Assembly: GCF_016861785.1 (NCBI RefSeq)
Contig: NZ_BOLS01000005.1
Location: 1-64,000 of the forward strand
Source: Lacticaseibacillus mingshuiensis
Lineage (GTDB): Bacteria > Bacillota > Bacilli > Lactobacillales > Lactobacillaceae
Length of the DNA: 64,000 bases
Direction: 5' to 3'
Under the pieces are notes generated by a model. It saw nothing but the letters and a program-made list of their open reading frames with translations, ran no database searches and was not told the DNA's origin. How positions within the stretch are numbered: position 1 is the stretch's first letter; the number at the start of each line of letters is the position of its first letter. This document shows, piece by piece, positions 1-64,000 of the stretch. The translations under genes were made by a program, and so were the position numbers.

Positions 1-53
1 CCGTGCCACAGGCGCTTTATGCCTACCGTCGGATTTCTTGTTACTTGTATTTG

Positions 54-150
54 CCCCCCTATTAGACACTGGGGGCTACAGCGGCCGGCTAACGCCGACC
101 GCCGCCGCTCGCGCTAGCGGCTTTCGCGCTGCACGCCGCGCACGGCGGCG
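54..150 (+). repeat. Structured repeat, copy 1 (three predicted hairpins)
   Basis: This stretch is about 75-80 percent identical to the reverse complement of 29161-29262. Three stems can be drawn: C-run with G-run (54-59 with 71-75), a GCGG(C)CGGC/GCCGACCGC stem with a 4-nt loop (84-105), and a long stem closed by CGCCGC and GCGGCG (108-150). In the other copy the last stem is closed by GGCAC and GTGCC, so both strands of the stem have changed together. The element ends about 170 bases before a XRE gene in the same orientation. It could be an oriT-like DNA structure or a structured RNA. Its class is not recognised. Confidence 0.6.
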
Positions 151-321
151 AGGGTTCCTCCTTTCATCACTAATCGTATTGACAAGCTATACGTTAACGC
201 AATGATATCAAGACTTTCAACAGATTTCCTTAGCTTTTTCATAGCTACATAACTTTCAAATATAGTTGTGCAACTTGGTATAGGTATTGCTGTTTGGTAA
301 TCTGATAACGAGGTGATTAAT

Positions 322-867
322 ATGACAAAAGTGCACTATTTTGGCCCAAATCTAAAACGGCTCCGTATTCAAAGCGGGTTATCCCAAGCAGAACTTGGAG
401 CTGCTTTGGATACTCCGGTTAACGGACAAGCTATTTCTAACTGGGAACGTGAGAATAACCACCCAACCTACGAGAACTTGATCGGCATTGCTAAATTTTT
501 CAATGTTATGCCTTCAGAACTTTTGAGAACAGAAAAAGAGACCGCAGTTGGAGAAACTACGGCCATTCTTGATCGAATTGACGAATATATGCCAAAGGTG
601 ACGGAAATACGTCGGGTTATGCATATGATGAAGGATTTCTCACCGCGACAATTAGATGGATTATCGGAACAGCTTGATCAAATCATGCAATACTTTCGCC
701 CGTACACACCTGTTGATGAAGACGGTGAACCGGAAACGGATCAGAATGGTCGAAAAATCACGAAACAATCCAAGTATCGAGATATACCTATTAAGGAAAT
801 TCATCAAGTTTACCAGGAGCTTAAGGCCATACAATCATACCGGGATGATCAGCAGAAACGGGATTGA
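322..867 (+). CDS. XRE-family transcriptional regulator
   Basis: A 181-residue protein with an N-terminal Cro/CI-type helix-turn-helix (about residues 8-65; motif LSQAELGAAL and ISNWERENNHP). The C-terminal half is predicted helical and resembles that of the XRE protein at 32294-32860 (shared pattern I-x-x-L/I-RRV and a charged tail). ATG at 322 is chosen over the in-frame GTG at 313 because AGGTG at 311-315 sits six bases before it. The gene follows a structured repeat whose sister precedes a defence operon. It probably controls a mobile or defence locus lying mostly outside the window. Its target is unknown. Confidence 0.75.
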   Translation: MTKVHYFGPNLKRLRIQSGLSQAELGAALDTPVNGQAISNWERENNHPTYENLIGIAKFFNVMPSELLRTEKETAVGETTAILDRIDEYMPKVTEIRRVMHMMKDFSPRQLDGLSEQLDQIMQYFRPYTPVDEDGEPETDQNGRKITKQSKYRDIPIKEIHQVYQELKAIQSYRDDQQKRD

Positions 868-943
868 CTGATAACAATAAGGGACTAGATACAATTCGAT
901 TTTTCCAAGCAAAGTAACAACTGGATTATCACCGCCGGCATCT

Positions 944-995
944 AAAAAAGCCTGGCATACATGCCCACTGCAATCCACGGGTATGTATGCCAGGC
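944..995 (-). terminator. Intrinsic terminator of the AraC-type gene
   Basis: A near-perfect 17-bp stem (GCCTGGCATACATGCCC paired with its complement, 950-966 and 979-995) is followed on the minus strand by a run of six U. It lies between converging genes and may also slow transcription from the XRE gene on the plus strand. Confidence 0.85.
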
Positions 996-1038
996 CTTTA
1001 TGCTTTCCAGAAACCCAACAGAATTCTATTGCCAATTT

Positions 1039-1917
1039 CTATTTTTTGTTTGAGATACTCTCTCGATATTCCAACGGAGTACAACCAAAAAGTCTTTTGA
1101 AAGTTGCGCAATAATAGCTGACCGACTGGAATCCAGAATTAGAACTAATTTCCTTTACTGACATATCTGTCTTTGCAAGTAACTTTAGACTGATGTCGAG
1201 GCGGTATCGTGTGAGATATTCGGTTGGGGTCTGTGCCAAATAATTACGAAAAATATTAAAACATCGAGTTCGAGAAACTTTGCCAGCATCGGCAATATTA
1301 TCGATCTGAACTGTCTCAAAATAATGGCGATGTATATAGTCAACCATTTTCCAAATTTCCTGATTATTTACAGTATGTTCAGTATTTCGCGTTGAGTGAC
1401 CCATAAATTTGATGCACCTACTCATGGCTTTCATACATTCTACCTGAACATCTATCATATTCGGCTTGGGGGTACTCATTAACCCATGAATTATCCGCGC
1501 AGCGGAAGCAAGCTCTTGTGCTGCCTCGCTTTTACAATCAAACAACAGGTAATCTTCTGATGACCGTCCAAATGAATTATCTATCTGCTTTTGAATAGAG
1601 CTACAGCTACTATCGAAAAGGCTTGGTTCGACAATCATGTCAATGAACGTGCACTCATCTTTGGTGTCGGAAAATCCGTAGTGCATTCTCTTACTGTTAA
1701 CAAGGAGAATACTTTTTGGTAAGAGTGTAACAATTTGACCATTTATAAAAAAATCCATAGTTCCATCAAGAATAGAAACAATTTCGACCCCACTATGCCA
1801 GTGACACGCGCCCCAATATCCAAACTGGGAAAGTTTATTGATTCGCACATAGAGTGGAAAGTCGTTGATGTTATACTGCATTTCTTCAGAAAAATCTGAG
1901 AATACCTTTATTTCCAT
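1039..1917 (-). CDS. AraC-family regulator with cupin sensor domain
   Basis: A 292-residue protein. Residues about 20-90 look like the AraC-type cupin (HWHSGVEI, then LPKSILLVNS), which in this family binds a small ligand. Residues about 190-290 carry two helix-turn-helix motifs (VSRTRCFNIFRNYL; VKEISSNSGFQSVSYYCATFKR and the closing P-x-EYR). AGAGGCG sits just upstream of the ATG. The gene is divergent from a broken HAD-phosphatase gene, so the two probably once formed a regulator-target pair, perhaps for sugar phosphate use. AT-rich base content sets it apart from the genes at 7-10 kb. The ligand is unknown. Confidence 0.85.
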   Translation of the reverse strand: MEIKVFSDFSEEMQYNINDFPLYVRINKLSQFGYWGACHWHSGVEIVSILDGTMDFFINGQIVTLLPKSILLVNSKRMHYGFSDTKDECTFIDMIVEPSLFDSSCSSIQKQIDNSFGRSSEDYLLFDCKSEAAQELASAARIIHGLMSTPKPNMIDVQVECMKAMSRCIKFMGHSTRNTEHTVNNQEIWKMVDYIHRHYFETVQIDNIADAGKVSRTRCFNIFRNYLAQTPTEYLTRYRLDISLKLLAKTDMSVKEISSNSGFQSVSYYCATFKRLFGCTPLEYRESISNKK

Positions 1918-2023
1918 TTTGTCGCCTCTGTACGATTTTTATATTCATCCGCGCAATATTAACATTCTACCGCTAATTTCGCGCCTTATAATGGAACTAT
2001 ACTGATACTAGGAGTGAAGTTCA

Positions 2024-2448
2024 ATGAGATCCGTAAAACTTATCGCTACAGATATGGACGAAACTTTATTAACATCAGACAAACACGTTCCAGAAGAATT
2101 TTATAAACTTGTAAGTCAGTTAGATCATGTCGGCGTTGTCACAGCGATTGCCAGTGGACGGCCACTGTACGGCCACTGTACACACTGAAAGCTCAATTTC
2201 CAGATTTGCCTTTGGCTTTCATTGCAGACAACGGTGGCGTTGTTGAATTTCACGGAGAATTGATTCATCAAGCAAGGTTAAAAACAGAAGATTATCAGAA
2301 GATGATCAGCTTTACACTTCAACAAACAGCTGGAATTCCAATTCTGTGCGGCCTGAACTCAGCGTATATTCCAAAGATTTTTGAAGCCTCACTTAATCAC
2401 CTCGAGTATTTTTATTCCCTCGGTTTAAAATCGAAGTGCAACACCTGA
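2024..2448 (+). pseudogene. Broken Cof-type HAD hydrolase
   Basis: The reading frame opens with ATDMDETLL, the DxD motif of Cof/YidA-type haloacid dehalogenase phosphatases, and has a good RBS (GGAGTG, 2011-2016). At 2159-2180 an 11-bp unit, CGGCCACTGTA, is present twice in tandem. This shifts the frame to a TGA at 2189. Removing one copy restores SGRPLYTLKAQFPDLPLAFI and the IADNGG motif. The restored frame runs to 2448, about 140 codons, against roughly 270 in the family, and then meets the IS110 element. So the gene carries two lesions: a duplication and a 3' truncation. It was probably the target of the divergent AraC regulator. Confidence 0.85.
2159..2180. repeat. 11-bp tandem duplication causing a frameshift
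   Basis: CGGCCACTGTA occurs twice back to back (2159-2169 and 2170-2180) within the HAD-hydrolase frame. Deleting one unit restores an uninterrupted conserved protein sequence, so the duplication is most likely recent and the direct cause of inactivation. Confidence 0.9.
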
Positions 2449-2487
2449 TAAAGCAGACCAATTTGCAAAGAAAGGAGGTCCAGTCTT

Positions 2488-3717
2488 ATGAACTTGAATG
2501 TTGGTATTGATGTTTCAAAAGCTAAGCTTGATTTTTGTGGTATGGATAGTGATCAGAAGGTCATCTTTCAGGACTCTGTCTTGAATCGACCAGCTGGCAC
2601 AAATGCCATCAAGCAATGCATCTTAGATGCCAATGAGAAGCACGACTATGAACGTACTATCATTGGCCTTGAAGCAACTTCTGTTTACAACGTTCTGCCT
2701 TCTCGTGCCTTAGAAGAGGACGATGAGCTTCAGGCTCTCGGTCTTGAAGTCGTTACCTTGAATCCCAAGATGACGCATCGCTTCAGCCAAGTGTACGATC
2801 AGGATAAAACGGATAAGGTTGATGCCCGTAACATCGCCGACTTTCTTCGAGTAGGCCGTTATCAAGTGCCAGTGCCTCGCGATGAGCGTCACATCGCGCT
2901 TCAACGGCTAACCCGTGAAAGGTTTCATCTGACCAAGGAAATGACTTGGTGTAAGAACCACTTCCTCAATAACTTGTACTTTAAGATGAACACGATCGAC
3001 GCAGAGCTACCGACTTCAGTCTTTGGCGCCACCATGATGACCGTTTTGACCGATGAGCGGTACTCATTGGACGAGCTTGCGGAGATACCGCTAGAACAGC
3101 TCACCGATGATCTCAACAAACTTGGTCGTGGCCGCTTCGGCGATCCCGAAGCAGTCGCCCAGGCGCTCAAGCGTTCAGCACGTGACTCATACCGACTCGA
3201 TAAGCAAGTGATGGATTCTGTGAATCTTGTCTTGGGCATGTATGCCAACGAGATCCGCATGTTTGCCAAACAGCTTAAAGAGCTGGATAAGAGCATCACC
3301 GCCTTATGCGACGCCACACCTGAAGCGAAGTGCCTCCGCAGTATTCCTGGCATTGGACCAGTATACGCGGCGGGTATTGTCGCCGAGGTGGCACAACCAG
3401 AGCGTTTCAAGAATGAAGCAAGTTTAGCCAAATACGCCGGCCTAGTCTGGCAAAGAAGTCAGTCAGGCAACACGGAGCGTCAAGCGACGCCACGTGTTCA
3501 CAGCGGAGATCAGTACCTGCGTTATTACTTAGTTGAAGCTGCCAACAAAGTAAGAACGTACGATCCCACATTTGCCCGCTACTACGACAAGAAATATCGG
3601 GAGGTTCCAAAGTATCAACATCGTCGCGCCTGTCTATTGACCGCTCGCAAGCTTGTACGCTTAGTTCTCACTTTGATGAAGAACCATGAATTGTACCAAC
3701 CTGCGAAAATGGTCTAG
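2488..3717 (+). CDS. IS110-family transposase (DEDD)
   Basis: A 409-residue transposase. The N-terminal RuvC-like domain has D8 (GIDVSK), E62 (GLEATS), and D109 and D112 (TDKVDARNIA), the DEDD catalytic set. The C-terminal Tnp domain is seen at about 290-400 (LRSIPGIGPVYAAGIVAEV, then YAGLVWQRSQSG). Family members recombine DNA under guidance of a bridge RNA from the element's own non-coding end. AAAGGAGG precedes the ATG. The frame is intact and the length is normal, so the element may be active. It truncates the HAD gene to its left. Confidence 0.95.
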   Translation: MNLNVGIDVSKAKLDFCGMDSDQKVIFQDSVLNRPAGTNAIKQCILDANEKHDYERTIIGLEATSVYNVLPSRALEEDDELQALGLEVVTLNPKMTHRFSQVYDQDKTDKVDARNIADFLRVGRYQVPVPRDERHIALQRLTRERFHLTKEMTWCKNHFLNNLYFKMNTIDAELPTSVFGATMMTVLTDERYSLDELAEIPLEQLTDDLNKLGRGRFGDPEAVAQALKRSARDSYRLDKQVMDSVNLVLGMYANEIRMFAKQLKELDKSITALCDATPEAKCLRSIPGIGPVYAAGIVAEVAQPERFKNEASLAKYAGLVWQRSQSGNTERQATPRVHSGDQYLRYYLVEAANKVRTYDPTFARYYDKKYREVPKYQHRRACLLTARKLVRLVLTLMKNHELYQPAKMV

Positions 3718-3840
3718 CGTGACTGGCGAAGTTTAACGGACGCTTCCCCGCAACCGAAAAATAAGAAAGTTGTGGGCTGGGGGAAGTGTACGCTCAACTT
3801 TCAAAAATAGATCTTAGAATCTTGCCTCAACTCCTTGACT
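3718..3840 (+). ncRNA. Candidate IS110 right-end guide RNA region
   Basis: No gene is present between the transposase stop and the next inverted repeat. A clear stem forms from CTTCCCC-GCAAC (3743-3754) and GTTGT-GGG-x-GGGGAAG (about 3769-3786) with an A-rich loop. In IS1111-type elements the bridge RNA lies 3' of the transposase and folds into stem-loops with target- and donor-binding loops. The assignment follows from position and structure only. Confidence 0.4.
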
Positions 3841-3863
3841 CTTTACCACAAGACTATTTTTTA

Positions 3864-3883
3864 ACGTTTAGACATTTAAACGT
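3864..3883. promoter_or_regulatory. ArsR-type operator-like palindrome downstream of the regulator
   Basis: ACGTTTA and TAAACGT face each other across six bases. The site resembles the palindrome in front of the ArsR gene (4263-4280). It lies between the IS element and the end of arsR, where no target gene remains, so it may be the left-over control site of a lost transcription unit. Confidence 0.5.
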
Positions 3884-3900
3884 ATAGGCCTTAAAAATGG

Positions 3901-3915
3901 TCGTCCAAAACGACT
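3901..3915 (-). terminator. Small terminator hairpin overlapping the ArsR stop codon
   Basis: On the minus strand GTCGT-TTTGG-ACGAC starts at the stop codon and is followed by CATTTTTA. The stem is short (5 bp), so this is a weak terminator candidate. Confidence 0.4.
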
Positions 3916-4237
3916 ATTTTTTGCCTGCGACATCTGCCTCAAGCGCGGTGACCAGTTGTTTGAGTAGTCCGAGTGCGTCTGCCATGTTGGTGCGGTAGTA
4001 GCGCTCTGTTCCGACTTGGTTGACCGCTAATATTCCAGCATCACGCATCAACTTGAGATGATGCGAGACTGCTGGGCGTGACAGCGATAATCGATCTGTG
4101 ATTTCACTGACGGTAAGTTGATCGGTTTGGCAAAGCATCAGCAAAATCCGCTGTCGGTTCTCATCGAGTAAGATAGATAATACCGGAGCGCTTTTTTGAA
4201 AAATCGCCAGCGTTTCCTCTGAATTATGTTTAGTCAT
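3914..4237 (-). CDS. ArsR/SmtB-family repressor
   Basis: A 107-residue winged-helix protein with the ArsR core at about 25-80 (ILLDENRQRILLML, then LTVSEITDRLSLSRPAVSHHLKLM and a wing AVNQVGTERYYR). The ELCVCD-type metal cysteines are replaced by an acidic or leucine context and only one Cys is seen (LCQTD), so a classical metal sensor is doubtful. The start at 4237 is chosen because GGGAGA lies eight bases upstream. A longer frame to 4282 would cover the operator. The palindrome at 4263-4280 suggests self-repression. No obvious target gene is next to it. Confidence 0.85.
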   Translation of the reverse strand: MTKHNSEETLAIFQKSAPVLSILLDENRQRILLMLCQTDQLTVSEITDRLSLSRPAVSHHLKLMRDAGILAVNQVGTERYYRTNMADALGLLKQLVTALEADVAGKK

Positions 4238-4262
4238 CGATATCTCCCGTATAATAGTTCTA

Positions 4263-4280
4263 ACGTTTAACATCTTAAAC
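4263..4280. promoter_or_regulatory. Palindromic operator in front of arsR
   Basis: GTTTAA-CATC-TTAAAC is a perfect inverted repeat about 26 bases before the arsR start, where an autorepressor would bind. A related copy lies at 3864-3883. Confidence 0.6.
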
Positions 4281-4386
4281 ACTAAAACTTATTCTGTAGT
4301 CTTTGTCAAGTACAATTTAGAGGACATAAACATAGAGAATCAGCTTTTTTTCAAGAACCGTAACCCAGGCTCGATGTGTGCTTCGC

Positions 4387-4415
4387 TTGAAAATGACGGC
4401 ACGGTTTGCTAAAAT
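4387..4415 (+). promoter_or_regulatory. Promoter of the antiporter gene
   Basis: TTGAAA and TAAAAT are separated by exactly 17 bases. The predicted transcript starts near 4422 and passes through the leader hairpin at 4456-4516. Confidence 0.65.
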
Positions 4416-4455
4416 TTAAAAGATGTTATTAAAACTTAAATAGATCAATCGGTTG

Positions 4456-4516
4456 ACGTAAGCTCAAGGTTTTCTCTTTCAGGGGTGTGAAAGAGGTACT
4501 TGGCTTACGTTTTTTG
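4456..4516 (+). promoter_or_regulatory. Leader hairpin with U-tract before the antiporter gene
   Basis: ACGTAAGC pairs with GCTTACGT and an inner CTCTTTCA pairs with TGAAAGAG. Seven T follow, about five bases before the AGGAGG ribosome site. The form is that of an intrinsic terminator inside a leader, so the antiporter may be controlled by attenuation or a riboswitch. No known class was recognised. Confidence 0.6.
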
Positions 4517-4533
4517 TATGAGGAGGTTTTGGT

Positions 4534-5688
4534 TTGGAATTTTTAGGCGCACTTGTCATCATTTTGATTGCTACCAGTTTAATCGGCCACTTGGCAGCGC
4601 GGATTGGTATTCCGGCAGTGATCGGTCAGTTGCTCGTTGGTATCGTGCTTGGCCCAGCATTGTTGAATTGGGTGCATCCCAATGAGTTTATCCATATTTT
4701 TTCAGAAATCGGGGTCATTATCTTGATGTTCATTGCCGGATTAGAGAGTGACCTTACGTTGTTGAAAAAATACTTACGTCCTAGTGTGATTGTTGCATTG
4801 TTGGGCGTCTTGGTCCCGATGGCGCTGATTTATCCAGTCGGGCTTTGGTTCGGACTGACCCAGTTTGAAAGCCTATTTTTAAGTGTCATCTTTGCCGCCA
4901 CATCTGTTTCAATTTCGGTGGCCGTGATGAAGGAGTTGAACTTACTTGATAGCAAAAGTGGTTCGACGGTTCTTGGCGCGGCGGTGGTCGATGATGTGTT
5001 GGCGGTCGTTTTACTCAGCATTATGGTCAGTGTAATGGGTACGACGACGGGTTCGACCACGCAAATCCCACTGGCCCTGACTTTTTTGGAGCAGTTGATC
5101 TACTTTGTCGCGATTTATTTCGTCGTGCGCTTCATCGCCCCGATTCTCGCCAAGCTCGGGACCAAATTACTGATTCCAGTCGGACCGACGTTGATGGCTA
5201 TGATCTTATGTTTTGGCATGGCGTATATCGCGGATCTGATCGGGCTGAGTGCAGTTATCGGGGCCTTCTTTGCCGGGATTGCGATTGCCCAGACGCATGT
5301 CGCTCATGAAGTCGATCAAAGTATTGAACCGATCGGCTACGCGATTTTCATTCCCGTGTTCTTCGTTTCGATTGGGCTGAACATGTCGTTAGCCGGAATC
5401 GAACACGACTTATTATTGATCGTCGTCTTGACCGTTGTCGCTACGCTGACTAAGCTTTTGGGTGCAGGTAGCGGCGCCAAATTTTCCGGGTTTGCTTTAG
5501 ATGAATCATACTTAGTCGGTGCAGGTATGGTTTCACGCGGAGAAATGGCCTTGATTATTGCGCAGATCGGCTATCAAGCCAAGCTGATCAGCGGGGATTA
5601 CTATTCAGCAATCATCACCGCAGTCATCTTAACAACGTTATTGGCACCGTTTCTGCTCAAACATGCTGCGCGTCGCATTAACGCCTAG
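4534..5688 (+). CDS. CPA2-type monovalent cation/proton antiporter
   Basis: A 384-residue protein of about 11-12 membrane segments, matching the Na+/H+ exchanger domain of the CPA2 family (NapA/KefB-like). Visible landmarks are IGQLLVGIVLGPALL near residue 30, FIAGLESDL near 70 and the VVDDVLAVVL segment near 150, whose paired aspartates bind the ion in this family. There is no C-terminal RCK domain. The start is TTG, with AGGAGG seven bases upstream. It exchanges Na+ or K+ for protons across the cell membrane. The leader carries a terminator-like hairpin, so expression is probably conditional. Cation choice is not resolved. Confidence 0.9.
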   Translation: MEFLGALVIILIATSLIGHLAARIGIPAVIGQLLVGIVLGPALLNWVHPNEFIHIFSEIGVIILMFIAGLESDLTLLKKYLRPSVIVALLGVLVPMALIYPVGLWFGLTQFESLFLSVIFAATSVSISVAVMKELNLLDSKSGSTVLGAAVVDDVLAVVLLSIMVSVMGTTTGSTTQIPLALTFLEQLIYFVAIYFVVRFIAPILAKLGTKLLIPVGPTLMAMILCFGMAYIADLIGLSAVIGAFFAGIAIAQTHVAHEVDQSIEPIGYAIFIPVFFVSIGLNMSLAGIEHDLLLIVVLTVVATLTKLLGAGSGAKFSGFALDESYLVGAGMVSRGEMALIIAQIGYQAKLISGDYYSAIITAVILTTLLAPFLLKHAARRINA

Positions 5689-6355
5689 ATACAAAGATAC
5701 GGTCAATCCTTAAATCACGGATTAGCGGTATTTGTTTGCCTACCCTTGCGGATCAGTCACGCGGTATTGTAGCCACAGCGTATCTTCGTCTAATACCGTG
5801 GCGGTTTGTAACCTGAAACCGATTTGACGCGTATGCTAATCGTGATTGCGCCAGAACTAAGCCATCGCAACGATCAGAGGCAACGTCGCATTGATCCGCT
5901 CCAATCCATTATGAGATCGCCAGCTGGGATTGGTGAGGAATTTACTGATTTCTATGTTCAATGACACGGCGGCCACCACAATACGTTGGCTCAGCACGGC
6001 TCATCCAGCAACTCGGCGATCATAAATTTCGCGCTTTCATTTGAGCGTATTCTTAGGAAAGACCTTAGTTTGGACCTATAATGCAAGGAAGAAGTGTTTG
6101 TAGCACTTAATCTCAACAAAAAGAGCCTACTGAAAATCAGTAGACTCTATACTTGAGATGGCACATTAGTGGCACATTCCAATAGCGTTTTAAATAATGT
6201 TGGGACAACAATACGCTCTAAAAAGCGTGTTATACTGCGATTATTAGATTTAAGCATTCGAGAATATTATTTCCCGGGACATATCGGGTCCGTTCTGAGA
6301 AAATAGGCATGACGATCGAGCAAAACGGTCGAATCGGGATAACTTTTCGCCGGAT
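5689..6355. other. Long intergenic stretch with decayed sequence
   Basis: No intact gene is seen. On the minus strand a short protein-like frame (about 5857-5993) reads through IVVAAVSLNIEISKF and ends in a stop. It has no start or RBS and is probably a remnant. At 6118-6150 a hairpin (CTACTGA and TCAGTAG) has flanking A and T runs. At 6157-6180 there are two TGTGCC-type repeats on the minus strand like those at island 2's ends. A TATACT box at about 6231 may be a promoter for the next gene. Confidence 0.5.
6118..6180 (-). mobile_element. Possible relict island end (terminator plus arm-type repeats)
   Basis: A hairpin with a U-run on the minus strand is followed by AATGTGCCACT and AATGTGCCATC (minus-strand reading). 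The same pattern of two TGTGCC repeats is found about 60 bases inside both ends of island 2 (25976-25994, 34475-34493). This may be the abandoned end of a related element. No core site or integrase remains. Confidence 0.35.
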
Positions 6356-6360
6356 TTTTT

Positions 6361-6395
6361 CCCCGCCGCACCTGATTTTCCCAGGTGTGGCGGGG
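6361..6395 (+). other. Strong hairpin in the leader of the XRE-membrane gene
   Basis: CCCCGCC-x-CACCTG pairs with CAGGTG-x-GGCGGGG around a short loop. No T-run follows on either strand, so it is not a standard terminator. It may affect stability or access to the ribosome site 55 bases downstream. Confidence 0.5.
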
Positions 6396-6463
6396 ATGGA
6401 ACAGGTTTGTTGCTTGCCGGTGTGGGTGCTGATGGGCATGCTGAGGACATGGAGGTGAGCAAG

Positions 6464-7021
6464 ATGATCAACGAGGTACTGCAAGTCGCGCGCAAGAATG
6501 CGGGGATGACGCAAGAGGCCGTTGCCGGCAAATTATATGTGACGCGCCAGACGATCTCGCGCTGGGAACAAGGAAAGACGCTCCCGAATATCTATGCGCT
6601 GAAGGACTTGGCCGCCCTTTATCAGGTGTCGCTCGATGATCTGATTGCCGCCACCAAAACTGAAGCAAAGGCGGAAGGCACTATGTCAAAAATCAATTGG
6701 GCGTCCTTATTTGGTCTCTTCTGGTTCAATCTAATTGTGACCCTCAGCGTTGTGTTACTGGTCGCGGGACTACTGGTCGGCGCATGGGCGAGTGTGATCG
6801 CGTTTATCCTCTCCCCTGTGCTTGCGGCAGGACAGCTGGTCGCAAGTCACTGGTTTGTCATCGATTCGGGTATCTTGCCATTGTGGGGGCAGATCGGTGG
6901 CGCATTGTTGCTTTGCGCGGGCGGCCTGCTGCTCTGGCCGCGGCTGTTACAGCTCACCCGGTATCTGTGGCGGCGGTTCAAGCAGTATCTGCGGTACAAC
7001 GTGCGGGCGGTTTATCATTAA
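6464..7021 (+). CDS. XRE-family regulator with C-terminal membrane domain
   Basis: A 185-residue protein. Residues 1-60 form a XRE helix-turn-helix (ARKNAGMTQEAVAGKL, then TRQTISRWEQGKTLPN). Residues about 75-150 hold two to three hydrophobic segments, and the tail is Arg-rich (YLWRRFKQYLR). ATG at 6464 is chosen because GGAGGTGA lies five bases upstream. Similar HTH-membrane proteins are common in lactobacilli and are thought to sense envelope state, but ligands are mostly unknown. It is monocistronic, between a leader hairpin and a bidirectional terminator. Confidence 0.8.
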   Translation: MINEVLQVARKNAGMTQEAVAGKLYVTRQTISRWEQGKTLPNIYALKDLAALYQVSLDDLIAATKTEAKAEGTMSKINWASLFGLFWFNLIVTLSVVLLVAGLLVGAWASVIAFILSPVLAAGQLVASHWFVIDSGILPLWGQIGGALLLCAGGLLLWPRLLQLTRYLWRRFKQYLRYNVRAVYH

Positions 7022-7025
7022 AAAA

Positions 7026-7066
7026 ACGACCCCGGCTTGCCGATTCGGCAGGTTAGGGTCGTTTTG
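7026..7066. terminator. Bidirectional terminator
   Basis: ACGACCC and GGGTCGT enclose an inner TGCCG/CGGCA stem, with A6 on the left and T4 on the right. It serves both the XRE-membrane gene and nagB, which converge here. Confidence 0.85.
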
Positions 7067-7078
7067 TTGTCTATCAGA

Positions 7079-7789
7079 TTACTTGCTCAGCTTGGAAGCG
7101 GCTGCTTCGTCGATGATGATGATCGCATCATCATGGTTCTGCAACACGGAAGCTGGGACGTGGCTCGTGACGGGGCCTTCAACGGTGGCCTTGATGGCAT
7201 CCGCTTTGTCTTCGCCGTATGCCAGCAAGATGATCTTCTTGCCCTGCATGATCGAGCCAATGCCCATCGAGATCGCGTAACGCGGTACGTCTTCTTCGCG
7301 TTCGAAGAAGCGCTTGTTGGCTTCGATGGTGCTTTCGGTCAGTTGAACCTTGTGGGTCCGTCCTTCAAGATCGGAACCCGGTTCGTTGAAGCCGATGTGG
7401 CCATTACGACCGATGCCCAAGATCTGCACGTCGATCGGGTTAGCCGCGATGATCTTTTCGTAGTCTTCCGCAGCCTGCTCGATATCCTCAGCCATCCCAT
7501 CAGGCACATAGGAATGCGCAAATGGCTTCTTATTGAACAGATTGTCTTTCATGAACTGGTGATAGCTCTGTGGGTTGTCGAATGGCATGCCGACATACTC
7601 GTCCAGATTGATCGAGGTCATGTTTGAGAAGTCCAGATCGCTTGCGATCATGGCTTGGTAAAGCGTGATCGGGGTGCTCCCAGTCGCGAGGCCCAAGACC
7701 TTCGCGCCATTGGTGATGTCTTCCTTGATAATGTCAAACGCGAGCTGGCCGCCTGCAACTTTGTCCTTAACGATTTTTACGTCCATCAT
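7079..7789 (-). CDS. nagB: Glucosamine-6-phosphate deaminase
   Basis: A 236-residue enzyme, the usual length for short Firmicute NagB. It converts glucosamine-6-phosphate into fructose-6-phosphate and ammonia, feeding amino sugars into glycolysis. Seen are LGLATGSTP (phosphate loop), NLDEYVG, and the signature [14 protein letters not shown] with its catalytic aspartate and histidine region. AGGAGGG lies upstream. Two adjacent ATGs (7789, 7786) are possible, and the second has the better spacing. A TGGTCTAGTCCA operator lies directly upstream, so a GntR-type NagR repressor probably controls it. nagA and the regulator are not in the window. Confidence 0.96.
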
Positions 7790-7803
7790 GAACCCTCCTT
7801 GTT

Positions 7804-7843
7804 TGGTCTAGTCCAATGTACAACGATGCAGTTGCTTTGTCAA
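7804..7843 (-). promoter_or_regulatory. nagB promoter with NagR (dre) operator
   Basis: On the minus strand TTGACA (7843-7838) and TACATT (7820-7815) are 17 bases apart. Immediately downstream is TGGTCTAGTCCA (7804-7815), one base from the perfect NagR/YvoA dre palindrome TGGTCTAGACCA. Repressor binding there would block early transcription. In the family, glucosamine-6-phosphate or N-acetylglucosamine-6-phosphate releases the repressor. Confidence 0.75.
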
Positions 7844-8021
7844 CTTTCTGATCCGCTTTTTTGGGGCGTGGCACGCAGCCGATGGATACCCGCAAACACA
7901 TTGATAGATGGGCATTTGCGGCGGCGTGCGCTGGTCCGTGCTGGCAGCTGAAAAGGTCTGTACCATTTCACGGACAACGACGATGTTAGCCTGTCTTGTA
8001 AGCACTTGGGTCAAAACCAAT

Positions 8022-8966
8022 TTAGGCGTTCGCCACCGGAGAAAAATATGGCGCGATGAATTTTTCAATATGAGCACGGTAGGCGGCCGGGTCGATCCAG
8101 TAACTTTCGGCGTGTTGCGCATGCGGGACCAACCACAACGCTTTGGGTCCCTGGCTGGCCCGGTAGTTGACCGGCCCCATCCAGGTCGGCACATACACAT
8201 CTTCGGCGCCGTGAATGACGAGCAATGGCCGCGTATTTTTCCGTAAGGCGGCGGCGACATCGACCTGTTCAATGCGAAAGCCCAACCGACGATAATTGAT
8301 GAAGCTGGCAAGTGGCACTAATGGTTCGCGCGGCAAGCGAAAAAGCCGGCGCATCAGGTAGGTCAGCTCGCCATCAAGACTGGAATAGCCGCAATCCTCA
8401 ACGATTGCCCGAACTTGATGCGGCAGGGTGCTTTCCCCGGCCACCAGGCAGACTGTGGCGCCGCCCATGCTGGTGCCAAACAGTAGGAGCTCGCAATCAG
8501 GGCCAAGCGCCTCGACCATGCGGTGCAGCCAATCGAGATAATCGCGGCGATCCAGCCACCCGAAGCTGATGTAATCGCCATCGGACACGCCATGGCCGCG
8601 ATCGTCAGGCATCAGCACGGAAAAGCCCATGTCGTAAAAAAGATGGGCGTAATTGCTCATGGTGATGCCGGTGCCCTTATACCCGTGGCCGATGATAACA
8701 GCGCGCTTGCTGCCGGGATGTTCGAGCCACAGCGCAGAGACCCGGTGGCCATCAAAGGTGTCGAGGTGCCAGACGACTGGGCGCTGGTTTTGCACCCAAT
8801 CCACTTCGCTGTAATAGCGGTCCGCATACTGTGCCATTTCGCCGGTCGCAGCGGGAATATAATTGATACGCTTGAAGGCGTAGCGGTAGATCATTTCCGC
8901 GAGGCCCATGGTGCCGGCGGTCATGATCATCGGTAGGGTGAGTCCGATCAAGGTCCGTTTTTTCAT
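8022..8966 (-). CDS. Membrane-anchored alpha/beta hydrolase
   Basis: A 314-residue protein with an N-terminal hydrophobic segment (residues about 5-25) and a serine hydrolase domain of the FrsA/YqkD-like type. The oxyanion region is IIGHGYKG, the nucleophile elbow is FGTSMGGA, the acid is in IHGAEDVYVP and the histidine is near HAQHAESY. The gene shares TAATG with the upstream phosphatase (stop over start), so they are co-translated. GGAGGAT precedes the ATG. The natural substrate is unknown; family members act on esters or acyl compounds at the cell surface. Confidence 0.85.
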   Translation of the reverse strand: MKKRTLIGLTLPMIMTAGTMGLAEMIYRYAFKRINYIPAATGEMAQYADRYYSEVDWVQNQRPVVWHLDTFDGHRVSALWLEHPGSKRAVIIGHGYKGTGITMSNYAHLFYDMGFSVLMPDDRGHGVSDGDYISFGWLDRRDYLDWLHRMVEALGPDCELLLFGTSMGGATVCLVAGESTLPHQVRAIVEDCGYSSLDGELTYLMRRLFRLPREPLVPLASFINYRRLGFRIEQVDVAAALRKNTRPLLVIHGAEDVYVPTWMGPVNYRASQGPKALWLVPHAQHAESYWIDPAAYRAHIEKFIAPYFSPVANA

Positions 8967-9751
8967 TAGAGATCCTCCAGATAAAGTCGATCTAGGTCAG
9001 CCAGGTCTTGGCGGGAAAGCCCCACCGCCTTTTCCACATACTCGCGCCAACTTCCGAAACGGCGCTGGACCAAATCATGCACCGCTTGGTAATTGGTGGT
9101 CTCTGCCTGGTAGCGATTCATTTCGTTGACAAGGGCGGAGCCGCCGTGGCGCAGTTCGTCGTTCGTCACCGCGTTTTGACGGGCCAGCACCAAGTTCGTC
9201 AGTAGGTAGTCCTCGCGCAGAATCGGTTCAGGCACGCCCAATGCGCCTTCGATCATCAGCGCCGCCATGCCGGTGCGGTCTTTTCCGGCCATGCAATGAA
9301 AAAGCACGGCCTGATCTGGCTGCGTATTTGCCAGCAGGGCGGCAAAGACGGCGCGGAATGCGGCAATTGCGTGACTATCGGTAAGCATTTTCAAATAGGT
9401 CTCGAGCATCAGATCATATGGGGCCACAAATTTGGCCTTGACCCGGCGTGCGAGCTTCGCCCAGGGGCTTGGTTGATCCGTGAATGGGTAAACGGCCGCT
9501 TGCTGAAATGCGATCTGGCGAGGGAGGCGGTCCGGCATTGCCGTGGTCTCACTATCAGAGCGCAGATCGATCACTTTGACCACGCCATAATCGACTAGCA
9601 GCTGGCCATCCGCTGGGGTCAGATCAAATAAGGTGCCGGAGCGAAGCACCTTGCGCCATCTGATCTGTTGGCCATTTTCGGTGGGATAGCCCCCTAGCTC
9701 CCGCAAATTGACGGCATGTGGCACTGCCAGTAAGCGTTCAGATGCGATCAT
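8966..9751 (-). CDS. Protein tyrosine/serine phosphatase (Y_phosphatase3)
   Basis: A 261-residue phosphatase with the active-site loop HCMAGKDRTGMAAL (about residues 148-161), the Cys-x5-Arg motif of the lactobacillus and mycobacterial PtpB-like family. The family opening is seen as NLRELGGYPTENG, and the general acid region as VIDLRSDSE. ATG at 9751 is preferred over 9760, since AAGGAG would touch the latter but sits nine bases before the former. It forms a two-gene operon with the downstream hydrolase. Substrates may be phosphoproteins or phosphoinositides; this is not shown by the sequence. Confidence 0.88.
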   Translation of the reverse strand: MIASERLLAVPHAVNLRELGGYPTENGQQIRWRKVLRSGTLFDLTPADGQLLVDYGVVKVIDLRSDSETTAMPDRLPRQIAFQQAAVYPFTDQPSPWAKLARRVKAKFVAPYDLMLETYLKMLTDSHAIAAFRAVFAALLANTQPDQAVLFHCMAGKDRTGMAALMIEGALGVPEPILREDYLLTNLVLARQNAVTNDELRHGGSALVNEMNRYQAETTNYQAVHDLVQRRFGSWREYVEKAVGLSRQDLADLDRLYLEDL

Positions 9752-9845
9752 GATGCCCATCTCCTTTTCCTTCTATTATATAACAGTGACGCCGGAAGCG
9801 GTCGATCTGGCTTTGACCGGGATGGGGCGCCGTTTTATAGTCGGG

Positions 9846-10070
9846 CTCCGGTCCGCATGGCGGAAGCATCTAACTGGCTCGTGTGCTCGAGGCGAAGTGC
9901 GCCTCAATCACACGAGCCAAATTAGCTGTTCCACCATCCCGCGGACCTTCACACCCTGCAGTTGGGTTCCGCGCGGCAGGGCTAAGGCATCTAGTCGACC
10001 CGGTCACGTATGGCCAAGAACGCCATACGCGCCCAGGCCGTCCTAGCCGCTCAGCCCTAAGCGCCGTGCT
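9846..10070. repeat. Palindromic intergenic repeat, copy A
   Basis: Two long imperfect hairpins lie side by side: 9849-9947 (GGTCCGC to GCGGACC, with CTGGCTCGTGTG facing CACACGAGCC) and 9971-10068 (GCGCGGCAGGGCTAAG to its complement). Words such as CATCTAACTGGCTCGTG and CCACCATCCCGCG recur in copies B and E. It fills the 400-base gap before prs and has no coding potential. Confidence 0.8.
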
Positions 10071-10109
10071 GCACACCCTTCAGTCGTGGCGTAATAGGAA
10101 GAAATCGCG

Positions 10110-10115
10110 TATAAT
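10110..10115 (+). promoter_or_regulatory. Candidate -10 box of prs
   Basis: A perfect TATAAT lies 41 bases before the prs start. No good -35 box is found at the usual distance, so the assignment is tentative. Confidence 0.4.
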
Positions 10116-10156
10116 GAAGCGTGTCGCATCATATGTCAAATGAAGAGGGAGTCACT

Positions 10157-11089
10157 ATGGCTGGACTGAAATTATTCACCTTGAACGGGAACCTGCCACT
10201 GGCAAAAAAGGTCGCAGAAGAGGTTGGCTTACCGCTGTCGCCGGCTTCGGTCAAACACTTCGCAGATGGTGAGATTCAGATCGACCTGGATGATAGTGTC
10301 CGCGGGGCGGATGTCTTTGTGATCCAGCCGGTCTCTGCCCCGGTCAACGAGAACTTGATGGAGCTGCTCATCATGATCGATGCGCTGCGCCGCGCAAGTG
10401 CCCACCGCATCAATGTCGTGGTGCCGTATTATGGCTACGCGCGTGCCGATCGCAAAGCGCGCTCGCGTGAGCCGATCACCGCGAAGCTGATCGCCAACTT
10501 GCTGGAAATGGATGGCATCGACCGCTTTGTGGCTGTTGATCTGCATGCCGATCAGCTGCAAGGCTTTTTCGACATTCCCGTCGACCACTTGAAGGCGAAA
10601 AATCTGTTTGCGGATTATTTTGCCAGCAAGCATTTTGGCGACAATGTCGTTGTCGTCGCGCCAGATCATTCCGGAACCAAGCGCGCGCGGAGTCTTGCGG
10701 AGTTGTTGCACGCGCCGATCGCGATCATCGACAAGCGTGAGGAAGATACGATCGGCGTGATCGGGGATGTCAAAGGCAAGCACGCGATCATCATCGACGA
10801 CATCATCGATACCGGCAATAGCGTCGTTGAAGCCTATGGTGCTCTGAAAGCGGCCGGCGTTCTGGATATCTATGCGGCCGCCACGCACCCCGTCTTTTCA
10901 AAAGGCGCGGCAGCCCGGCTGGCCACACTTGACCTGCAGGAGATCGTGGTCACGGATACTATTGAGGTCGCCCCTGAAAATCATCTGCCAAATCTGGTCA
11001 CCTTGTCCGTTGGTAAGATGCTGGGGCAGGCGATTCACCTGATTTCCACCAATCAGTCCATCCACTCGCTGTTTGAACGCAAGGACTGA
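10157..11089 (+). CDS. prs: Ribose-phosphate pyrophosphokinase
   Basis: A 310-residue PRPP synthetase. It transfers pyrophosphate from ATP to ribose-5-phosphate, supplying PRPP for nucleotides, NAD, His and Trp. Seen are FADGEIQIDL near residue 33, DLHADQLQGFF near 130, the flexible-loop KRARS and the PRPP signature IIDDIIDTGNSV near 215-227. ATG at 10157 is chosen because GAGGGAG lies just upstream; longer frames have no RBS. It is followed by a terminator and is monocistronic. It may be one of two paralogues, as is usual in lactobacilli. Confidence 0.95.
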   Translation: MAGLKLFTLNGNLPLAKKVAEEVGLPLSPASVKHFADGEIQIDLDDSVRGADVFVIQPVSAPVNENLMELLIMIDALRRASAHRINVVVPYYGYARADRKARSREPITAKLIANLLEMDGIDRFVAVDLHADQLQGFFDIPVDHLKAKNLFADYFASKHFGDNVVVVAPDHSGTKRARSLAELLHAPIAIIDKREEDTIGVIGDVKGKHAIIIDDIIDTGNSVVEAYGALKAAGVLDIYAAATHPVFSKGAAARLATLDLQEIVVTDTIEVAPENHLPNLVTLSVGKMLGQAIHLISTNQSIHSLFERKD

Positions 11090-11096
11090 GCAAGGC

Positions 11097-11143
11097 AAAA
11101 ATTGCGATCCTACGTTTTGACGCTAGATAAGCCGCAATTTTTT
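11097..11143 (+). terminator. Terminator after prs
   Basis: AAAATTGCG pairs with CGCAATTTT, followed by further T. The loop is about 29 bases. It isolates prs from the tRNA promoter that follows. Confidence 0.7.
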
Positions 11144-11155
11144 GGCAAAAAGTGC

Positions 11156-11184
11156 TTGCACCGCCTAGGGCTGCATGATAATAT
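11156..11184 (+). promoter_or_regulatory. tRNA-Lys promoter
   Basis: TTGCAC and TAATAT are 17 bases apart and sit 31 bases before the tRNA, as expected for a single tRNA gene. Confidence 0.7.
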
Positions 11185-11214
11185 AGTTAAGTCGTTAAGG
11201 CGGCAAGCACAAAT

Positions 11215-11287
11215 GGGTGGTTAGCTCAGCTGGCAGAGCAACGGACTCTTAATCCGTGGGTCCAGGGTTCGATCCCCTGACCACCCA
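11215..11287 (+). tRNA. tRNA-Lys (anticodon CTT)
   Basis: A complete cloverleaf: acceptor GGGTGGT with ACCACCC, D-arm GCTC/GAGC, anticodon loop CTCTTAA giving CTT (Lys, codon AAG), T-arm CCAGG-GTTCGAT-CCCTGG-like. CCA is not encoded. Its 3' end is the integration site of the inserted islands: 17 bases, CCCCTGACCACCCAGAA, are repeated at 34564-34580. Confidence 0.97.
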
Positions 11288-11295
11288 GAATAGCG
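11274..11295. other. attL at the 3' end of tRNA-Lys
   Basis: The 17-bp word CCCCTGACCACCCAGAA (11274-11290) recurs at 34564-34580, the right end of island 2. Overlapping it, AGAATAGCG (11287-11295) recurs at 25910-25918, proposed as the right end of island 1. The tRNA stays intact. Confidence 0.8.
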
Positions 11296-11388
11296 TTATC
11301 AACCAGTAGCAAACGTTGTCAAAACAGCGTCGTTACTGGTTTTTATTTTTTCTTGAGTGTCACTGGTTGTTATAGATTATCAATAAAA

Positions 11389-11411
11389 GAAAACCACGAG
11401 AAAACCACGAG
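11389..11411. repeat. Arm-type direct repeats, left end of island 1
   Basis: GAAAACCACGAG occurs twice, overlapping by one base. The same GAAAACCAC word occurs twice at 25802-25822, just after integrase 1. Both pairs lie about 85-95 bases inside the proposed core sites, as integrase arm sites would. Confidence 0.6.
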
Positions 11412-11435
11412 ATTCATTCTGCTAGGCAGGCGGTG

Positions 11436-11464
11436 GCCACTTCAATATGAGGTGGCTATTTTTT
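11436..11464 (+). terminator. Terminator at the island 1 left end
   Basis: GCCACTT pairs with AGGTGGC, followed by TATTTTTT. It would stop transcription entering the island from the tRNA side before mscL. Confidence 0.65.
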
Positions 11465-11529
11465 GCTTTCAGAAAATCGGGCTGTCTGCTATAATATGGT
11501 GCGTTTCACACTTTATGGAGGCGAACAAA

Positions 11530-11898
11530 ATGATTAAAGAGTTTCGTGACTTTATTATGCGTGGTAATGTTCTGGATCTGGCTGTTGGTGTCATTATTGG
11601 CGGCGCGTTCACCGCTGTTGTTACTTCCCTTACCAAAAACTTAATCAACCCAATTATTTCTATGTTTGTAGGTAAGGCCGACTTAAGTAAGCTATATTTC
11701 ACAATTTTGAACGCAAAATTTACGTATGGTAGCTTTCTCAACGACGTCATTAACTTCTTGATTACTGCTTTTGTTGTCTTTCTTATCGTCAAGGCGGTAA
11801 ACAAAATTATGCCACCAAAGAAGTCCGATTTGCCTGTTGTGTCAAAAGAGGAACTTTTGCTCACTCAAATTCGCGACTTGTTACGTGAACAGCATTAG
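11530..11898 (+). CDS. mscL: Large-conductance mechanosensitive channel
   Basis: A 122-residue MscL, normal in length. The N-terminal helix and first membrane segment read [20 protein letters not shown]; the second segment is [19 protein letters not shown], and the tail is charged. In the cell membrane it opens under high tension to release solutes during osmotic downshock. ATGGAGG lies upstream, and a TATAAT box is at 11490-11495. It is odd to find it here: it lies inside island 1, between the arm repeats and the late phage genes, and is AT-rich, so it is probably cargo rather than the housekeeping copy. Confidence 0.95.
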
Positions 11899-12006
11899 TC
11901 CGGGCGGCTGGTCTGATGCGGCTGAGGTTTTTTTCTTTTGTTTTTTTCATTGAACCTGTACACTTATAATTAGTAACATAGTCTATCTTTTATAGGAGGG
12001 ATTTAT

Positions 12007-12255
12007 ATGCACTTCATTTGGTCACTAATTGTTGGCGCAATAATCGGCGCTATTGCAGGTGCGATTACAAGCAAGGGCAAGTCTATGGGCTGGATTGCAA
12101 ATATTGTTGCTGGCCTTGTCGGTTCCTCTTTAGGGGAAGCACTCCTTGGGCACTGGGGTCCTCAGTTGGCCGGAATGGCCATAATTCCATCGATAGTCGG
12201 AGCAGTTATTATTGTCGCTGTTGTATCTTTCTTTGTTGGCAGATCTAAAGACTGA
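12007..12255 (+). CDS. GlsB/YeaQ/YmgE-family small membrane protein
   Basis: An 82-residue protein with three hydrophobic stretches rich in Gly and Ala (VGAIIGAIAGAI, then NIVAGLVGSSLGEALLG and GAVIIVAVVSFFVG). This is the transglycosylase-associated protein family, whose role in stress or envelope maintenance is not well defined. TAGGAGG is seven bases before the ATG. It follows mscL in the same direction and precedes another tiny membrane gene by 14 bases. The three may form an envelope-stress cargo operon of the island. Confidence 0.85.
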   Translation: MHFIWSLIVGAIIGAIAGAITSKGKSMGWIANIVAGLVGSSLGEALLGHWGPQLAGMAIIPSIVGAVIIVAVVSFFVGRSKD

Positions 12256-12269
12256 CGGGAGGTCGGACT

Positions 12270-12410
12270 ATGGACGCATTAAAATCGGTTTTTAAGTTCA
12301 TGGTAGCAAGCACTTTTCTTGTTGGTGGTGTCTTGGTAGCTGGTACAATTTGGGCAGCTAAGGGGATCGACAAGGCTGGAGATAAATTGCAAGATTCGAT
12401 TCACGATTGA
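12270..12410 (+). CDS. Small single-span membrane protein
   Basis: A 46-residue frame with a GGGAGG ribosome site, one hydrophobic segment (FMVASTFLVGGVLVAG) and a charged tail (KGIDKAGDKLQDSIHD). It starts 14 bases after the GlsB-like gene and is followed by a terminator. The function is not recognised. It resembles short proteins found beside GlsB-type genes in lactobacilli, but that is an impression, not a match. Confidence 0.65.
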   Translation: MDALKSVFKFMVASTFLVGGVLVAGTIWAAKGIDKAGDKLQDSIHD

Positions 12411-12421
12411 TAGGTGTTCTG

Positions 12422-12447
12422 GCCGTCCATCATGGACGGCTATTTTT
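12422..12447 (+). terminator. Terminator of the mscL cargo group
   Basis: GCCGTCCA pairs with TGGACGGC around TCA, followed by TATTTTT. Confidence 0.85.
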
Positions 12448-12600
12448 GTGCCAGTAACTGGTTCTGATATTCGTTGTCTAGTGCAGCCACGACCGTACCT
12501 CAAGGAACAGTCGTTGAAATTGTGTCAGAACGCGTCTGTCAGCGCCGTATTCAAAGTGGATTTGAGCCACTTAGGACTTTTCCAGAACTCCATTGTTCCA

Positions 12601-12617
12601 GGTCAATTAGATTGACC
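12601..12617. promoter_or_regulatory. Perfect small palindrome
   Basis: GGTCAAT-TAG-ATTGACC is a perfect inverted repeat in the gap between the cargo terminator and the late-operon terminator. No T-run follows. It may be an operator. No binding protein can be named. Confidence 0.35.
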
Positions 12618-12660
12618 TTAAATCCTGATGGCTCTTGCCCATAACGGATTATCAGCACAC

Positions 12661-12684
12661 AAAAAAAACGGGCATTTCTGCCCG
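12661..12684 (-). terminator. Minus-strand terminator of the late operon and candidate RNA
   Basis: On the minus strand CGGGCA-GAAA-TGCCCG is followed by eight U. It ends transcription from the packaging genes and from the candidate RNA at 12661-12871. Confidence 0.9.
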
Positions 12685-12871
12685 CTAGATGAAAACGGCA
12701 AGTCACGTAGTCAGCTTCCAAAGCAGAACGATCTGCCGGTGAAGTTGTCTATTTTTGTGGCTACGGAGTACAAACGCTTCGCGATGATGAGCCACGGTCT
12801 GTAAAATGCGCCACCGGTTAGCTATGCCGTGCGTCGGTTAAAACGGATCTACCCGCTTATCGCCTAGGACT
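12661..12871 (-). ncRNA. Candidate small RNA at the end of the packaging operon
   Basis: On the minus strand an extended -10 (TGATATAAT, 12886-12878) lies just after the connector gene. About 210 bases later is a strong terminator. Between them there is no frame with a start and RBS, and inner stems such as GTGGCT/AGCCAC can be drawn. It could be a stand-alone RNA or a long 3' untranslated part of the late transcript. A good -35 box was not found. Confidence 0.4.
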
Positions 12872-12906
12872 GTCTTAATTATATCATAATCTATTGGTTA
12901 TTGATA

Positions 12907-13200
12907 CTATACGTCTGCTGCGAACAAGCCACGTAGCTGCTGGATCATGCTGACCACTGAATACGGTGGTTCTTGACTCGCCGTGCTGACCTCACCCCGG
13001 TTTTGATACCAGAATTCGGTCATCATCGCCACGGCGACGTCGAACTGTGAATATTCTTCCAGCTTGGCAATGTCTGCGGTGCTGTCTACCGCATTGTGGA
13101 CGTAGTCTTGAGCGGCTGTAATGTAGTTTTGAATGAGTGTGTCATCAGTATCAGTCTGCACACGCAGGCTATTTTTAATGTTATCAGTAGTGACAGTCAT
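12907..13200 (-). CDS. Phage head-tail connector protein (gp6-like)
   Basis: A 97-residue protein opening with a DNA-packaging connector pattern (VTTDNIKNSLRVQTDTDDTLIQNYITAAQDYV), typical of HK97 gp6-type connectors that sit under the portal and close the filled head. AGGAGATGAG precedes the ATG. It lies 58 bases after the capsid gene and is the last gene of the packaging operon. No tail gene follows, which is central to reading the region as a satellite rather than a phage. Confidence 0.85.
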   Translation of the reverse strand: MTVTTDNIKNSLRVQTDTDDTLIQNYITAAQDYVHNAVDSTADIAKLEEYSQFDVAVAMMTEFWYQNRGEVSTASQEPPYSVVSMIQQLRGLFAADV

Positions 13201-13258
13201 GTGCTCATCTCCTATATAAAAATAGGGCGTACCCCAAGGTACACCCCAGACTGTTTCA

Positions 13259-14800
13259 TTAAGCTGCTGGCTTGGTTACCGGTGTGATGTCAACAATTCG
13301 AGCAGCGTCTGGATCAACCACTTCATAGTCGTTGCGAATGACCACGGCCAGCCCTTGGCTGTAGCTGTCGAACCGTTCCCACTGGGTGTTGACCTCGTTC
13401 TTCTGGGCTAAGAAAATTGCTTGAGAAAAGTCTCCGATGATGATCCGATAGGTGCCCGCCTTATCAGTCGGCAATACTTTGTTAGCAATCACGATCACCG
13501 GTGCACCGAACAGCTGCTTGCCAGATGGTGCCGTGATAGAGGGTTGAAGCAGGTAGCGACCTTCGCTGTCCTTGAGGGTGTCAAGGTAGTTGTAGGCGTC
13601 CTGATTAACGATCACAGACAGGGACAGCGCCGGGTCCAGTTCGATGTTGAACGTCTGCTTGATGTCGTCTAAGCCGGTACCGGTGATGTGCTTGAAGTTA
13701 TCGTTGGTGCCCGTCTTGCCAGTCAGAACGCTGATAATGTTGCTATTGTCCGTGTTTTGTACCAGCTTCTTGAGTTGATTCTTAACCTCGGCAACAATAT
13801 CAACTTCACTGTCTTCTACCAGTTCATTAGACAGATAGATCTTGCCAGCACGGGTCGCGACTTTGTAATCGACACCGCGGAACAGGGTTGCACCGATCTC
13901 TGGCACGTCGGCGAGTTCTTCCTTGGTGGCCAGTACGCCGTTGTTGGTGAGGGCAATCGGGTAGGTGCCGACTGGGGTACCAACTTGCTTTACCGTCACG
14001 TATTTAGCCAAGTCATAGTCGGATTCCTTGAGGTTCCAGACGTCTTCGATGACTTCTTTAGGAACGACTGTACCAGCAGTGGTTGTCGTTAATCCGTCAC
14101 GTTGTTCGCCCATGCTACGGATGTAATCTTCATACGCGCGGGACTCGGTGTGTTCTTCATTATCAATAATGGTTTTTTCAGTCATGGTTTTATCTCCTTT
14201 TTCTGGTTGTTCAGTATTAGTTTTCAGCCACTCGGTGTAGCTGCGTTTGTCCACTTGGACGTTGGTATCGTCATACGCTGGAATAGCTACCAGTGAGACG
14301 TCAAACAGGCTCTTGACTTGCTTGATGGTACGGATCACTTGGCCACTGTCGTCCTTAGTGAACGTGTCACCATCGGGTGCTGCGTTGAAAGTGAAGCTCA
14401 TGGCTGACAGGTTTCCAGCTTGGACGTTCGTGTACGCATCGTTGGCGGTGGTGGTGTCGGGGAGAGTAGCTTCAAAGTGAAGTCCCTTGTCGTCTACGTC
14501 AAGTTGTAGGGTGCCGGCTTTAGTGCTGGCGAGGACCTTGCTAAAATCGTGATCAGATACCAGATAGACGTCTGACAGATCCACGCCATCGAAGGCACTA
14601 GGATCGACGACTTCCTTAAAGCCACCTAGATCCTTGCTTGGACTATTGAAGACTACGGCATAGCCGGTGAGCTTCTTGGGTGTATCATTTGGTGCGGTGC
14701 TTGGATCCTTTTGGTCTTGGCTGTCGTCTGCTGTGGTAGGATCAGCGGCAGTTAGATCAGCGTCAGGATTCAGGCGCTTTTCTACGTCATCATTGTTCAT
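13259..14800 (-). CDS. Fused prohead protease and HK97-type major capsid protein
   Basis: A 513-residue protein joining two functions. Residues about 45-195 form the HK97 prohead protease (LTGYAVVFNSPSKDLGG, then the histidine in LVSDHDFSKVL and the serine in NLSAMSFTFNAAP). A linker at about 200-250 is Lys- and Glu-rich and could act as the scaffold (delta) region. Residues about 250-510 are the capsid fold (TTTAGTVVPKEVIEDVW, then QPSITAPSGKQLFGAPVIV). ATG at 14800 with GGAAG upstream is chosen; it overlaps the portal end by 11 bases. In most phages these are separate genes. Confidence 0.9.
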   Translation of the reverse strand: MNNDDVEKRLNPDADLTAADPTTADDSQDQKDPSTAPNDTPKKLTGYAVVFNSPSKDLGGFKEVVDPSAFDGVDLSDVYLVSDHDFSKVLASTKAGTLQLDVDDKGLHFEATLPDTTTANDAYTNVQAGNLSAMSFTFNAAPDGDTFTKDDSGQVIRTIKQVKSLFDVSLVAIPAYDDTNVQVDKRSYTEWLKTNTEQPEKGDKTMTEKTIIDNEEHTESRAYEDYIRSMGEQRDGLTTTTAGTVVPKEVIEDVWNLKESDYDLAKYVTVKQVGTPVGTYPIALTNNGVLATKEELADVPEIGATLFRGVDYKVATRAGKIYLSNELVEDSEVDIVAEVKNQLKKLVQNTDNSNIISVLTGKTGTNDNFKHITGTGLDDIKQTFNIELDPALSLSVIVNQDAYNYLDTLKDSEGRYLLQPSITAPSGKQLFGAPVIVIANKVLPTDKAGTYRIIIGDFSQAIFLAQKNEVNTQWERFDSYSQGLAVVIRNDYEVVDPDAARIVDITPVTKPAA

Positions 14801-15968
14801 TTGACGCACTTCCTTTCTGTTTATCTTGATAAGTGACAAGGTTGCTTAGCGGCGTATAGTTCAGGCTGGCCATGATCTCATCACCACCTGGAATTGGGGG
14901 TAAGTTTAACTTAGCACGTGCTTCATTGGTGGTCAGCAGTCCGCCTTGCAGCCCCTTAATGGCTAGTTCTTGCATCGTCGTGGGGTCAGCACTGAACAGC
15001 TTGTCTGTGTTGAAACTGAATCGATTATCGCCAGTTGAAAGCTTAGCGTCCATCTCACTTGTGAAGCAGGTAAAATACTGAATCAACGTGTTTTGCAGAT
15101 AGACTAGGTTTGATTGCACGGCGTTAGAGTGCTCGCTCTCAATACCTAATCGATCTAGTGGTAAGCCGAACGCTTTGGCAATCTGTTTCGTTGTCCAATC
15201 GCTAGAATTGACTAGATTCAGCACGTCAGTATTAACTTCGAGTTGCTTGTAGTCCATATCATTGTCGAGAATGATGGTCTTGAGGGCATTGTCACCGCTG
15301 TTAGCAGCCTCAAACTTCGATCGGATATTCTCCTTGGCCTTGGCATCGAGCTGTGACTTGTTCACCTTGAGTATGCCAGTCCCTTGGACACCGGTATCGA
15401 AGAAGCCTTTGAGCAGCTTGTGCCCCGCATGTTGCACCCGAACTTCATCATGCAAGCTGTAAAGAGGCGATAGGCCCTTGTATCCGTCTTGTGTGAAGCA
15501 CTTGAAGTGCAATACCTCGCTGGCGCTTAAACGCTGTGAGCGGCCATTCTGGGGCGTATACGTGTAGCTGATAATGCCGGTCGTATCGTCTTGCTTGACC
15601 ACCATTTGGCTGTTTGGAACAAACTCGAAGCCGGTGACTTGTCCGCTTGGGTTCTTAGTAACGCGTGCGAAGCTATTGCCATTCAGTAGCATGTTGGCCA
15701 CTAGGGCAAACTTGAACGACCATGCTGTCATGTGATCGTTAGGGGCCTTGTTGAGTAACCCGCTGATACGCTTGTCATTGTATTCAATCGGGTTAGTCGC
15801 GAGGTCGCTGGCAATCACGCGCACCGCCGTAAATACGTCCGAGTTCCGCAAAGCATGGACGCCCACATAAACGCCGCTGTCGTTGCTCGTCATGCTGACA
15901 AGGGCATCTAGGAACGGTTCGCTGTTGTCATCGCGAGGTTGTGTTGTGTCATTCGTGAAAAAGCTCAT
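14790..15968 (-). CDS. Phage portal protein (HK97 family)
   Basis: A 392-residue portal, the usual size of short HK97-type portals. It forms the dodecameric ring through which DNA enters the head. Seen are VRVIASDLATNPIEY near residue 55, LLNGNSFARVTKNPSG near 95 and AFGLPLDRLGIESEHSNA near 265. GGGAGGTGA lies upstream, overlapping the stop of the small membrane-protein gene. It sits in the standard order TerL, portal, protease-capsid. Confidence 0.95.
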   Translation of the reverse strand: MSFFTNDTTQPRDDNSEPFLDALVSMTSNDSGVYVGVHALRNSDVFTAVRVIASDLATNPIEYNDKRISGLLNKAPNDHMTAWSFKFALVANMLLNGNSFARVTKNPSGQVTGFEFVPNSQMVVKQDDTTGIISYTYTPQNGRSQRLSASEVLHFKCFTQDGYKGLSPLYSLHDEVRVQHAGHKLLKGFFDTGVQGTGILKVNKSQLDAKAKENIRSKFEAANSGDNALKTIILDNDMDYKQLEVNTDVLNLVNSSDWTTKQIAKAFGLPLDRLGIESEHSNAVQSNLVYLQNTLIQYFTCFTSEMDAKLSTGDNRFSFNTDKLFSADPTTMQELAIKGLQGGLLTTNEARAKLNLPPIPGGDEIMASLNYTPLSNLVTYQDKQKGSASNEQ

Positions 15969-15972
15969 TGTT

Positions 15973-16134
15973 TCACCTCCCTTTGTTGAAGTTGATGATG
16001 ACTGCGATGGAGATCAGGGCTGCGCCGATTGCTACCATGCCAACGCCACACCCGAACAGCCACCAGATACCAGTGACGATACAGATCAGTCCTAGCAGTA
16101 ATAGCACGGTCTGTGCGTTAAAAGCTGAAGTCAT
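15973..16134 (-). CDS. Small phage membrane protein between TerL and portal
   Basis: A 53-residue frame overlapping the TerL end by 17 bases and ending within the portal ribosome site. It has two hydrophobic segments (VLLLLGLICIVTGIWWLFG and VAIGAALISIAVIINF). The tight overlaps on both sides argue that it is a real gene translated by coupling. Short membrane proteins at this place occur in other lactobacillus phage head operons. The function is unknown. It might help helper-phage exclusion or lysis timing, which is only a guess. Confidence 0.65.
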   Translation of the reverse strand: MTSAFNAQTVLLLLGLICIVTGIWWLFGCGVGMVAIGAALISIAVIINFNKGR

Positions 16135-17821
16135 CGCCCGAATAAAAGTCATTGTCCGCTACCTCGCTTTCTTTGTTTTGGTCCATGGCAATGGTGTAAG
16201 CATTCATCAAAGCCGCTATGGGATCGATCCGTGTCGCATTGTGCGCCTTGTCGATGATCGGGTTGTTGTTGGCGTCATACTTTAGAATGGCGTTGTTCAC
16301 CGCATAGGCTAGTAGTTGGTTGCCGGCATGCTTGAGTAGGCCGTTAAAGAGATCATCACGGAACCGCACAGTCGGTATTGACAGTGTGCGCTGGCCTTGG
16401 CGTACCTCAACCATTGGTAAGTCTCGTTTCTCAAATTCTGGCAGTAGGTAGCCGAACGACCACGGATCGTAACAGATGGCGCGCACACTCCAGTGGTTCC
16501 GCTCGATCATGTCGAGAATGAAGCGTAGCACCTCGTCATAGTCGATCATGCCGCTGTCGAGTTTGGTAATGCTACACTCGCCGCGACTGGCGCCACTGAT
16601 GTAATCGAACCCGTCACGTTTGATTTTCTCTTCCAGTCCGTACTTCGTCCCCACGAATGAATGGCTGTCAGCATACAGGTAGCCATCTTCTGGAACTAGC
16701 CATGAGATGCTGGTCAGGTCGCTAGACTTGGAAAGGTCCAGCCCGATATACACGTCTTTTCCTTTGGTGTCTGGCGGCTCGATAGTAGCTTTCTCCCAGT
16801 CGTCCAGACTGATGTAGCTGTCTGCTCTAGCTGATTGCCACATGTTGAAATTCTTGACGAGGATCGGTCGCAATGTTCCTTGCTTGGCTGACAGGTCCAC
16901 GTCTGCTTGCAGGCTAGGCCGCATTGTCCTTGCTCTTTCAGCATTAGCCAGTAGTGGATTGGACTTCTCCCAAGTCTCTGGTGAAAAGGCTTCGTCTTTG
17001 CTATCCTGCTCAAAAATGGCAATAAAATACCGATCAGCTTGTTCGCGACCGGTTAAGATTTTGGAAACGAATTTGTATTCCTTATACATAGGGCCATTCA
17101 GGTCTGGCCCCGTGGTCGAGATGACGGCTAGTAAACTGTTATCACTGTTGATCTGGCCAGATTTGAGTGTTCGTAGAATCTCATCGGTACGAGCTAAGGC
17201 GAATTCATCAATAATAGCCAAGTCACTTTGATAGCCATCTAGGCTGTGCAGATCAGACGCAAGCGGCACGGCTCGGCTGTTGCTCGGCAAGTCGATGATC
17301 TCGTTGCGGTTGATCTTCAAACGTTCTCTCACAGAGGTAGAAACTTTCCAAACTTGACGTAAGCCGCTAGACAACATATCGAATGCTAAGTGTGCTTGGG
17401 CGTTGCTGTTGGCCGTATAAACGATTTCTCGGTTCATGGCGGGCTTGTTCTCCATGAGGAGATACAACGCACCTAGATCAGCCATCAGGAAGCTCTTACC
17501 ATTCTTGCGTGCCATGCTAATGTAGGCTCGATCATACCGGCGGTTGCCAGTTTCCTTATCACGCCAGCCGAACAGCTCTGAAATCAACCACTTCTGAAAC
17601 AGCTCTAACTTGAGTGGTGACCCATCACGTGCCGGCATCAGTTCGATGAATTCAATGGCTTTGTTGGCAAAGTCCTCATCGAAGTAATACGGCCATGGGT
17701 TCTTCTTGCGCTTGCTGGCTTTTAGGTCTCGCCGATAACGTCTTGCAGCTTGCTTGATTTTCTTTCCGGCCACAATGTCGCCGCTTATTACCTTGTCGGT
17801 ATATTCAGTCGCATAGTTCAT
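16118..17821 (-). CDS. terL: Phage terminase large subunit
   Basis: A 567-residue packaging motor. The ATPase half has Walker A at SMARKNGKSFL (about residue 105) and Walker B at LAIIDEFAL (about 205). The nuclease half has YIGLDLSKSSDLTS (about 355) and a late aspartate in RIDPIAALMNAY (about 535). It cuts concatemers and pumps DNA into the prohead at the portal. It overlaps the TerS stop by four bases. This HK97-type, cos-associated terminase together with HNH fits cos packaging. Confidence 0.96.
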   Translation of the reverse strand: MNYATEYTDKVISGDIVAGKKIKQAARRYRRDLKASKRKKNPWPYYFDEDFANKAIEFIELMPARDGSPLKLELFQKWLISELFGWRDKETGNRRYDRAYISMARKNGKSFLMADLGALYLLMENKPAMNREIVYTANSNAQAHLAFDMLSSGLRQVWKVSTSVRERLKINRNEIIDLPSNSRAVPLASDLHSLDGYQSDLAIIDEFALARTDEILRTLKSGQINSDNSLLAVISTTGPDLNGPMYKEYKFVSKILTGREQADRYFIAIFEQDSKDEAFSPETWEKSNPLLANAERARTMRPSLQADVDLSAKQGTLRPILVKNFNMWQSARADSYISLDDWEKATIEPPDTKGKDVYIGLDLSKSSDLTSISWLVPEDGYLYADSHSFVGTKYGLEEKIKRDGFDYISGASRGECSITKLDSGMIDYDEVLRFILDMIERNHWSVRAICYDPWSFGYLLPEFEKRDLPMVEVRQGQRTLSIPTVRFRDDLFNGLLKHAGNQLLAYAVNNAILKYDANNNPIIDKAHNATRIDPIAALMNAYTIAMDQNKESEVADNDFYSGDDFSF

Positions 17822-18288
17822 TGGGCTATCAACTCCGCGAACGGGTCGTCAGGCTTCTTCTTAGTCTCGCTCTTCACTGCTAACTTAGCCCGGCTGTAGA
17901 CGGATAGACCCAGCAAGTCATCGATGCGGATCATCTGGTTCGTGGCATCTAGCTTCATCTTCACGGCCGGATTGGCTTTCACGCTATCAGTGGTTTCAAC
18001 CGTCATGCCTTGCTCTTTTACAAGCTCGGCAGCTTTCTGAATGTCAGAATAGGCTTGGCAGTGACTGGCAATCAGGGCAGCGTCCAGTTCGCTCACTGGA
18101 ATGTCTTTCTTGAGTAACGGCACAATACGTTGCCACTCGGTCACGGCATAGTCATCAAGCCATGCAGGGGGCTGCTCAACTAATTCTTGATAGGTAAATA
18201 ATGATTCTTCCATGTCGCGCCGATCGGCGAGCTTCTTCTTGCTCATCGTGCCACGCATTTGGGTAATGGATTTAAGCGGTGCGCCCAT
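17818..18288 (-). CDS. terS: Phage terminase small subunit (P27 family)
   Basis: A 156-residue protein with the P27 pattern: GAPLKSI at the start, then LDDYAVTEWQRIVPLL, and SELDAALIASHCQAYSDIQKA followed by VKANPAVKMKLDATNQM. It recognises the packaging site and guides TerL. AAAGGAC precedes the ATG. A separate promoter (18337-18345) drives it, apart from the HNH gene upstream. In satellites this subunit decides whose DNA is packaged. Confidence 0.9.
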   Translation of the reverse strand: MGAPLKSITQMRGTMSKKKLADRRDMEESLFTYQELVEQPPAWLDDYAVTEWQRIVPLLKKDIPVSELDAALIASHCQAYSDIQKAAELVKEQGMTVETTDSVKANPAVKMKLDATNQMIRIDDLLGLSVYSRAKLAVKSETKKKPDDPFAELIAQ

Positions 18289-18336
18289 TGCTATCGCGTC
18301 CTTTCTTTATAATTTGGATCAGACTTATCTAATCTA

Positions 18337-18345
18337 ATTATAACA
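18337..18345 (-). promoter_or_regulatory. Extended -10 promoter of the packaging operon
   Basis: On the minus strand TGTTATAAT is an extended -10, about 50 bases before terS in an AT-rich gap. The -35 region is poor, so activation by an island or helper factor is possible. Confidence 0.5.
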
Positions 18346-18389
18346 CGAATTTTCTAGTTTACATAATTAATTACGGTAATCACTGATTT

Positions 18390-18827
18390 TCAATGGTTAA
18401 TCTGGGATGCTTGGTCCCCGTGATTACATGACCTAGCCCCCATAACTAGATGGGGATAGTGTGCGGCGTCTTCGACTTTCGTCTTCACGCCATGGCAAGT
18501 GTTGCACAAGCTTTGTAGGTTGCTCTCGTCGAAGCGTCGGCTCCAGTCTACACGTATCGGTACAATATGATCTACGACGTCAGCTTGCACGTATAAGCCG
18601 TTGGCCTTGCATCGTTCACACAGCGGATGTGCTAGGCGATAGGAATACGACAGCTTGCGCCATGACTTGGACTTGTAGAATTGGAAGTAGCGACCACCGA
18701 TCTCTTTGCGGTGTGCATAGCGTTCGTTGTCGGACGCTCGCGGTTCTGGCTGGTGCTTGTCACAGTACCGTTGATTGAACGGCACCATGGTGTTGCACCC
18801 AGCGTGGTTACATAGCTTCATGATCAT
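18390..18827 (-). CDS. Phage HNH endonuclease
   Basis: A 145-residue HNH protein. Two CxxC-like pairs (LCERCK and LCNTCH) enclose the HNH core VDHIVPIR with the partner asparagine in ESNLQSLCNTCHG. An N-terminal zinc-knuckle-like Cys set (CNHAGCN, RYCDKH) is also seen. In HK97-type and cf-PICI packaging modules HNH proteins work with terminase during cos cleavage. ATG overlaps the previous stop as ATGA. It is followed by a gap and a new promoter before terS. Confidence 0.92.
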   Translation of the reverse strand: MIMKLCNHAGCNTMVPFNQRYCDKHQPEPRASDNERYAHRKEIGGRYFQFYKSKSWRKLSYSYRLAHPLCERCKANGLYVQADVVDHIVPIRVDWSRRFDESNLQSLCNTCHGVKTKVEDAAHYPHLVMGARSCNHGDQASQINH

Positions 18828-19021
18828 GCCAATACGCCTGCTTGTTGCTGGTCGACATAGTAGACGCTGACTACTAGCTTGTGGTGTTCCATTTCTAGAA
18901 GTTTATTTGCTGGCTCCTGATATACCTGAATGCTTTTGACCTCTACCGAATGAATCGCAAAGAATGCTGTCAGCATGCGGTTGACCTCTTTCTCTGTTCC
19001 TGCTGCTTCAAGTTCTTTCAT
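18824..19021 (-). CDS. Small phage protein of unknown function
   Basis: A 65-residue acidic and hydrophobic protein (LTAFFAIHSVEVKSIQVY, then HHKLVVSVYYVDQQQ) with AAAGGAG upstream. It ends in an ATGA overlap with the HNH gene and starts five bases after the adaptor gene. The pattern of alternating beta-type residues suggests a small beta fold. No family is recognised. Confidence 0.7.
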   Translation of the reverse strand: MKELEAAGTEKEVNRMLTAFFAIHSVEVKSIQVYQEPANKLLEMEHHKLVVSVYYVDQQQAGVLA

Positions 19022-19025
19022 AGTT

Positions 19026-19361
19026 CTAAGCTCCTTTGGTTGTCTTCTTGAGCGTCACAATATCAAACGCGTTCGGATCATCGTCATAGGCAATAGACTT
19101 AATTGTGTACAGTGTGCTGTTCAGCTTTATCATCATGCTGTCGTCTAGCGCGTCAGTGTGACGTACCACGATGGCGATGGTGTCCTCTAAGTCTGTGCCA
19201 GTGATCTGGTAGGTCTGTGTCACAGTGCGGTTATATGAGCCATAGAACAGGGTTCCAGTCGGCTCAAATGTAGAGATGTTAATACCTGCACCAGTCCTGC
19301 GACTAACTGTCTTACCAATTTCAGCCACCTTATTCAGGCGGGCAATTGAGTAGTTCTTCAT
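19026..19361 (-). CDS. Phage head closure / head-tail adaptor protein
   Basis: A 111-residue protein of the head-tail joining type (gpFII/SPP1 gp16-like): FEPTGTLFYGSYNRTVTQ, then DTIAIVVRHTDALDDSM and NSTLYTIKSIAYDDDP, the beta-rich pattern of these rings. ATG at 19361 is chosen because AGGAGG lies seven bases upstream; a longer frame lacks an RBS. It lies upstream of HNH and TerS, which is unusual, since in phages it normally follows the capsid gene. This placement is seen in capsid-forming satellites. Confidence 0.8.
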   Translation of the reverse strand: MKNYSIARLNKVAEIGKTVSRRTGAGINISTFEPTGTLFYGSYNRTVTQTYQITGTDLEDTIAIVVRHTDALDDSMMIKLNSTLYTIKSIAYDDDPNAFDIVTLKKTTKGA

Positions 19362-19362
19362 G

Positions 19363-19527
19363 CTAATCCTCCTTGTCGAGTTCGCCCAATACCGTAACCA
19401 CCCACTCATTATTGAGGTACTGAACACTAACATGTGTTGCGTGATATGGCGTTGGCATGTCCTGATGTGCATCGTCAACTAACTGCTTCAAGCTCTGACC
19501 GTGAAATACTTCCCATACTGTGTCCAT
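19363..19527 (-). CDS. Small phage protein of unknown function
   Basis: A 54-residue protein (MDTVWEVFHGQSLKQLVDD, then HVSVQYLNNEWVVTVLGEL) with GGAAG upstream. It ends one base before the adaptor start, so the two are coupled. It is the first gene of the morphogenesis block, directly after the iteron region. No family is recognised. Confidence 0.65.
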   Translation of the reverse strand: MDTVWEVFHGQSLKQLVDDAHQDMPTPYHATHVSVQYLNNEWVVTVLGELDKED

Positions 19528-19546
19528 ATTGTTTTCTTCCTTTCGT

Positions 19547-19831
19547 GTTCCAGATTTTCTGGAACGGTGTTCCAAGTTTGTTCCAGAAAATTATTGCTGT
19601 ATCCCTTGTGGCTCTAGTGTTGTTCCAGATGTTCCAGAAAATAATCGATTTTCTGAGATTTATTTTCCTAGAGGTCTATTCTTTGATACAAACCTCCAGT
19701 GTTTTAAATTAAGAAAAATCGCAAAATTTCTGGAACTTCTGGAACAAGGGCTTCTTATCCGCGCAGCTAAGGCATTTGTGTGTTCCAAAAACGATTTATT
19801 TTCTGGAACAGTGTTCCAAAAAAACTGGAAC
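19547..19831. other. Candidate replication origin of the satellite (iterons)
   Basis: Twelve copies of GTTCCA or its complement TGGAAC lie in 285 bases. Six are at 19547-19636 and six at 19731-19831, flanking an AT-rich core (19637-19730). Many sit in the longer word TTCTGGAAC. The region has no gene and directly follows the helicase gene. SaPI origins have the same plan: short repeats on both sides of an AT-rich zone beside the replication gene. Confidence 0.7.
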
Positions 19832-19840
19832 AATGGCCGA

Positions 19841-21436
19841 CTACTCGTTAAATTGGTCATTTATAAGCGAGCCCGTTAGACGCAAGCCAATGAATCGCTG
19901 AACATTTCCACCGTCGTTGTTATAGCCTCTTCGACTCCGATCTTTATAAACATTGTAAGTAGCAAGTTTTTTCACGATGGCTTGTGTGCTCGTTTTATCA
20001 GTGTAGTTGTTCATTTGACAAAAGCGCTTATATTCAGCTGTTACAACAGTGGTTGCTTCACCGCGATCATCTTTTGTATCGATAGTGGCGTATTCGTCTA
20101 GGAACTCTTTGAAGTGGTCGTTTGCGTCCAGCCACTCTTGGCTTGCGTTTACTACCGAATCAGGTTTTGTCAGGCCACCGCTTTTAAGCGCCTTGGCAAA
20201 CATGTGCATGCACTTCATGGCAAAACGTGGTGTTTCTTCGTTCATTTTGGTGTCGTCGAACTGATCCCACCAGTGTGTGTGCCGGGTGTCGCCGTTGATC
20301 ATCTTGATAACGATGACACGATCAGCGAACCCGGTGCTGTGGTCGCTGAATGCTGGCATCTCGTTAGCGCTGAATAGTAGCTTGGCATAGTTCATAAACT
20401 TAAAGTTCTGAATGCCTTTGAACTCGGCCGGTATATAGTCGCCACCAGTTAGGGACTTGATCGCGGCTGTACTCTTGAGGTAGTCTGTGCCAACGTCGGC
20501 CACGATGTTTGCTTCTTTGCCGTATAGATTGGCTGTTTCAAAACGACGGTCACCATTGGCAAGGTCTGCTGGTTTTGATGCTGACACATTGTCACGCCCG
20601 ATGAGGTTAGTAATTCTGCGAATAAGTGTGCTTTTGCCTTCACCGCCGGTACCATACAACCATAGGAATGCTTGGAATGGACGGTAAGACCGGTAGAACA
20701 TATAACCGATGAATTCCTCAAAGGTGACGGCGGCATCGCCCATCATAGCTGCAAGCAGTCGTTCAGTCTCTGGACAATCGTCCCTATCTGGATCGACCGC
20801 GTACTCATGGGCGTTCAGCATGTAATTGTCAGCACTACTTTCCTGCATCTTATTGGTCAGTATGCTATATGTGCCATTGGCGAACGCAACCAGTTCTGGA
20901 TGTGGGTTCTCATCAAATGGTGATCGCTTACCATAGTCCTCGTTGTAGCTGATGCGTTGCAAGAATCGTCTGGCGCCTGTAATATCACTCTCACGATACA
21001 GCCCCCATTTGAGCATCTCTTTAGTGGTTCTGCTCTCGGTGGTCTTAGTGAACTCACCCTTGCCAAATGTGCGCCACGTCCCTTTGCTAGGCTCATATAT
21101 CGCACCCTCGCTCAACCCGGGGAAACTCTCTACTCGTGTTTTATCCATGAAGTGGTAGCCGTAGGTGAGAAAGTCCACCTTGATATTCCGATGAATGGTT
21201 ACGTTTTGGGGATCGTCTTCATCGCGCTGCTCGGCTTGAAACCAAACTCTTAACCAGTTCGGTAACTTGGCAGCAAGCTGTTTGTTATATGCCCGAATAC
21301 CTTTCTCGGTCTTATCTTGAGGCTCTGGATACTTGTTCACGTCAAATGGTTCTAATGAGCTTTTAGAGATCACCTTGAGCCGGTTAAACTCTGGCGACTT
21401 GTTTAGTTCTTCCTTTAAGCTGTCCGTATGCTTCAC
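19841..21436 (-). CDS. Phage/satellite replication helicase (D5/P4 type)
   Basis: A 531-residue SF3-type helicase. The D5_N region is at about 130-280, and the Walker A is LYGTGGEGKSTLIRR near residue 265, followed by DVGTDYLK (Walker B region) and motif C near LLFSANEMPAF. A winged-helix tail follows. It unwinds DNA at the element's origin. It starts at GTG three bases after the primase stop, with no strong RBS, so translation is probably coupled. The primase half is in the neighbouring gene. Confidence 0.92.
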   Translation of the reverse strand: MKHTDSLKEELNKSPEFNRLKVISKSSLEPFDVNKYPEPQDKTEKGIRAYNKQLAAKLPNWLRVWFQAEQRDEDDPQNVTIHRNIKVDFLTYGYHFMDKTRVESFPGLSEGAIYEPSKGTWRTFGKGEFTKTTESRTTKEMLKWGLYRESDITGARRFLQRISYNEDYGKRSPFDENPHPELVAFANGTYSILTNKMQESSADNYMLNAHEYAVDPDRDDCPETERLLAAMMGDAAVTFEEFIGYMFYRSYRPFQAFLWLYGTGGEGKSTLIRRITNLIGRDNVSASKPADLANGDRRFETANLYGKEANIVADVGTDYLKSTAAIKSLTGGDYIPAEFKGIQNFKFMNYAKLLFSANEMPAFSDHSTGFADRVIVIKMINGDTRHTHWWDQFDDTKMNEETPRFAMKCMHMFAKALKSGGLTKPDSVVNASQEWLDANDHFKEFLDEYATIDTKDDRGEATTVVTAEYKRFCQMNNYTDKTSTQAIVKKLATYNVYKDRSRRGYNNDGGNVQRFIGLRLTGSLINDQFNE

Positions 21437-21439
21437 CCC

Positions 21440-22252
21440 CTAACTGCGGCGCGCAATTTCGCGCTTACTAATTGACTTGATGATCTTAACTAGCTCGCCA
21501 TTAGGCAAGGGAGGGCGAACATAGCGCTGGTTGATAGTTTGAACTAGATCCGCGCAGCTATCAGGGTCAGCGCCCGACCGAAAGACTGAACCGGCAATGC
21601 TGGCCAACCACTGATTTCGGTTTCCTTCGTCTGAACCATCTACAAGTCGATTGATGAAGTTGCCAAACCATGAATCAGGATCAGTGCGGTATGATCCGAC
21701 AACGGGTCCTCTATATCGGTTAATCTCGTCTAGCAGCCACTGTGGAGCAGGGGCAACCGTGGTCAGCTTGTGGCCTTTTAGTGGTTTATACATGCCGCTG
21801 TCTCGCATGCTGGGATAGACGGGCACGCCCAGCGCCGTGTAATCGAGACCGGTTTTCTCTCCGGACTTGGAGAACAGATCGGCCCGACTGGTTAGCTTCA
21901 ATTCCTTGGGATAGGTGAAGAACATATGAAGTCCACCGTTTGGGGTAGTTTCAATATAGGTAGACGGTATCTGGCTAGCGCGCCCATCAGCGCTTAGTCT
22001 TTTCAGCGATTCATTGCCATCAGCGGCACTCTTGTGTCCCATGTCAATGTCGAATACCAGCATGCCGTCAAGTCTTAGGCCGATATTGTAGTCAGGGTGT
22101 TCACCCCACCATGCCTCGGCTTGCTTAGGGTCTTTGGTAGCGTCCTTATACCCGTGTGAGCCTTTGAGCGGCGTTCTGGTGCCTGGTGCTAGAGGATAGA
22201 CGGCAAAGCCGTGTTGCTGGTACGAGAGGGCCATCTCAAGCATTGTCGGCAT
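21440..22252 (-). CDS. Bifunctional DNA primase/polymerase (Prim-Pol)
   Basis: A 270-residue protein with the AEP-type Prim-Pol domain: GFAVYPLAPGTRTPLKG at about 16, NIGLRLDGMLVFDIDMGH with the catalytic DxD near 75, and ETTPNGGLHMFF with the histidine near 115. The C-terminal part is helical (primase-C1-like, ending RREIARRS). ATG at 22252 is chosen because GGCGG lies about eight bases upstream. It makes primers for the helicase encoded next. Together they give the island its own replication. Confidence 0.92.
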   Translation of the reverse strand: MPTMLEMALSYQQHGFAVYPLAPGTRTPLKGSHGYKDATKDPKQAEAWWGEHPDYNIGLRLDGMLVFDIDMGHKSAADGNESLKRLSADGRASQIPSTYIETTPNGGLHMFFTYPKELKLTSRADLFSKSGEKTGLDYTALGVPVYPSMRDSGMYKPLKGHKLTTVAPAPQWLLDEINRYRGPVVGSYRTDPDSWFGNFINRLVDGSDEGNRNQWLASIAGSVFRSGADPDSCADLVQTINQRYVRPPLPNGELVKIIKSISKREIARRS

Positions 22253-22424
22253 CGGGATCACCGCCTTCCATCAAAATGCGCCGGGCATCGATGACTTTAT
22301 TGGCGGTGGCATCGGTCAATGCTTCTAACGGCTTGTCTTCAAGCTCTCTTCCTAGAATGATGAGTAGATAACTAGCCTCTCTAAGCAAGTCTTGAGCTGC
22401 TTCAATGTCTGGTTGCGTCATCAT
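22236..22424 (-). CDS. Small early protein of unknown function
   Basis: A 62-residue acidic helical protein (IEAAQDLLREASYLLIILG, then LEALTDATANKVIDARRIL). It overlaps the preceding gene as ATGATG over TGA and overlaps the primase start by 17 bases, so it belongs to the early operon. No family is recognised. Confidence 0.65.
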   Translation of the reverse strand: MMTQPDIEAAQDLLREASYLLIILGRELEDKPLEALTDATANKVIDARRILMEGGDPDADNA

Positions 22425-22717
22425 GCGTTCGCCTCCTCATCAGCTTCTGGAGGGTCAATAGCGGTAATCTGGTCGGTAATAATATCTCGAGCACAAAAGA
22501 TTAGATATTTCCACGTGTCAAAGTCACGCGAAGCAGCACAAGCTACCCATACTGCATTGTCGTGCGAGTGATCGTCATCGAACCGGCAAACCAAGTTGCC
22601 GAACTCATCTAGCTCATCGCAAAGGGCGAGCAAGGATCCTTTTGCCTTGCGCAATTCATACAACGTATCGCTCAAATCTAACGGATTCTTAACAGCAGTT
22701 GAAACATTCTTCATCAT
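22421..22717 (-). CDS. Early protein of unknown function
   Basis: A 98-residue protein (LDLSDTLYELRKAKGSLLAL, then WVACAASRDFDTWKYLIFCARDI) with an acidic end. GGAGG lies before two adjacent ATGs (22717, 22714). It ends inside the start of the next gene. It is helical and mostly acidic. Similar short proteins sit between the excision and replication genes of PICIs, with roles mostly unknown. Confidence 0.65.
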   Translation of the reverse strand: MMKNVSTAVKNPLDLSDTLYELRKAKGSLLALCDELDEFGNLVCRFDDDHSHDNAVWVACAASRDFDTWKYLIFCARDIITDQITAIDPPEADEEANA

Positions 22718-22762
22718 AATTGCCTCCATTTTTCTTGACAAAAGCATCTAACTAGAGGCAAG

Positions 22763-22954
22763 CTAAAAGTCGATATAGATCTTTTCGCTTGTCTTCTTCT
22801 CGCCTTGAGCTGCAACTCTTGGCGATTTTTTTGTGGCTTCAATCAGTGAGCGCTTTTCGGCTTTTTGCGCTTGCCAGTACCGATCACACTCGGCATCGGC
22901 TTGCACGTAGTCTCGCCACTGAAATCCGAACCTTGTGCTAACCATTTTTGGCAT
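22763..22954 (-). CDS. Small basic early protein
   Basis: A 63-residue Lys-rich protein (FGFQWRDYVQADAECDRYW, then KAEKRSLIEATKKSPRVAA). GGAGGAC lies about nine bases before ATG 22954. It overlaps the end of the small membrane gene upstream. Base content is AT-rich. The function is unknown. Confidence 0.6.
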   Translation of the reverse strand: MPKMVSTRFGFQWRDYVQADAECDRYWQAQKAEKRSLIEATKKSPRVAAQGEKKTSEKIYIDF

Positions 22955-23072
22955 GACGATCGTCCTCCGAGAATTGAACGTAAGCACCGCAGACGGCCCC
23001 GATCAGGAACGCCATGCAGAGTGCTGGGACGGTGAGCGGGTGGCTTAGTAGCCACGCAATGATATTAATCAT
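22938..23072 (-). CDS. Small membrane protein
   Basis: A 44-residue frame with GAGGAGGA as ribosome site and a long hydrophobic stretch (IIAWLLSHPLTVPALCMAF, then LIGAVCGAYV). It overlaps the previous stop by eight bases and runs into the next gene. The overlaps and the strong RBS support it. The function is unknown. Confidence 0.6.
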   Translation of the reverse strand: MINIIAWLLSHPLTVPALCMAFLIGAVCGAYVQFSEDDRHAKNG

Positions 23073-23286
23073 CAGCGTCCTCCTCGTTTTCATACAGCTT
23101 TAGGATCTCCGATACCCGCAGCAGCTCTTTTGCAGCCGTGATTGCCAGCTCACTGTTGAAAATGTCCTTGCCATCAACCGTGACAGTACTGCCTTCTGTA
23201 ATGGCCAGAATGTTGAGGTTAATGTCGTCCATCAAGTCTCCGAGTTCGCGGTCTAGTGCCATCTCTTCTTTACTGAATAGCTTCAT
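23065..23286 (-). CDS. Small acidic early protein
   Basis: A 73-residue protein (SKEEMALDRELGDLMDDINL, then ITAAKELLRVSEILKLYEN) ending EEDADD. AAAGGC precedes the ATG. It is the second gene of the early leftward operon. No family is recognised. Confidence 0.65.
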   Translation of the reverse strand: MKLFSKEEMALDRELGDLMDDINLNILAITEGSTVTVDGKDIFNSELAITAAKELLRVSEILKLYENEEDADD

Positions 23287-23351
23287 GATGTTGTGCCTTT
23301 CTGACGCTATGCGCCTGTCATGAGTTGCTTACATGCCCGCCTGCCCAGCGG

Positions 23352-23630
23352 TTAAACGGTCTTGCTTTCCATGAACTTCTCCAAGTCCACACGCTTAATG
23401 CGCTTGGCTGTGCCAATAAGGTTCACATGAATCATGCCTTCCTTGATATACTTGGCCAGCGTCCCGCGGCTCACGTTCAAATAATTGGCGCTGTCGCCAA
23501 GATTTAAATAATCGGGAACTCGCGGGGTAGCTTGTTGGCTTTGGATCATACCGGCAACTTCCTCATGAACCATGTTGCGAAGCTCTGATTTAAGTTCCGG
23601 CGTCATGGTCAAATTTGCTTGCACTTGCAT
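23352..23630 (-). CDS. Helix-turn-helix protein (excisionase-like)
   Basis: A 92-residue protein whose C-terminal half is a MerR/AlpA-type HTH (YLNLGDSANYLNVSRGTLAKYI, then IGTAKRIKRVDLEKFM). The N-terminal half is helical. This is the fold of excisionases and of PICI regulators such as AlpA. ATG at 23630 is chosen over GTG 23639, since AGGAAG would overlap the latter. It is the first gene of the early operon, transcribed from the promoter divergent from the repressor, where PICI early activators or Xis genes sit. Confidence 0.8.
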   Translation of the reverse strand: MQVQANLTMTPELKSELRNMVHEEVAGMIQSQQATPRVPDYLNLGDSANYLNVSRGTLAKYIKEGMIHVNLIGTAKRIKRVDLEKFMESKTV

Positions 23631-23707
23631 TACTGCCACTTCCTTTCACGGTTTAAATGCCCAACGCTTTAAAATATTCAGCTTTCAATGTGCATTTAAC
23701 AATTAGG

Positions 23708-23735
23708 ATTATACCACGTCTGTTAACAAGCGCAA
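23708..23735 (-). promoter_or_regulatory. Early leftward promoter of island 1
   Basis: On the minus strand TTGCGC (23735-23730) and TATAAT (23713-23708) are 16 bases apart. The GTTAAC palindrome at 23722-23727 lies between the boxes and may bind the repressor. Confidence 0.6.
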
Positions 23736-23750
23736 GGGCTGTTGACGATT

Positions 23751-23779
23751 TTAGTGTGTAAATGTAAACTGTTGTTAAA
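23751..23779 (+). promoter_or_regulatory. Repressor promoter of island 1
   Basis: TTGACG and TAAACT are 17 bases apart in front of the repressor gene, about 40 bases from the opposing early promoter. TTAACA-like words recur in this gap and may be repressor sites. Confidence 0.6.
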
Positions 23780-23794
23780 CACAGGAGGCTCGAT

Positions 23795-24415
23795 ATGCTT
23801 GCAAACCGGCTTAATATATTACTAGCAGAACGCGACTTAAACGTTAAAACTGTCAGCCATGATACTGGCCTATCAAGAAACACAATTTCAAATCTTATTA
23901 ATAATCCTGAAGGAAATATTTCCACAGAAACAACTGATATACTATGCAATTACCTATCAGTTACACCAACAGATTTTTTTGATTACGCGCCTGTTCGCTT
24001 AGCAATTAATGGCGCTTCACCCGATGACAGCGACGAGGTTGCTGTTGTGATCTCGGCTAAATCAGGCCGCCGCTTGCAAACTTACTCGTATAGTTTATGG
24101 ATTGAGTCGGCAAGTGAAATTGATAAAAGTGAAGACTATCGTTCTGAGCCGGTTGACTTGTTTGCGTTGTTGCTTACTGCCACCGAATTTAAGACACAAA
24201 TATTTGACCTACTATCAATTAGTTTTCAAAATCGCATCGTGAATCGAATGAAGGATATAGGCGAATCGCATCTGTTATCTGTGTTACCCTCACATGTTGA
24301 AAAATTTTTGAATACGCAACCGGTAGTAATTGCTTTTTCAATTGGTATAGATGATGCAACCAGATATGACTACACTCTTAGGTACGATCCCCAGCGCCAA
24401 ATTCTCGAAGACTAG
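23795..24415 (+). CDS. Island master repressor (XRE HTH, Stl/CI-like)
   Basis: A 206-residue protein. Residues 1-65 are a XRE helix-turn-helix (LNILLAERDLNVKTVSHDTG, then SRNTISNLINNPEG). The remaining 140 residues have no peptidase motif, so it is not a LexA-type self-cleaving repressor. In PICIs such repressors (Stl) are lifted by binding a helper-phage protein. AGGAGGC precedes the ATG. It stands between divergent promoters and keeps the early block silent. The inducer cannot be told. Confidence 0.82.
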   Translation: MLANRLNILLAERDLNVKTVSHDTGLSRNTISNLINNPEGNISTETTDILCNYLSVTPTDFFDYAPVRLAINGASPDDSDEVAVVISAKSGRRLQTYSYSLWIESASEIDKSEDYRSEPVDLFALLLTATEFKTQIFDLLSISFQNRIVNRMKDIGESHLLSVLPSHVEKFLNTQPVVIAFSIGIDDATRYDYTLRYDPQRQILED

Positions 24416-24443
24416 TTTTCACTGCCGACTTTTCAGCTACGAC

Positions 24444-24475
24444 AAAAAGAGGTGTACCCAAAATTGGGCATACCC
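24444..24475. terminator. Hairpin between repressor and integrase
   Basis: GGTGTACCCAA pairs with TTGGGCATACC with two mismatches. A five-base A-run lies on its left, so the U-run is on the minus strand. It may separate the repressor and integrase transcripts. The rest of the 24416-24639 gap shows no gene. Confidence 0.4.
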
Positions 24476-24639
24476 ATTCATTACATAGCGTCGCGTTGAA
24501 CGGCGTCTTATGGGTCTGCGAGGTTTTGCGCGCACCCTGTCTTATGCCCCACGTCAGGGGCGCCAACTACCGCGGAATTTTCCGCTGTACTCTCCAATCT
24601 AACACCGCCTGCCCAGCGTGACGGATAGGAGAAAACGAT

Positions 24640-25797
24640 ATGGCATCAATTAAAAAGTACGCAACGAAAGACGGCAAAGAGTTCTGGCGCGTTCAGGTCT
24701 TTGCTGGTAATGATCCACAGACTGGCCACAAGAAGTACAAGGTGCGGCGAGGGTTCAAGACAAAAAGAGAAGCCACTGTTGCAGCAGCTAGACTTGAACT
24801 AGCAATCAGCAACGGTGACTTAGAAGAAGAAAAACCAACACCCGTGTTCTTTCGGGATGTATATGAGGAGTGGTATGGAAACTATATTAATACGGTAAGA
24901 GAATCTACGTGGGCCCGAACGGCTGGCATGTTTGACAACCATATTCTACCAGCCTTTGGCGATAAGCGGATCGCCACTATAACCACTAAGGACGTTCAGA
25001 AGGCTGTCAAACAGTGGTTCGAGTTCACGTCAGCGAACTACAAGCGTTGGTATAACTATGCTTCATCGGTTATGGACTATGCAGTTCGACAAGGGTACAT
25101 GGACAAGAATCCAGCCAAGGCCGTTGTTCTACCGCACCATGATGATCTGGCGGGTGATGAGCCTGAGAACTTCTGGACTAAGGAACAGATGAATCATTTC
25201 TTTTCTTGCATTGACCAAGCAGCTCACTTCGACATTTTCATCATGTTTAGGGTATTAGCCTATACCGGTGTTCGACGTGGTGAGTTACTAGCGTTGACTT
25301 GGCACGATGTCAGTTTCAAAGACAACAGCGTGAAGATCAACAAGACACTGACACAAGGCGATAAGGGACGACAGATCGTTCAGGCGCCAAAGACGCGAGC
25401 GGGGCGGCGTACCATTCCGGTAGACAACCAAACGATTGCGTACTTGAAGCGATGGCGCAGAATTCAGCAGAAATCGTTCTTAAGACTGGGCATCAATACT
25501 ATTGGTCCTGACCAGTTGTTGTTCACCAATACTAAAAACGGTTATCAGTCATTGAACACGCCCTCAAAGCGTCTGCATAAAATTCAAGATGATAATGACC
25601 TCACCCCAAGGATCACTATCCACGGGTTTCGGCACAGTTTTATATCAAACTTGTTGATTGCCGGCGTTCCTGTCACTTCGGTACAGAAGTTGGTCGGGCA
25701 CACTGATCCGACTATTACGCTTGGCGTGTATGCTCATGTCAGCGCGAAACAAGAATCGGAGGCCACTGCTGCACTTGCCAAATATATGCAAAATTGA
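24640..25797 (+). CDS. int: Tyrosine recombinase, integrase of island 1
   Basis: A 385-residue integrase. The N-terminal AP2-like arm-binding part is at 1-60 (SIKKYATKDGKEFWRVQV, then RRGFKTKREA), the SAM-like core-binding part at about 65-160 and the catalytic part at about 180-380. Catalytic residues are Arg in YTGVRRGELLAL, His-x-x-Arg in IHGFRHSFISNLL, His in VGHTDPT and Tyr in LGVYAH. TAGGAG lies upstream. It integrates at the tRNA-Lys 3' end. GAAAACCAC repeats just after the gene and near the left end are likely its arm sites. Confidence 0.95.
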   Translation: MASIKKYATKDGKEFWRVQVFAGNDPQTGHKKYKVRRGFKTKREATVAAARLELAISNGDLEEEKPTPVFFRDVYEEWYGNYINTVRESTWARTAGMFDNHILPAFGDKRIATITTKDVQKAVKQWFEFTSANYKRWYNYASSVMDYAVRQGYMDKNPAKAVVLPHHDDLAGDEPENFWTKEQMNHFFSCIDQAAHFDIFIMFRVLAYTGVRRGELLALTWHDVSFKDNSVKINKTLTQGDKGRQIVQAPKTRAGRRTIPVDNQTIAYLKRWRRIQQKSFLRLGINTIGPDQLLFTNTKNGYQSLNTPSKRLHKIQDDNDLTPRITIHGFRHSFISNLLIAGVPVTSVQKLVGHTDPTITLGVYAHVSAKQESEATAALAKYMQN

Positions 25798-25801
25798 ATT
25801 A

Positions 25802-25822
25802 GAAAACCACAGAGAAAACCAC
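25802..25822. repeat. Arm-type direct repeats, right end of island 1
   Basis: GAAAACCAC occurs at 25802-25810 and 25814-25822, the same word found in the pair at 11389-11411. The distance to the proposed core (25910) is about 88 bases, against about 93 on the left. Confidence 0.6.
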
Positions 25823-25870
25823 GGGAGTTTTAAGGCTGGTTGGTAACAGCTCTAGGCCGCATGGTTAAGG

Positions 25871-25886
25871 CGTTTCACGTGAAAAC
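25871..25886. other. parS-like palindrome at the island 1 right end
   Basis: CGTTTCACGTGAAAAC matches the ParB site TGTTTCACGTGAAACA at 13 of 16 bases and keeps the core TTTCACGTGAAA. It lies 24 bases inside the proposed core. A perfect copy is at the right end of island 2. Confidence 0.5.
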
Positions 25887-25909
25887 AAGTCCTCATATTG
25901 GTTGAGGCA

Positions 25910-25918
25910 AGAATAGCG
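25910..25918. other. Proposed junction between islands 1 and 2 (core AGAATAGCG)
   Basis: The nine bases equal 11287-11295 at the tRNA end. Arm repeats of integrase 1 lie at equal distance inside both copies, and those of integrase 2 lie about 58 bases to the right. A chance match this placed is unlikely, but the core is short. Confidence 0.5.
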
Positions 25919-25975
25919 AGTTTGCGGCGTTTTAACAGAGCTAAAACCGTCGAAAAACAACGAAAATGCTTTGAA

Positions 25976-25994
25976 GTGTGCCATCTCTGTGCCA
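25976..25994. repeat. Arm-type repeats, left end of island 2
   Basis: GTGTGCC (25976-25982) and GTGCCA (25989-25994) match the pair at 34475-34493 in word, order and orientation. They are candidate arm sites of integrase 2. Confidence 0.5.
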
Positions 25995-26027
25995 CGACTT
26001 CATCCAAGAATAGACCTTCTATGTTAA

Positions 26028-26064
26028 AGAAAATACCCTAAGCGTTTAAATTGGCTTAGGGTAT
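26028..26064 (-). terminator. Terminator of the sir2-herA operon
   Basis: A perfect 11-bp stem (ATACCCTAAGC with GCTTAGGGTAT) is followed by TTTTC on the minus strand, seven bases after the herA stop. Confidence 0.85.
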
Positions 26065-26070
26065 TACTGT

Positions 26071-27843
26071 TTACCTTAGTTGATCACTGCTGTCATTGAG
26101 AGGTGAGATTGAGGATGATGCGATTGCGTAATTACCAGCATCAATAGTTAATTCAAATGGAATTTCAACCGCGTTTCCTGATAAAAGCGCGGTGCCTGCT
26201 CTTAGGCTTGGAAGTCTTGACACCAGAGACTGAGTAGCTGAAGGTACGTTATGCAAAATAAAATCCAAGTCTGTTGAATTCTGAATTCGATGAATGAAGA
26301 ATGCTCCGGTTTGAGATAGGACAACTCTAGAAAGCTCACTTGGAATCTGACTAATAATACCCAAATAAACATTAAACTTCCGACCTTCTCGTGAGATTCG
26401 CTCAAAAATGGTTGACGATCCATCAGTAGAAGTCTTTACGTATCGGTGTGCCTCATCTAAGTACAGGTAGAAAAAGGGCATACTGTTTCGATCACTTTGG
26501 CCTAGAGTGTAATTCATTTCAAACGCCGAACGCACGACATAATTTGAAATCAGTCGCAACGCATCATCATCGAACTCCGTTAGATTTAATACAACAAATT
26601 TTGAATGATTATTAGAACTTGTCCAGTCTGTAACTTGAAGCGGCATACCATGTGCGGCGTTTAATATGCCACCTTCATCTCCGTATCTCGATTTTAAGTT
26701 CCTGAAACGACTAATCATCGTTTCTGTATTTGCGCGAACGCGACGATTGCCCTGCACTTCTTCCTCGCCAAACACAATTTCAAATCCCTCTTCAATGTCT
26801 TCAAGTGAAATTGTATATTCTTCATCCGTACACTGAAGAACTTCGTCGATAGTCTGAGGCCCATTATCAGGGATTGCACTGGATATTACCGACAATATTT
26901 GTGGTTCGCCCTCAATCTTCGAGAAGTTTTGAACCCACGACTTTAGTGCCGCCTGAGAATGTTGTTCATTCCCAAATACTGCTGTATACCACTTTTCGAC
27001 TGACCGTTTCAGCATCACGAATGAATCTTGTGTAATATCTCGAATGGCTAACCGTGTTAAGATTGCATATATGAGTTTTCGATTTTCCGGGGTTGTCTTC
27101 GCAATCTGTAACGCTCTATTGAGGAGGGGCTTTTGCGTCTTCTCACTTGGTAGTAGCGCTGCTTCCCAATCATCGAGCGAGAGCCTCTCTAATGGAAGAT
27201 GCATGCTGCGCACTGATACCTGATCTGTAAATTCCAACTGCTCATAATCTCCGTGAACATCAAATACGATAAACTTGGTTGACTCTTTAAGTTTGGATTC
27301 TACCAAGTGTAATCTATCCATGAAAACTCGCAATGTGGTAGATTTTCCAGAACCAGTGTTGCCCAATATTGCTATATGTGATGTTAGTATTTTTCCAACG
27401 TTTAAGGTGGGAGCTACATCCGTATAGTTGCTAACACGGCCCATTGAAACCAGCCCATCACCGATCCCCGAAAAAATACGCTTTAGAAAGGAATTGCTTA
27501 CTCCGTAAACGGTATCACCTACCATTGGGAAGCTTTGAATACCCGACATGAAATGGCCGTCTACAATCGTTCCAACCGGTTCACATGTAAACAGCAATTT
27601 TTCAACTGCCCCAATCGAATTAGCGTCAGAAACCTTGTCATATGCGCTATTCCGAACTTTCACAACTCGATATAGATCTGTTGCGTTCCACTGCACTGTG
27701 GTGTATACAAAGTCGTTTACTCCGTGAGCACTCTGCAATTCACCTAAGTGCAACGACGAAGCTAGATCAGATTCTCTTGCAGAAAACTCCAAATAATTGG
27801 CAGTAACTAGCTCAATCGCTCCCACGCGCCATTCATTTTCCAT
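26071..27843 (-). CDS. herA: HerA-type ATPase of a SIR2-HerA defence system
   Basis: A 590-residue hexameric ATPase of the HerA/FtsK group. A HAS-barrel-like start is at 1-100 (RVGAIELVTANYLEF), Walker A is ILGNTGSGKSTTLRVF near residue 165, the DUF87-type motif FDVHGDYEQLEF follows, and Walker B is YLYLDEAHRYV near 455. The Arg finger region is RISREGRKFNVYLG. ATG at 27843 with GGAGG upstream is chosen, giving an 11-base overlap with sir2. In known systems HerA assembles with SIR2 and the pair depletes NAD or cuts DNA on phage infection. Confidence 0.92.
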   Translation of the reverse strand: MENEWRVGAIELVTANYLEFSARESDLASSLHLGELQSAHGVNDFVYTTVQWNATDLYRVVKVRNSAYDKVSDANSIGAVEKLLFTCEPVGTIVDGHFMSGIQSFPMVGDTVYGVSNSFLKRIFSGIGDGLVSMGRVSNYTDVAPTLNVGKILTSHIAILGNTGSGKSTTLRVFMDRLHLVESKLKESTKFIVFDVHGDYEQLEFTDQVSVRSMHLPLERLSLDDWEAALLPSEKTQKPLLNRALQIAKTTPENRKLIYAILTRLAIRDITQDSFVMLKRSVEKWYTAVFGNEQHSQAALKSWVQNFSKIEGEPQILSVISSAIPDNGPQTIDEVLQCTDEEYTISLEDIEEGFEIVFGEEEVQGNRRVRANTETMISRFRNLKSRYGDEGGILNAAHGMPLQVTDWTSSNNHSKFVVLNLTEFDDDALRLISNYVVRSAFEMNYTLGQSDRNSMPFFYLYLDEAHRYVKTSTDGSSTIFERISREGRKFNVYLGIISQIPSELSRVVLSQTGAFFIHRIQNSTDLDFILHNVPSATQSLVSRLPSLRAGTALLSGNAVEIPFELTIDAGNYAIASSSISPLNDSSDQLR

Positions 27844-29089
27844 TTTCAGCCTCCGAATCGTGATTCTCAAATGGATCTTCAAAAGCTAGCAAGCTTGCCA
27901 AAGTAGAAAAGTAATGAGCAGAACTATTCCCTTCGCCATTAGTAATAAATGTTGCCTTTGGATTTCCACTCACTTTATTCATAAACGCTTTTACATTCTC
28001 TTCACGATTGTTAACAAAAGCAGTCATCGCAAAGTCATCTCGACTTAAAGCTTGTCGCAGTAACTCGTTAATATGTTCATCTCCAAATCCAAAACCGTTA
28101 ACAATCAAAGTCGTATTAGGCTTTAACAACTCGACGGATAACTCTCTAAAGAGATCCGAAAAAGGAGAACCCTGAGTGTCAGCATATTTCGATGATGTTG
28201 GGGCAATTACCACGGAATTGCCTAAATCCCAGTCAGAACTGCGAACAATTGACTTTCCCGATCTAAGCCAATTTATGGATCCATGTAGTTTGTATACCTT
28301 GAAGAAGGGTGAAACGGGTGACCACCTATCTCTAAATCTACGAGCAACATCAACTGGGCGACGGCTATACTCTGCAATATTAAACTCTGGACGTAATTTA
28401 TGACGAAAGCCATCCGTGTATGAGTAATTAAGCCGATCAAGTGAGTTTTCTACAAACAGATCATAGTTTGTAGTGAATACATTGATTGCATCATCGCTCA
28501 CCCGGCTACTTTCCCGTAATTTTGCGAGTCGACGCATAAAGGTTTCATACGTTAATTCAGTTTTCCCCGCTTGATTAGTATTGTGTGTATCACTGTTGTC
28601 TGGTCTTTTCTCTACTTCGTTATAATCATCCAGAAACCCCTTGGAAATTGAGCTTATCAATCTCTTCTCTACATCGTGGTATATTTGTTTCTCTTTGCGA
28701 ATCTCACTATTGGATAGACCGTTTATCCGGCTTTCAATCCACGAAAGAAAAGTCTCAATATTATCTGGATCATGTTTAGGATTCTCAGTGTACTTTCTTA
28801 GTAGCGGCCTTAGGCCTGCTGGATTTTTTGACTTATATTCTGCGAAGGTAGTTTTCATTTGTGGGATAGCAGGAAGAGATGATCCAGAGCCTAAAAGAAC
28901 ACTTAAATGTGCGGTTTCAGATAACCTAAGTTGGATGTACTTTTTCAACTCGTCAGTTGAAACTTCCCGAAAACTTTCACCATCCCCACCTTCGATTATT
29001 CTGAACTTACAATCACTTTGCTTACCGTTCTCAGCGAGAGTGTCAGTTACCACTTCTTCAGAAATGTCACCATCGAAATCCGTTGCCAT
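27833..29089 (-). CDS. SIR2-domain NADase of a SIR2-HerA defence system
   Basis: A 418-residue protein with a SIR2 Rossmann fold: LLGSGSSLP (NAD loop) near residue 66, FTTNYDLFVENSL near 205, the catalytic histidine in YKLHGSINWL near 268 and NGFGFGDEHINELL near 333. Family members hydrolyse NAD to stop phage growth. An acidic leader of about 55 residues precedes the domain. It overlaps herA by 11 bases. The structured repeat at 29161-29262 lies 72 bases upstream in the same orientation and would be in its leader if transcription starts further up. Confidence 0.92.
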   Translation of the reverse strand: MATDFDGDISEEVVTDTLAENGKQSDCKFRIIEGGDGESFREVSTDELKKYIQLRLSETAHLSVLLGSGSSLPAIPQMKTTFAEYKSKNPAGLRPLLRKYTENPKHDPDNIETFLSWIESRINGLSNSEIRKEKQIYHDVEKRLISSISKGFLDDYNEVEKRPDNSDTHNTNQAGKTELTYETFMRRLAKLRESSRVSDDAINVFTTNYDLFVENSLDRLNYSYTDGFRHKLRPEFNIAEYSRRPVDVARRFRDRWSPVSPFFKVYKLHGSINWLRSGKSIVRSSDWDLGNSVVIAPTSSKYADTQGSPFSDLFRELSVELLKPNTTLIVNGFGFGDEHINELLRQALSRDDFAMTAFVNNREENVKAFMNKVSGNPKATFITNGEGNSSAHYFSTLASLLAFEDPFENHDSEAENGK

Positions 29090-29160
29090 AATTCAATCCT
29101 CCCAGAGTGTTTTTCTCTTCTTAGCATACTTCTTTGTACATGACTTGGATACAACGGACT

Positions 29161-29262
29161 CGGATGGCACCACGCGCGGCGTGCAACGCGAAAGCCGCAA
29201 GCGTGAGTGCCAGCGGTCGGCGATAGCCGACCGCTATACCCCCAGTACTCTAACAGGGGGGT
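29161..29262 (-). repeat. Structured repeat, copy 2 (upstream of sir2)
   Basis: On the minus strand three hairpins can be drawn: a C6/G5 stem, a perfect 10-bp stem AGCGGTCGGC/GCCGACCGCT with loop TATC, and a long stem closed by GGCAC and GTGCC. It is the sister of 54-150, with stem-preserving changes. It may act as a DNA site (such as an oriT) or as RNA in the leader of the defence operon. Confidence 0.6.
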
Positions 29263-29274
29263 ACTAAATAAAAC

Positions 29275-29321
29275 AAAATTGCCCGAACACAGGGTAGAAA
29301 CATTGATGCACCGGCAATTTT
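29275..29321. other. AT-rich palindrome near the structured repeat
   Basis: AAAATTGCC and GGCAATTTT face each other across 29 bases. It could be a bidirectional terminator or a site paired with the structured repeat. The rest of 29090-29523 shows no gene. Confidence 0.4.
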
Positions 29322-29455
29322 GAGTGAAAAGTGAAAATGTGGATGGCACACCCAATCCATCATTTCGTCAGAATATGAAATCTTGAGGTGTCGCCAAACT
29401 CGCATTGTAACAGGGGTTCAGCGGATACTCATCCGGCACACCAGTTCATCATTTA

Positions 29456-29510
29456 TAAAAAAGCGGTGAAACGTGGATAGCAGGATAGTCCTACATTCGA
29501 CGCTTCACCG
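29456..29510 (-). terminator. Terminator of the MmeI-like operon
   Basis: CGGTGAAGCG pairs with CGTTTCACCG (minus strand) around a second small stem, followed by six U. It lies 13 bases after the enzyme gene's stop. Confidence 0.85.
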
Positions 29511-29523
29511 TCTTCGTTATCAA

Positions 29524-32289
29524 CTACTTGGCTAGGTGCGCGTACAGCGTAAAGAGCTTCGCCACACTGTCGCCTTCGGTTGTGGTCGCTACGTCCATAC
29601 CGTATGCGCGCATAACTGCGCGATCGTTGTTCTGGTGCGCCTTACGCAACTCACTCGGCATCGTCCGCTCATCATATAGATCAGCGTAGGAGCTATCTGG
29701 GTAAAGCGCACGTGCGTCCAATATCTGTTGAGCAGTTTCAGCAATCTTCGCTTGTTGGTCAGCGGTAACGTGAGGCCACGGGAAGTTATTGTAAACAACC
29801 TTAGCTGAATAGCGGTAATCACTCTTGAGCCGCCCCGCAACGGTGCGCATCCATGCCATATGAACATTGGACGTCAGTACACCGAACTCGTACAAGTTGG
29901 CATCAGGTACAACGAAGACCAAATCACTTGCTAAGTTATCTGGTGTCATGTAGCCGATCGGAATATAGCGGCGCTTCTCTGAACTAACCTTGGGAATTAC
30001 GAGAAAGTTGGTTGTCGGCATGTTCTCAAAGTGGAATCGGGTTGGCTTGTCAGCAAGTTTTCGAGTAGCCGCACGAGTACTAGCTAACCTAAATTCCTGC
30101 ACACGTTCGATGCGTTCCAGCACATGAGGCATTTTGCGCAATTCGCTGGGAGTTGCATCACCCACCCATAAGCAATAGCGCGGTTTTCGATTGATAAACT
30201 CCCTCGAGCCATACCACGGTTTGAAGAATCGCTTAGACTCAGGCTCTGCTTTTATGAAGCTCTCCATTTCATCTTTTTCAAATAAATAGTTGCCGCCATC
30301 AATGGGTAAATTTCCAATGCTAATTGGCGGTACGCTACATAATGGCTTAGATCTGTTTTTTACAAATGCGTCTTGCGCATCAACCAAGTATGGGTTGATG
30401 TGAGTAACAATCTCGGGTTGTCCGCTACTTGAATAGACTACCTTCCTCCCGGTTGCAGTCTTACTGAAACCAATAATTACGCAAAATACTGATGCCTTTT
30501 CCTTCGCTTCGCTTGTCCATTTGAACGTACGATACGCAAAATCAATGTGTACACCGTAGCGTTCAAGCATTGGTTTCCAAAGTATCTCTACCTGTTCGCC
30601 TTGAGTAATAGAGTTTGTGGAGACAAAGGCAGTGAGAATACTGTGCCCTTGCATGATCTGTGCGGCTTTCAGATACCAACCAGCTACATAATCTAAGCTA
30701 CCGATACCGTCAATTTGGGAATCCACCTGAAGAAGATCCTCCTTTTGCACTTTGCTCATCAGCCGCGCACCATTGAAAGGCGGATTGCCAATGATGTAGT
30801 TGAGTTGGTTCGCTGGCACCAGTTCCGACCAGCTGAACCGTAAGGCATTGCCTTCGGTGATGTTGGTGTAGGTTTTCAGCGGCAAGAAGTCAATATTAGT
30901 GTAAACAATGGACTTGGTCTCTTCCATCATCTGCGATTCAGCAATCCACAGCGCCGTCTTCCCGACTGAAACAGCGAAGTCGTTGATCTCGAAGCCGTAG
31001 AACTGCTGGATTGAGACCTTGATGATCTGCTTTTCCAACGCCAGCATATTCTGGTCGCCGTAAATCAACCGAATAGCATCGTTTTCCAGCTTGCGTAACG
31101 ACAAATAGGTTTCAGTCAAGAAGTTCCCCGAACCACAGGCTGGATCGAGGAAGGTCAGCCCCGCGAGTTTATCCTGAAATGCCGCTGCACGTCGCTTGAC
31201 CGTCGCCGGTTGCTTGAGCTTCTTGATGTCTTCAAGCTCAGTCCGCAACTCATTTAGGAACAGTGGGTCAATCAGCTTGTGGATGTTCTCAATGGACGTG
31301 TAATGCATCCCACCTTGGCGCCGGGTCTCAGGATTCAAGGTACTTTCAAACACCGCACCGAAAATAGTAGGACTGATTTGCGACCAGTCAAAATCCGCAC
31401 TGGCGTGTTCAAGCAAGAGCGTCCGCAACTCGTCAGTAAACTGCGGAATCTCAATGTCTTCATCGGCAAACATGCCACCATTCACATAAGGAAATTCGGC
31501 TAGTTTCTCATCAAGGTAGGGATCGCGCTTACCAATCGGTGTATCGAGTACTCGAAACAGGTCAATCACCGCGTTACGCAAAAAACGCGTATCGAAGTCG
31601 GCTAAATAATCATGGAACATCCCGTGCCGACCGAAGATGCCGGCATCTTCGGCGTACAAACAGAACACCAGTCGCACCGATAGCTGGTTGATTGCGCGTT
31701 GGGTGTCATCAGAGTTCGGATCGCGGTATTGCTTAAGCAACTCGTCATAGATTTGTCCGACCAGTTCGCCTGCCTGCATGGAAACTTGCATTTCTTTTTC
31801 AAGATGCGGGTTCGCTTGGTCAACCAAGAAGTCTAAGCGGTAGCATTCTTCTGGCAAGTCGGTCAGAGCGATGACAGCAGGATCGCCACCTGGACGTTCC
31901 ATATCATAGACATAGAACTCGGTGAAGTTACAGGTAATGATCCAGCGGGGACGCTGTGAGTACGGTAGATTCATCGCATAACGTTGCGCTTGTTGAAATG
32001 GCGTGAGGAAGGTGCCGTCGGACTGTTTGATGCCTTTGCGTAAGTCCTTGATGCGACCTTTTTGCTCGATCATCACATTAGTTGCGGTAATATAGCCATC
32101 GATAAAACTAGTGTGGTCAAGGTGGACTTGATCTTCAAAACTGATATATTCTCCGGGCTGATCGATGCCATATACGTTCTCCAACAAGTCCAGCCAGAAC
32201 GTTTGACTATCCTGTCGTTCGTTACCACGATCTTGCCACCGCTCAACAAACGCACTGGCGGCTTTCCGTTGCTCATCTGGTCTTAACAT
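29524..32289 (-). CDS. MmeI-like type IIG/IIL restriction-modification enzyme
   Basis: A 921-residue single-chain enzyme, close to MmeI (919). The N-terminal nuclease has the PD-(D/E)xK pattern, D near residue 70 and EQK at 82-84 (NVMIEQKGR). A helical spacer follows. The N6-adenine methylase has FLDPACGSGNF near 380 and IGNPPFNGAR (motif IV) near 500. The target-recognition part is at about 620-820, then a helical end. Such enzymes methylate one strand and cut about 20 bases from the site. GAGGAG precedes the ATG. Specificity cannot be read by eye. Confidence 0.93.
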   Translation of the reverse strand: MLRPDEQRKAASAFVERWQDRGNERQDSQTFWLDLLENVYGIDQPGEYISFEDQVHLDHTSFIDGYITATNVMIEQKGRIKDLRKGIKQSDGTFLTPFQQAQRYAMNLPYSQRPRWIITCNFTEFYVYDMERPGGDPAVIALTDLPEECYRLDFLVDQANPHLEKEMQVSMQAGELVGQIYDELLKQYRDPNSDDTQRAINQLSVRLVFCLYAEDAGIFGRHGMFHDYLADFDTRFLRNAVIDLFRVLDTPIGKRDPYLDEKLAEFPYVNGGMFADEDIEIPQFTDELRTLLLEHASADFDWSQISPTIFGAVFESTLNPETRRQGGMHYTSIENIHKLIDPLFLNELRTELEDIKKLKQPATVKRRAAAFQDKLAGLTFLDPACGSGNFLTETYLSLRKLENDAIRLIYGDQNMLALEKQIIKVSIQQFYGFEINDFAVSVGKTALWIAESQMMEETKSIVYTNIDFLPLKTYTNITEGNALRFSWSELVPANQLNYIIGNPPFNGARLMSKVQKEDLLQVDSQIDGIGSLDYVAGWYLKAAQIMQGHSILTAFVSTNSITQGEQVEILWKPMLERYGVHIDFAYRTFKWTSEAKEKASVFCVIIGFSKTATGRKVVYSSSGQPEIVTHINPYLVDAQDAFVKNRSKPLCSVPPISIGNLPIDGGNYLFEKDEMESFIKAEPESKRFFKPWYGSREFINRKPRYCLWVGDATPSELRKMPHVLERIERVQEFRLASTRAATRKLADKPTRFHFENMPTTNFLVIPKVSSEKRRYIPIGYMTPDNLASDLVFVVPDANLYEFGVLTSNVHMAWMRTVAGRLKSDYRYSAKVVYNNFPWPHVTADQQAKIAETAQQILDARALYPDSSYADLYDERTMPSELRKAHQNNDRAVMRAYGMDVATTTEGDSVAKLFTLYAHLAK

Positions 32290-32293
32290 AGCG

Positions 32294-32860
32294 TTACTCC
32301 TCGTTCACTAAGTTAGCGCGCAACTCGGCTTCAATTTTCCGCATACTTTCTGTGGAGTAATTGTCATTGAGCCATTCGGCAACCCGGCGCAAGTCATCAA
32401 TGCGTGGCGTATACAGATCAATGATACGCTGAATTGTTGCCCGCTCGTCTGCATCGTCACCCGCGTCATGAGCTTTATCAGCTAGTGCAAATAGCTGTTG
32501 GATCTTTGTCATGTGCTTGGTTAGTGCCGCAAAAGAATCTGCTTGCTGGTCAATGACCTGCGCATTCACGGCTTGAAGTTTAGTGGTGTCTAGCATGAGA
32601 TCATTAGGTGTGACCCCAAAGATCGTACAGATTTTCATTAAACTGTCTGTGGAGGGGCTAAACACTCCCCGTTCGATCTTAGAGACAGTTTGTTCAATCG
32701 TCTCAAGTTTCTCGGCAAATTGCTTCTGGGTGTATCCATTAGCCTTACGCAGTCGACGAATATTTTGACCGATGATCTGTCCCGTTGTGAGCTTTAGCTG
32801 AACGCCAGTGATGGGTTGACGTTTCTTCTTCGTGGCCTTTCTGTCTGGATCGATTGCCAT
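32294..32860 (-). CDS. XRE-family regulator of the restriction enzyme
   Basis: A 188-residue protein with a basic start (KATKKKRQP), a XRE HTH at about 28-85 (NIRRLRKANGYTQKQFAEKL, then IEQTVSKIERG) and a helical C-terminal half. It ends four bases before the MmeI-like gene, with that gene's GAGGAG in its last codons. It probably acts as a controller of the restriction enzyme, delaying cutting until the DNA is methylated. AGAGGTG precedes the ATG. The C-terminal half resembles that of the XRE protein at 322-867. Confidence 0.85.
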   Translation of the reverse strand: MAIDPDRKATKKKRQPITGVQLKLTTGQIIGQNIRRLRKANGYTQKQFAEKLETIEQTVSKIERGVFSPSTDSLMKICTIFGVTPNDLMLDTTKLQAVNAQVIDQQADSFAALTKHMTKIQQLFALADKAHDAGDDADERATIQRIIDLYTPRIDDLRRVAEWLNDNYSTESMRKIEAELRANLVNEE

Positions 32861-33093
32861 GTTGGCACCTCTTTCGTTGTGGTACGTGGGGTTTGTCGAT
32901 AATGTAACTCTTTATGGAATATTTAAGCATATTTAATGTTTGATGTAAAGCTAATAAATGTTTACAACTAACAGTGCGGATGGTACACTAAGCTTAAATC
33001 TAAAGTGTTTGTTTTACGCTTATGGATGTTAGTTCCTTGAAAATAGAATAGCACCATCAAGATAAGACCACAACACAATTAGGAGGTGAGAGA

Positions 33094-33351
33094 ATGGCCT
33101 TACCGGCACAGTCGGCGCTGTTCATCAGTCGCCAAGACTTGGTAAAGCACGGGTTCAGCGATTACGAGGCGGCACAGTTACTGCGAATGGCTAAGGCCAA
33201 TCTCGTTGAACAAGGACTGAACTATTATGCAATTCGGGGCAGGCGTCGCGTCCCTGCCTATGCAATCGAAGCGATTCTTGGATGTCCATTATTTGAAACA
33301 CAGAGAGACACGCTCCCAAGCCAAACAAAGGAGCGTACTAAAAATGACTAA
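33094..33351 (+). CDS. DUF3173-family protein (integrase partner)
   Basis: An 85-residue protein with the DUF3173 pattern: SRQDLVKHGFSDYEAAQLLR, then AKANLVEQGLNYYAIRGRRR and VPAYAIEAILG. Such genes stand directly before integrases in Gram-positive integrative elements and are thought to act in excision or its control. AGGAGGTGAG precedes the ATG. It overlaps integrase 2 by eight bases. Confidence 0.85.
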   Translation: MALPAQSALFISRQDLVKHGFSDYEAAQLLRMAKANLVEQGLNYYAIRGRRRVPAYAIEAILGCPLFETQRDTLPSQTKERTKND

Positions 33352-34462
33352 AGAAAGCGACCTGATCAAGAAAGCACCGGACGGCACATATGGTTTTCGT
33401 GCCAGTCTTGGCTTTGATAAGCGAACTGGGAAGCGCCGCCAGAAGCGTTGTTCTGGTTTCAAAACCAAAACGCTCGCAAAGGAAGCCTATCGAAAGCTGG
33501 TTGCCCAATTTGAGGACGAGCAGTTCAATTCACCGATTACGTTCAAGGAGTTCTGTGACAAGTACTTCTTCCCGTGGTACAAATTCACGGTGCAAGAGCA
33601 GACCTATGAACATCGTAAAGGCATGGTAGAGCGTTCGTTCAATCAGTTTGATTCAATGAAACTTAGCAAAATCACAGCCTTTGACGTTCAGAAATGGCAA
33701 CTTGGCTATCTCGAAGACCATGCCAATGGAACAACGCGGGTTGCGCATACCATGTTGGGTAAAATATTCGAGCGCGCCATCTTAATGAGTTTGATGAAGG
33801 AGAACCCGGCTAAGATTGTCGGCAACGTCAAGCGTAGCCAAGATGAAGTCGAGTTCTGGACTAAGGACCAATTCCAAAAGGTGATTGAGCAAACCAGCAA
33901 GGATACCTACACACACCGATTTGATTTCATCATTCTGTGGTTCTTGTTTATGACCGGCATGCGTTCCGGTGAAGCTAAAGCACTAACTTGGAAAGACGTT
34001 GATCTAAAGGCTGGTACAATCGACATCAATAAGTCGTTGCTCTACAAGTCTGTCAATAACTACAAGTTAGGCAAGACCAAGAACCGACAAAGTATGCGGG
34101 TCATTAGCATTGACCAGCAAACGATTGACTACTTGGAAGAGTGGTACGAAGATCAGCGACTGATGACCCGCTCGAAGTTCGTTCTATCCCAGGACGGCGC
34201 GCCACTAAACAGCACCTACATCAATGATATTGTTCATGACTACGGCAATTTGGCCAAAGTGCCAACCGTAACCGCCCACGCATTGCGGCACTCGCATGCC
34301 TCACTGTTAATCAGCCTTGGTGAGAACCCTCTAGTGATTCGAGATCGTCTCGGTCACAAGGATGTGCGAACAACCTTAGAAATTTACGGTCACCTCTACC
34401 CCAAGAGTGATATTGAGGCTTCTAAGCGACTGGAAGGATTGGTCACGGTGCCGTCAGAATGA
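33344..34462 (+). CDS. int: Tyrosine recombinase, integrase of island 2
   Basis: A 372-residue integrase with an arm-binding part at 1-60 (DGTYGFRASLGFDKRTGKRR), a core-binding part at about 65-165 and a catalytic part at 185-370. Catalytic residues are Arg in MTGMRSGEAKAL, His-x-x-Arg in TAHALRHSHASLL, His in RLGHKDVRTT and Tyr in LEIYGHLYP. ATG at 33344 with AAAGGAG upstream is chosen. It is clearly different from integrase 1. TGTGCC repeats just after the gene and the 17-bp core at 34564 mark attR. Confidence 0.95.
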   Translation: MTKESDLIKKAPDGTYGFRASLGFDKRTGKRRQKRCSGFKTKTLAKEAYRKLVAQFEDEQFNSPITFKEFCDKYFFPWYKFTVQEQTYEHRKGMVERSFNQFDSMKLSKITAFDVQKWQLGYLEDHANGTTRVAHTMLGKIFERAILMSLMKENPAKIVGNVKRSQDEVEFWTKDQFQKVIEQTSKDTYTHRFDFIILWFLFMTGMRSGEAKALTWKDVDLKAGTIDINKSLLYKSVNNYKLGKTKNRQSMRVISIDQQTIDYLEEWYEDQRLMTRSKFVLSQDGAPLNSTYINDIVHDYGNLAKVPTVTAHALRHSHASLLISLGENPLVIRDRLGHKDVRTTLEIYGHLYPKSDIEASKRLEGLVTVPSE

Positions 34463-34474
34463 AAATCGTTCAGA

Positions 34475-34493
34475 GTGTGCCGAGTGTGTGCCA
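34475..34493. repeat. Arm-type repeats, right end of island 2
   Basis: GTGTGCC (34475-34481) and GTGTGCCA (34486-34493) lie 71 bases before the core and match the pair at 25976-25994. Confidence 0.5.
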
Positions 34494-34538
34494 TAATAAA
34501 ACAAAAAGCCGACAAATCAGCGTTTGTCAGCTTAAAAA

Positions 34539-34554
34539 TGTTTCACGTGAAACA
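34539..34554. other. Perfect parS site inside the island 2 right end
   Basis: TGTTTCACGTGAAACA matches the ParB/Spo0J binding consensus TGTTNCACGTGAAACA at every base. It lies nine bases inside the 17-bp core, so it belongs to the island rather than to the host flank. Other copies are at 45270 and 49187. Confidence 0.75.
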
Positions 34555-34563
34555 GTTACGTTT

Positions 34564-34580
34564 CCCCTGACCACCCAGAA
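34564..34580. other. attR: copy of the tRNA-Lys 3' end
   Basis: CCCCTGACCACCCAGAA is identical to 11274-11290 inside the tRNA-Lys gene. The host tRNA terminator follows 16 bases later. Confidence 0.9.
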
Positions 34581-34595
34581 AAGCATGATCGTGAG

Positions 34596-34628
34596 ACACC
34601 GGGGTTTTCAAACCTCGGTGTTTTTTTT
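34596..34628 (+). terminator. Original tRNA-Lys terminator, displaced by the islands
   Basis: ACACCG-x-GGT and ACC-x-CGGTGT form a stem followed by eight T. It follows attR directly, where a tRNA terminator would be before insertion. It now lies 23 kb from the tRNA. Confidence 0.8.
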
Positions 34629-34802
34629 ACGATTTTTGGTGATTCGAGTGGGTGGTATTCGTACGGCCTCGAGTTTGATTCGGATCAATATACTTGCCAG
34701 CAAAGCGGTTCACAATTTTTCGGTATGTTGAGCTGCTGGCCATATTCTGAATTGGCATAATGGGCAGGTGGAGGATGAATGGGTCGGTCGTCCGCCTGAT
34801 GT

Positions 34803-34808
34803 TATAAT
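34803..34808 (+). promoter_or_regulatory. -10 box of the tannase gene
   Basis: A perfect TATAAT lies 26 bases before the tannase start. The -35 region (TGGGTC) is far from consensus, which fits a promoter that needs an activator such as the nearby LysR protein. Confidence 0.5.
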
Positions 34809-34833
34809 GAGCTCTAAGAAAGAAGGGGCGCGT

Positions 34834-36219
34834 ATGACTATGAAATTTGATGCGAAGACTTGGATCGGGCGCACGTTCGCAGATGGTTTCGGCTATGCCG
34901 AGAGTCGTGATAATATCTATGTCCAACATCCGGTGGCTGAAATTCAGAAGCTCAACGTGTTCACCCCGGTAGCGTACCTTGATCATGGATCGGTCAATGG
35001 CTATACGGCTGAGACCGCGCCAATACTGATGCCAAATACGGTTGGCGGGTATCTCCCAGGACCCGCGGATCAGCCAGGCGAAGCAGGGTGGCCGAGTCGC
35101 GGGAAGACCATCGAAGCGGCGCTACGACAAGGTTACGTCGTCGTGTCGGCAGGAATTCGCGGCCGCACAACATTGAACGCGGTGGGGAACCAGATCGGTG
35201 GTGCGCCAGCTTTGCTCATTGACATGAAAGCGGCAGTGCGTTGGGTCAAGGCGAACGCGGCGCTACTGCCGGGCCGGGTCGACCGCATCATCACGAACGG
35301 TACCAGTGCGGGTGGTGCGCTATCGGCCTTGACTGGCGCATCTGGCAATGACGTGCGGTATGAGTCAGAACTGCAAAGGCTTGGTGCGGCAGATGAAGAT
35401 GACAGTGTTTTTGCCGCCTCTGTCTATTGTCCGATTCATAATCTTGAGCATGCGGACATGGCATACGAATGGCAGTTTAATGGTATCAACGACTTCAATT
35501 CTTTTCATGAGGTCAGTGAAAATGGAAAGACGACGACCCAGGCTTGGCACGGGACCTTGTCGCCAGCACAACAGGAACTGTCTGCTAAGTTGAAGGCGTC
35601 ATTCCCGGCATATCTAAATAGTCTCAATCTCCATGCGCCAGATGGCACGCCGCTTTCGTTGCGTGCGGATGGAAATGGCAGTTTCTTGACCTATCTTCAA
35701 AGTTTATTGATCGCATCGGCTCAGCACGCTCTGGATATTGGTGCCACAGTGCCAACTGAGGCGGGTTTCACTATGCGAGATGGAAAAATGATGGCAGTCG
35801 ATTGGCCTGTTTATTTGCGGTACATCGGTCGGATGAAATCGACACCAGCTTTTGATAGTTTGTCGCTGAGCTCGCCGGAAAATAATGAATTTGAGGACCG
35901 TCATTTCACGGCGTTCAGCCAACAAATGGATTCAAATCATTCCCCGCTTGCGCCGGCGGATCTGATTGCGGCTATGAATCCGTTAACAGCGATTGGGTCA
36001 GCGAAGACCGCGCAACATTGGCGCATCCGGCACGGTGCAGCAGATCGTGACACGAGTTTTGCCATTCCAACGATCTTAGCGCTGACCCTTCAGAATCGGG
36101 GATTTTCTGTCGATTTTGCGCTACCATGGGCCACGCCGCATGACGGCGATTATGATCTGCCAGAGCTATTCGCGTGGATCGATAGGCTCTGCAAAAAAGA
36201 GACGCTATTCGGCGCCTGA
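34834..36219 (+). CDS. tanB: Tannase (tannin acyl hydrolase, TanB type)
   Basis: A 461-residue enzyme close in length and motifs to the intracellular lactobacillus tannase (469). It splits gallate esters and depsides of hydrolysable tannins into gallate and alcohol. The nucleophile is Ser158 in GTSAGGALSAL, the acid is probably in HGAADRDTSF and the histidine in PHDGDYDLPEL near the end. There is no signal peptide. ATG at 34834 with AAGGGG upstream is chosen. A gallate decarboxylase cluster follows 2 kb downstream, so the released gallate is further converted to pyrogallol. Confidence 0.9.
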   Translation: MTMKFDAKTWIGRTFADGFGYAESRDNIYVQHPVAEIQKLNVFTPVAYLDHGSVNGYTAETAPILMPNTVGGYLPGPADQPGEAGWPSRGKTIEAALRQGYVVVSAGIRGRTTLNAVGNQIGGAPALLIDMKAAVRWVKANAALLPGRVDRIITNGTSAGGALSALTGASGNDVRYESELQRLGAADEDDSVFAASVYCPIHNLEHADMAYEWQFNGINDFNSFHEVSENGKTTTQAWHGTLSPAQQELSAKLKASFPAYLNSLNLHAPDGTPLSLRADGNGSFLTYLQSLLIASAQHALDIGATVPTEAGFTMRDGKMMAVDWPVYLRYIGRMKSTPAFDSLSLSSPENNEFEDRHFTAFSQQMDSNHSPLAPADLIAAMNPLTAIGSAKTAQHWRIRHGAADRDTSFAIPTILALTLQNRGFSVDFALPWATPHDGDYDLPELFAWIDRLCKKETLFGA

Positions 36220-36402
36220 ACAAAGCATTGGTAAGACTCATTTGTCTGTATCTAGCCCATGGAAGTAGCCAGCGTGGTTGACCATGTGCGATGTCGTACT
36301 TGTGCTGAGCCATTCCATATTGACACGGCCAGGCTCAAGCCAAGTGAGAACACACCTTTATGAGCTGTTTTTCTAAAGTGCTGAAATAGATCACGTCAAA
36401 GA

Positions 36403-36457
36403 AGAGCCCAGCTACCGCGCAACAATAGCTTTGCGCGGTAGCTGGGCTCTTTTTTTA
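36403..36457. terminator. Strong bidirectional terminator
   Basis: A near-perfect 20-bp stem (AGAGCCCAGCTACCGCGCA with its complement) is followed by seven T. It lies between the converging tannase and DUF554 genes. The rest of 36220-36479 shows no gene. Confidence 0.9.
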
Positions 36458-36479
36458 TTTTATTGGCTCATTGATCAGC

Positions 36480-37205
36480 TTAAAGCAGTGGTGCAATCAC
36501 TGTGACCCATAACCAAGAGAGTGGCATCACAATTATCATCGCTGGGATCATATCCGCAGTAGGGAACATCTTGAGCTGAACCATTCTGAAACCAGTGGCT
36601 AACATCAGCATCCCGCCAGCTGCTTTGAAATCTAGAATCATTGTTGGGGTTGTTAAAGGATAGATCAGGCCCGCTGCCACGAAGAGAATAAGGAATATGA
36701 CAAACTGCGGAATCGCGATCAAGGCGACCACATACCCGAGATTTGCCGCGAAAATTGCCGCCGTGAAGAAATCGAGAATCGATTTCGAAATCAGAATCGT
36801 CGCATCTCCGTTCATCCCTTCGACCAAGGCACCATAAATGCCTGTCCCACTTGCGCAGAAAAGCACGATGACGGTTACAAGTGTCGCATCGAACGTTGAT
36901 TGATCAATATCTGATGGGGTCGGAATAAAACGCGTGATAAAATTCTGCATCGCCTTTGCGCCTCGATTGATCCAATCGCCAAGGTGAATCGCTAGGCCAA
37001 GTGCTGTCCCAATGATGACGGCAAAGATCACTGCCGCCATATTTTTCATAGGGGCGATCGAGTAAATGCCCATTGCCATTGAACAGGCGCCGAACACCAT
37101 ATTCAGTCCGTCTTTAAATTTTTGTGAAAGATACTTACCACCGAACGCACCAAAAGCGCCACCGAGCAAAACCGAGGCGGCATTGATGATCACACCAATT
37201 GGCAT
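36480..37205 (-). CDS. DUF554-family membrane protein
   Basis: A 241-residue protein with six to seven hydrophobic segments and the DUF554 (YdfK/YqgA-like) pattern: MPIGVIINAASVLLGGAFGA at the start, then FCASGTGIYGALVEGMNGD and FFTAAIFAANLGYVVAL. ATG at 37205 is chosen because AGGGAG lies nine bases upstream. The function of the family is unknown. It is divergent from the LysR gene and lies between tannase and gallate decarboxylase genes, so a role in moving gallate, pyrogallol or a related acid is possible but not shown. Confidence 0.82.
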   Translation of the reverse strand: MPIGVIINAASVLLGGAFGAFGGKYLSQKFKDGLNMVFGACSMAMGIYSIAPMKNMAAVIFAVIIGTALGLAIHLGDWINRGAKAMQNFITRFIPTPSDIDQSTFDATLVTVIVLFCASGTGIYGALVEGMNGDATILISKSILDFFTAAIFAANLGYVVALIAIPQFVIFLILFVAAGLIYPLTTPTMILDFKAAGGMLMLATGFRMVQLKMFPTADMIPAMIIVMPLSWLWVTVIAPLL

Positions 37206-37316
37206 AATTGCCATCTCCCTTTTTTTATTTACGGTCAATATAGAGAAAAAGGACGAACGACCAATTCTGAATGCGTGGTAAGATATGCTCAAATGGAATA
37301 TTTTGGAGGCGGCATC

Positions 37317-38231
37317 ATGGAACTGCGAAAACTTGAGAGCTTTATCGCGGTAGCTAATACTTTGAACTATACAGAGGCGGCCAATCAGCTTTTCACAACG
37401 CAGGCGACGATCTCTAAACATATATTGTCACTCGAAGAGGAACTGGGGGTTGTTCTGATCGACCGCACACATCGCCACGTCAAGCTGACGGCGGCAGGAA
37501 GAGCGAGTCTCCCATACGCGCGTCAAATGATCGAGGCCCAGCATCAGCTGAAAACAGCCCTTGCTAGCCAACAACTTCAGGCTGGAATGACGCTGTTGGT
37601 CCGCGGTATTCCTACGATCTCCTCGTATCAAGCGTTTAATATCGTGACAACCTTTTCAAATCAGCATTCCGATATTGATCTGAATTTTGCGGAGGCAGAG
37701 GCCAATACGCTGGTGCCAGCCCTGAAAAATGGTCATGCAGATATCGTCTTTCTTCGTTTATTTGATAGTCAGCCAATACAGGGGCTCACAGTCTTAGTTG
37801 AGTCGAGCGATCGGTTCGTTGTTGTGATGCCAAAAACACATTCGTTAGCGAAACGGAAGAGTTTGCAAATAGCCGCGCTCGCAGACCAGACTTTGCTTCA
37901 GCTCAACGAGTCGACTAATCTTTCAGCGCCTGTGTTCGATCTTTTCAAAGAGGCTGGAATCGCGCCTCGAATCCGATATTCCGGTCAGCGTATCGATCTC
38001 ATTCTTGAGATGATCGAGCGCGGGATGGGCCTTTCAGTGATGATGGGGCACTCTTTTGATCTGCATGCGTATCCAGAATTGACCACGGTGCCGCTAACGC
38101 CTGTGAGGTACAGCCACTTAGCTTTTGCGAAACTTCAGAATCATCACACCCCGGCTGCCGACCTTTTCTGGGCCTATGCCACGCAAGCCCTTGCTGCCGT
38201 CAATCATTCCAATTCGGCATCTATCGACTAG
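37317..38231 (+). CDS. LysR-family regulator of the tannin cluster
   Basis: A 304-residue protein. The winged HTH is at 1-65 (MELRKLESFIAVANTLNYTE, then TTQATISKHILSLEEELGVV), and the effector domain is at about 90-295 with the periplasmic-binding-like fold. ATG at 37317 is chosen because TTGGAGGC lies eight bases upstream. It is divergent from DUF554 and 81 bases before lpdC. In L. plantarum a LysR protein (TanR) activates tannin genes in response to gallate-type compounds, so this is the likely counterpart. Confidence 0.9.
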   Translation: MELRKLESFIAVANTLNYTEAANQLFTTQATISKHILSLEEELGVVLIDRTHRHVKLTAAGRASLPYARQMIEAQHQLKTALASQQLQAGMTLLVRGIPTISSYQAFNIVTTFSNQHSDIDLNFAEAEANTLVPALKNGHADIVFLRLFDSQPIQGLTVLVESSDRFVVVMPKTHSLAKRKSLQIAALADQTLLQLNESTNLSAPVFDLFKEAGIAPRIRYSGQRIDLILEMIERGMGLSVMMGHSFDLHAYPELTTVPLTPVRYSHLAFAKLQNHHTPAADLFWAYATQALAAVNHSNSASID

Positions 38232-38312
38232 ATAATCTGAATTGTTTGGAGACGTTATGCCCGCCATACTGAACGTGTTAGTTAATCGTATGCAAATAGG
38301 AGGTTACTTACT

Positions 38313-39788
38313 ATGGCAGAAGAACAGTATGACTTGCGCAAAGTTTTGGCAGAGATCAAGGATCTACCCGGCCAGTACCACGAGACTGACAAGGAGATCG
38401 ATCCGGAGGCTGACCTCGCCGGTGTGTACCGGTACATTGGGGCGGGCGGCACCGTTCAGCGGCCGACGCAAGAAGGGCCGGCAATGATGTTCAACAATGT
38501 CAAGGGCTTTCCGGGTTCGCGGGTCTTGATCGGCTTACAGGCATCACGGAAACGGGTTGGCACGATCTTGCATCATGACTACAAAACGTTGGGTTGGTTG
38601 CTCAACGAAGCGGTCACGCATCCAGTAGAACCGGTTGAAGTTGACCGCTCGCATGCCCCGGCACAGGAAGTAGTGGTCAAAGCAGATGAACCGGATTTTG
38701 ATATCCGTAAGCTACTGGCCGCACCAACAAATACACCGGTCGATGCTGGCCCATATATTACGATGGGGGTTGTTTACGGCCACAGTGTTGATGGCAAAGA
38801 GTCTGATGTGACGATTCACCGGATGGTTTTGGAAGATAAAGATACGATCGGGATGTACATCATGCCTGGTGGTCGGCATATCGGTGCATTTTTGAAAGGT
38901 TATCAGGAAATTAACAAGCCAATGCCGATCACGATCAACATTGGGCTCGACCCGGCGATCACGATCGGCGCGACTTTTGAGCCACCGACCACGCCGCTTG
39001 GGTATAACGAGCTGCAGGTTGCAGGGGCGCTGCGGAACCAGCCTGTCCAGATCGTGCAAGGCACAACGGTCGATGCCAAAGCAATTGCCCGTTCAGAATG
39101 GGTGATCGAGGCGGAGATCTTGCCGAATCAGACAATGCAGGAAGATATCAACACGAACACCGGTTACGCAATGCCAGAGTTCCCCGGCTATAACGGCAAG
39201 GCGAACCCGGCGGTGAATGTGGTCAAGATCAAGGCGGTCACGCACCGCAAAGATAATCCAATCGTTCAGACGACGATTGGGCCATCGGAAGAGCACGTCT
39301 CGATGGCCGGTATTCCGACTGAAGCTTCAATCTTGAGTCTGACCGAGCGTGCGATTCCGGGCAAGGTGAAAAATGTGTACGATGCGCCAGCTGGCGGCGG
39401 CAAGCTGATGACGATCATGCAGATTCATAAGGACAACGAAGCCGACGAAGGGATTCAACGTCAAGCTGCGTTGCTCGCATTTTCCGCCTTCAAGGAACTG
39501 AAGACTGTCATTTTGGTCGATGAAGATGTTGATATTTTCGATTGGAACGATGTGATGTGGACGATCAACACGCGTTTCCAGGCGGACCGCGACATCATGG
39601 TGCTGGAAGGAATGCGCAATCACCCACTGGATCCAAGCGAATTACCTGAATATGATCCGGCGCGGATTCGGGTACGCGGGATGAGTTCGAAGCTGGTTCT
39701 CGACGGTACAGTGCCTTACACCATGAAGGACACCTTCAAACGGGCATCGTTCAAGGATATGCCTAACTGGAAAGAATATCTGGACTAA
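38313..39788 (+). CDS. lpdC: Gallate decarboxylase catalytic subunit (UbiD family)
   Basis: A 491-residue UbiD-type decarboxylase, one residue from L. plantarum LpdC (490). It removes CO2 from gallate (and protocatechuate) to give pyrogallol (and catechol), using prenylated FMN made by LpdB. Seen are the flavin-loop region VTIHRMVLEDKDTIGMYI near 165-180, DPAITIGATFEPP near 210 and an acidic catalytic stretch (LVDEDVDIFDWNDVMW) near 390-410. TAGGAGG precedes the ATG. lpdB and lpdD follow directly, so all three form one unit. Confidence 0.95.
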   Translation: MAEEQYDLRKVLAEIKDLPGQYHETDKEIDPEADLAGVYRYIGAGGTVQRPTQEGPAMMFNNVKGFPGSRVLIGLQASRKRVGTILHHDYKTLGWLLNEAVTHPVEPVEVDRSHAPAQEVVVKADEPDFDIRKLLAAPTNTPVDAGPYITMGVVYGHSVDGKESDVTIHRMVLEDKDTIGMYIMPGGRHIGAFLKGYQEINKPMPITINIGLDPAITIGATFEPPTTPLGYNELQVAGALRNQPVQIVQGTTVDAKAIARSEWVIEAEILPNQTMQEDINTNTGYAMPEFPGYNGKANPAVNVVKIKAVTHRKDNPIVQTTIGPSEEHVSMAGIPTEASILSLTERAIPGKVKNVYDAPAGGGKLMTIMQIHKDNEADEGIQRQAALLAFSAFKELKTVILVDEDVDIFDWNDVMWTINTRFQADRDIMVLEGMRNHPLDPSELPEYDPARIRVRGMSSKLVLDGTVPYTMKDTFKRASFKDMPNWKEYLD

Positions 39789-39857
39789 GGATTCGGTTTG
39801 GGGGTCAGGCATTCTTGCCCATCCGACGTCATACTATAGTAGAAAGAAGGCATTCGA

Positions 39858-40577
39858 ATGAAGCGCATTGTTGTTGGTATTACCGGTGCAAGCGGGACGA
39901 TCTATGGACTGCGGCTGCTTGAATTCTTGCATCAAGATCCTGATGTTGAGGTGCATCTGGTGATAACGCGCTGGGCGAAGGAAAATCTGGCGGTGGAAGC
40001 CACCGGGTATACGGAGCGGCAGGTGGATGCGCTGGCGGATGTCGTCTATTCAGAGCAAAATATGGGTGCAGCAATCGCGTCAGGCAGTTTCTTGCACGAT
40101 GGGATGATCATTGTGCCAAGCAGCATGAAAACGATCGCGGCAATCGCAACCGGGCTGGGTGATAATTTGATCGCACGGGCGGCGGATGTCACCCTGAAGG
40201 AGCGGCGGCCGTTGATCATCGTGCCGCGAGAGACGCCGTTTAACCAGATCCATCTGGAAAATATGCTGAAGCTCGCGCGCATGGGCGTGGATATTATTCC
40301 TCCGATTCCCGCTTTCTACAATCGGCCGAAGACGGTCGATGATATTGTGAATCACACGGTGATGAAGTTCCTTGATCATCTCGGTATCGAGAGCCACTTG
40401 GACCAGCGTTGGGCTGGTTTAGCTGAGGCAAAACAGGCTGCACGCCATGAGTCAGACCTGGCTGATCAAGGTGAGGATGGCAAGCGCTCAGAAACAGCCG
40501 ATCACATGCCGTCCGGCGACACGCTGGGACGGACATCGGCAGAGCAATCACTGAAAGAAGTGAGTCTGCATGACTGA
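39858..40577 (+). CDS. lpdB: Flavin prenyltransferase (UbiX/LpdB) with C-terminal extension
   Basis: A 239-residue protein. Residues 1-185 are a complete UbiX: VVGITGASGTIYGLRLL, then IVPSSMKTIAAIATG and IVPRETPFNQIHLENM, ending near FLDHLGIE. It attaches a dimethylallyl group to FMN and supplies the cofactor for LpdC. The last 50 residues are charged, low-complexity and not part of usual UbiX (187-200 aa). The extension overlaps lpdD by eight bases. GAAAGAAGG precedes the ATG. The extra tail might aid interaction or be neutral drift. Confidence 0.93.
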   Translation: MKRIVVGITGASGTIYGLRLLEFLHQDPDVEVHLVITRWAKENLAVEATGYTERQVDALADVVYSEQNMGAAIASGSFLHDGMIIVPSSMKTIAAIATGLGDNLIARAADVTLKERRPLIIVPRETPFNQIHLENMLKLARMGVDIIPPIPAFYNRPKTVDDIVNHTVMKFLDHLGIESHLDQRWAGLAEAKQAARHESDLADQGEDGKRSETADHMPSGDTLGRTSAEQSLKEVSLHD

Positions 40578-41007
40578 GTCGATAACATTCGAAGCGACCC
40601 AAGCAGGTTATGCGATCCAGATGATCGTCGAACGGCAGAGTCAGGACCTCTTGATACAGTTGATTGGCGGGGATGTACCGCATTATGGTGTGGTCACCAC
40701 CATCGACAGATTTAAGCAGATTCAGACCACTGCATTGCCAAGTCGACCGGGGCATCACCACCAGGAGGGTGTACTAACGCAGCGGGTAGCTACTTTGATT
40801 GCACCGGTCATTCAAAGGAATGCAGTGATCGTTTGTGGCGTGCATGTTAATTCGATCACAACGGTGCAAATGGCGGCGGCTAGCGAAATGACGAAGCAGT
40901 TGGCAGAACAATTGCGTGATTGGTTGATTGCCCATCCGGTGAAGAAACCAGTCGAGACTTATGCGGTCGGTCAACAGACAAGTGGTACGACGCGTTCCCA
41001 TACATGA
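40570..41007 (+). CDS. lpdD: LpdD-family subunit of gallate decarboxylase
   Basis: A 145-residue protein of the LpdD type (YclD-like), a third component found with UbiD and UbiX in non-oxidative decarboxylases. It is thought to help cofactor handling. Seen are YAIQMIVERQSQDLLIQLIGG, HYGVVTTIDR and a histidine-rich GHHHQEGVLT, which could bind a metal. It overlaps lpdB by eight bases. It is normal in size for the family with an unrelated polar tail. Confidence 0.88.
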   Translation: MTESITFEATQAGYAIQMIVERQSQDLLIQLIGGDVPHYGVVTTIDRFKQIQTTALPSRPGHHHQEGVLTQRVATLIAPVIQRNAVIVCGVHVNSITTVQMAAASEMTKQLAEQLRDWLIAHPVKKPVETYAVGQQTSGTTRSHT

Positions 41008-41060
41008 ACAGGTGTCGTTGCCCCTTCTTTCTCATTGCGCTGATCATCCCAAAAACATTA

Positions 41061-41102
41061 AACGGCGCACGAGGTTCAAAAAGCCTTGCGACGTCGTTTT
41101 TT
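41061..41102 (+). terminator. Terminator of the lpd operon
   Basis: AACGGCG-CACGAGG pairs imperfectly with CCTTGCG-CGTCGTT, followed by six T. The rest of 41008-41312 shows no gene. Confidence 0.65.
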
Positions 41103-41312
41103 CTTTGATGGGCAACTGCACGATTTGGGGCTCTTCAGAAATTCCTTCCAAGGATGCCAAGCCTCTATCTGATGGAAAAAACAGCCTTGTGCAGGCGTCA
41201 CTCAATCGAGTGGCGCTATTTTGGTGCAGTCACATAACGAGAACGCCCGCCCATCCCCGCGCCCCAACCCTGAGTGCTATACTGAGACATATTCATGCAG
41301 GAGGACAGGACA

Positions 41313-42344
41313 GTGGGAAAGAAAACGCGTGTTGGGTATTTTGATCTGTTGCGATTGATCGGGTGTTTGTTGGTGGTGGCTACACACGTCACGTCAAAAT
41401 ACATGGATCTGGGCATCGGAACGGCGAACTGGGCTGTGATGAATACGATCAACGGCTTCACCCGGGCAGCGGTGGTCCTGTTTATCATGATCAGTGGGGC
41501 CCTGTTTTTGGACCCGGCGCGGACGATCGAGCCACGCAAATTGCTTCGGCATAACGTGCTGCACCTCGCGTTGACCCTTGTGCTGTGGAACGTTTTGTAC
41601 GCCGCCATGGAGCTGGTGCTGACGCGAAACTGGACCACGGTGCGCGATACGCTGGTGCTCGGCCCATTTCATCTGTGGTTCCTGTACGTCCTGCTCGGCT
41701 GCTATCTTCTAGTGCCGGTACTGCGGCCTCTCACAAAGCAACCACATGTTGTGAATTGGCTGCTGGCGCTTGCCTTTATTTTCGTGGTGCTGCCGAGTAC
41801 GGTGGTCCCTCTCCTTCCGGCAAATAGTTTGCTGCAGCGGTTCTTTGCGGAATTTCATCTCGGTGGCGTCGGGCAACTGTGGTTCTATTTTCTGCTCGGC
41901 CATGCGCTGCACCACGCCCATTTCAGTCGGCGTCAAAGTGTGACATTGATCGGGCTTGGCCTGCTTGCGACGATCGGCATCGTGGTCGGCACCGCGGCGT
42001 TGTCACTGCCGGCGCATCATCTGGATCAGGCGTTTCAGGCCAACGCGGGGCTGCTGGTGTTGCTTCAAGCTTGCGGGTTGTTCGTGCTTGGCAAGCGGGT
42101 GTATGATCGCCAGCCGTCACGGTTTGTGGCGCTTTTCGCCGATCTTGCACTGCCAATCTACCTCGTCCATCCCGTGTTTCTCGGCCTGGTGCTCAAGCTG
42201 GGCTGGATCAAGCCGACGCTGTTGAGCTTTGTGGGCTGTTACTTGTTGATCTTCGCGGCCGCCTTTGTCTTCGCGCTCGGTTACCGGGTCTTTGATAATT
42301 GGCTGCGGCGGGTGACGCTGCCCGCCAAGCGATCCGTCGCATAA
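41313..42344 (+). CDS. Acyltransferase 3 family membrane protein
   Basis: A 343-residue protein of about ten membrane segments, of the OafA/YrhL-like acyltransferase-3 family. The signature is RVGYFDLLRLIGCLLVVATH near the start, with its histidine, and GPFHLWFLYVLLGCYLL near 125. Such proteins O-acetylate cell-wall or surface polymers. GTG at 41313 is chosen, since AGGAGG lies eight bases before it; an ATG 18 bases earlier would overlap that site. The next gene, also membrane-bound, begins 20 bases later. Confidence 0.85.
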   Translation: MGKKTRVGYFDLLRLIGCLLVVATHVTSKYMDLGIGTANWAVMNTINGFTRAAVVLFIMISGALFLDPARTIEPRKLLRHNVLHLALTLVLWNVLYAAMELVLTRNWTTVRDTLVLGPFHLWFLYVLLGCYLLVPVLRPLTKQPHVVNWLLALAFIFVVLPSTVVPLLPANSLLQRFFAEFHLGGVGQLWFYFLLGHALHHAHFSRRQSVTLIGLGLLATIGIVVGTAALSLPAHHLDQAFQANAGLLVLLQACGLFVLGKRVYDRQPSRFVALFADLALPIYLVHPVFLGLVLKLGWIKPTLLSFVGCYLLIFAAAFVFALGYRVFDNWLRRVTLPAKRSVA

Positions 42345-42363
42345 ACCTGAAGGAGATGCCACG

Positions 42364-43515
42364 ATGAATGTGAATCTGAATATCTATGCCTTTCCATTAA
42401 AAATGGCACTGCTTGTCTTTCCTTTTGTCGCCCTGATCATTGCCTTGCCGCTTTTGATCGTGCAGTATCGCCGGTATGGCAGTTTTTTGGCCTGGCGGGC
42501 GGTGGTGCTTTACAGTTTTATCTATTATTTGATCACGGCGTATTTCCTCGTGATCTTACCGTTACCGGATCCGGCAGCCGTCGCCAAACTCGTCAGCCCG
42601 CGGTATAACTTGATTCCGTTCAACGCGCTGCGCAATTTTCTGGACTACACTGTTTTTCGCATCGGCGATCCCAGCACGTGGCTTGCGGCGCTTAAGCAGC
42701 CTTGGTTTATTCAGCCGGCCTTTAACGTTGTCCTCACGCTGCCATTTGGGGTCTATCTGCGGTATTACTTCAAGCGGCCGTTGTGGCAGATCGCTGGGAT
42801 GGGATTTTTGCTCAGCCTGTTTTTCGAATTGACCCAGTTGTCGGGGCTGTATGGCATTTACCCGCGGCCTTACCGGATGTTCGACGTCGATGATCTGATC
42901 TTGAACACGACCGGCGCGTTTCTCGGCGGGGTGATCGCGCCGGTCTTGATGCGCGCGTTTCCGACTCGCGATGCGATGGATGAAAGAAGTGTGGCGAAGG
43001 GGCAACGTGTCACCTGGACACGGCGGCTGGTCGCGTTCATTCTCGATAATGGGCTGGTGTGGCCGTTAGTTGCGGGGGTGCTCGACCTGGCGCTGCGGCT
43101 GCTGGGGCTGGCGAATTCCAGCTGGCAGCCGGTGGCGGTGTGGGTGGTCGCCTTGGCGGTCGTGCATGTCCTGATGCCGCTGCTATTGCATGGCGCGACT
43201 TTGGGAATGCTGGTCGTCCGGCTGGCAATTGTGACGGTCGACGAGGCGCCGGCCAATGTTTGGCGGCTGGCGCTGCGTGCGGGACTGCTGTATTTGGTCA
43301 CACTGCAGAGTTGGCGCGGCTTTTTATGGGCGTTCACGGAGATCTACTCCTATGATCATCAAAGCCAGAGCAATTATATTTTATTGGTTGGTTTTGGCGT
43401 GGTCGCAGCCTTCACCATATTGAATTTCATCTGGAACCTGGTGATGCGGCACCACCGCTTTTTCTATGACGTATGGGCAGGCACCAAGCTCGTGGCGCGG
43501 CCAGCGAAAAAATAG
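42364..43515 (+). CDS. VanZ-RDD fusion membrane protein
   Basis: A 383-residue protein of two membrane domains. Residues 1-205 are VanZ-like (YNLIPFNALRNFLDY, FNVVLTLPFGVYLRYYF, FFELTQLSGLYGIY and FDVDDLILNTTGAFLGG). Residues about 220-380 are RDD-like (RRLVAFILDNGLVWPL, then GATLGMLVVRLAIV and FFYDVWAGTKLV). VanZ proteins give low-level glycopeptide tolerance in some bacteria, while RDD domains are thought to take part in transport. AAGGAG precedes the ATG. It is co-directional with the acyltransferase and the anchored protein, as one envelope operon. Confidence 0.85.
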   Translation: MNVNLNIYAFPLKMALLVFPFVALIIALPLLIVQYRRYGSFLAWRAVVLYSFIYYLITAYFLVILPLPDPAAVAKLVSPRYNLIPFNALRNFLDYTVFRIGDPSTWLAALKQPWFIQPAFNVVLTLPFGVYLRYYFKRPLWQIAGMGFLLSLFFELTQLSGLYGIYPRPYRMFDVDDLILNTTGAFLGGVIAPVLMRAFPTRDAMDERSVAKGQRVTWTRRLVAFILDNGLVWPLVAGVLDLALRLLGLANSSWQPVAVWVVALAVVHVLMPLLLHGATLGMLVVRLAIVTVDEAPANVWRLALRAGLLYLVTLQSWRGFLWAFTEIYSYDHQSQSNYILLVGFGVVAAFTILNFIWNLVMRHHRFFYDVWAGTKLVARPAKK

Positions 43516-43529
43516 CGAGGAGGGGCGCG

Positions 43530-44486
43530 ATGAAACGCAAAGTCAGATGGGGCCGGGTGGCAGTGGCACTGGCCATTTTGGCACTACTGATCAGTGGCGG
43601 CGGCTGGCTGGTCGCGCGCGGCCTCGCACATTCGGCCGGCACGAAGCAGGTGAGTCGCGCCTCTGAATCTGGTCGGCAGAAACAGATCGACGCGCCTTAT
43701 GCGGTGACGCTGGCCTCAGAGATGACCTTTTTGCGCCCTGATGCGACCAGCGCGCCACTGGAAATTTTCATTCACGCGAAAAACGAGGGGCGGGTCACGC
43801 TGACGACAGCCACGCCGCATCACGCCAGCTCGCCGGCCACGTCAAAAGACGCCACCACTTTGCTGGACCTAACGCCGCATGCCGGTACGGTGGCAAATGT
43901 GGCCACCAAAACGCTGCAGGTTCAAGTTGATGGCAAGCGCCGGACGATCAAGGTGAATACGCGACTCACGCTGAAAAATGGGGCACACTATTTTCTGACC
44001 CGCGATGACAAGGGGACAATCGGGTTGATCAAGCAGGACAAATCGACCCAGGTGGCCTATCTGCAGCAGACCAATGACCGCGCGCTCTTGAAACAGGCGC
44101 TGTGGGGCCGGGGCTTTTCGATCGGCCCGACCCGCTACAACGGCGAATCGATCAACACGGCCATGGATCAGGATCGTGCGCCGCAAAACACGGTGGCCGA
44201 TAATACCCGCCTGGGCGTGTTCAGCGATGGCCAGCATGTCCGCGTGACGGCGCTGGGCGCGGGCTCCCCAGGCTGGGAGGGCACGTACCGGCTGACGAGC
44301 AAGACGCTGACAATCAAGTTCTCAACCGGCGCGGTGGCGTCGCAGTTTCGTTTTTCCTATACCTTTGAAAAAGGGCGGTTGCAACTTGCCCCACTTGCGA
44401 CTCAGGACCGGGCGGGAAATACGCTGACCTGGCGTTTTGCCCTGGATGAGGACGGACTCCTGGCCGCGCAACGACCGCTGGCATGA
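43530..44486 (+). CDS. Membrane-anchored extracytoplasmic protein, unknown
   Basis: A 318-residue protein with one N-terminal membrane anchor (VAVALAILALLISGGGWLVA, residues about 10-30) after a basic start, then a soluble domain of about 285 residues rich in Thr and beta-type segments (LTLKNGAHYFLTRDDKGT). GAGGAGG lies before ATG 43530, 14 bases after the VanZ-RDD gene. No catalytic motif is seen. It resembles exported lactobacillus-specific proteins that work with envelope enzymes, and context suggests a partner for its two neighbours. Confidence 0.7.
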   Translation: MKRKVRWGRVAVALAILALLISGGGWLVARGLAHSAGTKQVSRASESGRQKQIDAPYAVTLASEMTFLRPDATSAPLEIFIHAKNEGRVTLTTATPHHASSPATSKDATTLLDLTPHAGTVANVATKTLQVQVDGKRRTIKVNTRLTLKNGAHYFLTRDDKGTIGLIKQDKSTQVAYLQQTNDRALLKQALWGRGFSIGPTRYNGESINTAMDQDRAPQNTVADNTRLGVFSDGQHVRVTALGAGSPGWEGTYRLTSKTLTIKFSTGAVASQFRFSYTFEKGRLQLAPLATQDRAGNTLTWRFALDEDGLLAAQRPLA

Positions 44487-44581
44487 GTGGGCCACGCCGA
44501 TCGTTGTGACAAAGAAGACAAGTTAGATGCAAACGGTCTGCATCTTTGGTAGTGTTGCACTGAGAAAGCGAGGCGAGACAC

Positions 44582-45289
44582 TTGGCAAAAAGCAAACTGC
44601 GTGGCCTGACCTGGCTGCTCGGCGGACTGATCGCGCTGACGATGCTATTTGACCTTGGGTTTCGCCTGGATTATACCAATGGGACTTCGATGAGCCCGAC
44701 CCTTCATGATGGCCAGATTCTCGTGGTGGCGCGGCAACGCACCGTCGATGCCCTGCATTTGGGCTATCATCGCAAGGACATCGTGGTGATCAAAAACGAG
44801 CGCGCCTTGCCTGGTGCGGCACCCGGCACGCTGTTGGTCAAGCGGCTGATCGGGATGCCGGGAGACCTGGTCGGCATCAGTCGCCGGGTCGTCTACATTA
44901 ATGCCGAACCGCTGAGCGAACCGTATGTTTATTATCATATGAATAACTTGAAGTACCCATATGATGCGGTGCCAAATGGCGGGGCCCAGTTCAGCAGTGC
45001 CCATTTCCTCCACAGCAATTTTTTGACGAAAAACAGTTACTTTGTGCTCGGTGACAATCGGCCGAGCTCCGCGGATTCGCGGTGGTTCGGCCCGATCAAG
45101 AAGCGGCAGTTGCAAGGTAAGGTGCTGTGGGCGACGCCGCTGAATTATCATTTCTGGCCGAGCCGGCTGTTGGGGGAGTTGATCGCGTATTTTCCAGTGA
45201 TGGGAATGCTACTGATCGTCGGACTGAATTGGCTACGCTACCTGCGAGCGCAACGGACAGCACGGGATATGTTTCACGTGAAACCATAA
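44582..45289 (+). CDS. lepB: Signal peptidase I
   Basis: A 235-residue type I signal peptidase that cuts signal peptides from exported proteins at the outer face of the membrane. An anchor lies at 10-25. The catalytic Ser is in NGTSMSPTL near 36 and Lys in LLVKRLIGMPGD near 81. LGDNRPSSADSRWFGPI is the family box E. An extra C-terminal hydrophobic segment is present. The start is TTG with GCGAGG upstream. The last six codons overlap a parS-like palindrome, so the protein ends MFHVKP. Lactobacilli often have several such peptidases. Confidence 0.92.
   Translation: MAKSKLRGLTWLLGGLIALTMLFDLGFRLDYTNGTSMSPTLHDGQILVVARQRTVDALHLGYHRKDIVVIKNERALPGAAPGTLLVKRLIGMPGDLVGISRRVVYINAEPLSEPYVYYHMNNLKYPYDAVPNGGAQFSSAHFLHSNFLTKNSYFVLGDNRPSSADSRWFGPIKKRQLQGKVLWATPLNYHFWPSRLLGELIAYFPVMGMLLIVGLNWLRYLRAQRTARDMFHVKP
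45270..45285. other. parS-like site inside the end of lepB
   Basis: TGTTTCACGTGAAACC matches the ParB site at 15 of 16 bases. It covers the codons for MFHVK. parS sites cluster around the chromosome origin in Firmicutes, which agrees with gdpP-rplI-dnaB nearby. Confidence 0.7.
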
Positions 45290-45295
45290 ACTGAG

Positions 45296-45322
45296 GATCC
45301 TGCAAATGCGGGATTCTTTTTT
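45296..45322 (+). terminator. Terminator of lepB
   Basis: ATCCTGCA pairs with TGCGGGAT (one G-U), followed by TCTTTTTT. Confidence 0.75.
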
Positions 45323-45378
45323 CTTCCATTATTGTCACATGATGGCAAAGCTTTGACGGTATGGTATTCTGAGCAAAG

Positions 45379-46314
45379 ATGAAAGAGGAGGTGGGCACGA
45401 CGGCTATTTTGACAGTTCAAGACTTGAATAAGTCATTTGGCGGACATCAGGTGCTACATGGGGTCGATTTTGCCCTGGGGGAAGGCCATGTTGTGGGCTT
45501 GGTCGGGCCAAACGGCGCAGGAAAAAGTACGATCATGAAGGCGGTGTTGGGCCTCATTCCAACAGATGGCGGGACGATCACGATCGGGGATAAGCCGGTC
45601 TCGATCACCAGTCACCAGGCACTCAAAGACGTGGGCGCCTTGATCGAATATCCGGGCATCTACCCATTTTTGACCGGTCGACAGCATTTGGAACTTTATG
45701 CGGCCAGGCATCACCGCGCGCAAAATATCACCAGCATCGTTGAGGCGTTGGGGATGACCAAATACATCAACGTCAGCGCCAAGAGCTACTCTCTGGGGAT
45801 GAAACAAAAATTGGGAATCGCCCAAGCGCTGGTCGACCATCCAAAACTTGTGATCTTGGATGAGCCTATGAATGGCCTGGATCCGCAGGCGGTCAAGGAC
45901 CTGCGTGATATCATTCGCAAGCGGGCGGCTGATGGCACGAGTTTCTTGATCTCCAGTCACATCTTGAGCGAGCTTGAAAAAGTGGCGGATGATGTGCTGG
46001 TCCTCAATCACGGGCATATCGTGCAGGAAAGTAGTATGGCGGCGCTGGCTGACGCAGGTGGGGCGGTTTACCGCATTGCGACCGCAGACGATGAAGCGGC
46101 CGTGGCGGCGTTGGCCGTGGCTGATGTGACGGTGAGCCGCACGCCAGCGGGGCTGATTCTGCGCGAGACTGGGCCGGATGTGTTAAATACGGCGCTGGCG
46201 GCACTGGTTGGGCGTAGTATTCAGATCAGATCGATCGAACACGTCCATCGCGATCTTGAGACCTCGTTTTTGGATATGGTCGCAGGCGACGGAAAAGAGG
46301 CAAGCCACAAATGA
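45379..46314 (+). CDS. ABC transporter ATP-binding protein (BcrA-like)
   Basis: A 311-residue ATPase. Walker A is LVGPNGAGKSTIMKAV near residue 40, the signature is SYSLGMKQKLGIAQAL near 135, Walker B is LVILDEPMNGLDPQA near 155 and the switch histidine is in ISSHILSEL. The C-terminal extension (about 215-310) is typical of the bacitracin-type exporters. ATG 45379 has no clear RBS. A TGGTATTCT extended -10 lies just before, so the transcript may begin almost at the ATG. It pairs with the permease that overlaps its end. Confidence 0.92.
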   Translation: MKEEVGTTAILTVQDLNKSFGGHQVLHGVDFALGEGHVVGLVGPNGAGKSTIMKAVLGLIPTDGGTITIGDKPVSITSHQALKDVGALIEYPGIYPFLTGRQHLELYAARHHRAQNITSIVEALGMTKYINVSAKSYSLGMKQKLGIAQALVDHPKLVILDEPMNGLDPQAVKDLRDIIRKRAADGTSFLISSHILSELEKVADDVLVLNHGHIVQESSMAALADAGGAVYRIATADDEAAVAALAVADVTVSRTPAGLILRETGPDVLNTALAALVGRSIQIRSIEHVHRDLETSFLDMVAGDGKEASHK

Positions 46315-47087
46315 AAACATTGATCGGTCAAGAGTTATATAAGCTGGCTCACCGCAAAGGCACGTGGGTCGGCTTGGGCGTTGTGGTCTTGTTCCAGATC
46401 GCGTGGGCGTTGGTCGTGGCCAAAGCAGCCGAGCTCATGTCGGTCCCTGATTCGATGATCGGCAACTATGGCGGCAACAGTCTATTGATTTTTGTGATGA
46501 TCGCCAGCACCGCCGGTATTATCTCAAGTGAATTCCAATATGGGACGATCAAACAGTTGTTGTACCGGCAGTATTACCGCAGCCAAGTTTTCGTGTCCAA
46601 GGTCTGCGCCTTGTTGATTCAGGCATTGGTGCTCAAGGCGGTGGCGATCGTGGTTGGCTTTGGCATGACGCTGGTCACACCGGCCCTGAACGCGAAGGTC
46701 GACTTGATGGGGACGTATGAAAAACAGCCATTCATGAATGCCTATTGGCTGGCGCAGGCGGGGAACCTGCTGACGATGCTGCTGATCTTGAGTTTCGTTC
46801 TGTTGGTCTCGACGATCTTGAAAACCAATGCCGCCGCGATCGCCGCGGGCTTCATCGGCTATTTGGTCGCGTATGTGGCCTCGGTGACGCTTTTGGCCGC
46901 GATCGCCCAGTGGCACTGGGTCAAATGGAATCCGTTGACGTTCATGTTGACTGAGACCCAGATCCTGTCGCCATCCTATGCGAAAGCGACGCTGTTGAGC
47001 ACACCGCAGATGCTGACTGGGTCGGTTGTTTACACCTTGCTGTTTGGCGTGCTGGCTTATCTGAGTTTTCGGCGGCGTAGCGTTTAA
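46311..47087 (+). CDS. ABC transporter permease (BcrB/ABC-2 type)
   Basis: A 258-residue protein of six membrane segments (VGLGVVVLFQIAWALVV, SLLIFVMIASTAGIISSEF, TLLAAIAQWHWVKWNPLTF). The cytoplasmic stretch EFQYGTIKQLLYRQYYRSQV is typical of ABC-2 permeases paired with BcrA-like ATPases. It overlaps the ATPase stop by four bases (ATGA). The pair probably exports peptides, antibiotics or lipids. The substrate is unknown. Confidence 0.88.
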   Translation: MKTLIGQELYKLAHRKGTWVGLGVVVLFQIAWALVVAKAAELMSVPDSMIGNYGGNSLLIFVMIASTAGIISSEFQYGTIKQLLYRQYYRSQVFVSKVCALLIQALVLKAVAIVVGFGMTLVTPALNAKVDLMGTYEKQPFMNAYWLAQAGNLLTMLLILSFVLLVSTILKTNAAAIAAGFIGYLVAYVASVTLLAAIAQWHWVKWNPLTFMLTETQILSPSYAKATLLSTPQMLTGSVVYTLLFGVLAYLSFRRRSV

Positions 47088-47099
47088 TCTTTTCTTCGT

Positions 47100-47385
47100 G
47101 CATCCCGCGGGCCTCCGCACCCTTTTGCAGTTGGGCTTCGCCGAGCAGGGGTGGGGCATTTAGCTGACCTAGGCACTCGCTGGCAGGGGGCGCCATCAAG
47201 CACCCAGGCCGAGCTAACTGCCCACCCCTAAGCGCTCGGCTACGCACCCTTTTCAGTTGGGCTTCGGGCCGCATGGTGGGGACATCTAACTGTCTTGTGC
47301 ACTCGGTGGCCCAGTGCGCCACCAAGCGCGCAAGCCAAGTTCGCTGCCCCACCATCCCGCGGGCCTCCGCACCCTTTTTCTTTTC
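47100..47385. repeat. Palindromic intergenic repeat, copy B
   Basis: Two large hairpins: about 47144-47240 (GAGCAGGGGTGGGG to CCCACCCCT-x-GCTC) and about 47266-47368 (GGGCCGCATGGTGGGG to CCCCACCATCCCGCGGGCC). Flanking words CGCGGGCCTCCGCACCCTTTT occur twice. It is closest to copies A and E and fills the gap after the ABC permease. Confidence 0.8.
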
Positions 47386-47445
47386 CTATCTCTGTTGTGG
47401 TGTTGAATGCGCTACAATGGAGGGAGAAGAAAGTGAGGGATGGCC

Positions 47446-47793
47446 ATGGCAGGAGAAGTGAAACGCTACACGGTCCTCAATGAGGCAGGCGAGTTTTTGG
47501 AGACAGATAACTTGTTGTTGCTGCCTGCATGGACGACCGATCTGCAGCGCATGTGGCTGACATACAGCCGAGTAGAGGCGACCCGGGTGGCGAAGCAGGC
47601 AGACGGCACCGCTTGTGTGCTGACGTTCACGCCGCTAGTCGCAGAGACCGAAGATCCATACGGCCGTGGATTGCCAGTCGCCGTTCAGCGCCAAGCCATC
47701 ACGCTTCATGAGCAGGGGCTGACGTATCGCCAGATCGCCAAGCTTCTCAGCATCTCGAAGTCGACGGTCGGAAATATTATTCATCGCAAATAA
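47446..47793 (+). CDS. Small helix-turn-helix protein
   Basis: A 115-residue protein with an unrecognised N-terminal part (EVKRYTVLNEAGEFLETDN) and a C-terminal resolvase/HTH_38-like helix-turn-helix (LPVAVQRQAITLHEQGLTY, then RQIAKLLSISKSTVGNII). ATG at 47446 is chosen over 47440 because GAGGG lies six bases upstream. It is monocistronic and ends in a terminator shared with the acetyltransferase gene. It may be a DNA-binding regulator specific to lactobacilli. The target is unknown. Confidence 0.7.
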   Translation: MAGEVKRYTVLNEAGEFLETDNLLLLPAWTTDLQRMWLTYSRVEATRVAKQADGTACVLTFTPLVAETEDPYGRGLPVAVQRQAITLHEQGLTYRQIAKLLSISKSTVGNIIHRK

Positions 47794-47834
47794 AAATAGG
47801 CACTGGCCGCCGCTGACGACCAATGCCTATTTTT
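47792..47834. terminator. Bidirectional terminator
   Basis: AAAAATAGGCA and TGCCTATTTTT form a perfect stem between converging genes, with A and T runs on the two sides. Confidence 0.9.
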
Positions 47835-47840
47835 ATTGCC

Positions 47841-48380
47841 TTAAAATTCCGACTTGAGGAGGGACCAGACGTGGCCATCATGTGCCCCGTCTGCCAGAAG
47901 CTCATTTGCCCGCAGCGTGCCATCCAGGTGAAACCCAGCATGCTCAGCAACCGCATTGCTGGTGTGGTTGTCGACTGCCGCCTCGATGGTGATCTTGTTG
48001 AGCGCGTACTCATCAAAGCCCAACCGACAAAGGCCACGGACGGCTTGGGTCATCACACCGCGCCCCCGGAATTGGCGGCCGAGCCAATAGCCGATATCGG
48101 CGCTTTGGCTCAGCTCATGAAAGCCATTGAAACTGATCATGCCGGCCGGGGCGTTGCCGACCCAGATCACGGTGTTGAGCGATGTCCCTTGGGCAAAATG
48201 GCTGAGCACCGATTGGAGAAAGGCGGTCTCATCTTGTGGTGAGCGTAAGGTGTCCACCCACGGCAACCAGCGCCCCAGTTCGTCGCGATCCGCATCGATC
48301 AAAGTGGACAAGGCAGACGCGTCGATCAGTGGCCGAGGCAAAGCCAACTTCAATTGATCGTTGATCGAATATGAAAACAA
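47841..48380 (-). CDS. GNAT acetyltransferase (RimJ/RimL type)
   Basis: A 179-residue acetyltransferase. The acetyl-CoA loop is YWLGRQFRGRGVMTQAVRGL near 105, after the beta strand AGMISFNGFHELSQSADIG, and NHTSNAVAEHAGFHLDGTLR is the family end motif. It resembles RimJ/RimL enzymes, which acetylate N-termini of ribosomal and other proteins. TTG at 48380 is chosen, since AGGGAGG sits seven bases upstream; a longer frame to 48401 would span that RBS. Confidence 0.88.
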   Translation of the reverse strand: MFSYSINDQLKLALPRPLIDASALSTLIDADRDELGRWLPWVDTLRSPQDETAFLQSVLSHFAQGTSLNTVIWVGNAPAGMISFNGFHELSQSADIGYWLGRQFRGRGVMTQAVRGLCRLGFDEYALNKITIEAAVDNHTSNAVAEHAGFHLDGTLRANELLADGAHDGHVWSLLKSEF

Positions 48381-48427
48381 AATAAGACCTCCCTTTACCA
48401 ACGTTTATCCCAATTGAAAAACGTGTC

Positions 48428-49171
48428 TCATAACTCATGCGTAAACGTGTCAAGCGATCGATCCCAGAACCGCCATTCGTGATCGCCTTCGCTGAAGGAA
48501 CCGGTGATCTCAAGACCAAGCTGGCGGCCGCGTGAGACAAAGTTCTGGCTCATCGGCAACAGGCCATCACTCGTCCCGCAAAAGACATGAATCGTTAAGC
48601 TTTGCCCCTGCGCATTTTCGAGCAAAGACAGTGGATTCAATTCTCCAGTCAGGCGGGCGGCGTCACCGTAGAGGAACGGGAACTCGTGTTGTTGTTCTGC
48701 GGAAACCTGATTTGCGCGCAGGCTGGTGTCGAGAACGCCTGACAGCAGGTCCACGTGGCTGTAACGCTCTGGATGGGTGAGGGCGATGCGGGCCGCCCCG
48801 TAGCCGCCCATGGAGATCCCGGCAATATGATTGAGCGCCTTCTCATTGGAGAGTCCAAGTAGTAGGTGAAGGTAGTGCGGCAACTCCTCACTGACGAGGG
48901 TGAAGTAATTTTGCCCGTGAATATCGTCGAGGTAAAAACTCCGCCCGGCACTTGGCATCACAACGACCAGCCCAGTTTCCTGGGCGTAAAGCTCCAGTTT
49001 GGATAGGCGCAGTGGCGCACTGCCATCATCTGATAAGCCATGCAGCATCCAGAGCACCGGCGTCTCGCTGAGCGGTTTGCCGGCGATGCGAATCTCGTCG
49101 GGCACGATGATGTTGACCAAGGTACTCATTTGTAGCGCGGATGAGTAATAATCGAGTTGCATCAAAGCCAT
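48428..49171 (-). CDS. Esterase (EstA/tributyrin esterase type)
   Basis: A 247-residue alpha/beta hydrolase of the esterase-D/FrmB type. Seen are PVLWMLHGLSDD (oxyanion region), the nucleophile in IAGISMGGYGAARIAL near residue 120, an aspartate in VFCGTSDGLLPMS and the histidine in FSEGDHEWRFW. In lactic acid bacteria EstA-like enzymes hydrolyse short-chain esters and help form flavour esters. AGGAGG precedes the ATG. It is in the cytoplasm (no signal peptide). It may be co-transcribed with the GNAT gene before it, though a parS-like site separates them. Confidence 0.88.
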   Translation of the reverse strand: MALMQLDYYSSALQMSTLVNIIVPDEIRIAGKPLSETPVLWMLHGLSDDGSAPLRLSKLELYAQETGLVVVMPSAGRSFYLDDIHGQNYFTLVSEELPHYLHLLLGLSNEKALNHIAGISMGGYGAARIALTHPERYSHVDLLSGVLDTSLRANQVSAEQQHEFPFLYGDAARLTGELNPLSLLENAQGQSLTIHVFCGTSDGLLPMSQNFVSRGRQLGLEITGSFSEGDHEWRFWDRSLDTFTHEL

Positions 49172-49186
49172 GTCGATTCCTCCTTT

Positions 49187-49202
49187 AGTTTCACGTGAAA
49201 CT
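49187..49202. other. parS-like palindrome between esterase and GNAT genes
   Basis: AGTTTCACGTGAAACT is a perfect palindrome matching the ParB site at 14 of 16 bases (outer bases differ). It lies in a 33-base gap. Confidence 0.6.
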
Positions 49203-49204
49203 TA

Positions 49205-51177
<1,973 letters not shown>

Positions 51178-51276
51178 CTATCAGTGGTCTCGCGTTTATT
51201 GTACGCCGGCGGGGAAAGGGGCAACAGCTTGGATGCAAAAAAGGGACCCGCTGATCAGCGAGTCGCCAATTGCATT

Positions 51277-51915
51277 TCATTCTGTTTTGCTTGCGGCCAA
51301 GGTGATCAGAATATCGCTGGCTTGCAGCGGCTGGTCGACATCGACCGGCACTTGGACTGCGCCGTTGCGCACCACCGCCAGTACATTCAGTCCGGCGCGG
51401 TTGCGAAGGTCTGCCTCGATGATATTTTTCCCGACCCAGGCCTCGTCGGGGTGCTGCTCGGAGATCGTGACGCCGGCGCGGTCCAGGACATCGAGGACGT
51501 TTGGATCCACCAGTTGCTGGGCGACCTTGGCCCCAATTTCGACTTCAGGCAGGACCACTTGATCGGCCCCAACGCGGCGCAGAATCGCGGCTTGCCGAGG
51601 TGCCAGCGCCTTGACGACCACATGCGGGGCCCCGAGTTCCTTGGCGATCATGGTGGCCATCACGCTGCTTTCGAATTCCTCGCCCATGGCAAATACCACG
51701 ACGTCGAATTGGGCGATATCCAATTTTTTCAGTAAGGCCTCATCGCTGGCATCACCGGTGACGCAGCGGTCCACTTGATCGACGACTGTGTTGACGCGGG
51801 CCATTTCGCGGTCGACGGCCAAGATCTCGACATCTGCCTGGGCGAGATGCGACACGAGGCTAGTGCCAAAGCGGCCAAGGCCAAAGACGGCAAAACTATG
51901 TGGCATATTTTTCAT
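51277..51915 (-). CDS. ktrA: Potassium uptake regulatory subunit (RCK)
   Basis: A 212-residue cytoplasmic subunit. The TrkA-N Rossmann part (FAVFGLGRFGTSLVSHLAQAD) binds ATP or NADH, and the TrkA-C part is at about 140-210. It gates KtrB. ATG at 51915 is chosen because AGGAGTG lies about eight bases upstream. It starts 11 bases after ktrB ends. In Firmicutes cyclic di-AMP binds this C-terminal domain and shuts the transporter, which ties it to gdpP at 59.6 kb. Confidence 0.93.
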   Translation of the reverse strand: MKNMPHSFAVFGLGRFGTSLVSHLAQADVEILAVDREMARVNTVVDQVDRCVTGDASDEALLKKLDIAQFDVVVFAMGEEFESSVMATMIAKELGAPHVVVKALAPRQAAILRRVGADQVVLPEVEIGAKVAQQLVDPNVLDVLDRAGVTISEQHPDEAWVGKNIIEADLRNRAGLNVLAVVRNGAVQVPVDVDQPLQASDILITLAASKTE

Positions 51916-51926
51916 ATGAGACACTC

Positions 51927-53312
51927 CTAACCTAGAATCAGATCTTCTTCGGGATAATCGAGTTGCGCGGAGGGGCTGGTCTGGCGGGTGGCCAAGGCGA
52001 CCGCCAACGTGAGCGGCGACAGGCGCCCAATGAACATACACAGGGCAATGATGCCCTTGCCCGCGGCGGACAGATAGGGCGTCATGCCAGTCGTGAGGCC
52101 CACTGTCCCGGCGGCGCTGGTCGTTTCAAACAAGAGGTCCAAGGCTTTGGGGTGAAACGCGTTGCCGACCTCGGTGAAGTGCAGCGCGAGCGTGGCGCAG
52201 ACCACGATCGCCATCATGGTGCAGGTGATCGCCAGCGCCTTGTTCAACGCCGCTTGGGGAATGCGCCGGCCAAACAGCACCAGGCCATTTTGACCGCGCA
52301 TCGCCGCCCAGGCACTGCCGACAAGCAAGGCAACGCTGATGGTCTTGATCCCGCCGGCGGTCCCGGCTGGCGAACCCCCGATAAACATGAAGGCCGAGGC
52401 AGCGAGCTTGCTGAGGTCGCCCAGTTGGTCTTGGGCGGTGGTGGCAAACCCGGCCGTTCGCAGTGTCACGGATTCAAAGGCACTCGCCAGCCATTTTTGC
52501 GGTGCGGACAGGCCTGCGAGACTGGGGCGATTCCATTCTAGCGCCGCAAAGAGCACGGCGCCGCCAATGAGCAGGAGGCCGCTTGAAAGCAGGACCAATT
52601 TTGCCTGAAGCGACAGACGCCGCAGCGCACGCTTGCGCGGCTTGCGGGTCGTGAGAAAATGGCTGAGCTCATGCAGGACCGTGAAGCCGAGCCCGCCCAG
52701 CACGATCAGGCACATGATCGTCCAGTTGAGCAGCGGATCGGTGCGGAAGACCTCCAGGCTGTTGAGGCCAACGATATCAAAGCCGGCGTTGCAAAATGCG
52801 GAGACCGCGTGGAAAATGCCGTACCACAGCGCCTCGCCGACGTCATAGCCCCGGTCGGCTTGCAGGAAGCCCGCGGTCATGAAAAGCGCGCCCACGCCTT
52901 CGATGGCGGCGGTGTACTTCATCACGGACAGGGTCAATTTGCCCATGCCGGCGAGGTCGTTTTGCGCAAACATGGCCTGCACGACCAGGCGCTGGCGGAG
53001 GCCGATGCGGCGCCGAAATAAGGTGACCGCACCGGTGACCACGGTGATGAAGCCGATGCCGCCGAACTGAATCAACAGCAGGATCACTAGCTGGCCAAAA
53101 AGCGTCCAGTGCTGCATCGTATTGACCACCACCAGCCCCGTGACACAGCCGGCCGACACTGCAGTGAAAAGCGCATCAAGAAAGCCGATGCTACGGCCGT
53201 TTTGGCTGGCCATCGGCAGGGTGAGGAGCAATGCGCCCACCAGAATCATCAAGGCAAAGCTGAGCAGAATCGCCTGAGCCGCACTCAGGTGAAAACGTTG
53301 GCTGCGGGACAT
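51927..53312 (-). CDS. ktrB: Potassium transporter membrane subunit (TrkH/KtrB)
   Basis: A 461-residue protein made of four membrane-pore-membrane repeats. The selectivity loops are seen as AGCVTGLVVV, FCNAGFDIVG, RTAGFATTA and GTVGLTTGM, with the gating loop region GGSPAGTAGGIKT between them. It carries K+ (sometimes Na+-coupled) into the cell. GAAAGAAGG precedes the ATG. ktrA follows in the same operon. Confidence 0.95.
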   Translation of the reverse strand: MSRSQRFHLSAAQAILLSFALMILVGALLLTLPMASQNGRSIGFLDALFTAVSAGCVTGLVVVNTMQHWTLFGQLVILLLIQFGGIGFITVVTGAVTLFRRRIGLRQRLVVQAMFAQNDLAGMGKLTLSVMKYTAAIEGVGALFMTAGFLQADRGYDVGEALWYGIFHAVSAFCNAGFDIVGLNSLEVFRTDPLLNWTIMCLIVLGGLGFTVLHELSHFLTTRKPRKRALRRLSLQAKLVLLSSGLLLIGGAVLFAALEWNRPSLAGLSAPQKWLASAFESVTLRTAGFATTAQDQLGDLSKLAASAFMFIGGSPAGTAGGIKTISVALLVGSAWAAMRGQNGLVLFGRRIPQAALNKALAITCTMMAIVVCATLALHFTEVGNAFHPKALDLLFETTSAAGTVGLTTGMTPYLSAAGKGIIALCMFIGRLSPLTLAVALATRQTSPSAQLDYPEEDLILG

Positions 53313-53384
53313 AGGCCGCCTTCTTTCAGTCAGATCGTTAACTCAACCATACCCAAACCGGCTTGAAAGCGCAACCGCATCAAA

Positions 53385-53535
53385 AAAGGGTGCGGAGCGG
53401 GGCGCATAGGGGCGGGCAGCTAAGTCCATCTGACGTGTGAGGCGTTTCTTGCCTCATGCGGCTGATGGCATAGATGTCCCACTCCTGCCCCGCGAAGCCC
53501 GACTATGGAAAAGGGTGCGGAGCCCGACTATGGGG
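53385..53535. repeat. Palindromic intergenic repeat, copy C
   Basis: One long imperfect hairpin (GCGGGGCGCATAGGGGCGGGCAG to CTCCTGCCCCGC) with inner GAGGCG/GCCTC. AAAAGGGTGCGGAGC occurs twice. It resembles the first half of copy E. It fills the gap between the ktr and P-type ATPase genes. Confidence 0.75.
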
Positions 53536-53546
53536 CGCAAGACTGG

Positions 53547-53575
53547 TTGCGTGCGGCGCTTGGTTACTATAAAAT
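53547..53575 (+). promoter_or_regulatory. Promoter of the P-type ATPase gene
   Basis: TTGCGT and TAAAAT are 17 bases apart, 61 bases before the start, just after repeat copy C. Confidence 0.6.
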
Positions 53576-53635
53576 TAGTTATGTTCAACCATATGGCGAG
53601 AGCCAAATTCATATTGACAAAAAGGATGATGATTT

Positions 53636-56341
53636 ATGGACGATCCCGGTGAACATAGGTCGCTGACCCATGTAGATGTCCCGACGATCCAACAGGAATT
53701 GCACGTGCCCGATCTAGAAGCAGGATTGAGCAGCGAAGACGCAAAGAAGCGCTTGGCAATAAATGGGCCAAACGCGTTGGAGTCGCACGTCACACCTAAA
53801 TGGGTCACTTTTATCCGCCAGTTCAACAACCTGATCATTTATATTTTGATCGGGGCGGCCATTATGACCAGCATTATGGGGCTCATGACGGATACGATCA
53901 TTATTGCGTTGGTCATTGTGATCAACGCGTTTATCGGTTATTTTCAAGAGGTCAACGCCAGCAATGCGCTGGAGAAGATCAAACAGATGTTGGCGCACAC
54001 CGCCACGGTTTATCGCGATGGCCAACGCGTCGATGTCGACACCGCGGACCTTGTGACGGGGGATGTTGTTTTCCTCGAAGCAGGGGACAATGTGCCGGCC
54101 GATCTGCGGCTGTTTGATGTCGATAACCTGACGATGATGGAATCGGCGCTGACCGGCGAGTCGAACTCGGTCGAAAAACAGATCGAGCCGCTGGAAGGCG
54201 ATGTGCCGCTGGCCGAACAGTCGAACATGGCGTTTGCCTCGACGGCGGTCGCGTCTGGTTCCGGCATGGGCATCGTGGTGGCGACCGGGATCCACACCGA
54301 GCTTGGGAAGATCTCCCAGGCCGTGGCGGATGTTCGCAAAGGACGTTCGCCATTAATGAAGGAACTCGATGGCATTGGCAAAGGGATCTCCATTGGGATT
54401 CTCGTGTTTGCCGTTGCACTCTTTATTTTTGGCTTATTCACCGGTCGCTACACCGTTGGCACCCTGGCCCTGGCCGTGGTGACGATGATCGTCGGTTCGC
54501 TGCCTGAAGGGCTTCCGGCAACGACTTCGGTGGTTCTGGCGATGGGCATGCAGAACATGGCCAAGCACAACAACACCATTGTCAAAACGTTGCCTGGCGC
54601 CGAGACCTTGGGCTCCGTTGACGTCATTGCCACTGATAAAACAGGGACGCTGACGAAAAACGAAATGACGATGACCGACGTGATCACGCCGGCGCATCAT
54701 TATGCAGTCACCGGCACCGGTTATGCACCGACCGGCCAGTTCACGCTGGATGGGGCTGCGGTCTCGCCAGCGGATCAGGCGGATCTGCAAGAACTGCTGA
54801 TCGCAGGCTTTCAGGCGAACGACACCACGCTGGCTGAGGTCGATGGGGTGTATGAGATCAACGGGGAGCCGACTGATGGCGCCTTTATGACGGCCTACCA
54901 AAAGGGATTTTCCGCCGACCCAGCCGGCGAAGAGCTCGATTTTTTGCCATTTGATTCGGATTATCGCTACATGGCCAAGTTGGTCGAATTGCCGGATGGC
55001 ACGCGCAAGATCTACCTGAAGGGGTCCCCCGATAAGGTCTTCCCGATGGCGAAAAACGCGGATCCGCATTTTGACGAACAGGCTTACTTGGCACTGACGT
55101 CGAAATTGTCTCGCGGCGGCCAGCGTGTCATCGCGGTGGCGGAAAAAGTCGTCGGCTCCGAGGTGGATGAGATCACCTTGCCACTTTGCGAAGAGGGGAT
55201 GCAGTTTCTGGGCATCGCCGCGTTGATCGATCCGCCGCGTGACGAGGTGATCGCCTCGATCAAGCAGATGCATAAGGCCGGCGTGCGCGTTGTCATGATC
55301 ACCGGGGACCACCCGGAAACAGCCAGCGCGATCGCCGCCACTTTGGGCATCGCCAAGCGCCCGCGCGTCGTCACAGGGACCGAACTGGCCCAAATGGACG
55401 ATGCCGCGCGTTTTCAGGCAATGACCACTGCGGATGTGTTCGCGCGCACGACCCCAGCCGACAAGTTGGCGATCGTGACGGCCTTGCAAGAAGCCGGCAA
55501 TGTCACCGCGATGGTCGGCGATGGGGTCAATGACGCCCCGGCGCTGAAAAAAGCGGATGTCGGCGTTGCCATGGGCGTGTCTGGGACTGATGTGGCGAAG
55601 GATGCCGCCGATATTATTTTGACGGATGACAAATTCACCACGATGGAAAAAGCGATCGCCCAAGGCCGGCGCATTTACGACAACTTGAAAAAGAGTGTGT
55701 TGTTCCTGCTTCCGACCAGTTTTGCCGAAGGGCTGATCATCGCCTTCACCGTCCTGACCCAAGATGCCATGCCGCTGAATGCCCCGCAGATGCTGTGGAT
55801 CAACATGGTGTCGGCGATCACCATTCAGTTTGCGTTCATCTTTGAGCCGGCGGAACCGGGTATCATGGAACGGCCGCCGCGCTCAAACACGGCCGGGATG
55901 ATGAACAAGCACGATATTTTCCAACTCGTTTATGTGTCGGTGCTGATCTCTGGCCTGGGCCTGATCGCCCATGACTACCTGCTCAGCCGCGGAATCGTGG
56001 ATGCGGCCACCGCTTCCACGATGATGGTCAACATCGTCATTCTCGGGAAGATCTTCTACCTGTTCAACATCCGCACCAAGGCCCCGGCATTTTCCAAGCA
56101 GCTCTTCACCAACCCGATGGCCTATGCGATCATCGGCCTCATGATGGTGCTGCAGCTGATTTTGACCTACGTGCCGTTCATGCAAAATGTGATGGGCACT
56201 TCCGGCATGTCCCTGCGCGAATGGGGCATCGCGATCGCCATCGGTTTCATCGTCTTGGTCGTCACCGAGATCGACAAGCTGATCCGCCTCGCCTATGCCA
56301 AAGAAGCCGCGAAACCGCATTTTCGGGCGGAAAAGGAATAG
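53636..56341 (+). CDS. Cation-transporting P-type ATPase (P2 type)
   Basis: A 901-residue pump. The N-terminal cation-ATPase domain is at about 10-80, the actuator has ALTGESNSVEK near 180, membrane helix 4 has VGSLPEGLPATT near 290, the phosphorylated Asp is in DKTGTLTKNEM near 335, and the hinge is MVGDGVNDAPALKKADVG near 625. It has ten membrane helices. PEGLP and the length fit P2A-like Ca2+ or Na+/K+ pumps. AAGGATG lies upstream. Closeness to ktrAB hints at a role in Na+/K+ balance, but Ca2+ export is as likely. Confidence 0.92.
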   Translation: MDDPGEHRSLTHVDVPTIQQELHVPDLEAGLSSEDAKKRLAINGPNALESHVTPKWVTFIRQFNNLIIYILIGAAIMTSIMGLMTDTIIIALVIVINAFIGYFQEVNASNALEKIKQMLAHTATVYRDGQRVDVDTADLVTGDVVFLEAGDNVPADLRLFDVDNLTMMESALTGESNSVEKQIEPLEGDVPLAEQSNMAFASTAVASGSGMGIVVATGIHTELGKISQAVADVRKGRSPLMKELDGIGKGISIGILVFAVALFIFGLFTGRYTVGTLALAVVTMIVGSLPEGLPATTSVVLAMGMQNMAKHNNTIVKTLPGAETLGSVDVIATDKTGTLTKNEMTMTDVITPAHHYAVTGTGYAPTGQFTLDGAAVSPADQADLQELLIAGFQANDTTLAEVDGVYEINGEPTDGAFMTAYQKGFSADPAGEELDFLPFDSDYRYMAKLVELPDGTRKIYLKGSPDKVFPMAKNADPHFDEQAYLALTSKLSRGGQRVIAVAEKVVGSEVDEITLPLCEEGMQFLGIAALIDPPRDEVIASIKQMHKAGVRVVMITGDHPETASAIAATLGIAKRPRVVTGTELAQMDDAARFQAMTTADVFARTTPADKLAIVTALQEAGNVTAMVGDGVNDAPALKKADVGVAMGVSGTDVAKDAADIILTDDKFTTMEKAIAQGRRIYDNLKKSVLFLLPTSFAEGLIIAFTVLTQDAMPLNAPQMLWINMVSAITIQFAFIFEPAEPGIMERPPRSNTAGMMNKHDIFQLVYVSVLISGLGLIAHDYLLSRGIVDAATASTMMVNIVILGKIFYLFNIRTKAPAFSKQLFTNPMAYAIIGLMMVLQLILTYVPFMQNVMGTSGMSLREWGIAIAIGFIVLVVTEIDKLIRLAYAKEAAKPHFRAEKE

Positions 56342-56480
56342 GGTGCGAAGGTGCGCGGGACAGCGGGTCAGCTAACTTGGCTCGGGCGCTTGAGGCGTCC
56401 TTTGCCTCGAGTGCACGAGACAGTTAGATGTACCCGTTGTGCGCACCGGAGCCCAACTGGACTAGGGTGCGGCGCGCGGC
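56341..56480. repeat. Palindromic intergenic repeat, copy D
   Basis: GGTGCGCGGGACAGCGGGTCAGCTAAC faces GTTAGATGTACCCGTTGTGCGCACC, with CTCGGGCGCTTGAGGC and GCCTCGAGTGCACGAG inside. A GGGTGCGGCG word follows. It is most like copy E. It fills most of the gap between the ATPase and niaR. Confidence 0.75.
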
Positions 56481-56646
56481 GATGCGCGGGTCACCGGATC
56501 TGCGTCCAAAAGCCACCCCTCATTTCCACCAAAAAAGACCTGAGTCAGAAATTTTGGCTCGGGTCTTTTTGCGGTCGTTGTCTTGACAGCCGGGGCGCGG
56601 TACACTGAAAGAACACAATGTCGTAAGTAGAAAAGGAGCTGGTTTT

Positions 56647-57168
56647 ATGTTGACGAATGCAGAGCGGCGCGCCCAGATTCAGGCTGCCTTGAGTGAAGCA
56701 ACAGAGGCGATCTCGGCGACGACTTTTGCCAAGCGATTTGGCGTCAGCCGGCAGACGGTGGTCGGCGATATTGCTTTGATGCGCGCGCACGGCGATCAGG
56801 TCATTGCAACCCCTCAAGGCTATCAGTATGAGCGGACGGCCAGCGGGGAGCAGCAGGCGGTGATCGTGTGCCGCCACACCCCGGCCCAGACGGAAGACGA
56901 GATGTCGCTGATCGTGGCGACGGGCGCCGCGCTGCTGGATGTCGCGGTGGATCATCCGGTGTATGGTGAGCTGCGCGGCCAGTTGCAGATTCGCACGCAG
57001 ACCGACATCACGCTGTTTATGGCCCATTTGCGTCAGCATCCGGCCAAGCTGTTATCTGAGCTGACAGGTGGGGTCCATCTCCACACGATCGCCTACAGCA
57101 CCCCGGCCCAGTTGACCGCGGTCAAAACAGCCCTGAGAAATGCGGGTTATTTATACGAAGAGGGTTGA
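56647..57168 (+). CDS. niaR: Niacin-responsive repressor (3H domain)
   Basis: A 173-residue protein. A DeoR/HTH_11-type winged helix is at 1-60 (RRAQIQAALSEATEAISATT, then FGVSRQTVVGDI). The 3H domain follows, named for three conserved histidines, seen in VCRHTPA near 80 and GVHLHTI near 145, which bind metal and nicotinate. It represses NAD-precursor genes when niacin is enough. AAGGAG precedes the ATG. The adjacent gene is the niacin transporter, so that is its likely target. Confidence 0.92.
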   Translation: MLTNAERRAQIQAALSEATEAISATTFAKRFGVSRQTVVGDIALMRAHGDQVIATPQGYQYERTASGEQQAVIVCRHTPAQTEDEMSLIVATGAALLDVAVDHPVYGELRGQLQIRTQTDITLFMAHLRQHPAKLLSELTGGVHLHTIAYSTPAQLTAVKTALRNAGYLYEEG

Positions 57169-57194
57169 CAAGACACCTTATTTCCTAGAAAATA
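57166..57194 (+). promoter_or_regulatory. niaP promoter with possible NiaR site
   Basis: TTGACA lies at the niaR end, with GAAAAT 17 bases on as a weak -10. The overlapping AAGACACCTTAT resembles the AGACACC half of NiaR sites. Predicted transcription starts at the edge of the hairpin at 57206. Confidence 0.45.
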
Positions 57195-57205
57195 GAGCCA
57201 ATTCG

Positions 57206-57231
57206 GAGGATGTCTTGACATCCTCTTTTTT
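57206..57231 (+). terminator. Terminator hairpin directly before niaP
   Basis: GAGGATGTC-TT-GACATCCTC is perfect and followed by six T. It lies 19 bases before the niaP start and ends niaR transcripts. Because it lies inside the niaP leader, it could also limit niaP expression. Confidence 0.85.
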
Positions 57232-57249
57232 CTTGGAGGAAATTGGCTC

Positions 57250-58461
57250 ATGGAAGAAACAAAAACGGCGCCTTCGTTGTGGCAACATGCGCGCTTGATC
57301 ACTGGTGTTGGGGTGGCGTGGCTCTTTGACGCCATGGATGTGGGGATGTTGTCCTTTATTTTGGCCGCGGTCGCGCCTGAATGGCATCTGACGGCGACCC
57401 AAAGCGGCTTGATCGGCAGTATCTCCTCGCTGGGGATGGCGCTCGGCGCCGTCATCTTTGGGATGATGGCCGATCGCATCGGGCGCAAAGCCGTGCTGAT
57501 CATCACCCTGTTGGTCTTTTCAATGGGTTCGGCCCTGTCGGCGTTGGCAAATGGGTACGTGATGTTCATGGCACTGCGGTTCATCATCGGCGCTGGCCTC
57601 GGCGGTGAACTGCCGGTCGCCTCGACGCTGGTGTCGGAAAGCGTGGCCCCGCAACATCGCGGCCGCAGCGTGGTCCTGCTTGAAAGTTTTTGGGCGGTGG
57701 GCTGGCTGCTGGCTGCGCTGGTCTCCTATTTTGTCATTCCGCATTGGGGCTGGCGTGTGAGTGTCCTGATCACGGGATGCACGGCGCTGTACGCTTTGTA
57801 TTTCCGCGGCGGCATCAACGAATCACCGGTCTTTGAAGCGGAAAAACCGCAGCGCCGCAGCTTTTTCAGTGCGTTGCGCGCGCTATGGCAACCGCAATTA
57901 CGGCGGGCAACAGCCATGCTATGGATCGTCTGGTTCATGGTCGTCTTTTCCTATTATGGTATGTTCTTGTGGCTGCCAAGTGTGATGGTGCTGCGCGGCT
58001 ACGACTTGATCCATAGTTTTGGCTACACCTTGCTAATGACCTTGGCCCAATTGCCTGGGTATTTTGTCGCCGCTTGGCTGATCGAAAAATGGGGCCGTAA
58101 GCCGGTCCTCATCGTGTTCTTGACCGGCACCGCGCTGTCGGCACTTGCATTTGGCGCCGCCGCCAACCTAGCGATGCTACTGACAGCCGGCGCATTGCTT
58201 TCATTCTTCAACTTGGGCGCATGGGGCGCCTTGTACGCGTATTCGCCGGAACAATATCCCGACAGCATCCGCAGCAGCGGCTCCGGCATGGCGGCTGGGG
58301 TCGGTCGGCTGGGTGGCATCGTTGGCCCGCTGGCAACAGGGGCGATGGTGGCCAGCGGCGTCTCATTTACCGCGATCTTTGGGCTGTTCACCGCGGCCGT
58401 CTTGATCGGGGCGGCGGCGGTCGCATGGCTGGGCCGCGAGACCTTGGTCAAGGCGCGCTGA
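57250..58461 (+). CDS. niaP: Niacin MFS transporter (NiaP-like)
   Basis: A 403-residue major facilitator of twelve segments. Seen are WLFDAMDVGMLSFIL near residue 25 (the Asp pair typical of the aromatic acid:H+ symporter family), GMMADRIGRKAVLI near 72, GLGGELPVASTLVSE near 115 and WLIEKWGRKPVL near 280. It imports nicotinate or a related aromatic acid. GGAGG lies about ten bases before the ATG. niaR upstream supports niacin as substrate. An aromatic acid such as a tannin-derived compound is a less likely choice. Confidence 0.88.
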   Translation: MEETKTAPSLWQHARLITGVGVAWLFDAMDVGMLSFILAAVAPEWHLTATQSGLIGSISSLGMALGAVIFGMMADRIGRKAVLIITLLVFSMGSALSALANGYVMFMALRFIIGAGLGGELPVASTLVSESVAPQHRGRSVVLLESFWAVGWLLAALVSYFVIPHWGWRVSVLITGCTALYALYFRGGINESPVFEAEKPQRRSFFSALRALWQPQLRRATAMLWIVWFMVVFSYYGMFLWLPSVMVLRGYDLIHSFGYTLLMTLAQLPGYFVAAWLIEKWGRKPVLIVFLTGTALSALAFGAAANLAMLLTAGALLSFFNLGAWGALYAYSPEQYPDSIRSSGSGMAAGVGRLGGIVGPLATGAMVASGVSFTAIFGLFTAAVLIGAAAVAWLGRETLVKAR

Positions 58462-58526
58462 GTGCAACTGCGTCTCTATCAAGCGCCACCTGCCCTTGAG
58501 GCATCGCCGAAAGTTGGAAAATACGC

Positions 58527-58560
58527 AAAAGGCCTGAGCAAAAAAAACGCTCAGGCCTTT
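58527..58560. terminator. Bidirectional terminator (niaP and candidate RNA)
   Basis: AAAAGGCCTGAGC and GCTCAGGCCTTTT form a perfect stem with A and T runs. It ends niaP on the plus strand and the candidate RNA on the minus strand. Confidence 0.9.
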
Positions 58561-58910
58561 TCGAATCGCATTGATCGGCACTTGGCCGCGTCATTCTGTT
58601 ACCAAGTTGATCCATTGCACAGCAAACAGGCCGAAGTCTCCTCCGACCTGCCAAATTTTAGGTTGGATCCCTTTCCCTCTTCATTTTCGAGATTCCTCCC
58701 GTCGGTGTTAGGGAACTTATTCAGTTTGAAATGCAGGTGGTACATTTTTCCGGTGCCTTTCAGCACTGGGTCCGTTTAGCCCTTTGGGTTACCCCCTTAC
58801 TGCAGGTAACCGTCATTGCGTCGCTCGGGGTGGGTCGCGGGTTGTCTCCCGCCGGACTGACCGACGCTGGGAGAGAACTCGTGGCCAGCTCCTCCACGCC
58901 TCTCAGTGTC
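58527..58910 (-). ncRNA. Candidate structured RNA, about 385 nt
   Basis: On the minus strand a near-ideal promoter (58945-58917) and a strong terminator (58527-58560) enclose 385 bases. No long frame is present; the longest, about 50 codons, has a poor RBS. Several stems can be drawn, such as GAGAG/CTCTC, GCGGG-AGACAA-CCCGC and GGTTACC/GGTAACC. The size fits RNase P RNA or tmRNA, but the GAGGAAAGTCC box of rnpB and a tRNA-like end are absent. Its class is not recognised. Confidence 0.6.
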
Positions 58911-58916
58911 GAAAAT

Positions 58917-58945
58917 AGTATAACGCCTGCAAACGGATACGTCAA
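58917..58945 (-). promoter_or_regulatory. Promoter of the candidate 385-nt RNA
   Basis: On the minus strand TTGACG (58945-58940) and TATACT (58922-58917) are exactly 17 bases apart. Transcription would start near 58910. Confidence 0.75.
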
Positions 58946-59199
58946 CGGTTTAAATGGCAATTTTCCGGTTCAACATTCGTAAAAATAATTTTGAGATTCG
59001 ATCGAGTGTGTTGACGATCTCAACTGATTTGTTCATTATCTTATCGCTAATGAACATTCTGGACGATTCTGACCATTAGCCAATTTTGATAAACACTACT
59101 AACAATTATATTTTGTCATTTAAAAACAAAATGATCATGTCGACATGTGGAATTTTTGACCTTGGCAGTCGTGATCGATCGCTGCCCGTCGATTCATTT

Positions 59200-59471
59200 G
59201 GGCTGATCGGGGGACTGCGCACCCTAGATGGGCTTCGTGGGGCAGGGGTAGGCCATCTAAGCCATCAGCCACACGAGGCAAAAAACGCCTCATCCGTCTG
59301 ATGGACTTAGCTGCCCACCCCTAAACGCCCCGCTGCGCACCCTGCCTAGTCAGGCTCCGGTGCGCATGGTGGGAACATCCAACTGGCTCGTGCACTCGAT
59401 GGCTAAGACCGCCATCAAGCGCATGAGCCAAGTTAGCTGTCCCACCATCCCGCGCACCTGCGCACCCTGGT
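59200..59471. repeat. Palindromic intergenic repeat, copy E
   Basis: Two large hairpins: about 59225-59325 (GGGGCAGGGGTAGGCCATCTAAG to CTTAGCTGCCCACCCCT) and about 59353-59455 (GGTGCGCATGGTGGGAACATCC to GTCCCACCATCCCGCGCACC, with CTGGCTCGTGCAC facing GCATGAGCCAAGTTAG). It lies about 90 bases before gdpP. The bases between the RNA promoter and this copy (58950-59200) show no gene. Confidence 0.8.
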
Positions 59472-59559
59472 TTGAAATTCCGACAAAGGGCAGGGCTTGG
59501 CCAAGTATGGTAGAATTACTTAAGTTTCCCTAAATTGAGACTCAGCGAAAGTGAGCGTT

Positions 59560-61569
59560 ATGATGAAAAAACTATTTGCGCGCATCAAGCTGCCAGCATT
59601 TTTGGAAGATGAACGACTGCTGATCGTCTCAGCTGTCATGCTGGTCTTGGCCGCGCTTGACGTGATCGTCGCCTTTTTTATTCGCCCGCTGGTGGCGGTC
59701 TTGCTCTTACTCTTTCTGATCGGGCTGGTCGCAGCCGTCTTTTACGCCTTGGCGACCATTACCGCGAATACCAATAAATACATTTCTGACCTCTCGTACC
59801 GCATTAAGCGAGGGGAACAAGAGGCCCTGATCAAAATGCCGGTCGGAATCTTGATCTACGACGACCGTCTGAACATTGAATGGGCCAACCCTTATCTTCA
59901 GCAATATTTCGGCGACCAGGACTTCCTTGGCCAACCGCTGTCGGTGGTCGACCCGGCACTGGGCGAACTGGTCGCCGGCAAGCAGCAGTCCAATGAGCGC
60001 CAGAAGATCCACTGGGGCGATCATGAATTCGAGATGATCATTCAAAAAAGCATCGGGGTCGTCTATTTAATGGATATCACCCGCTATGCGCAGATCGAAG
60101 CCCAGGCGGCCGAGGAGCGTGTGGCGATCGGCCAGATCTTTTTGGATAATTACGACGAGTTGACCCAGACCATGGAGGATCAGGCCCGCTCCACGCTGAA
60201 CAGCTATGTCACCAACCAGCTGACAGACTGGGCGAATAACTTCGGGATGTTCGTCAAACGCATCGGCGATGACCGCTTTTTGCTGATTGCTTATGTCCGC
60301 GCCTTAAAAAAGGTGGAAAAGGATAAATTTCACATTCTCGATGTGATTCGCGAGGAGACGTCCAAGCAGAACTTCCCGCTGACCCTATCCGTGGGGATCG
60401 CGTATGGCGAGGCCGACTTGGGCCAACTGGCACTGACCTCGCAGTCGAACTTGGACCTCGCGCTTGGTCGCGGCGGCGATCAGGTCGTTGTCCGGGCGAA
60501 AAATGAACAGGCCCGCTTTTACGGCGGCAAGACCAACCCGATGGAAAAACGGACCCGGGTGCGGGCCAGAATGATCTCAGGCGCCCTGCAGGAGCTGTTC
60601 AAACAGACTGACAAGATCTTCGTCACCGGCCACCAGCGGCCAGACATGGATTCCGTCGGCGCGGCACTTGGGATTCGGCGCATCGCGCAAATGAATGGCA
60701 AGGAATGTTACGTGGTGATCGAGCCGGACCAATTGCATTCGGATGTCCAGCGCCTGATGCAGCTGATCGGCAAAGATCCGGATACGGCCAACGCCATTAT
60801 CACGCCGGAAGCCGCGCTGGCGCAGGCCACCGGGCAGAGCCTCTTCGTGATGGTCGATCACAGTAAGCCGACGATCACCGGCGCGCCGGCCCTTTATGAC
60901 CGCCTCGCCGCCCGCACCGTCATCATCGATCACCATCGTCGTGGCGAGGAGTTCCCCGATAACCCGATGCTGGTCTACATTGAGCCTTATGCGAGCTCGA
61001 CTTGCGAGTTGATCGCCGAGATGTTTGAGTACCAGCCGACCAATGTGGCGGGACTCAATAAGCTGGAGGCAACGGCGATGCTGGCCGGGATCACCGTGGA
61101 CACCCGCAATTTTTCCCTGCGGACCGGGACGCGGACCTTCGATGCGGCCAGCTACCTGCGCTCAAACGGTGCGGATTCGCTGCTGACGCAGAATCTATTG
61201 AAGGAAAATGTCGACGCGTACATTCAAAAGAATCACTTGATCGACAGCGTTGAAATGATCACGGCGAATATGGCATTATGTACAGGAGAAGAGACCAAGC
61301 CTTATGATCCGGTGATCGCGGCGCAGGCGGCCGACACCTTGCTGTCGCTAAACGGTATTGAGGCCAGCTTCGTGGTAACGCGGCGGCCGGATAATCGCAT
61401 TGGCGTCTCCGCGCGCTCGCTGGGCGACATCAATGTCCAAGTGATCATGGAAAGGCTCGGCGGCGGCGGCCATTTGAGTAATGCGGCCACTCAGATCGAT
61501 GGCAAGACCGTGACTCAGGTGACGACGATGCTGCGCGAGGCGATCGCCGACGAGCAGGCGGAGAATTAA
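59560..61569 (+). CDS. gdpP: Cyclic di-AMP phosphodiesterase
   Basis: A 669-residue membrane protein. Two helices lie at about 20-75, a PAS-like part at 80-140, a degenerate GGDEF part at about 170-310, and the DHH-DHHA1 phosphodiesterase at 340-665. DHH motifs are seen as [22 protein letters not shown] and [11 protein letters not shown], and DHHA1 as [12 protein letters not shown]. It breaks cyclic di-AMP to pApA. ATG at 59560 (or 59563) is chosen over GTG 59551. The gdpP-rplI-dnaB order is typical of the origin region in Firmicutes. Confidence 0.96.
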
Positions 61570-61594
61570 GTCGAAAGGAAAAGGTGCAAGCATC

Positions 61595-62050
61595 ATGAAA
61601 GTGATTTTTACCCAAGATGTTCGAGGAAAAGGCAAGCGCGGCGAAGTCAAAGAGGTCCCAGATGGCTACGCGCAGAATTTTTTGATCAAAAATGGGAAGG
61701 CGAAGGCCGCGACCTCGCAGGCCATGAGTGCCCTGCAAGGTCAGCAGAAGCTTGAGGCCAAAAAGGAAGCCGCCGCCAAAGCGGAAGCCGTTGCCGTCAA
61801 GACACGGCTCGAGGACGACAACACGGTGGTGCAGATTCAGTCCAAGGCTGGCGAAGACGCGCGGTTGTTTGGCTCGATTCCGTCAAAACAGATCGCCACG
61901 GCGCTGGAAAAGCAGTACGAGATCAAGGTCGACAAGCGCAAGATCGATCTGCCGGAGCCGATTCGGGCGCTGGGCTACCGCAATGTGCCGGTGGACCTGT
62001 ACCCAGGTGTGACGGCCACGATTCGCGTGCACATCACCCAACAAAAATAA
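61595..62050 (+). CDS. rplI: 50S ribosomal protein L9
   Basis: A 151-residue ribosomal protein. The N-terminal 23S-binding part is [20 protein letters not shown] with [13 protein letters not shown] long helix links it to the C-terminal domain ([19 protein letters not shown]). AAGGTG precedes the ATG. It lies 25 bases after gdpP and is probably co-transcribed, with a terminator after it. Confidence 0.97.
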
Positions 62051-62061
62051 TTGCCTGATTC

Positions 62062-62111
62062 AAAGCCGCCGTTTTCGCCCATTATTTCCCGGGTGATAGG
62101 TGGCTTTTTTT
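62062..62111 (+). terminator. Terminator after rplI
   Basis: AAAGCCGCC pairs with GGTGGCTTT across a 28-base loop that has its own weak stem, followed by T. Confidence 0.75.
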
Positions 62112-62200
62112 ATTTTCCAGCGACAAGTTCGGCGGCTTTAGTTTGTCCTGGTTTTACTCTATACTGGTTAGGACACAGCAAACGGTGAGGAGCGACAAAG

Positions 62201-63586
62201 ATGGACGATCAACCGATTCAACGGCAAATGCCACAAAGTCTAGAAGCGGAGCAGGCCGTGCTCGGCGGTATTTTTTTGGACCCGGCGACCCTGGTCGATG
62301 CAGCTGAACTGATTCAGCCCGAAGACTTCTATAAGCGCGCCCACCAGCTGATTTTTGCGGCGATGGCCGCGCTGTCTGAGGAAGGCTCGGCCATCGATGT
62401 GGTCACCTTGCAGGACTATCTTGAGGCCCGCAATCAGTTGACGGACATCGGCGGGGTGCCGTATTTGCTCGAGCTGGCCGATGCCACGCCGACTGCGGCC
62501 CATGTGCAATACTATGCGCAGATCATTGCGGACAAGGCACAGTTGCGGCGGCTGATTCAGACAGCCGAAAAGATCATCCGCCAGAGTTATGACGACCAAA
62601 GCGATGTGGCCGGGCTGGTGGAAAACGCCGAAAATCAAATGATGCAGGTCGCCGATGTGGGGACGCGCGGCGGTTTTCGCTCGATCAAAGACGTCCTCAA
62701 CTCCGCGGTCGCCGAGATCGACAAACTGTATCAAAACAAGCAGGAGATCACGGGACTGCCAACCGGTTTTCACGAGCTTGATAAGCTGACGACCGGGCTG
62801 CACGAAGATGAATTGGTGATCTTGGCGGCGCGTCCCGCAGTCGGGAAAACCGCGTTCGCGCTGAATATCGCGCAAAATGTCGGGACCAAAACCGAGAAAA
62901 CAGTCGCGCTGTTTAGCTTGGAAATGGGCGCCGAGTCCTTGGTCAACCGCATGCTTTGCGCGGAAGGCAGCATCGACGCCAACCACCTGCGCACCGGCCA
63001 ACTGTCGCAAGATGAATGGTCACATTTGGTGATCGCCATGGGGTCCTTGAGCCAGGCGAGCATCTACATCGATGACACCCCCGGCGTGCGCATGGCCCAG
63101 ATTCGCTCGCAATGCCTGCGCCTGGCCAAGGAACATGACCTCGGCCTGGTGATCATCGATTACCTGCAGCTGATTGAAGGCTCTGGCCAAGAGAACCGTC
63201 AGCAGGAAGTCTCCGCGATCTCGCGGCAGTTGAAGAAGCTGGCTAAGGAATTGCACGTGCCGGTGATCGCGCTGTCGCAGCTTTCCCGTGGCGTCGAACA
63301 GCGCCAGGACAAACGCCCTGTGTTGTCCGATATTCGTGAATCTGGGTCCATCGAGCAGGATGCGGACATCGTGGCCTTTTTGTACCGCGATGATTATTAC
63401 CGCGACGAAGAAGGCGACGATAACGCAGGCAAGCCGCATGAAGACGATGAGCAAAATGTTGGGCCGGTCGAAGTGATCGTGGAAAAAAACCGGTCCGGTG
63501 CGCGCGGCACGGTGAAGCTCTTATTCGTCAAATCCTACAACAAATTCAGTTCTATGGCGCCTGATGCCCAGGCGCCCACCCATTAA
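62201..63586 (+). CDS. dnaB: Replicative DNA helicase
   Basis: A 461-residue helicase that opens the replication fork. The N-terminal domain is at 1-110 (MPQSLEAEQAVLGGIFLDP), the linker at 110-175, and the RecA-type core at 180-455: Walker A LAARPAVGKTAFALN near 215, SLEMGAESLVNRML (H1a region), Walker B LVIIDYLQLIEG near 320 and ALSQLSRGVEQRQDKRP. GAGGAG precedes the ATG. It is called dnaC in Bacillus naming. Its place after rplI is conserved. Confidence 0.97.
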   Translation: MDDQPIQRQMPQSLEAEQAVLGGIFLDPATLVDAAELIQPEDFYKRAHQLIFAAMAALSEEGSAIDVVTLQDYLEARNQLTDIGGVPYLLELADATPTAAHVQYYAQIIADKAQLRRLIQTAEKIIRQSYDDQSDVAGLVENAENQMMQVADVGTRGGFRSIKDVLNSAVAEIDKLYQNKQEITGLPTGFHELDKLTTGLHEDELVILAARPAVGKTAFALNIAQNVGTKTEKTVALFSLEMGAESLVNRMLCAEGSIDANHLRTGQLSQDEWSHLVIAMGSLSQASIYIDDTPGVRMAQIRSQCLRLAKEHDLGLVIIDYLQLIEGSGQENRQQEVSAISRQLKKLAKELHVPVIALSQLSRGVEQRQDKRPVLSDIRESGSIEQDADIVAFLYRDDYYRDEEGDDNAGKPHEDDEQNVGPVEVIVEKNRSGARGTVKLLFVKSYNKFSSMAPDAQAPTH

Positions 63587-63591
63587 CGGAA

Positions 63592-63703
63592 GTGGGTCAA
63601 ATGTCGTTTTTGGGTCCGACAGGTAAGCGTTCCAAGCGCCTGGTCCGAACTTAGGACCAGGTGATTGGAGCCTTAGCTGCTCGGATCCGGACATTTGGCC
63701 CAC
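63592..63703. other. Long nested hairpin downstream of dnaB
   Basis: GTGGGTCAAATGTC (63592-63605) pairs with GACATTTGGCCCAC (63690-63703). Inside are GGGTCCG/CGGATCC and CCTGGTCC/GGACCAGG. The whole forms one branched stem of 112 bases in the 177-base gap before the next gene. It has no T-run. It may be a leader element of the next gene or a repeat of another type. Confidence 0.6.
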
Positions 63704-63763
63704 GACACTGCTGTAGCATTGCGTGTGCTTTAATGGAACAAGCAACACGTCTATTTTTGGGAG

Positions 63764-64000
63764 GTGATCGCGATCGATGCGATCTTGATGAGTTTGATGG
63801 CGGCACTCAACGAAAAGCTGCTGATCAATGTCTATCAGCGAGATACCGATGATTTTTACACGGGCTATGTCCAGGCGCTCGGCAGCAATGCCGTGATTCT
63901 GTCGACCTATAATGACGCCGGTATCAGTGATGGCGCCGTTTTGCTGACCTTTAACGCGATCGAGCAGGTCGAATTTGCTGGCGCGGATCTCGATGACATG
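63764..64000 (+). CDS. Unrecognised gene, cut by the window end
   Basis: An open frame runs to the last base, 79 codons so far, reading ILMSLMAALNEKLLINVYQR, then YTGYVQALGSNAVILSTYND and GAVLLTFNAIEQVEFAGADL. GGGAGGTGATCG at 63760-63770 is a good ribosome site, but the nearest start is unclear: GTG at 63764 overlaps it, and TTG or ATG come 20 bases later. The beta-rich pattern resembles a small Sm-like or SH3-like fold. No function is recognised. Confidence 0.6.
   Translation, partial: MIAIDAILMSLMAALNEKLLINVYQRDTDDFYTGYVQALGSNAVILSTYNDAGISDGAVLLTFNAIEQVEFAGADLDDM

Follow-up and report, generated by a model that had tools for sequence, protein, structure and literature searches.

The DNA analysed here, a 64,000-nucleotide stretch from Lacticaseibacillus mingshuiensis (the window), carries phage head, packaging and replication genes beside a tRNA-Lys gene, and the question is what kind of element they form and where it ends. 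A sequence-only reading had placed one capsid-forming phage satellite at positions 11288-25918; such satellites, the capsid-forming PICIs (cf-PICIs), were reportedly described by Alqurainy et al. in 2023. Our analysis indicated that the interval 11273-34579 holds two nested integrative elements in this Lacticaseibacillus tRNA-Lys gene, the outer being a capsid-forming satellite and the inner a defence island in its right arm, a reading to which we give a probability of about 0.8. It is built on features read from sequence, namely gene content, attachment repeats, the place where the insert entered, the lack of recognised tail genes in relatives, and purifying selection, and we infer in addition that the satellite depends on a helper and borrows its tails.

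The target gene, tRNA-Lys(ctt), was located by ARAGORN at 11214-11288 (+ strand), in agreement with the site proposed earlier. Its 3′ end supplies the attL core TCCCCTGACCACCCAGA (11273-11289, +), which is directly repeated as the satellite attR core at 34563-34579 (+) and is shared by three relatives (L004, L007, and L008). Two circular records with the same integrase type (L007 and L008) run directly into the tRNA 3′ end and confirm the left end. The occupied interval thus spans 23.3 kb, made up of a satellite of ~14.64 kb and an insert of ~8.67 kb. The right boundary formerly set at 25918 is wrong, since the 3′ end of the tRNA-Lys gene is found again at 34563-34579, and AGAATAGCG, near 25910-25918, is not the attachment repeat.

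The arms of the satellite were compared with those of its relatives. Two copies of the putative arm-type repeat GAAAACCAC lie at 11389-11408 (+) and two more at 25802-25822 (+); in the circle L007 such repeats flank the core on both sides, and the right pair in the window is now ~8.7 kb from its core. The right arm is intact in all four relatives compared (L023, L028, L024, and L007), and the relatives' arms show a GTTTCAYGTGAAAC-type palindrome and GTTACGTT followed by the core TCCCCTGACCACCCAGA, while that of the window is split at GTTTCAYGTGAAA and picks up this continuation at 34540, past the insert. The locus is therefore not the single undisturbed island implied before, its right attachment arm being divided by another integrative element. 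Among the genomes compared, none had an unoccupied tRNA-Lys site flanked on both sides by the chromosomal sequence of the window; in the nearest one (G027, 95.5% DNA identity over prs) the tRNA has no satellite there, and the right flank differs from that of the window.

Each frame that the sequence-only reading had named (integrase, repressor, Prim-Pol, helicase, HNH, TerS, TerL, portal, protease-capsid, connector, and adaptor) proved to be open and to match phage families. On the − strand lie the head-tail adaptor Ad1 (12907-13200; phrog_40, 9.9e-27; PF05135), a fused head protease and HK97-type major capsid protein (13259-14839; phrog_2263, 5.8e-162), the portal protein (14790-15968; phrog_12, 1.3e-101), a 59-aa membrane protein (15973-16152; phrog_502, 4.5e-9; no Pfam match), the terminase large subunit TerL (16118-17821; phrog_9, 1.3e-144) and small subunit TerS (17818-18288; phrog_83, 1.6e-42; PF05119), an HNH endonuclease (18390-18827; phrog_144, 1.4e-39; PF01844), a 65-aa protein with no family match that is 97% identical in L028, L137, and L140 (18824-19021), and the head closure protein Hc1 (19026-19478; phrog_25, 3.3e-15; PF05521), whose true start is probably nearer 19361, judging from matches of 111-115 residues. 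Hc1 precedes HNH and is set apart from Ad1 in the window, while it follows Ad1 in the relative pAF20; thus, the head set deviates from a plain phage gene order.

The replication and control genes follow. As proposed earlier, there is a candidate origin, a cluster of TGTTCCA/TGGAACA iterons (19545-19835, no strand assigned), with 10 copies in 19480-19840 versus 4 in the 40.7 kb of the window outside both elements. Next to it, on the − strand, are a D5/DUF5906 replicative helicase-primase (19841-21436; phrog_864, 2.7e-116, and Pfam), whose C terminus changes with the iteron type in the relatives compared, the Prim-Pol primase-polymerase (21440-22261; PF09250, 7.4e-29), small proteins matching phrog_17913 (22236-22424), phrog_15408 (22421-22747), phrog_17564 (22763-22987), and phrog_21261 (23065-23286), a 51-aa protein conserved in relatives and with no PHROG match (22938-23093), and an HTH/excisionase-like regulator (23352-23639; phrog_15534 and phrog_66). 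A divergent Cro/CI-type repressor (23795-24415; PF13443, 7.9e-13) and the integrase IntA (24640-25797; phrog_1, 9.1e-77, and Pfam) are on the + strand, and relatives that share the tRNA-Lys core (L023, L028, L024, and L007) have an integrase 92-99% identical to IntA. With this equipment, the outer satellite (~14.64 kb) would use its Prim-Pol and D5-type helicase to replicate from the iterons, build its own HK97-type heads and package its DNA with its own TerS, TerL, and HNH, whereas tails and lysis would be supplied by a tailed helper phage.

Three + strand cargo genes by the tRNA, absent from the earlier account, also belong to the satellite. They encode an MscL mechanosensitive channel (11530-11898; PF01741, 1.8e-41; also in R23.1 [L005], L022, L109, and L132), a GlsB/YeaQ-type membrane protein found in relatives (12007-12255; PF04226), and a 46-aa protein conserved among relatives (12270-12410), and they were placed inside the element (11530-12410) because GlsB and the 46-aa gene are present in circular relatives, with MscL as well in R23.1.

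We then compared the satellite with known systems. As defined in one paper, cf-PICIs bring their own capsid, protease, portal, connectors, TerS, TerL, HNH, integrase, and primase, and have no tail genes (PMC10690885), and another sorts cfPICI capsids into three clades (PMC11389934). Measured against this definition, the satellite has its own major capsid protein, head protease, portal, and head-tail connectors, its own TerS, TerL, and HNH, its own primase with a candidate origin, and its own integrase with a chromosomal attachment site, and no recognised tail or lysis genes; it differs in having Hc1 before HNH, the MscL, GlsB, and 46-aa genes by the tRNA, and a second element in the attachment arm. 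Classical PICIs and SaPIs lack a capsid of their own and remodel or take helper capsids, and this class was rejected, since the satellite has its own capsid. The Streptomyces phage satellites MulchRoom and MiniFlayer likewise have their own heads and packaging genes and lean on a helper, but they lack a primase, their helpers are virulent, and no similarity to PICIs is reported (PMC10690885).

Closer counterparts were found among deposited records. The Lacticaseibacillus phage R23.1 (OP869847) shares the plan, TerL (94%), capsid (90%), GlsB, and MscL, but its integrase is only 36% identical and it lacks the insert; the Hc1 of the window finds no match in it, and its head-closure gene lies after Ad1. 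JB1P3 of L. rhamnosus JB-1 (PV668529) shares IntA (92%), TerL (94%), and the tRNA-Lys core in its att sequence, but has neither the insert nor MscL, its helicase is unmatched, and its HNH is 46% identical. pCF11 and pAF20, submitted as circular sequences of 13.8 and 14.1 kb, are of the same element type but are filed as non-mobilizable plasmids, and pCF11 has a different integrase (36%). Overall, the circular records of relatives measure 13.8-14.5 kb.

Two of these relatives are known to be released. R23.1 was sequenced from purified particles (coverage 332.87; published induction), together with R23.9, a 41.6-kb Junavirus, and its authors noted the missing tail, holin, and lysin, raised the possibility of a single phage divided between contigs 23.1 and 23.9, and presented R23.1 as an unusual phage, without the words "satellite," "PICI," or "helper" (PMC10219966). 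However, R23.9 encodes a TerL, a portal, and a capsid protein itself, 94-99.5% identical to those of PL-1, which speaks against one phage split over the two contigs. JB1P3 is probably the "Prophage 3" of JB-1, to judge by name, strain, and size; its paper does not name it a satellite, and reports DNase-protected Prophage 3 DNA after mitomycin C treatment as well as its presence in vesicle preparations (PMC8583084). These two published L. rhamnosus oddities thereby receive a plain reading as satellites, and helper dependence becomes testable in harmless bacteria already known to release protected satellite DNA. In the genome studied here there are two tailed prophages with tail genes, of the kind that the sequence-only reading had suggested looking for. 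Their head proteins are distant from those of the satellite (26-49% where matched), their tail proteins, Dit among those compared, share ~28-44% identity with R23.9 counterparts where matched, and the R23.9 major tail protein found no match in either prophage. Given this distance in the heads, and in the tails relative to R23.9, no helper was identified.

The vesicle finding could also fit a tail-less phage or gene-transfer particle that is autonomous and needs no tailed helper to spread, for instance through vesicle release, and Ad1 and Hc1, being connector proteins, are no proof of tail use. We consider such a particle unlikely: there are no recognised lysis genes in the satellite, R23.1 was sequenced along with the Junavirus R23.9, and Hc1 is kept under selection (Ka/Ks 0.05-0.11 in four comparisons), for which an attached tail makes most sense.

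A decayed or deleted prophage that has lost its tail and lysis genes would explain the homology of the head genes to siphovirus genes, the displaced Hc1, and the stops or splits seen in a few relatives (a stop in L. zeae TerL and split genes in L. camelliae, the latter possibly sequencing errors, as prs of L. camelliae is split too). Tail and lysis genes in related copies at the same site were what the sequence-only reading had named as speaking for a deletion derivative. None was recognised within the satellite of the window, and 34 tail and lysis queries matched 0/77 related loci (E ≤ 1e-5), a test limited by contig edges and distant tail types, versus 7/7 tailed-phage control loci at the same threshold, some of which contain the query sequences themselves. 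Among the 77 loci are duplicates of a genome present in two collections (L130, L141, and L023, for example), pairs that are two halves of an element (L021/L022 and L027/L109), and partial contigs. A deletion derivative of a phage is thus largely refuted, and there is good support for the earlier view of the element as cf-PICI-like rather than as a prophage in decay.

The lineage as a whole was also examined. A TerL match was present in 2,550 phage records; two satellite records among them stood at 94% and the other 2,548 below 60%, and the best non-satellite phage TerL was at ~43% among the matches listed. In the TerL tree, which left out L. zeae (stop), L. camelliae (split), and a Limosilactobacillus metagenome-assembled genome (MAG; no long match), 14 satellite TerLs formed one group apart from 7 phages (96/93); in the portal tree, also with 7 phages, a single satellite group was weakly supported (73/60). 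Wherever Ka/Ks could be measured for capsid, portal, TerL, and helicase, it lay at 0.03-0.13, and these ratios indicate that the large head genes are under purifying selection; the values were less clear for Prim-Pol (0.08-0.25), for the 59-aa membrane protein (0-0.35), and for Ad1, where few changes gave 0.54 and 0.17 against the two closest relatives. Relatives whose integrases differ, and Companilactobacillus elements too, show this plan again with no tail genes recognised, which, together with the purifying selection and the release of relatives upon induction, makes a decayed prophage very improbable. The satellite is real and part of a widespread lineage, with cf-PICI-like satellites placed in several Lacticaseibacillus species and relatives in Companilactobacillus and the Limosilactobacillus MAG.

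The insert, element B (~8.67 kb), sits at GTTTCA(C/T)GTGAAA, a parS-like palindrome in the right attachment arm of the satellite. It is flanked by copies of GTTTCACGTGAAA at 25872-25884 (+) and 34540-34552 (+), the right copy lying within the perfect palindrome TGTTTCACGTGAAACA (34539-34554). On the − strand it encodes HerA (26071-27882; PADLOC HerA, 6.3e-76; PF01935) and the adjacent SIR2 (27833-29089; PADLOC SIR2, 2e-68; PF13289), which make up a SIR2-HerA defence pair, a type IIG restriction-modification system in a single MmeI-like nuclease-methyltransferase protein (29524-32289; PADLOC E = 0; Pfam MmeI domains), and an HTH regulator (32294-32860; PF01381, 4.1e-14). On the + strand are a small excisionase-like ORF of presumed function (33094-33351), found beside IntB in L094 (91%) and L106 (40%), and the integrase IntB (33227-34462; PF00589, 6.3e-24; 98% in G001). 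An integrative mobilizable element was considered and rejected: there is an integrase, and Pfam found no relaxase in 5 of the 6 ORFs.

That all 23.3 kb could be one satellite, its defence genes being ordinary cargo beside its integrase, accords with everything lying between one pair of tRNA-derived repeats and with satellites often carrying defence cargo, but it is very unlikely and simple cargo was rejected, since element B has its own integrase and its own bounding 13-bp repeats, interrupts an arm that is whole in 4/4 relatives compared, has its right part at an unrelated place in G001 (97.6% DNA identity over 5.4 kb, stopping in the palindrome), and carries MmeI, HerA, and SIR2, which occur in 0/77 satellite loci, many of them trimmed near their ends. 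G001 shows the right end only, because the left end of B is lost there, beside what by eye is transposase-like sequence. Under the nested reading, element B entered the parS-like palindrome of the outer right arm and now separates the arm from its core. Excision by IntA is therefore probably impaired in the window copy, and the nested island would be a natural example of one mobile element probably locking another.

Finally, we examined where relatives of IntB insert. There were 29 matches, of which 26 were checked for a right end, IntB itself and two short matches (L050 and L063) being left out. The right end lay at TTCCCGGGAAAT in 19 of the 26, and six others (L046, L048, L049, L056, L057, and L061) ended at other cores, outside the palindrome pattern. 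Left ends were located in 8 of the 11 elements read (four exact and four with one mismatch) and were not found by exact search in the remaining three. One genome (G012) has an empty site with both flanks and the whole palindrome, and another (G023) a weaker empty site. Going by the consensus letters of Noc and parS sites, we take TTCCCGGGAAAT and ATTTCCCGGGAAAT to be Noc-site-like and TTTCAYGTGAAA to be parS-like; the host carries Noc and ParB genes.

Since a parS-like site lies in the attachment arm of the satellite, a defence island targeting this chromosome-segregation motif would have landed in the satellite. We lean towards the view that the IntB branch of tyrosine integrases uses palindromes bound by Noc and ParB, proteins that organise the chromosome, as landing sites, the relatives ATTTCCCGGGAAAT and IntB TTTCAYGTGAAA, and that the defence island thereby landed in, and perhaps disabled, the satellite, the parS-like landing site being represented by two insertions (the window and G001). 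Among the literature matches listed, none linking Noc or parS sites to integration was found; some covered Noc biology alone and others were unrelated papers. From the IntB relatives it seems that palindromes resembling Noc and ParB sites can act as attachment sites. IntB is ~46% identical to the integrases whose elements end at ATTTCCCGGGAAAT, and the Lacticaseibacillus elements at ATTTCCCGGGAAAT carry restriction-modification, KwaB, and other genes.

The genes claimed for the satellite by the sequence-only reading (integrase, repressor, Prim-Pol, helicase, and the head and packaging set) were all found in the window, and their reading frames are open. From 22261 downward, the minus strand encodes Prim-Pol, a D5-type helicase, Hc1, a 65-aa protein, HNH, and TerS, and then TerL, a 59-aa membrane protein, portal, a fused protease-capsid, and Ad1; six small or regulatory genes lie upstream of Prim-Pol, and the repressor and integrase genes run opposite to the head and replication genes. 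A candidate origin was also present, as an iteron cluster between Hc1 and helicase in which TGTTCCA/TGGAACA occurs 10 times (19480-19840), against 4 times in the 40.7 kb of the window outside both the satellite and a second integrative element, element B. The last ~80 helicase residues showed 90 to 100% identity in two relatives sharing the same iterons and 66 to 73% in three whose iterons differ, a pattern that would fit origin recognition by this segment.

A decayed prophage would be the alternative, and tail or lysis genes in related copies would speak for it. A capsid search yielded 10 loci from genome contigs and another 54 from viral contigs; 13 further stretches brought the set to 77 loci. 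Using 34 tail, holin, and lysin queries (E<=1e-5), no match was obtained in any of the 77, while the same queries matched all 7 control phage loci, some of which matched their own queries. The satellite TerL matched 2,550 of 50,697 phage records; two satellite records reached 94% identity and all others were below 60%, with ~43% the best among the matches listed. In the TerL tree, a branch (96/93) parted 14 satellites from 7 phages, and the portal tree gave the same split weakly (73/60). Ka/Ks was 0.03 to 0.13 for capsid, portal, TerL, and helicase wherever measurable, 0 to 0.08 for TerS, and 0.05 to 0.11 for Hc1; the signal was weaker for Ad1 (0.06 to 0.54), the 59-aa protein (0 to 0.35), and Prim-Pol (0.08 to 0.25). 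Judged by its genes, the satellite is of the cf-PICI kind, and the earlier assignment held.

Two published elements are related. Particles purified from an induced L. rhamnosus culture yielded the sequence of R23.1 (coverage, 332.87) together with that of the 41.6-kb phage R23.9 (coverage, 114.19); the authors report that R23.1 lacks tail, holin, and lysin genes and has GlsB and MscL, and elsewhere raise the possibility that both contigs belong to a single phage (PMC10219966). R23.9 encodes its own TerL, portal, and capsid, which speaks against that suggestion. In strain JB-1, induction of the 15-kb "Prophage 3" gave filtrates in which DNA of this prophage was protected from DNase (PMC8583084); the record JB1P3 is probably this element, given strain, name, and size. 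The words satellite, PICI, and helper (PMC10219966) and satellite, PICI, and helper phage (PMC8583084) are absent from the text of the respective papers.

As possible helpers, the genome of the window carries two tailed prophages (contigs C1 and C6) with major tail protein, tape measure, Dit, and fibre genes; the former has an endolysin and the latter a match to the R23.9 lysin. Their head proteins, where matched, share 26 to 49% identity with those of the satellite, and their tails are distant from those of R23.9. A repeat of ~115 to 145 bp, dispersed in the window (9839-9972, 47253-47375, 56317-56459, and 59333-59472), is 75 to 84% identical to copies on both contigs.

The extent of the element had to be revised. 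The 3' end of the tRNA-Lys gene (11214-11288) has one further copy in the window, at 34563-34579, and none near 25918, where the right end had been placed. The att sequence contains GTTTCATGTAAAACAGTTACGTTTCCCCTGACCACCCAGAATAG in two circular records, L007 and L008, and as read from the two ends of JB1P3; R23.1 and the circular plasmid record pCF11 differ in both integrase and att, and GlsB and a 46-aa gene occur in all five records. Three integrated relatives (L023, L028, and L024) end directly after the integrase gene intA with GTTTCATGTGAAACAGTTACGTTTCCCCTGACCACCCAGAA. In the window, this right arm is broken at GTTTCACGTGAAA (25872-25884) and continues from 34540, so that the occupied interval is 11273-34579, with an insert of ~8.67 kb. 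Arm-type repeats GAAAACCAC flank the core on both sides in L007; in the window, the right pair lies ~8.7 kb from its core, and excision by IntA would therefore putatively be impaired unless element B leaves first. In G016 (L101 and L199), tRNA-Lys is followed by sequence of the satellite's left end that includes GlsB and the 46-aa gene, possibly a remnant, as other satellite genes were not found within 20 kb. The plasmid record L008 (pLRDM054, 23.2 kb) holds several satellite genes in more than one copy, reflecting a multimer or an assembly artefact. Paired tRNA-Lys copies ~1 to 13 kb apart occur in several genomes of the genus (L095, L096, L097, L098, and L110).

The insert, element B, encodes HerA, SIR2, an MmeI-like type IIG enzyme, an HTH gene product, a small ORF, and an integrase, IntB. 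Its right 5.4 kb has a copy at another place in genome G001 (97.6% DNA identity), and the match stops within the same palindrome, there TGTTTCATGTGAAAC. MmeI, HerA, and SIR2 were absent from all 77 satellite loci, many on trimmed contigs; the nested arrangement is what makes this copy a variant. A short repeat shared with contig C22 occurs at 53-166 (93%) and, inside element B, at 29174-29261 (83%).

Palindromes resembling the Noc site and parS are probable landing sites of IntB-type integrases: of 26 IntB-related loci, the right ends carried TTTCATGTGAAA in 1 (the 98% copy), TTCCCGGGAAAT in 19, and other cores in 6. The palindrome stood at the right end in all 11 longer stretches taken from these loci, and left ends were found for 8 (4 exact, 4 with one mismatch). 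For the 11.8-kb element of G018, the uninterrupted site, with the palindrome whole, is found in G012 (left flank, 85.5%; right flank, 88.6%) and in G023 (77% and 82%). Exact ATTTCCCGGGAAAT was present in 22 of 30 genomes, versus none for the reversed control, and in four copies in the genome of the window, which has a ParB gene and a Noc gene scoring barely above the family cut-off (317.3 versus 315 bits). Noc sites are described as palindromic, in an account that gives no letters there (PMC4331003), and among the papers listed by literature searches there was none linking Noc or parS sites to integration. The palindrome TTCCCGGGAA forms the ends of integrative elements L121, L117, L119, and L123 (in G018, G017, G021, and G022, respectively), whose searched ORFs encode Rep_trans proteins, AlwI-type restriction-modification, KwaB, a Na/H exchanger, or transposases. 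Two parS-like palindromes lie in the window (34539-34554 and 45270-45285), and the whole genome has six such sites with at most one mismatch.
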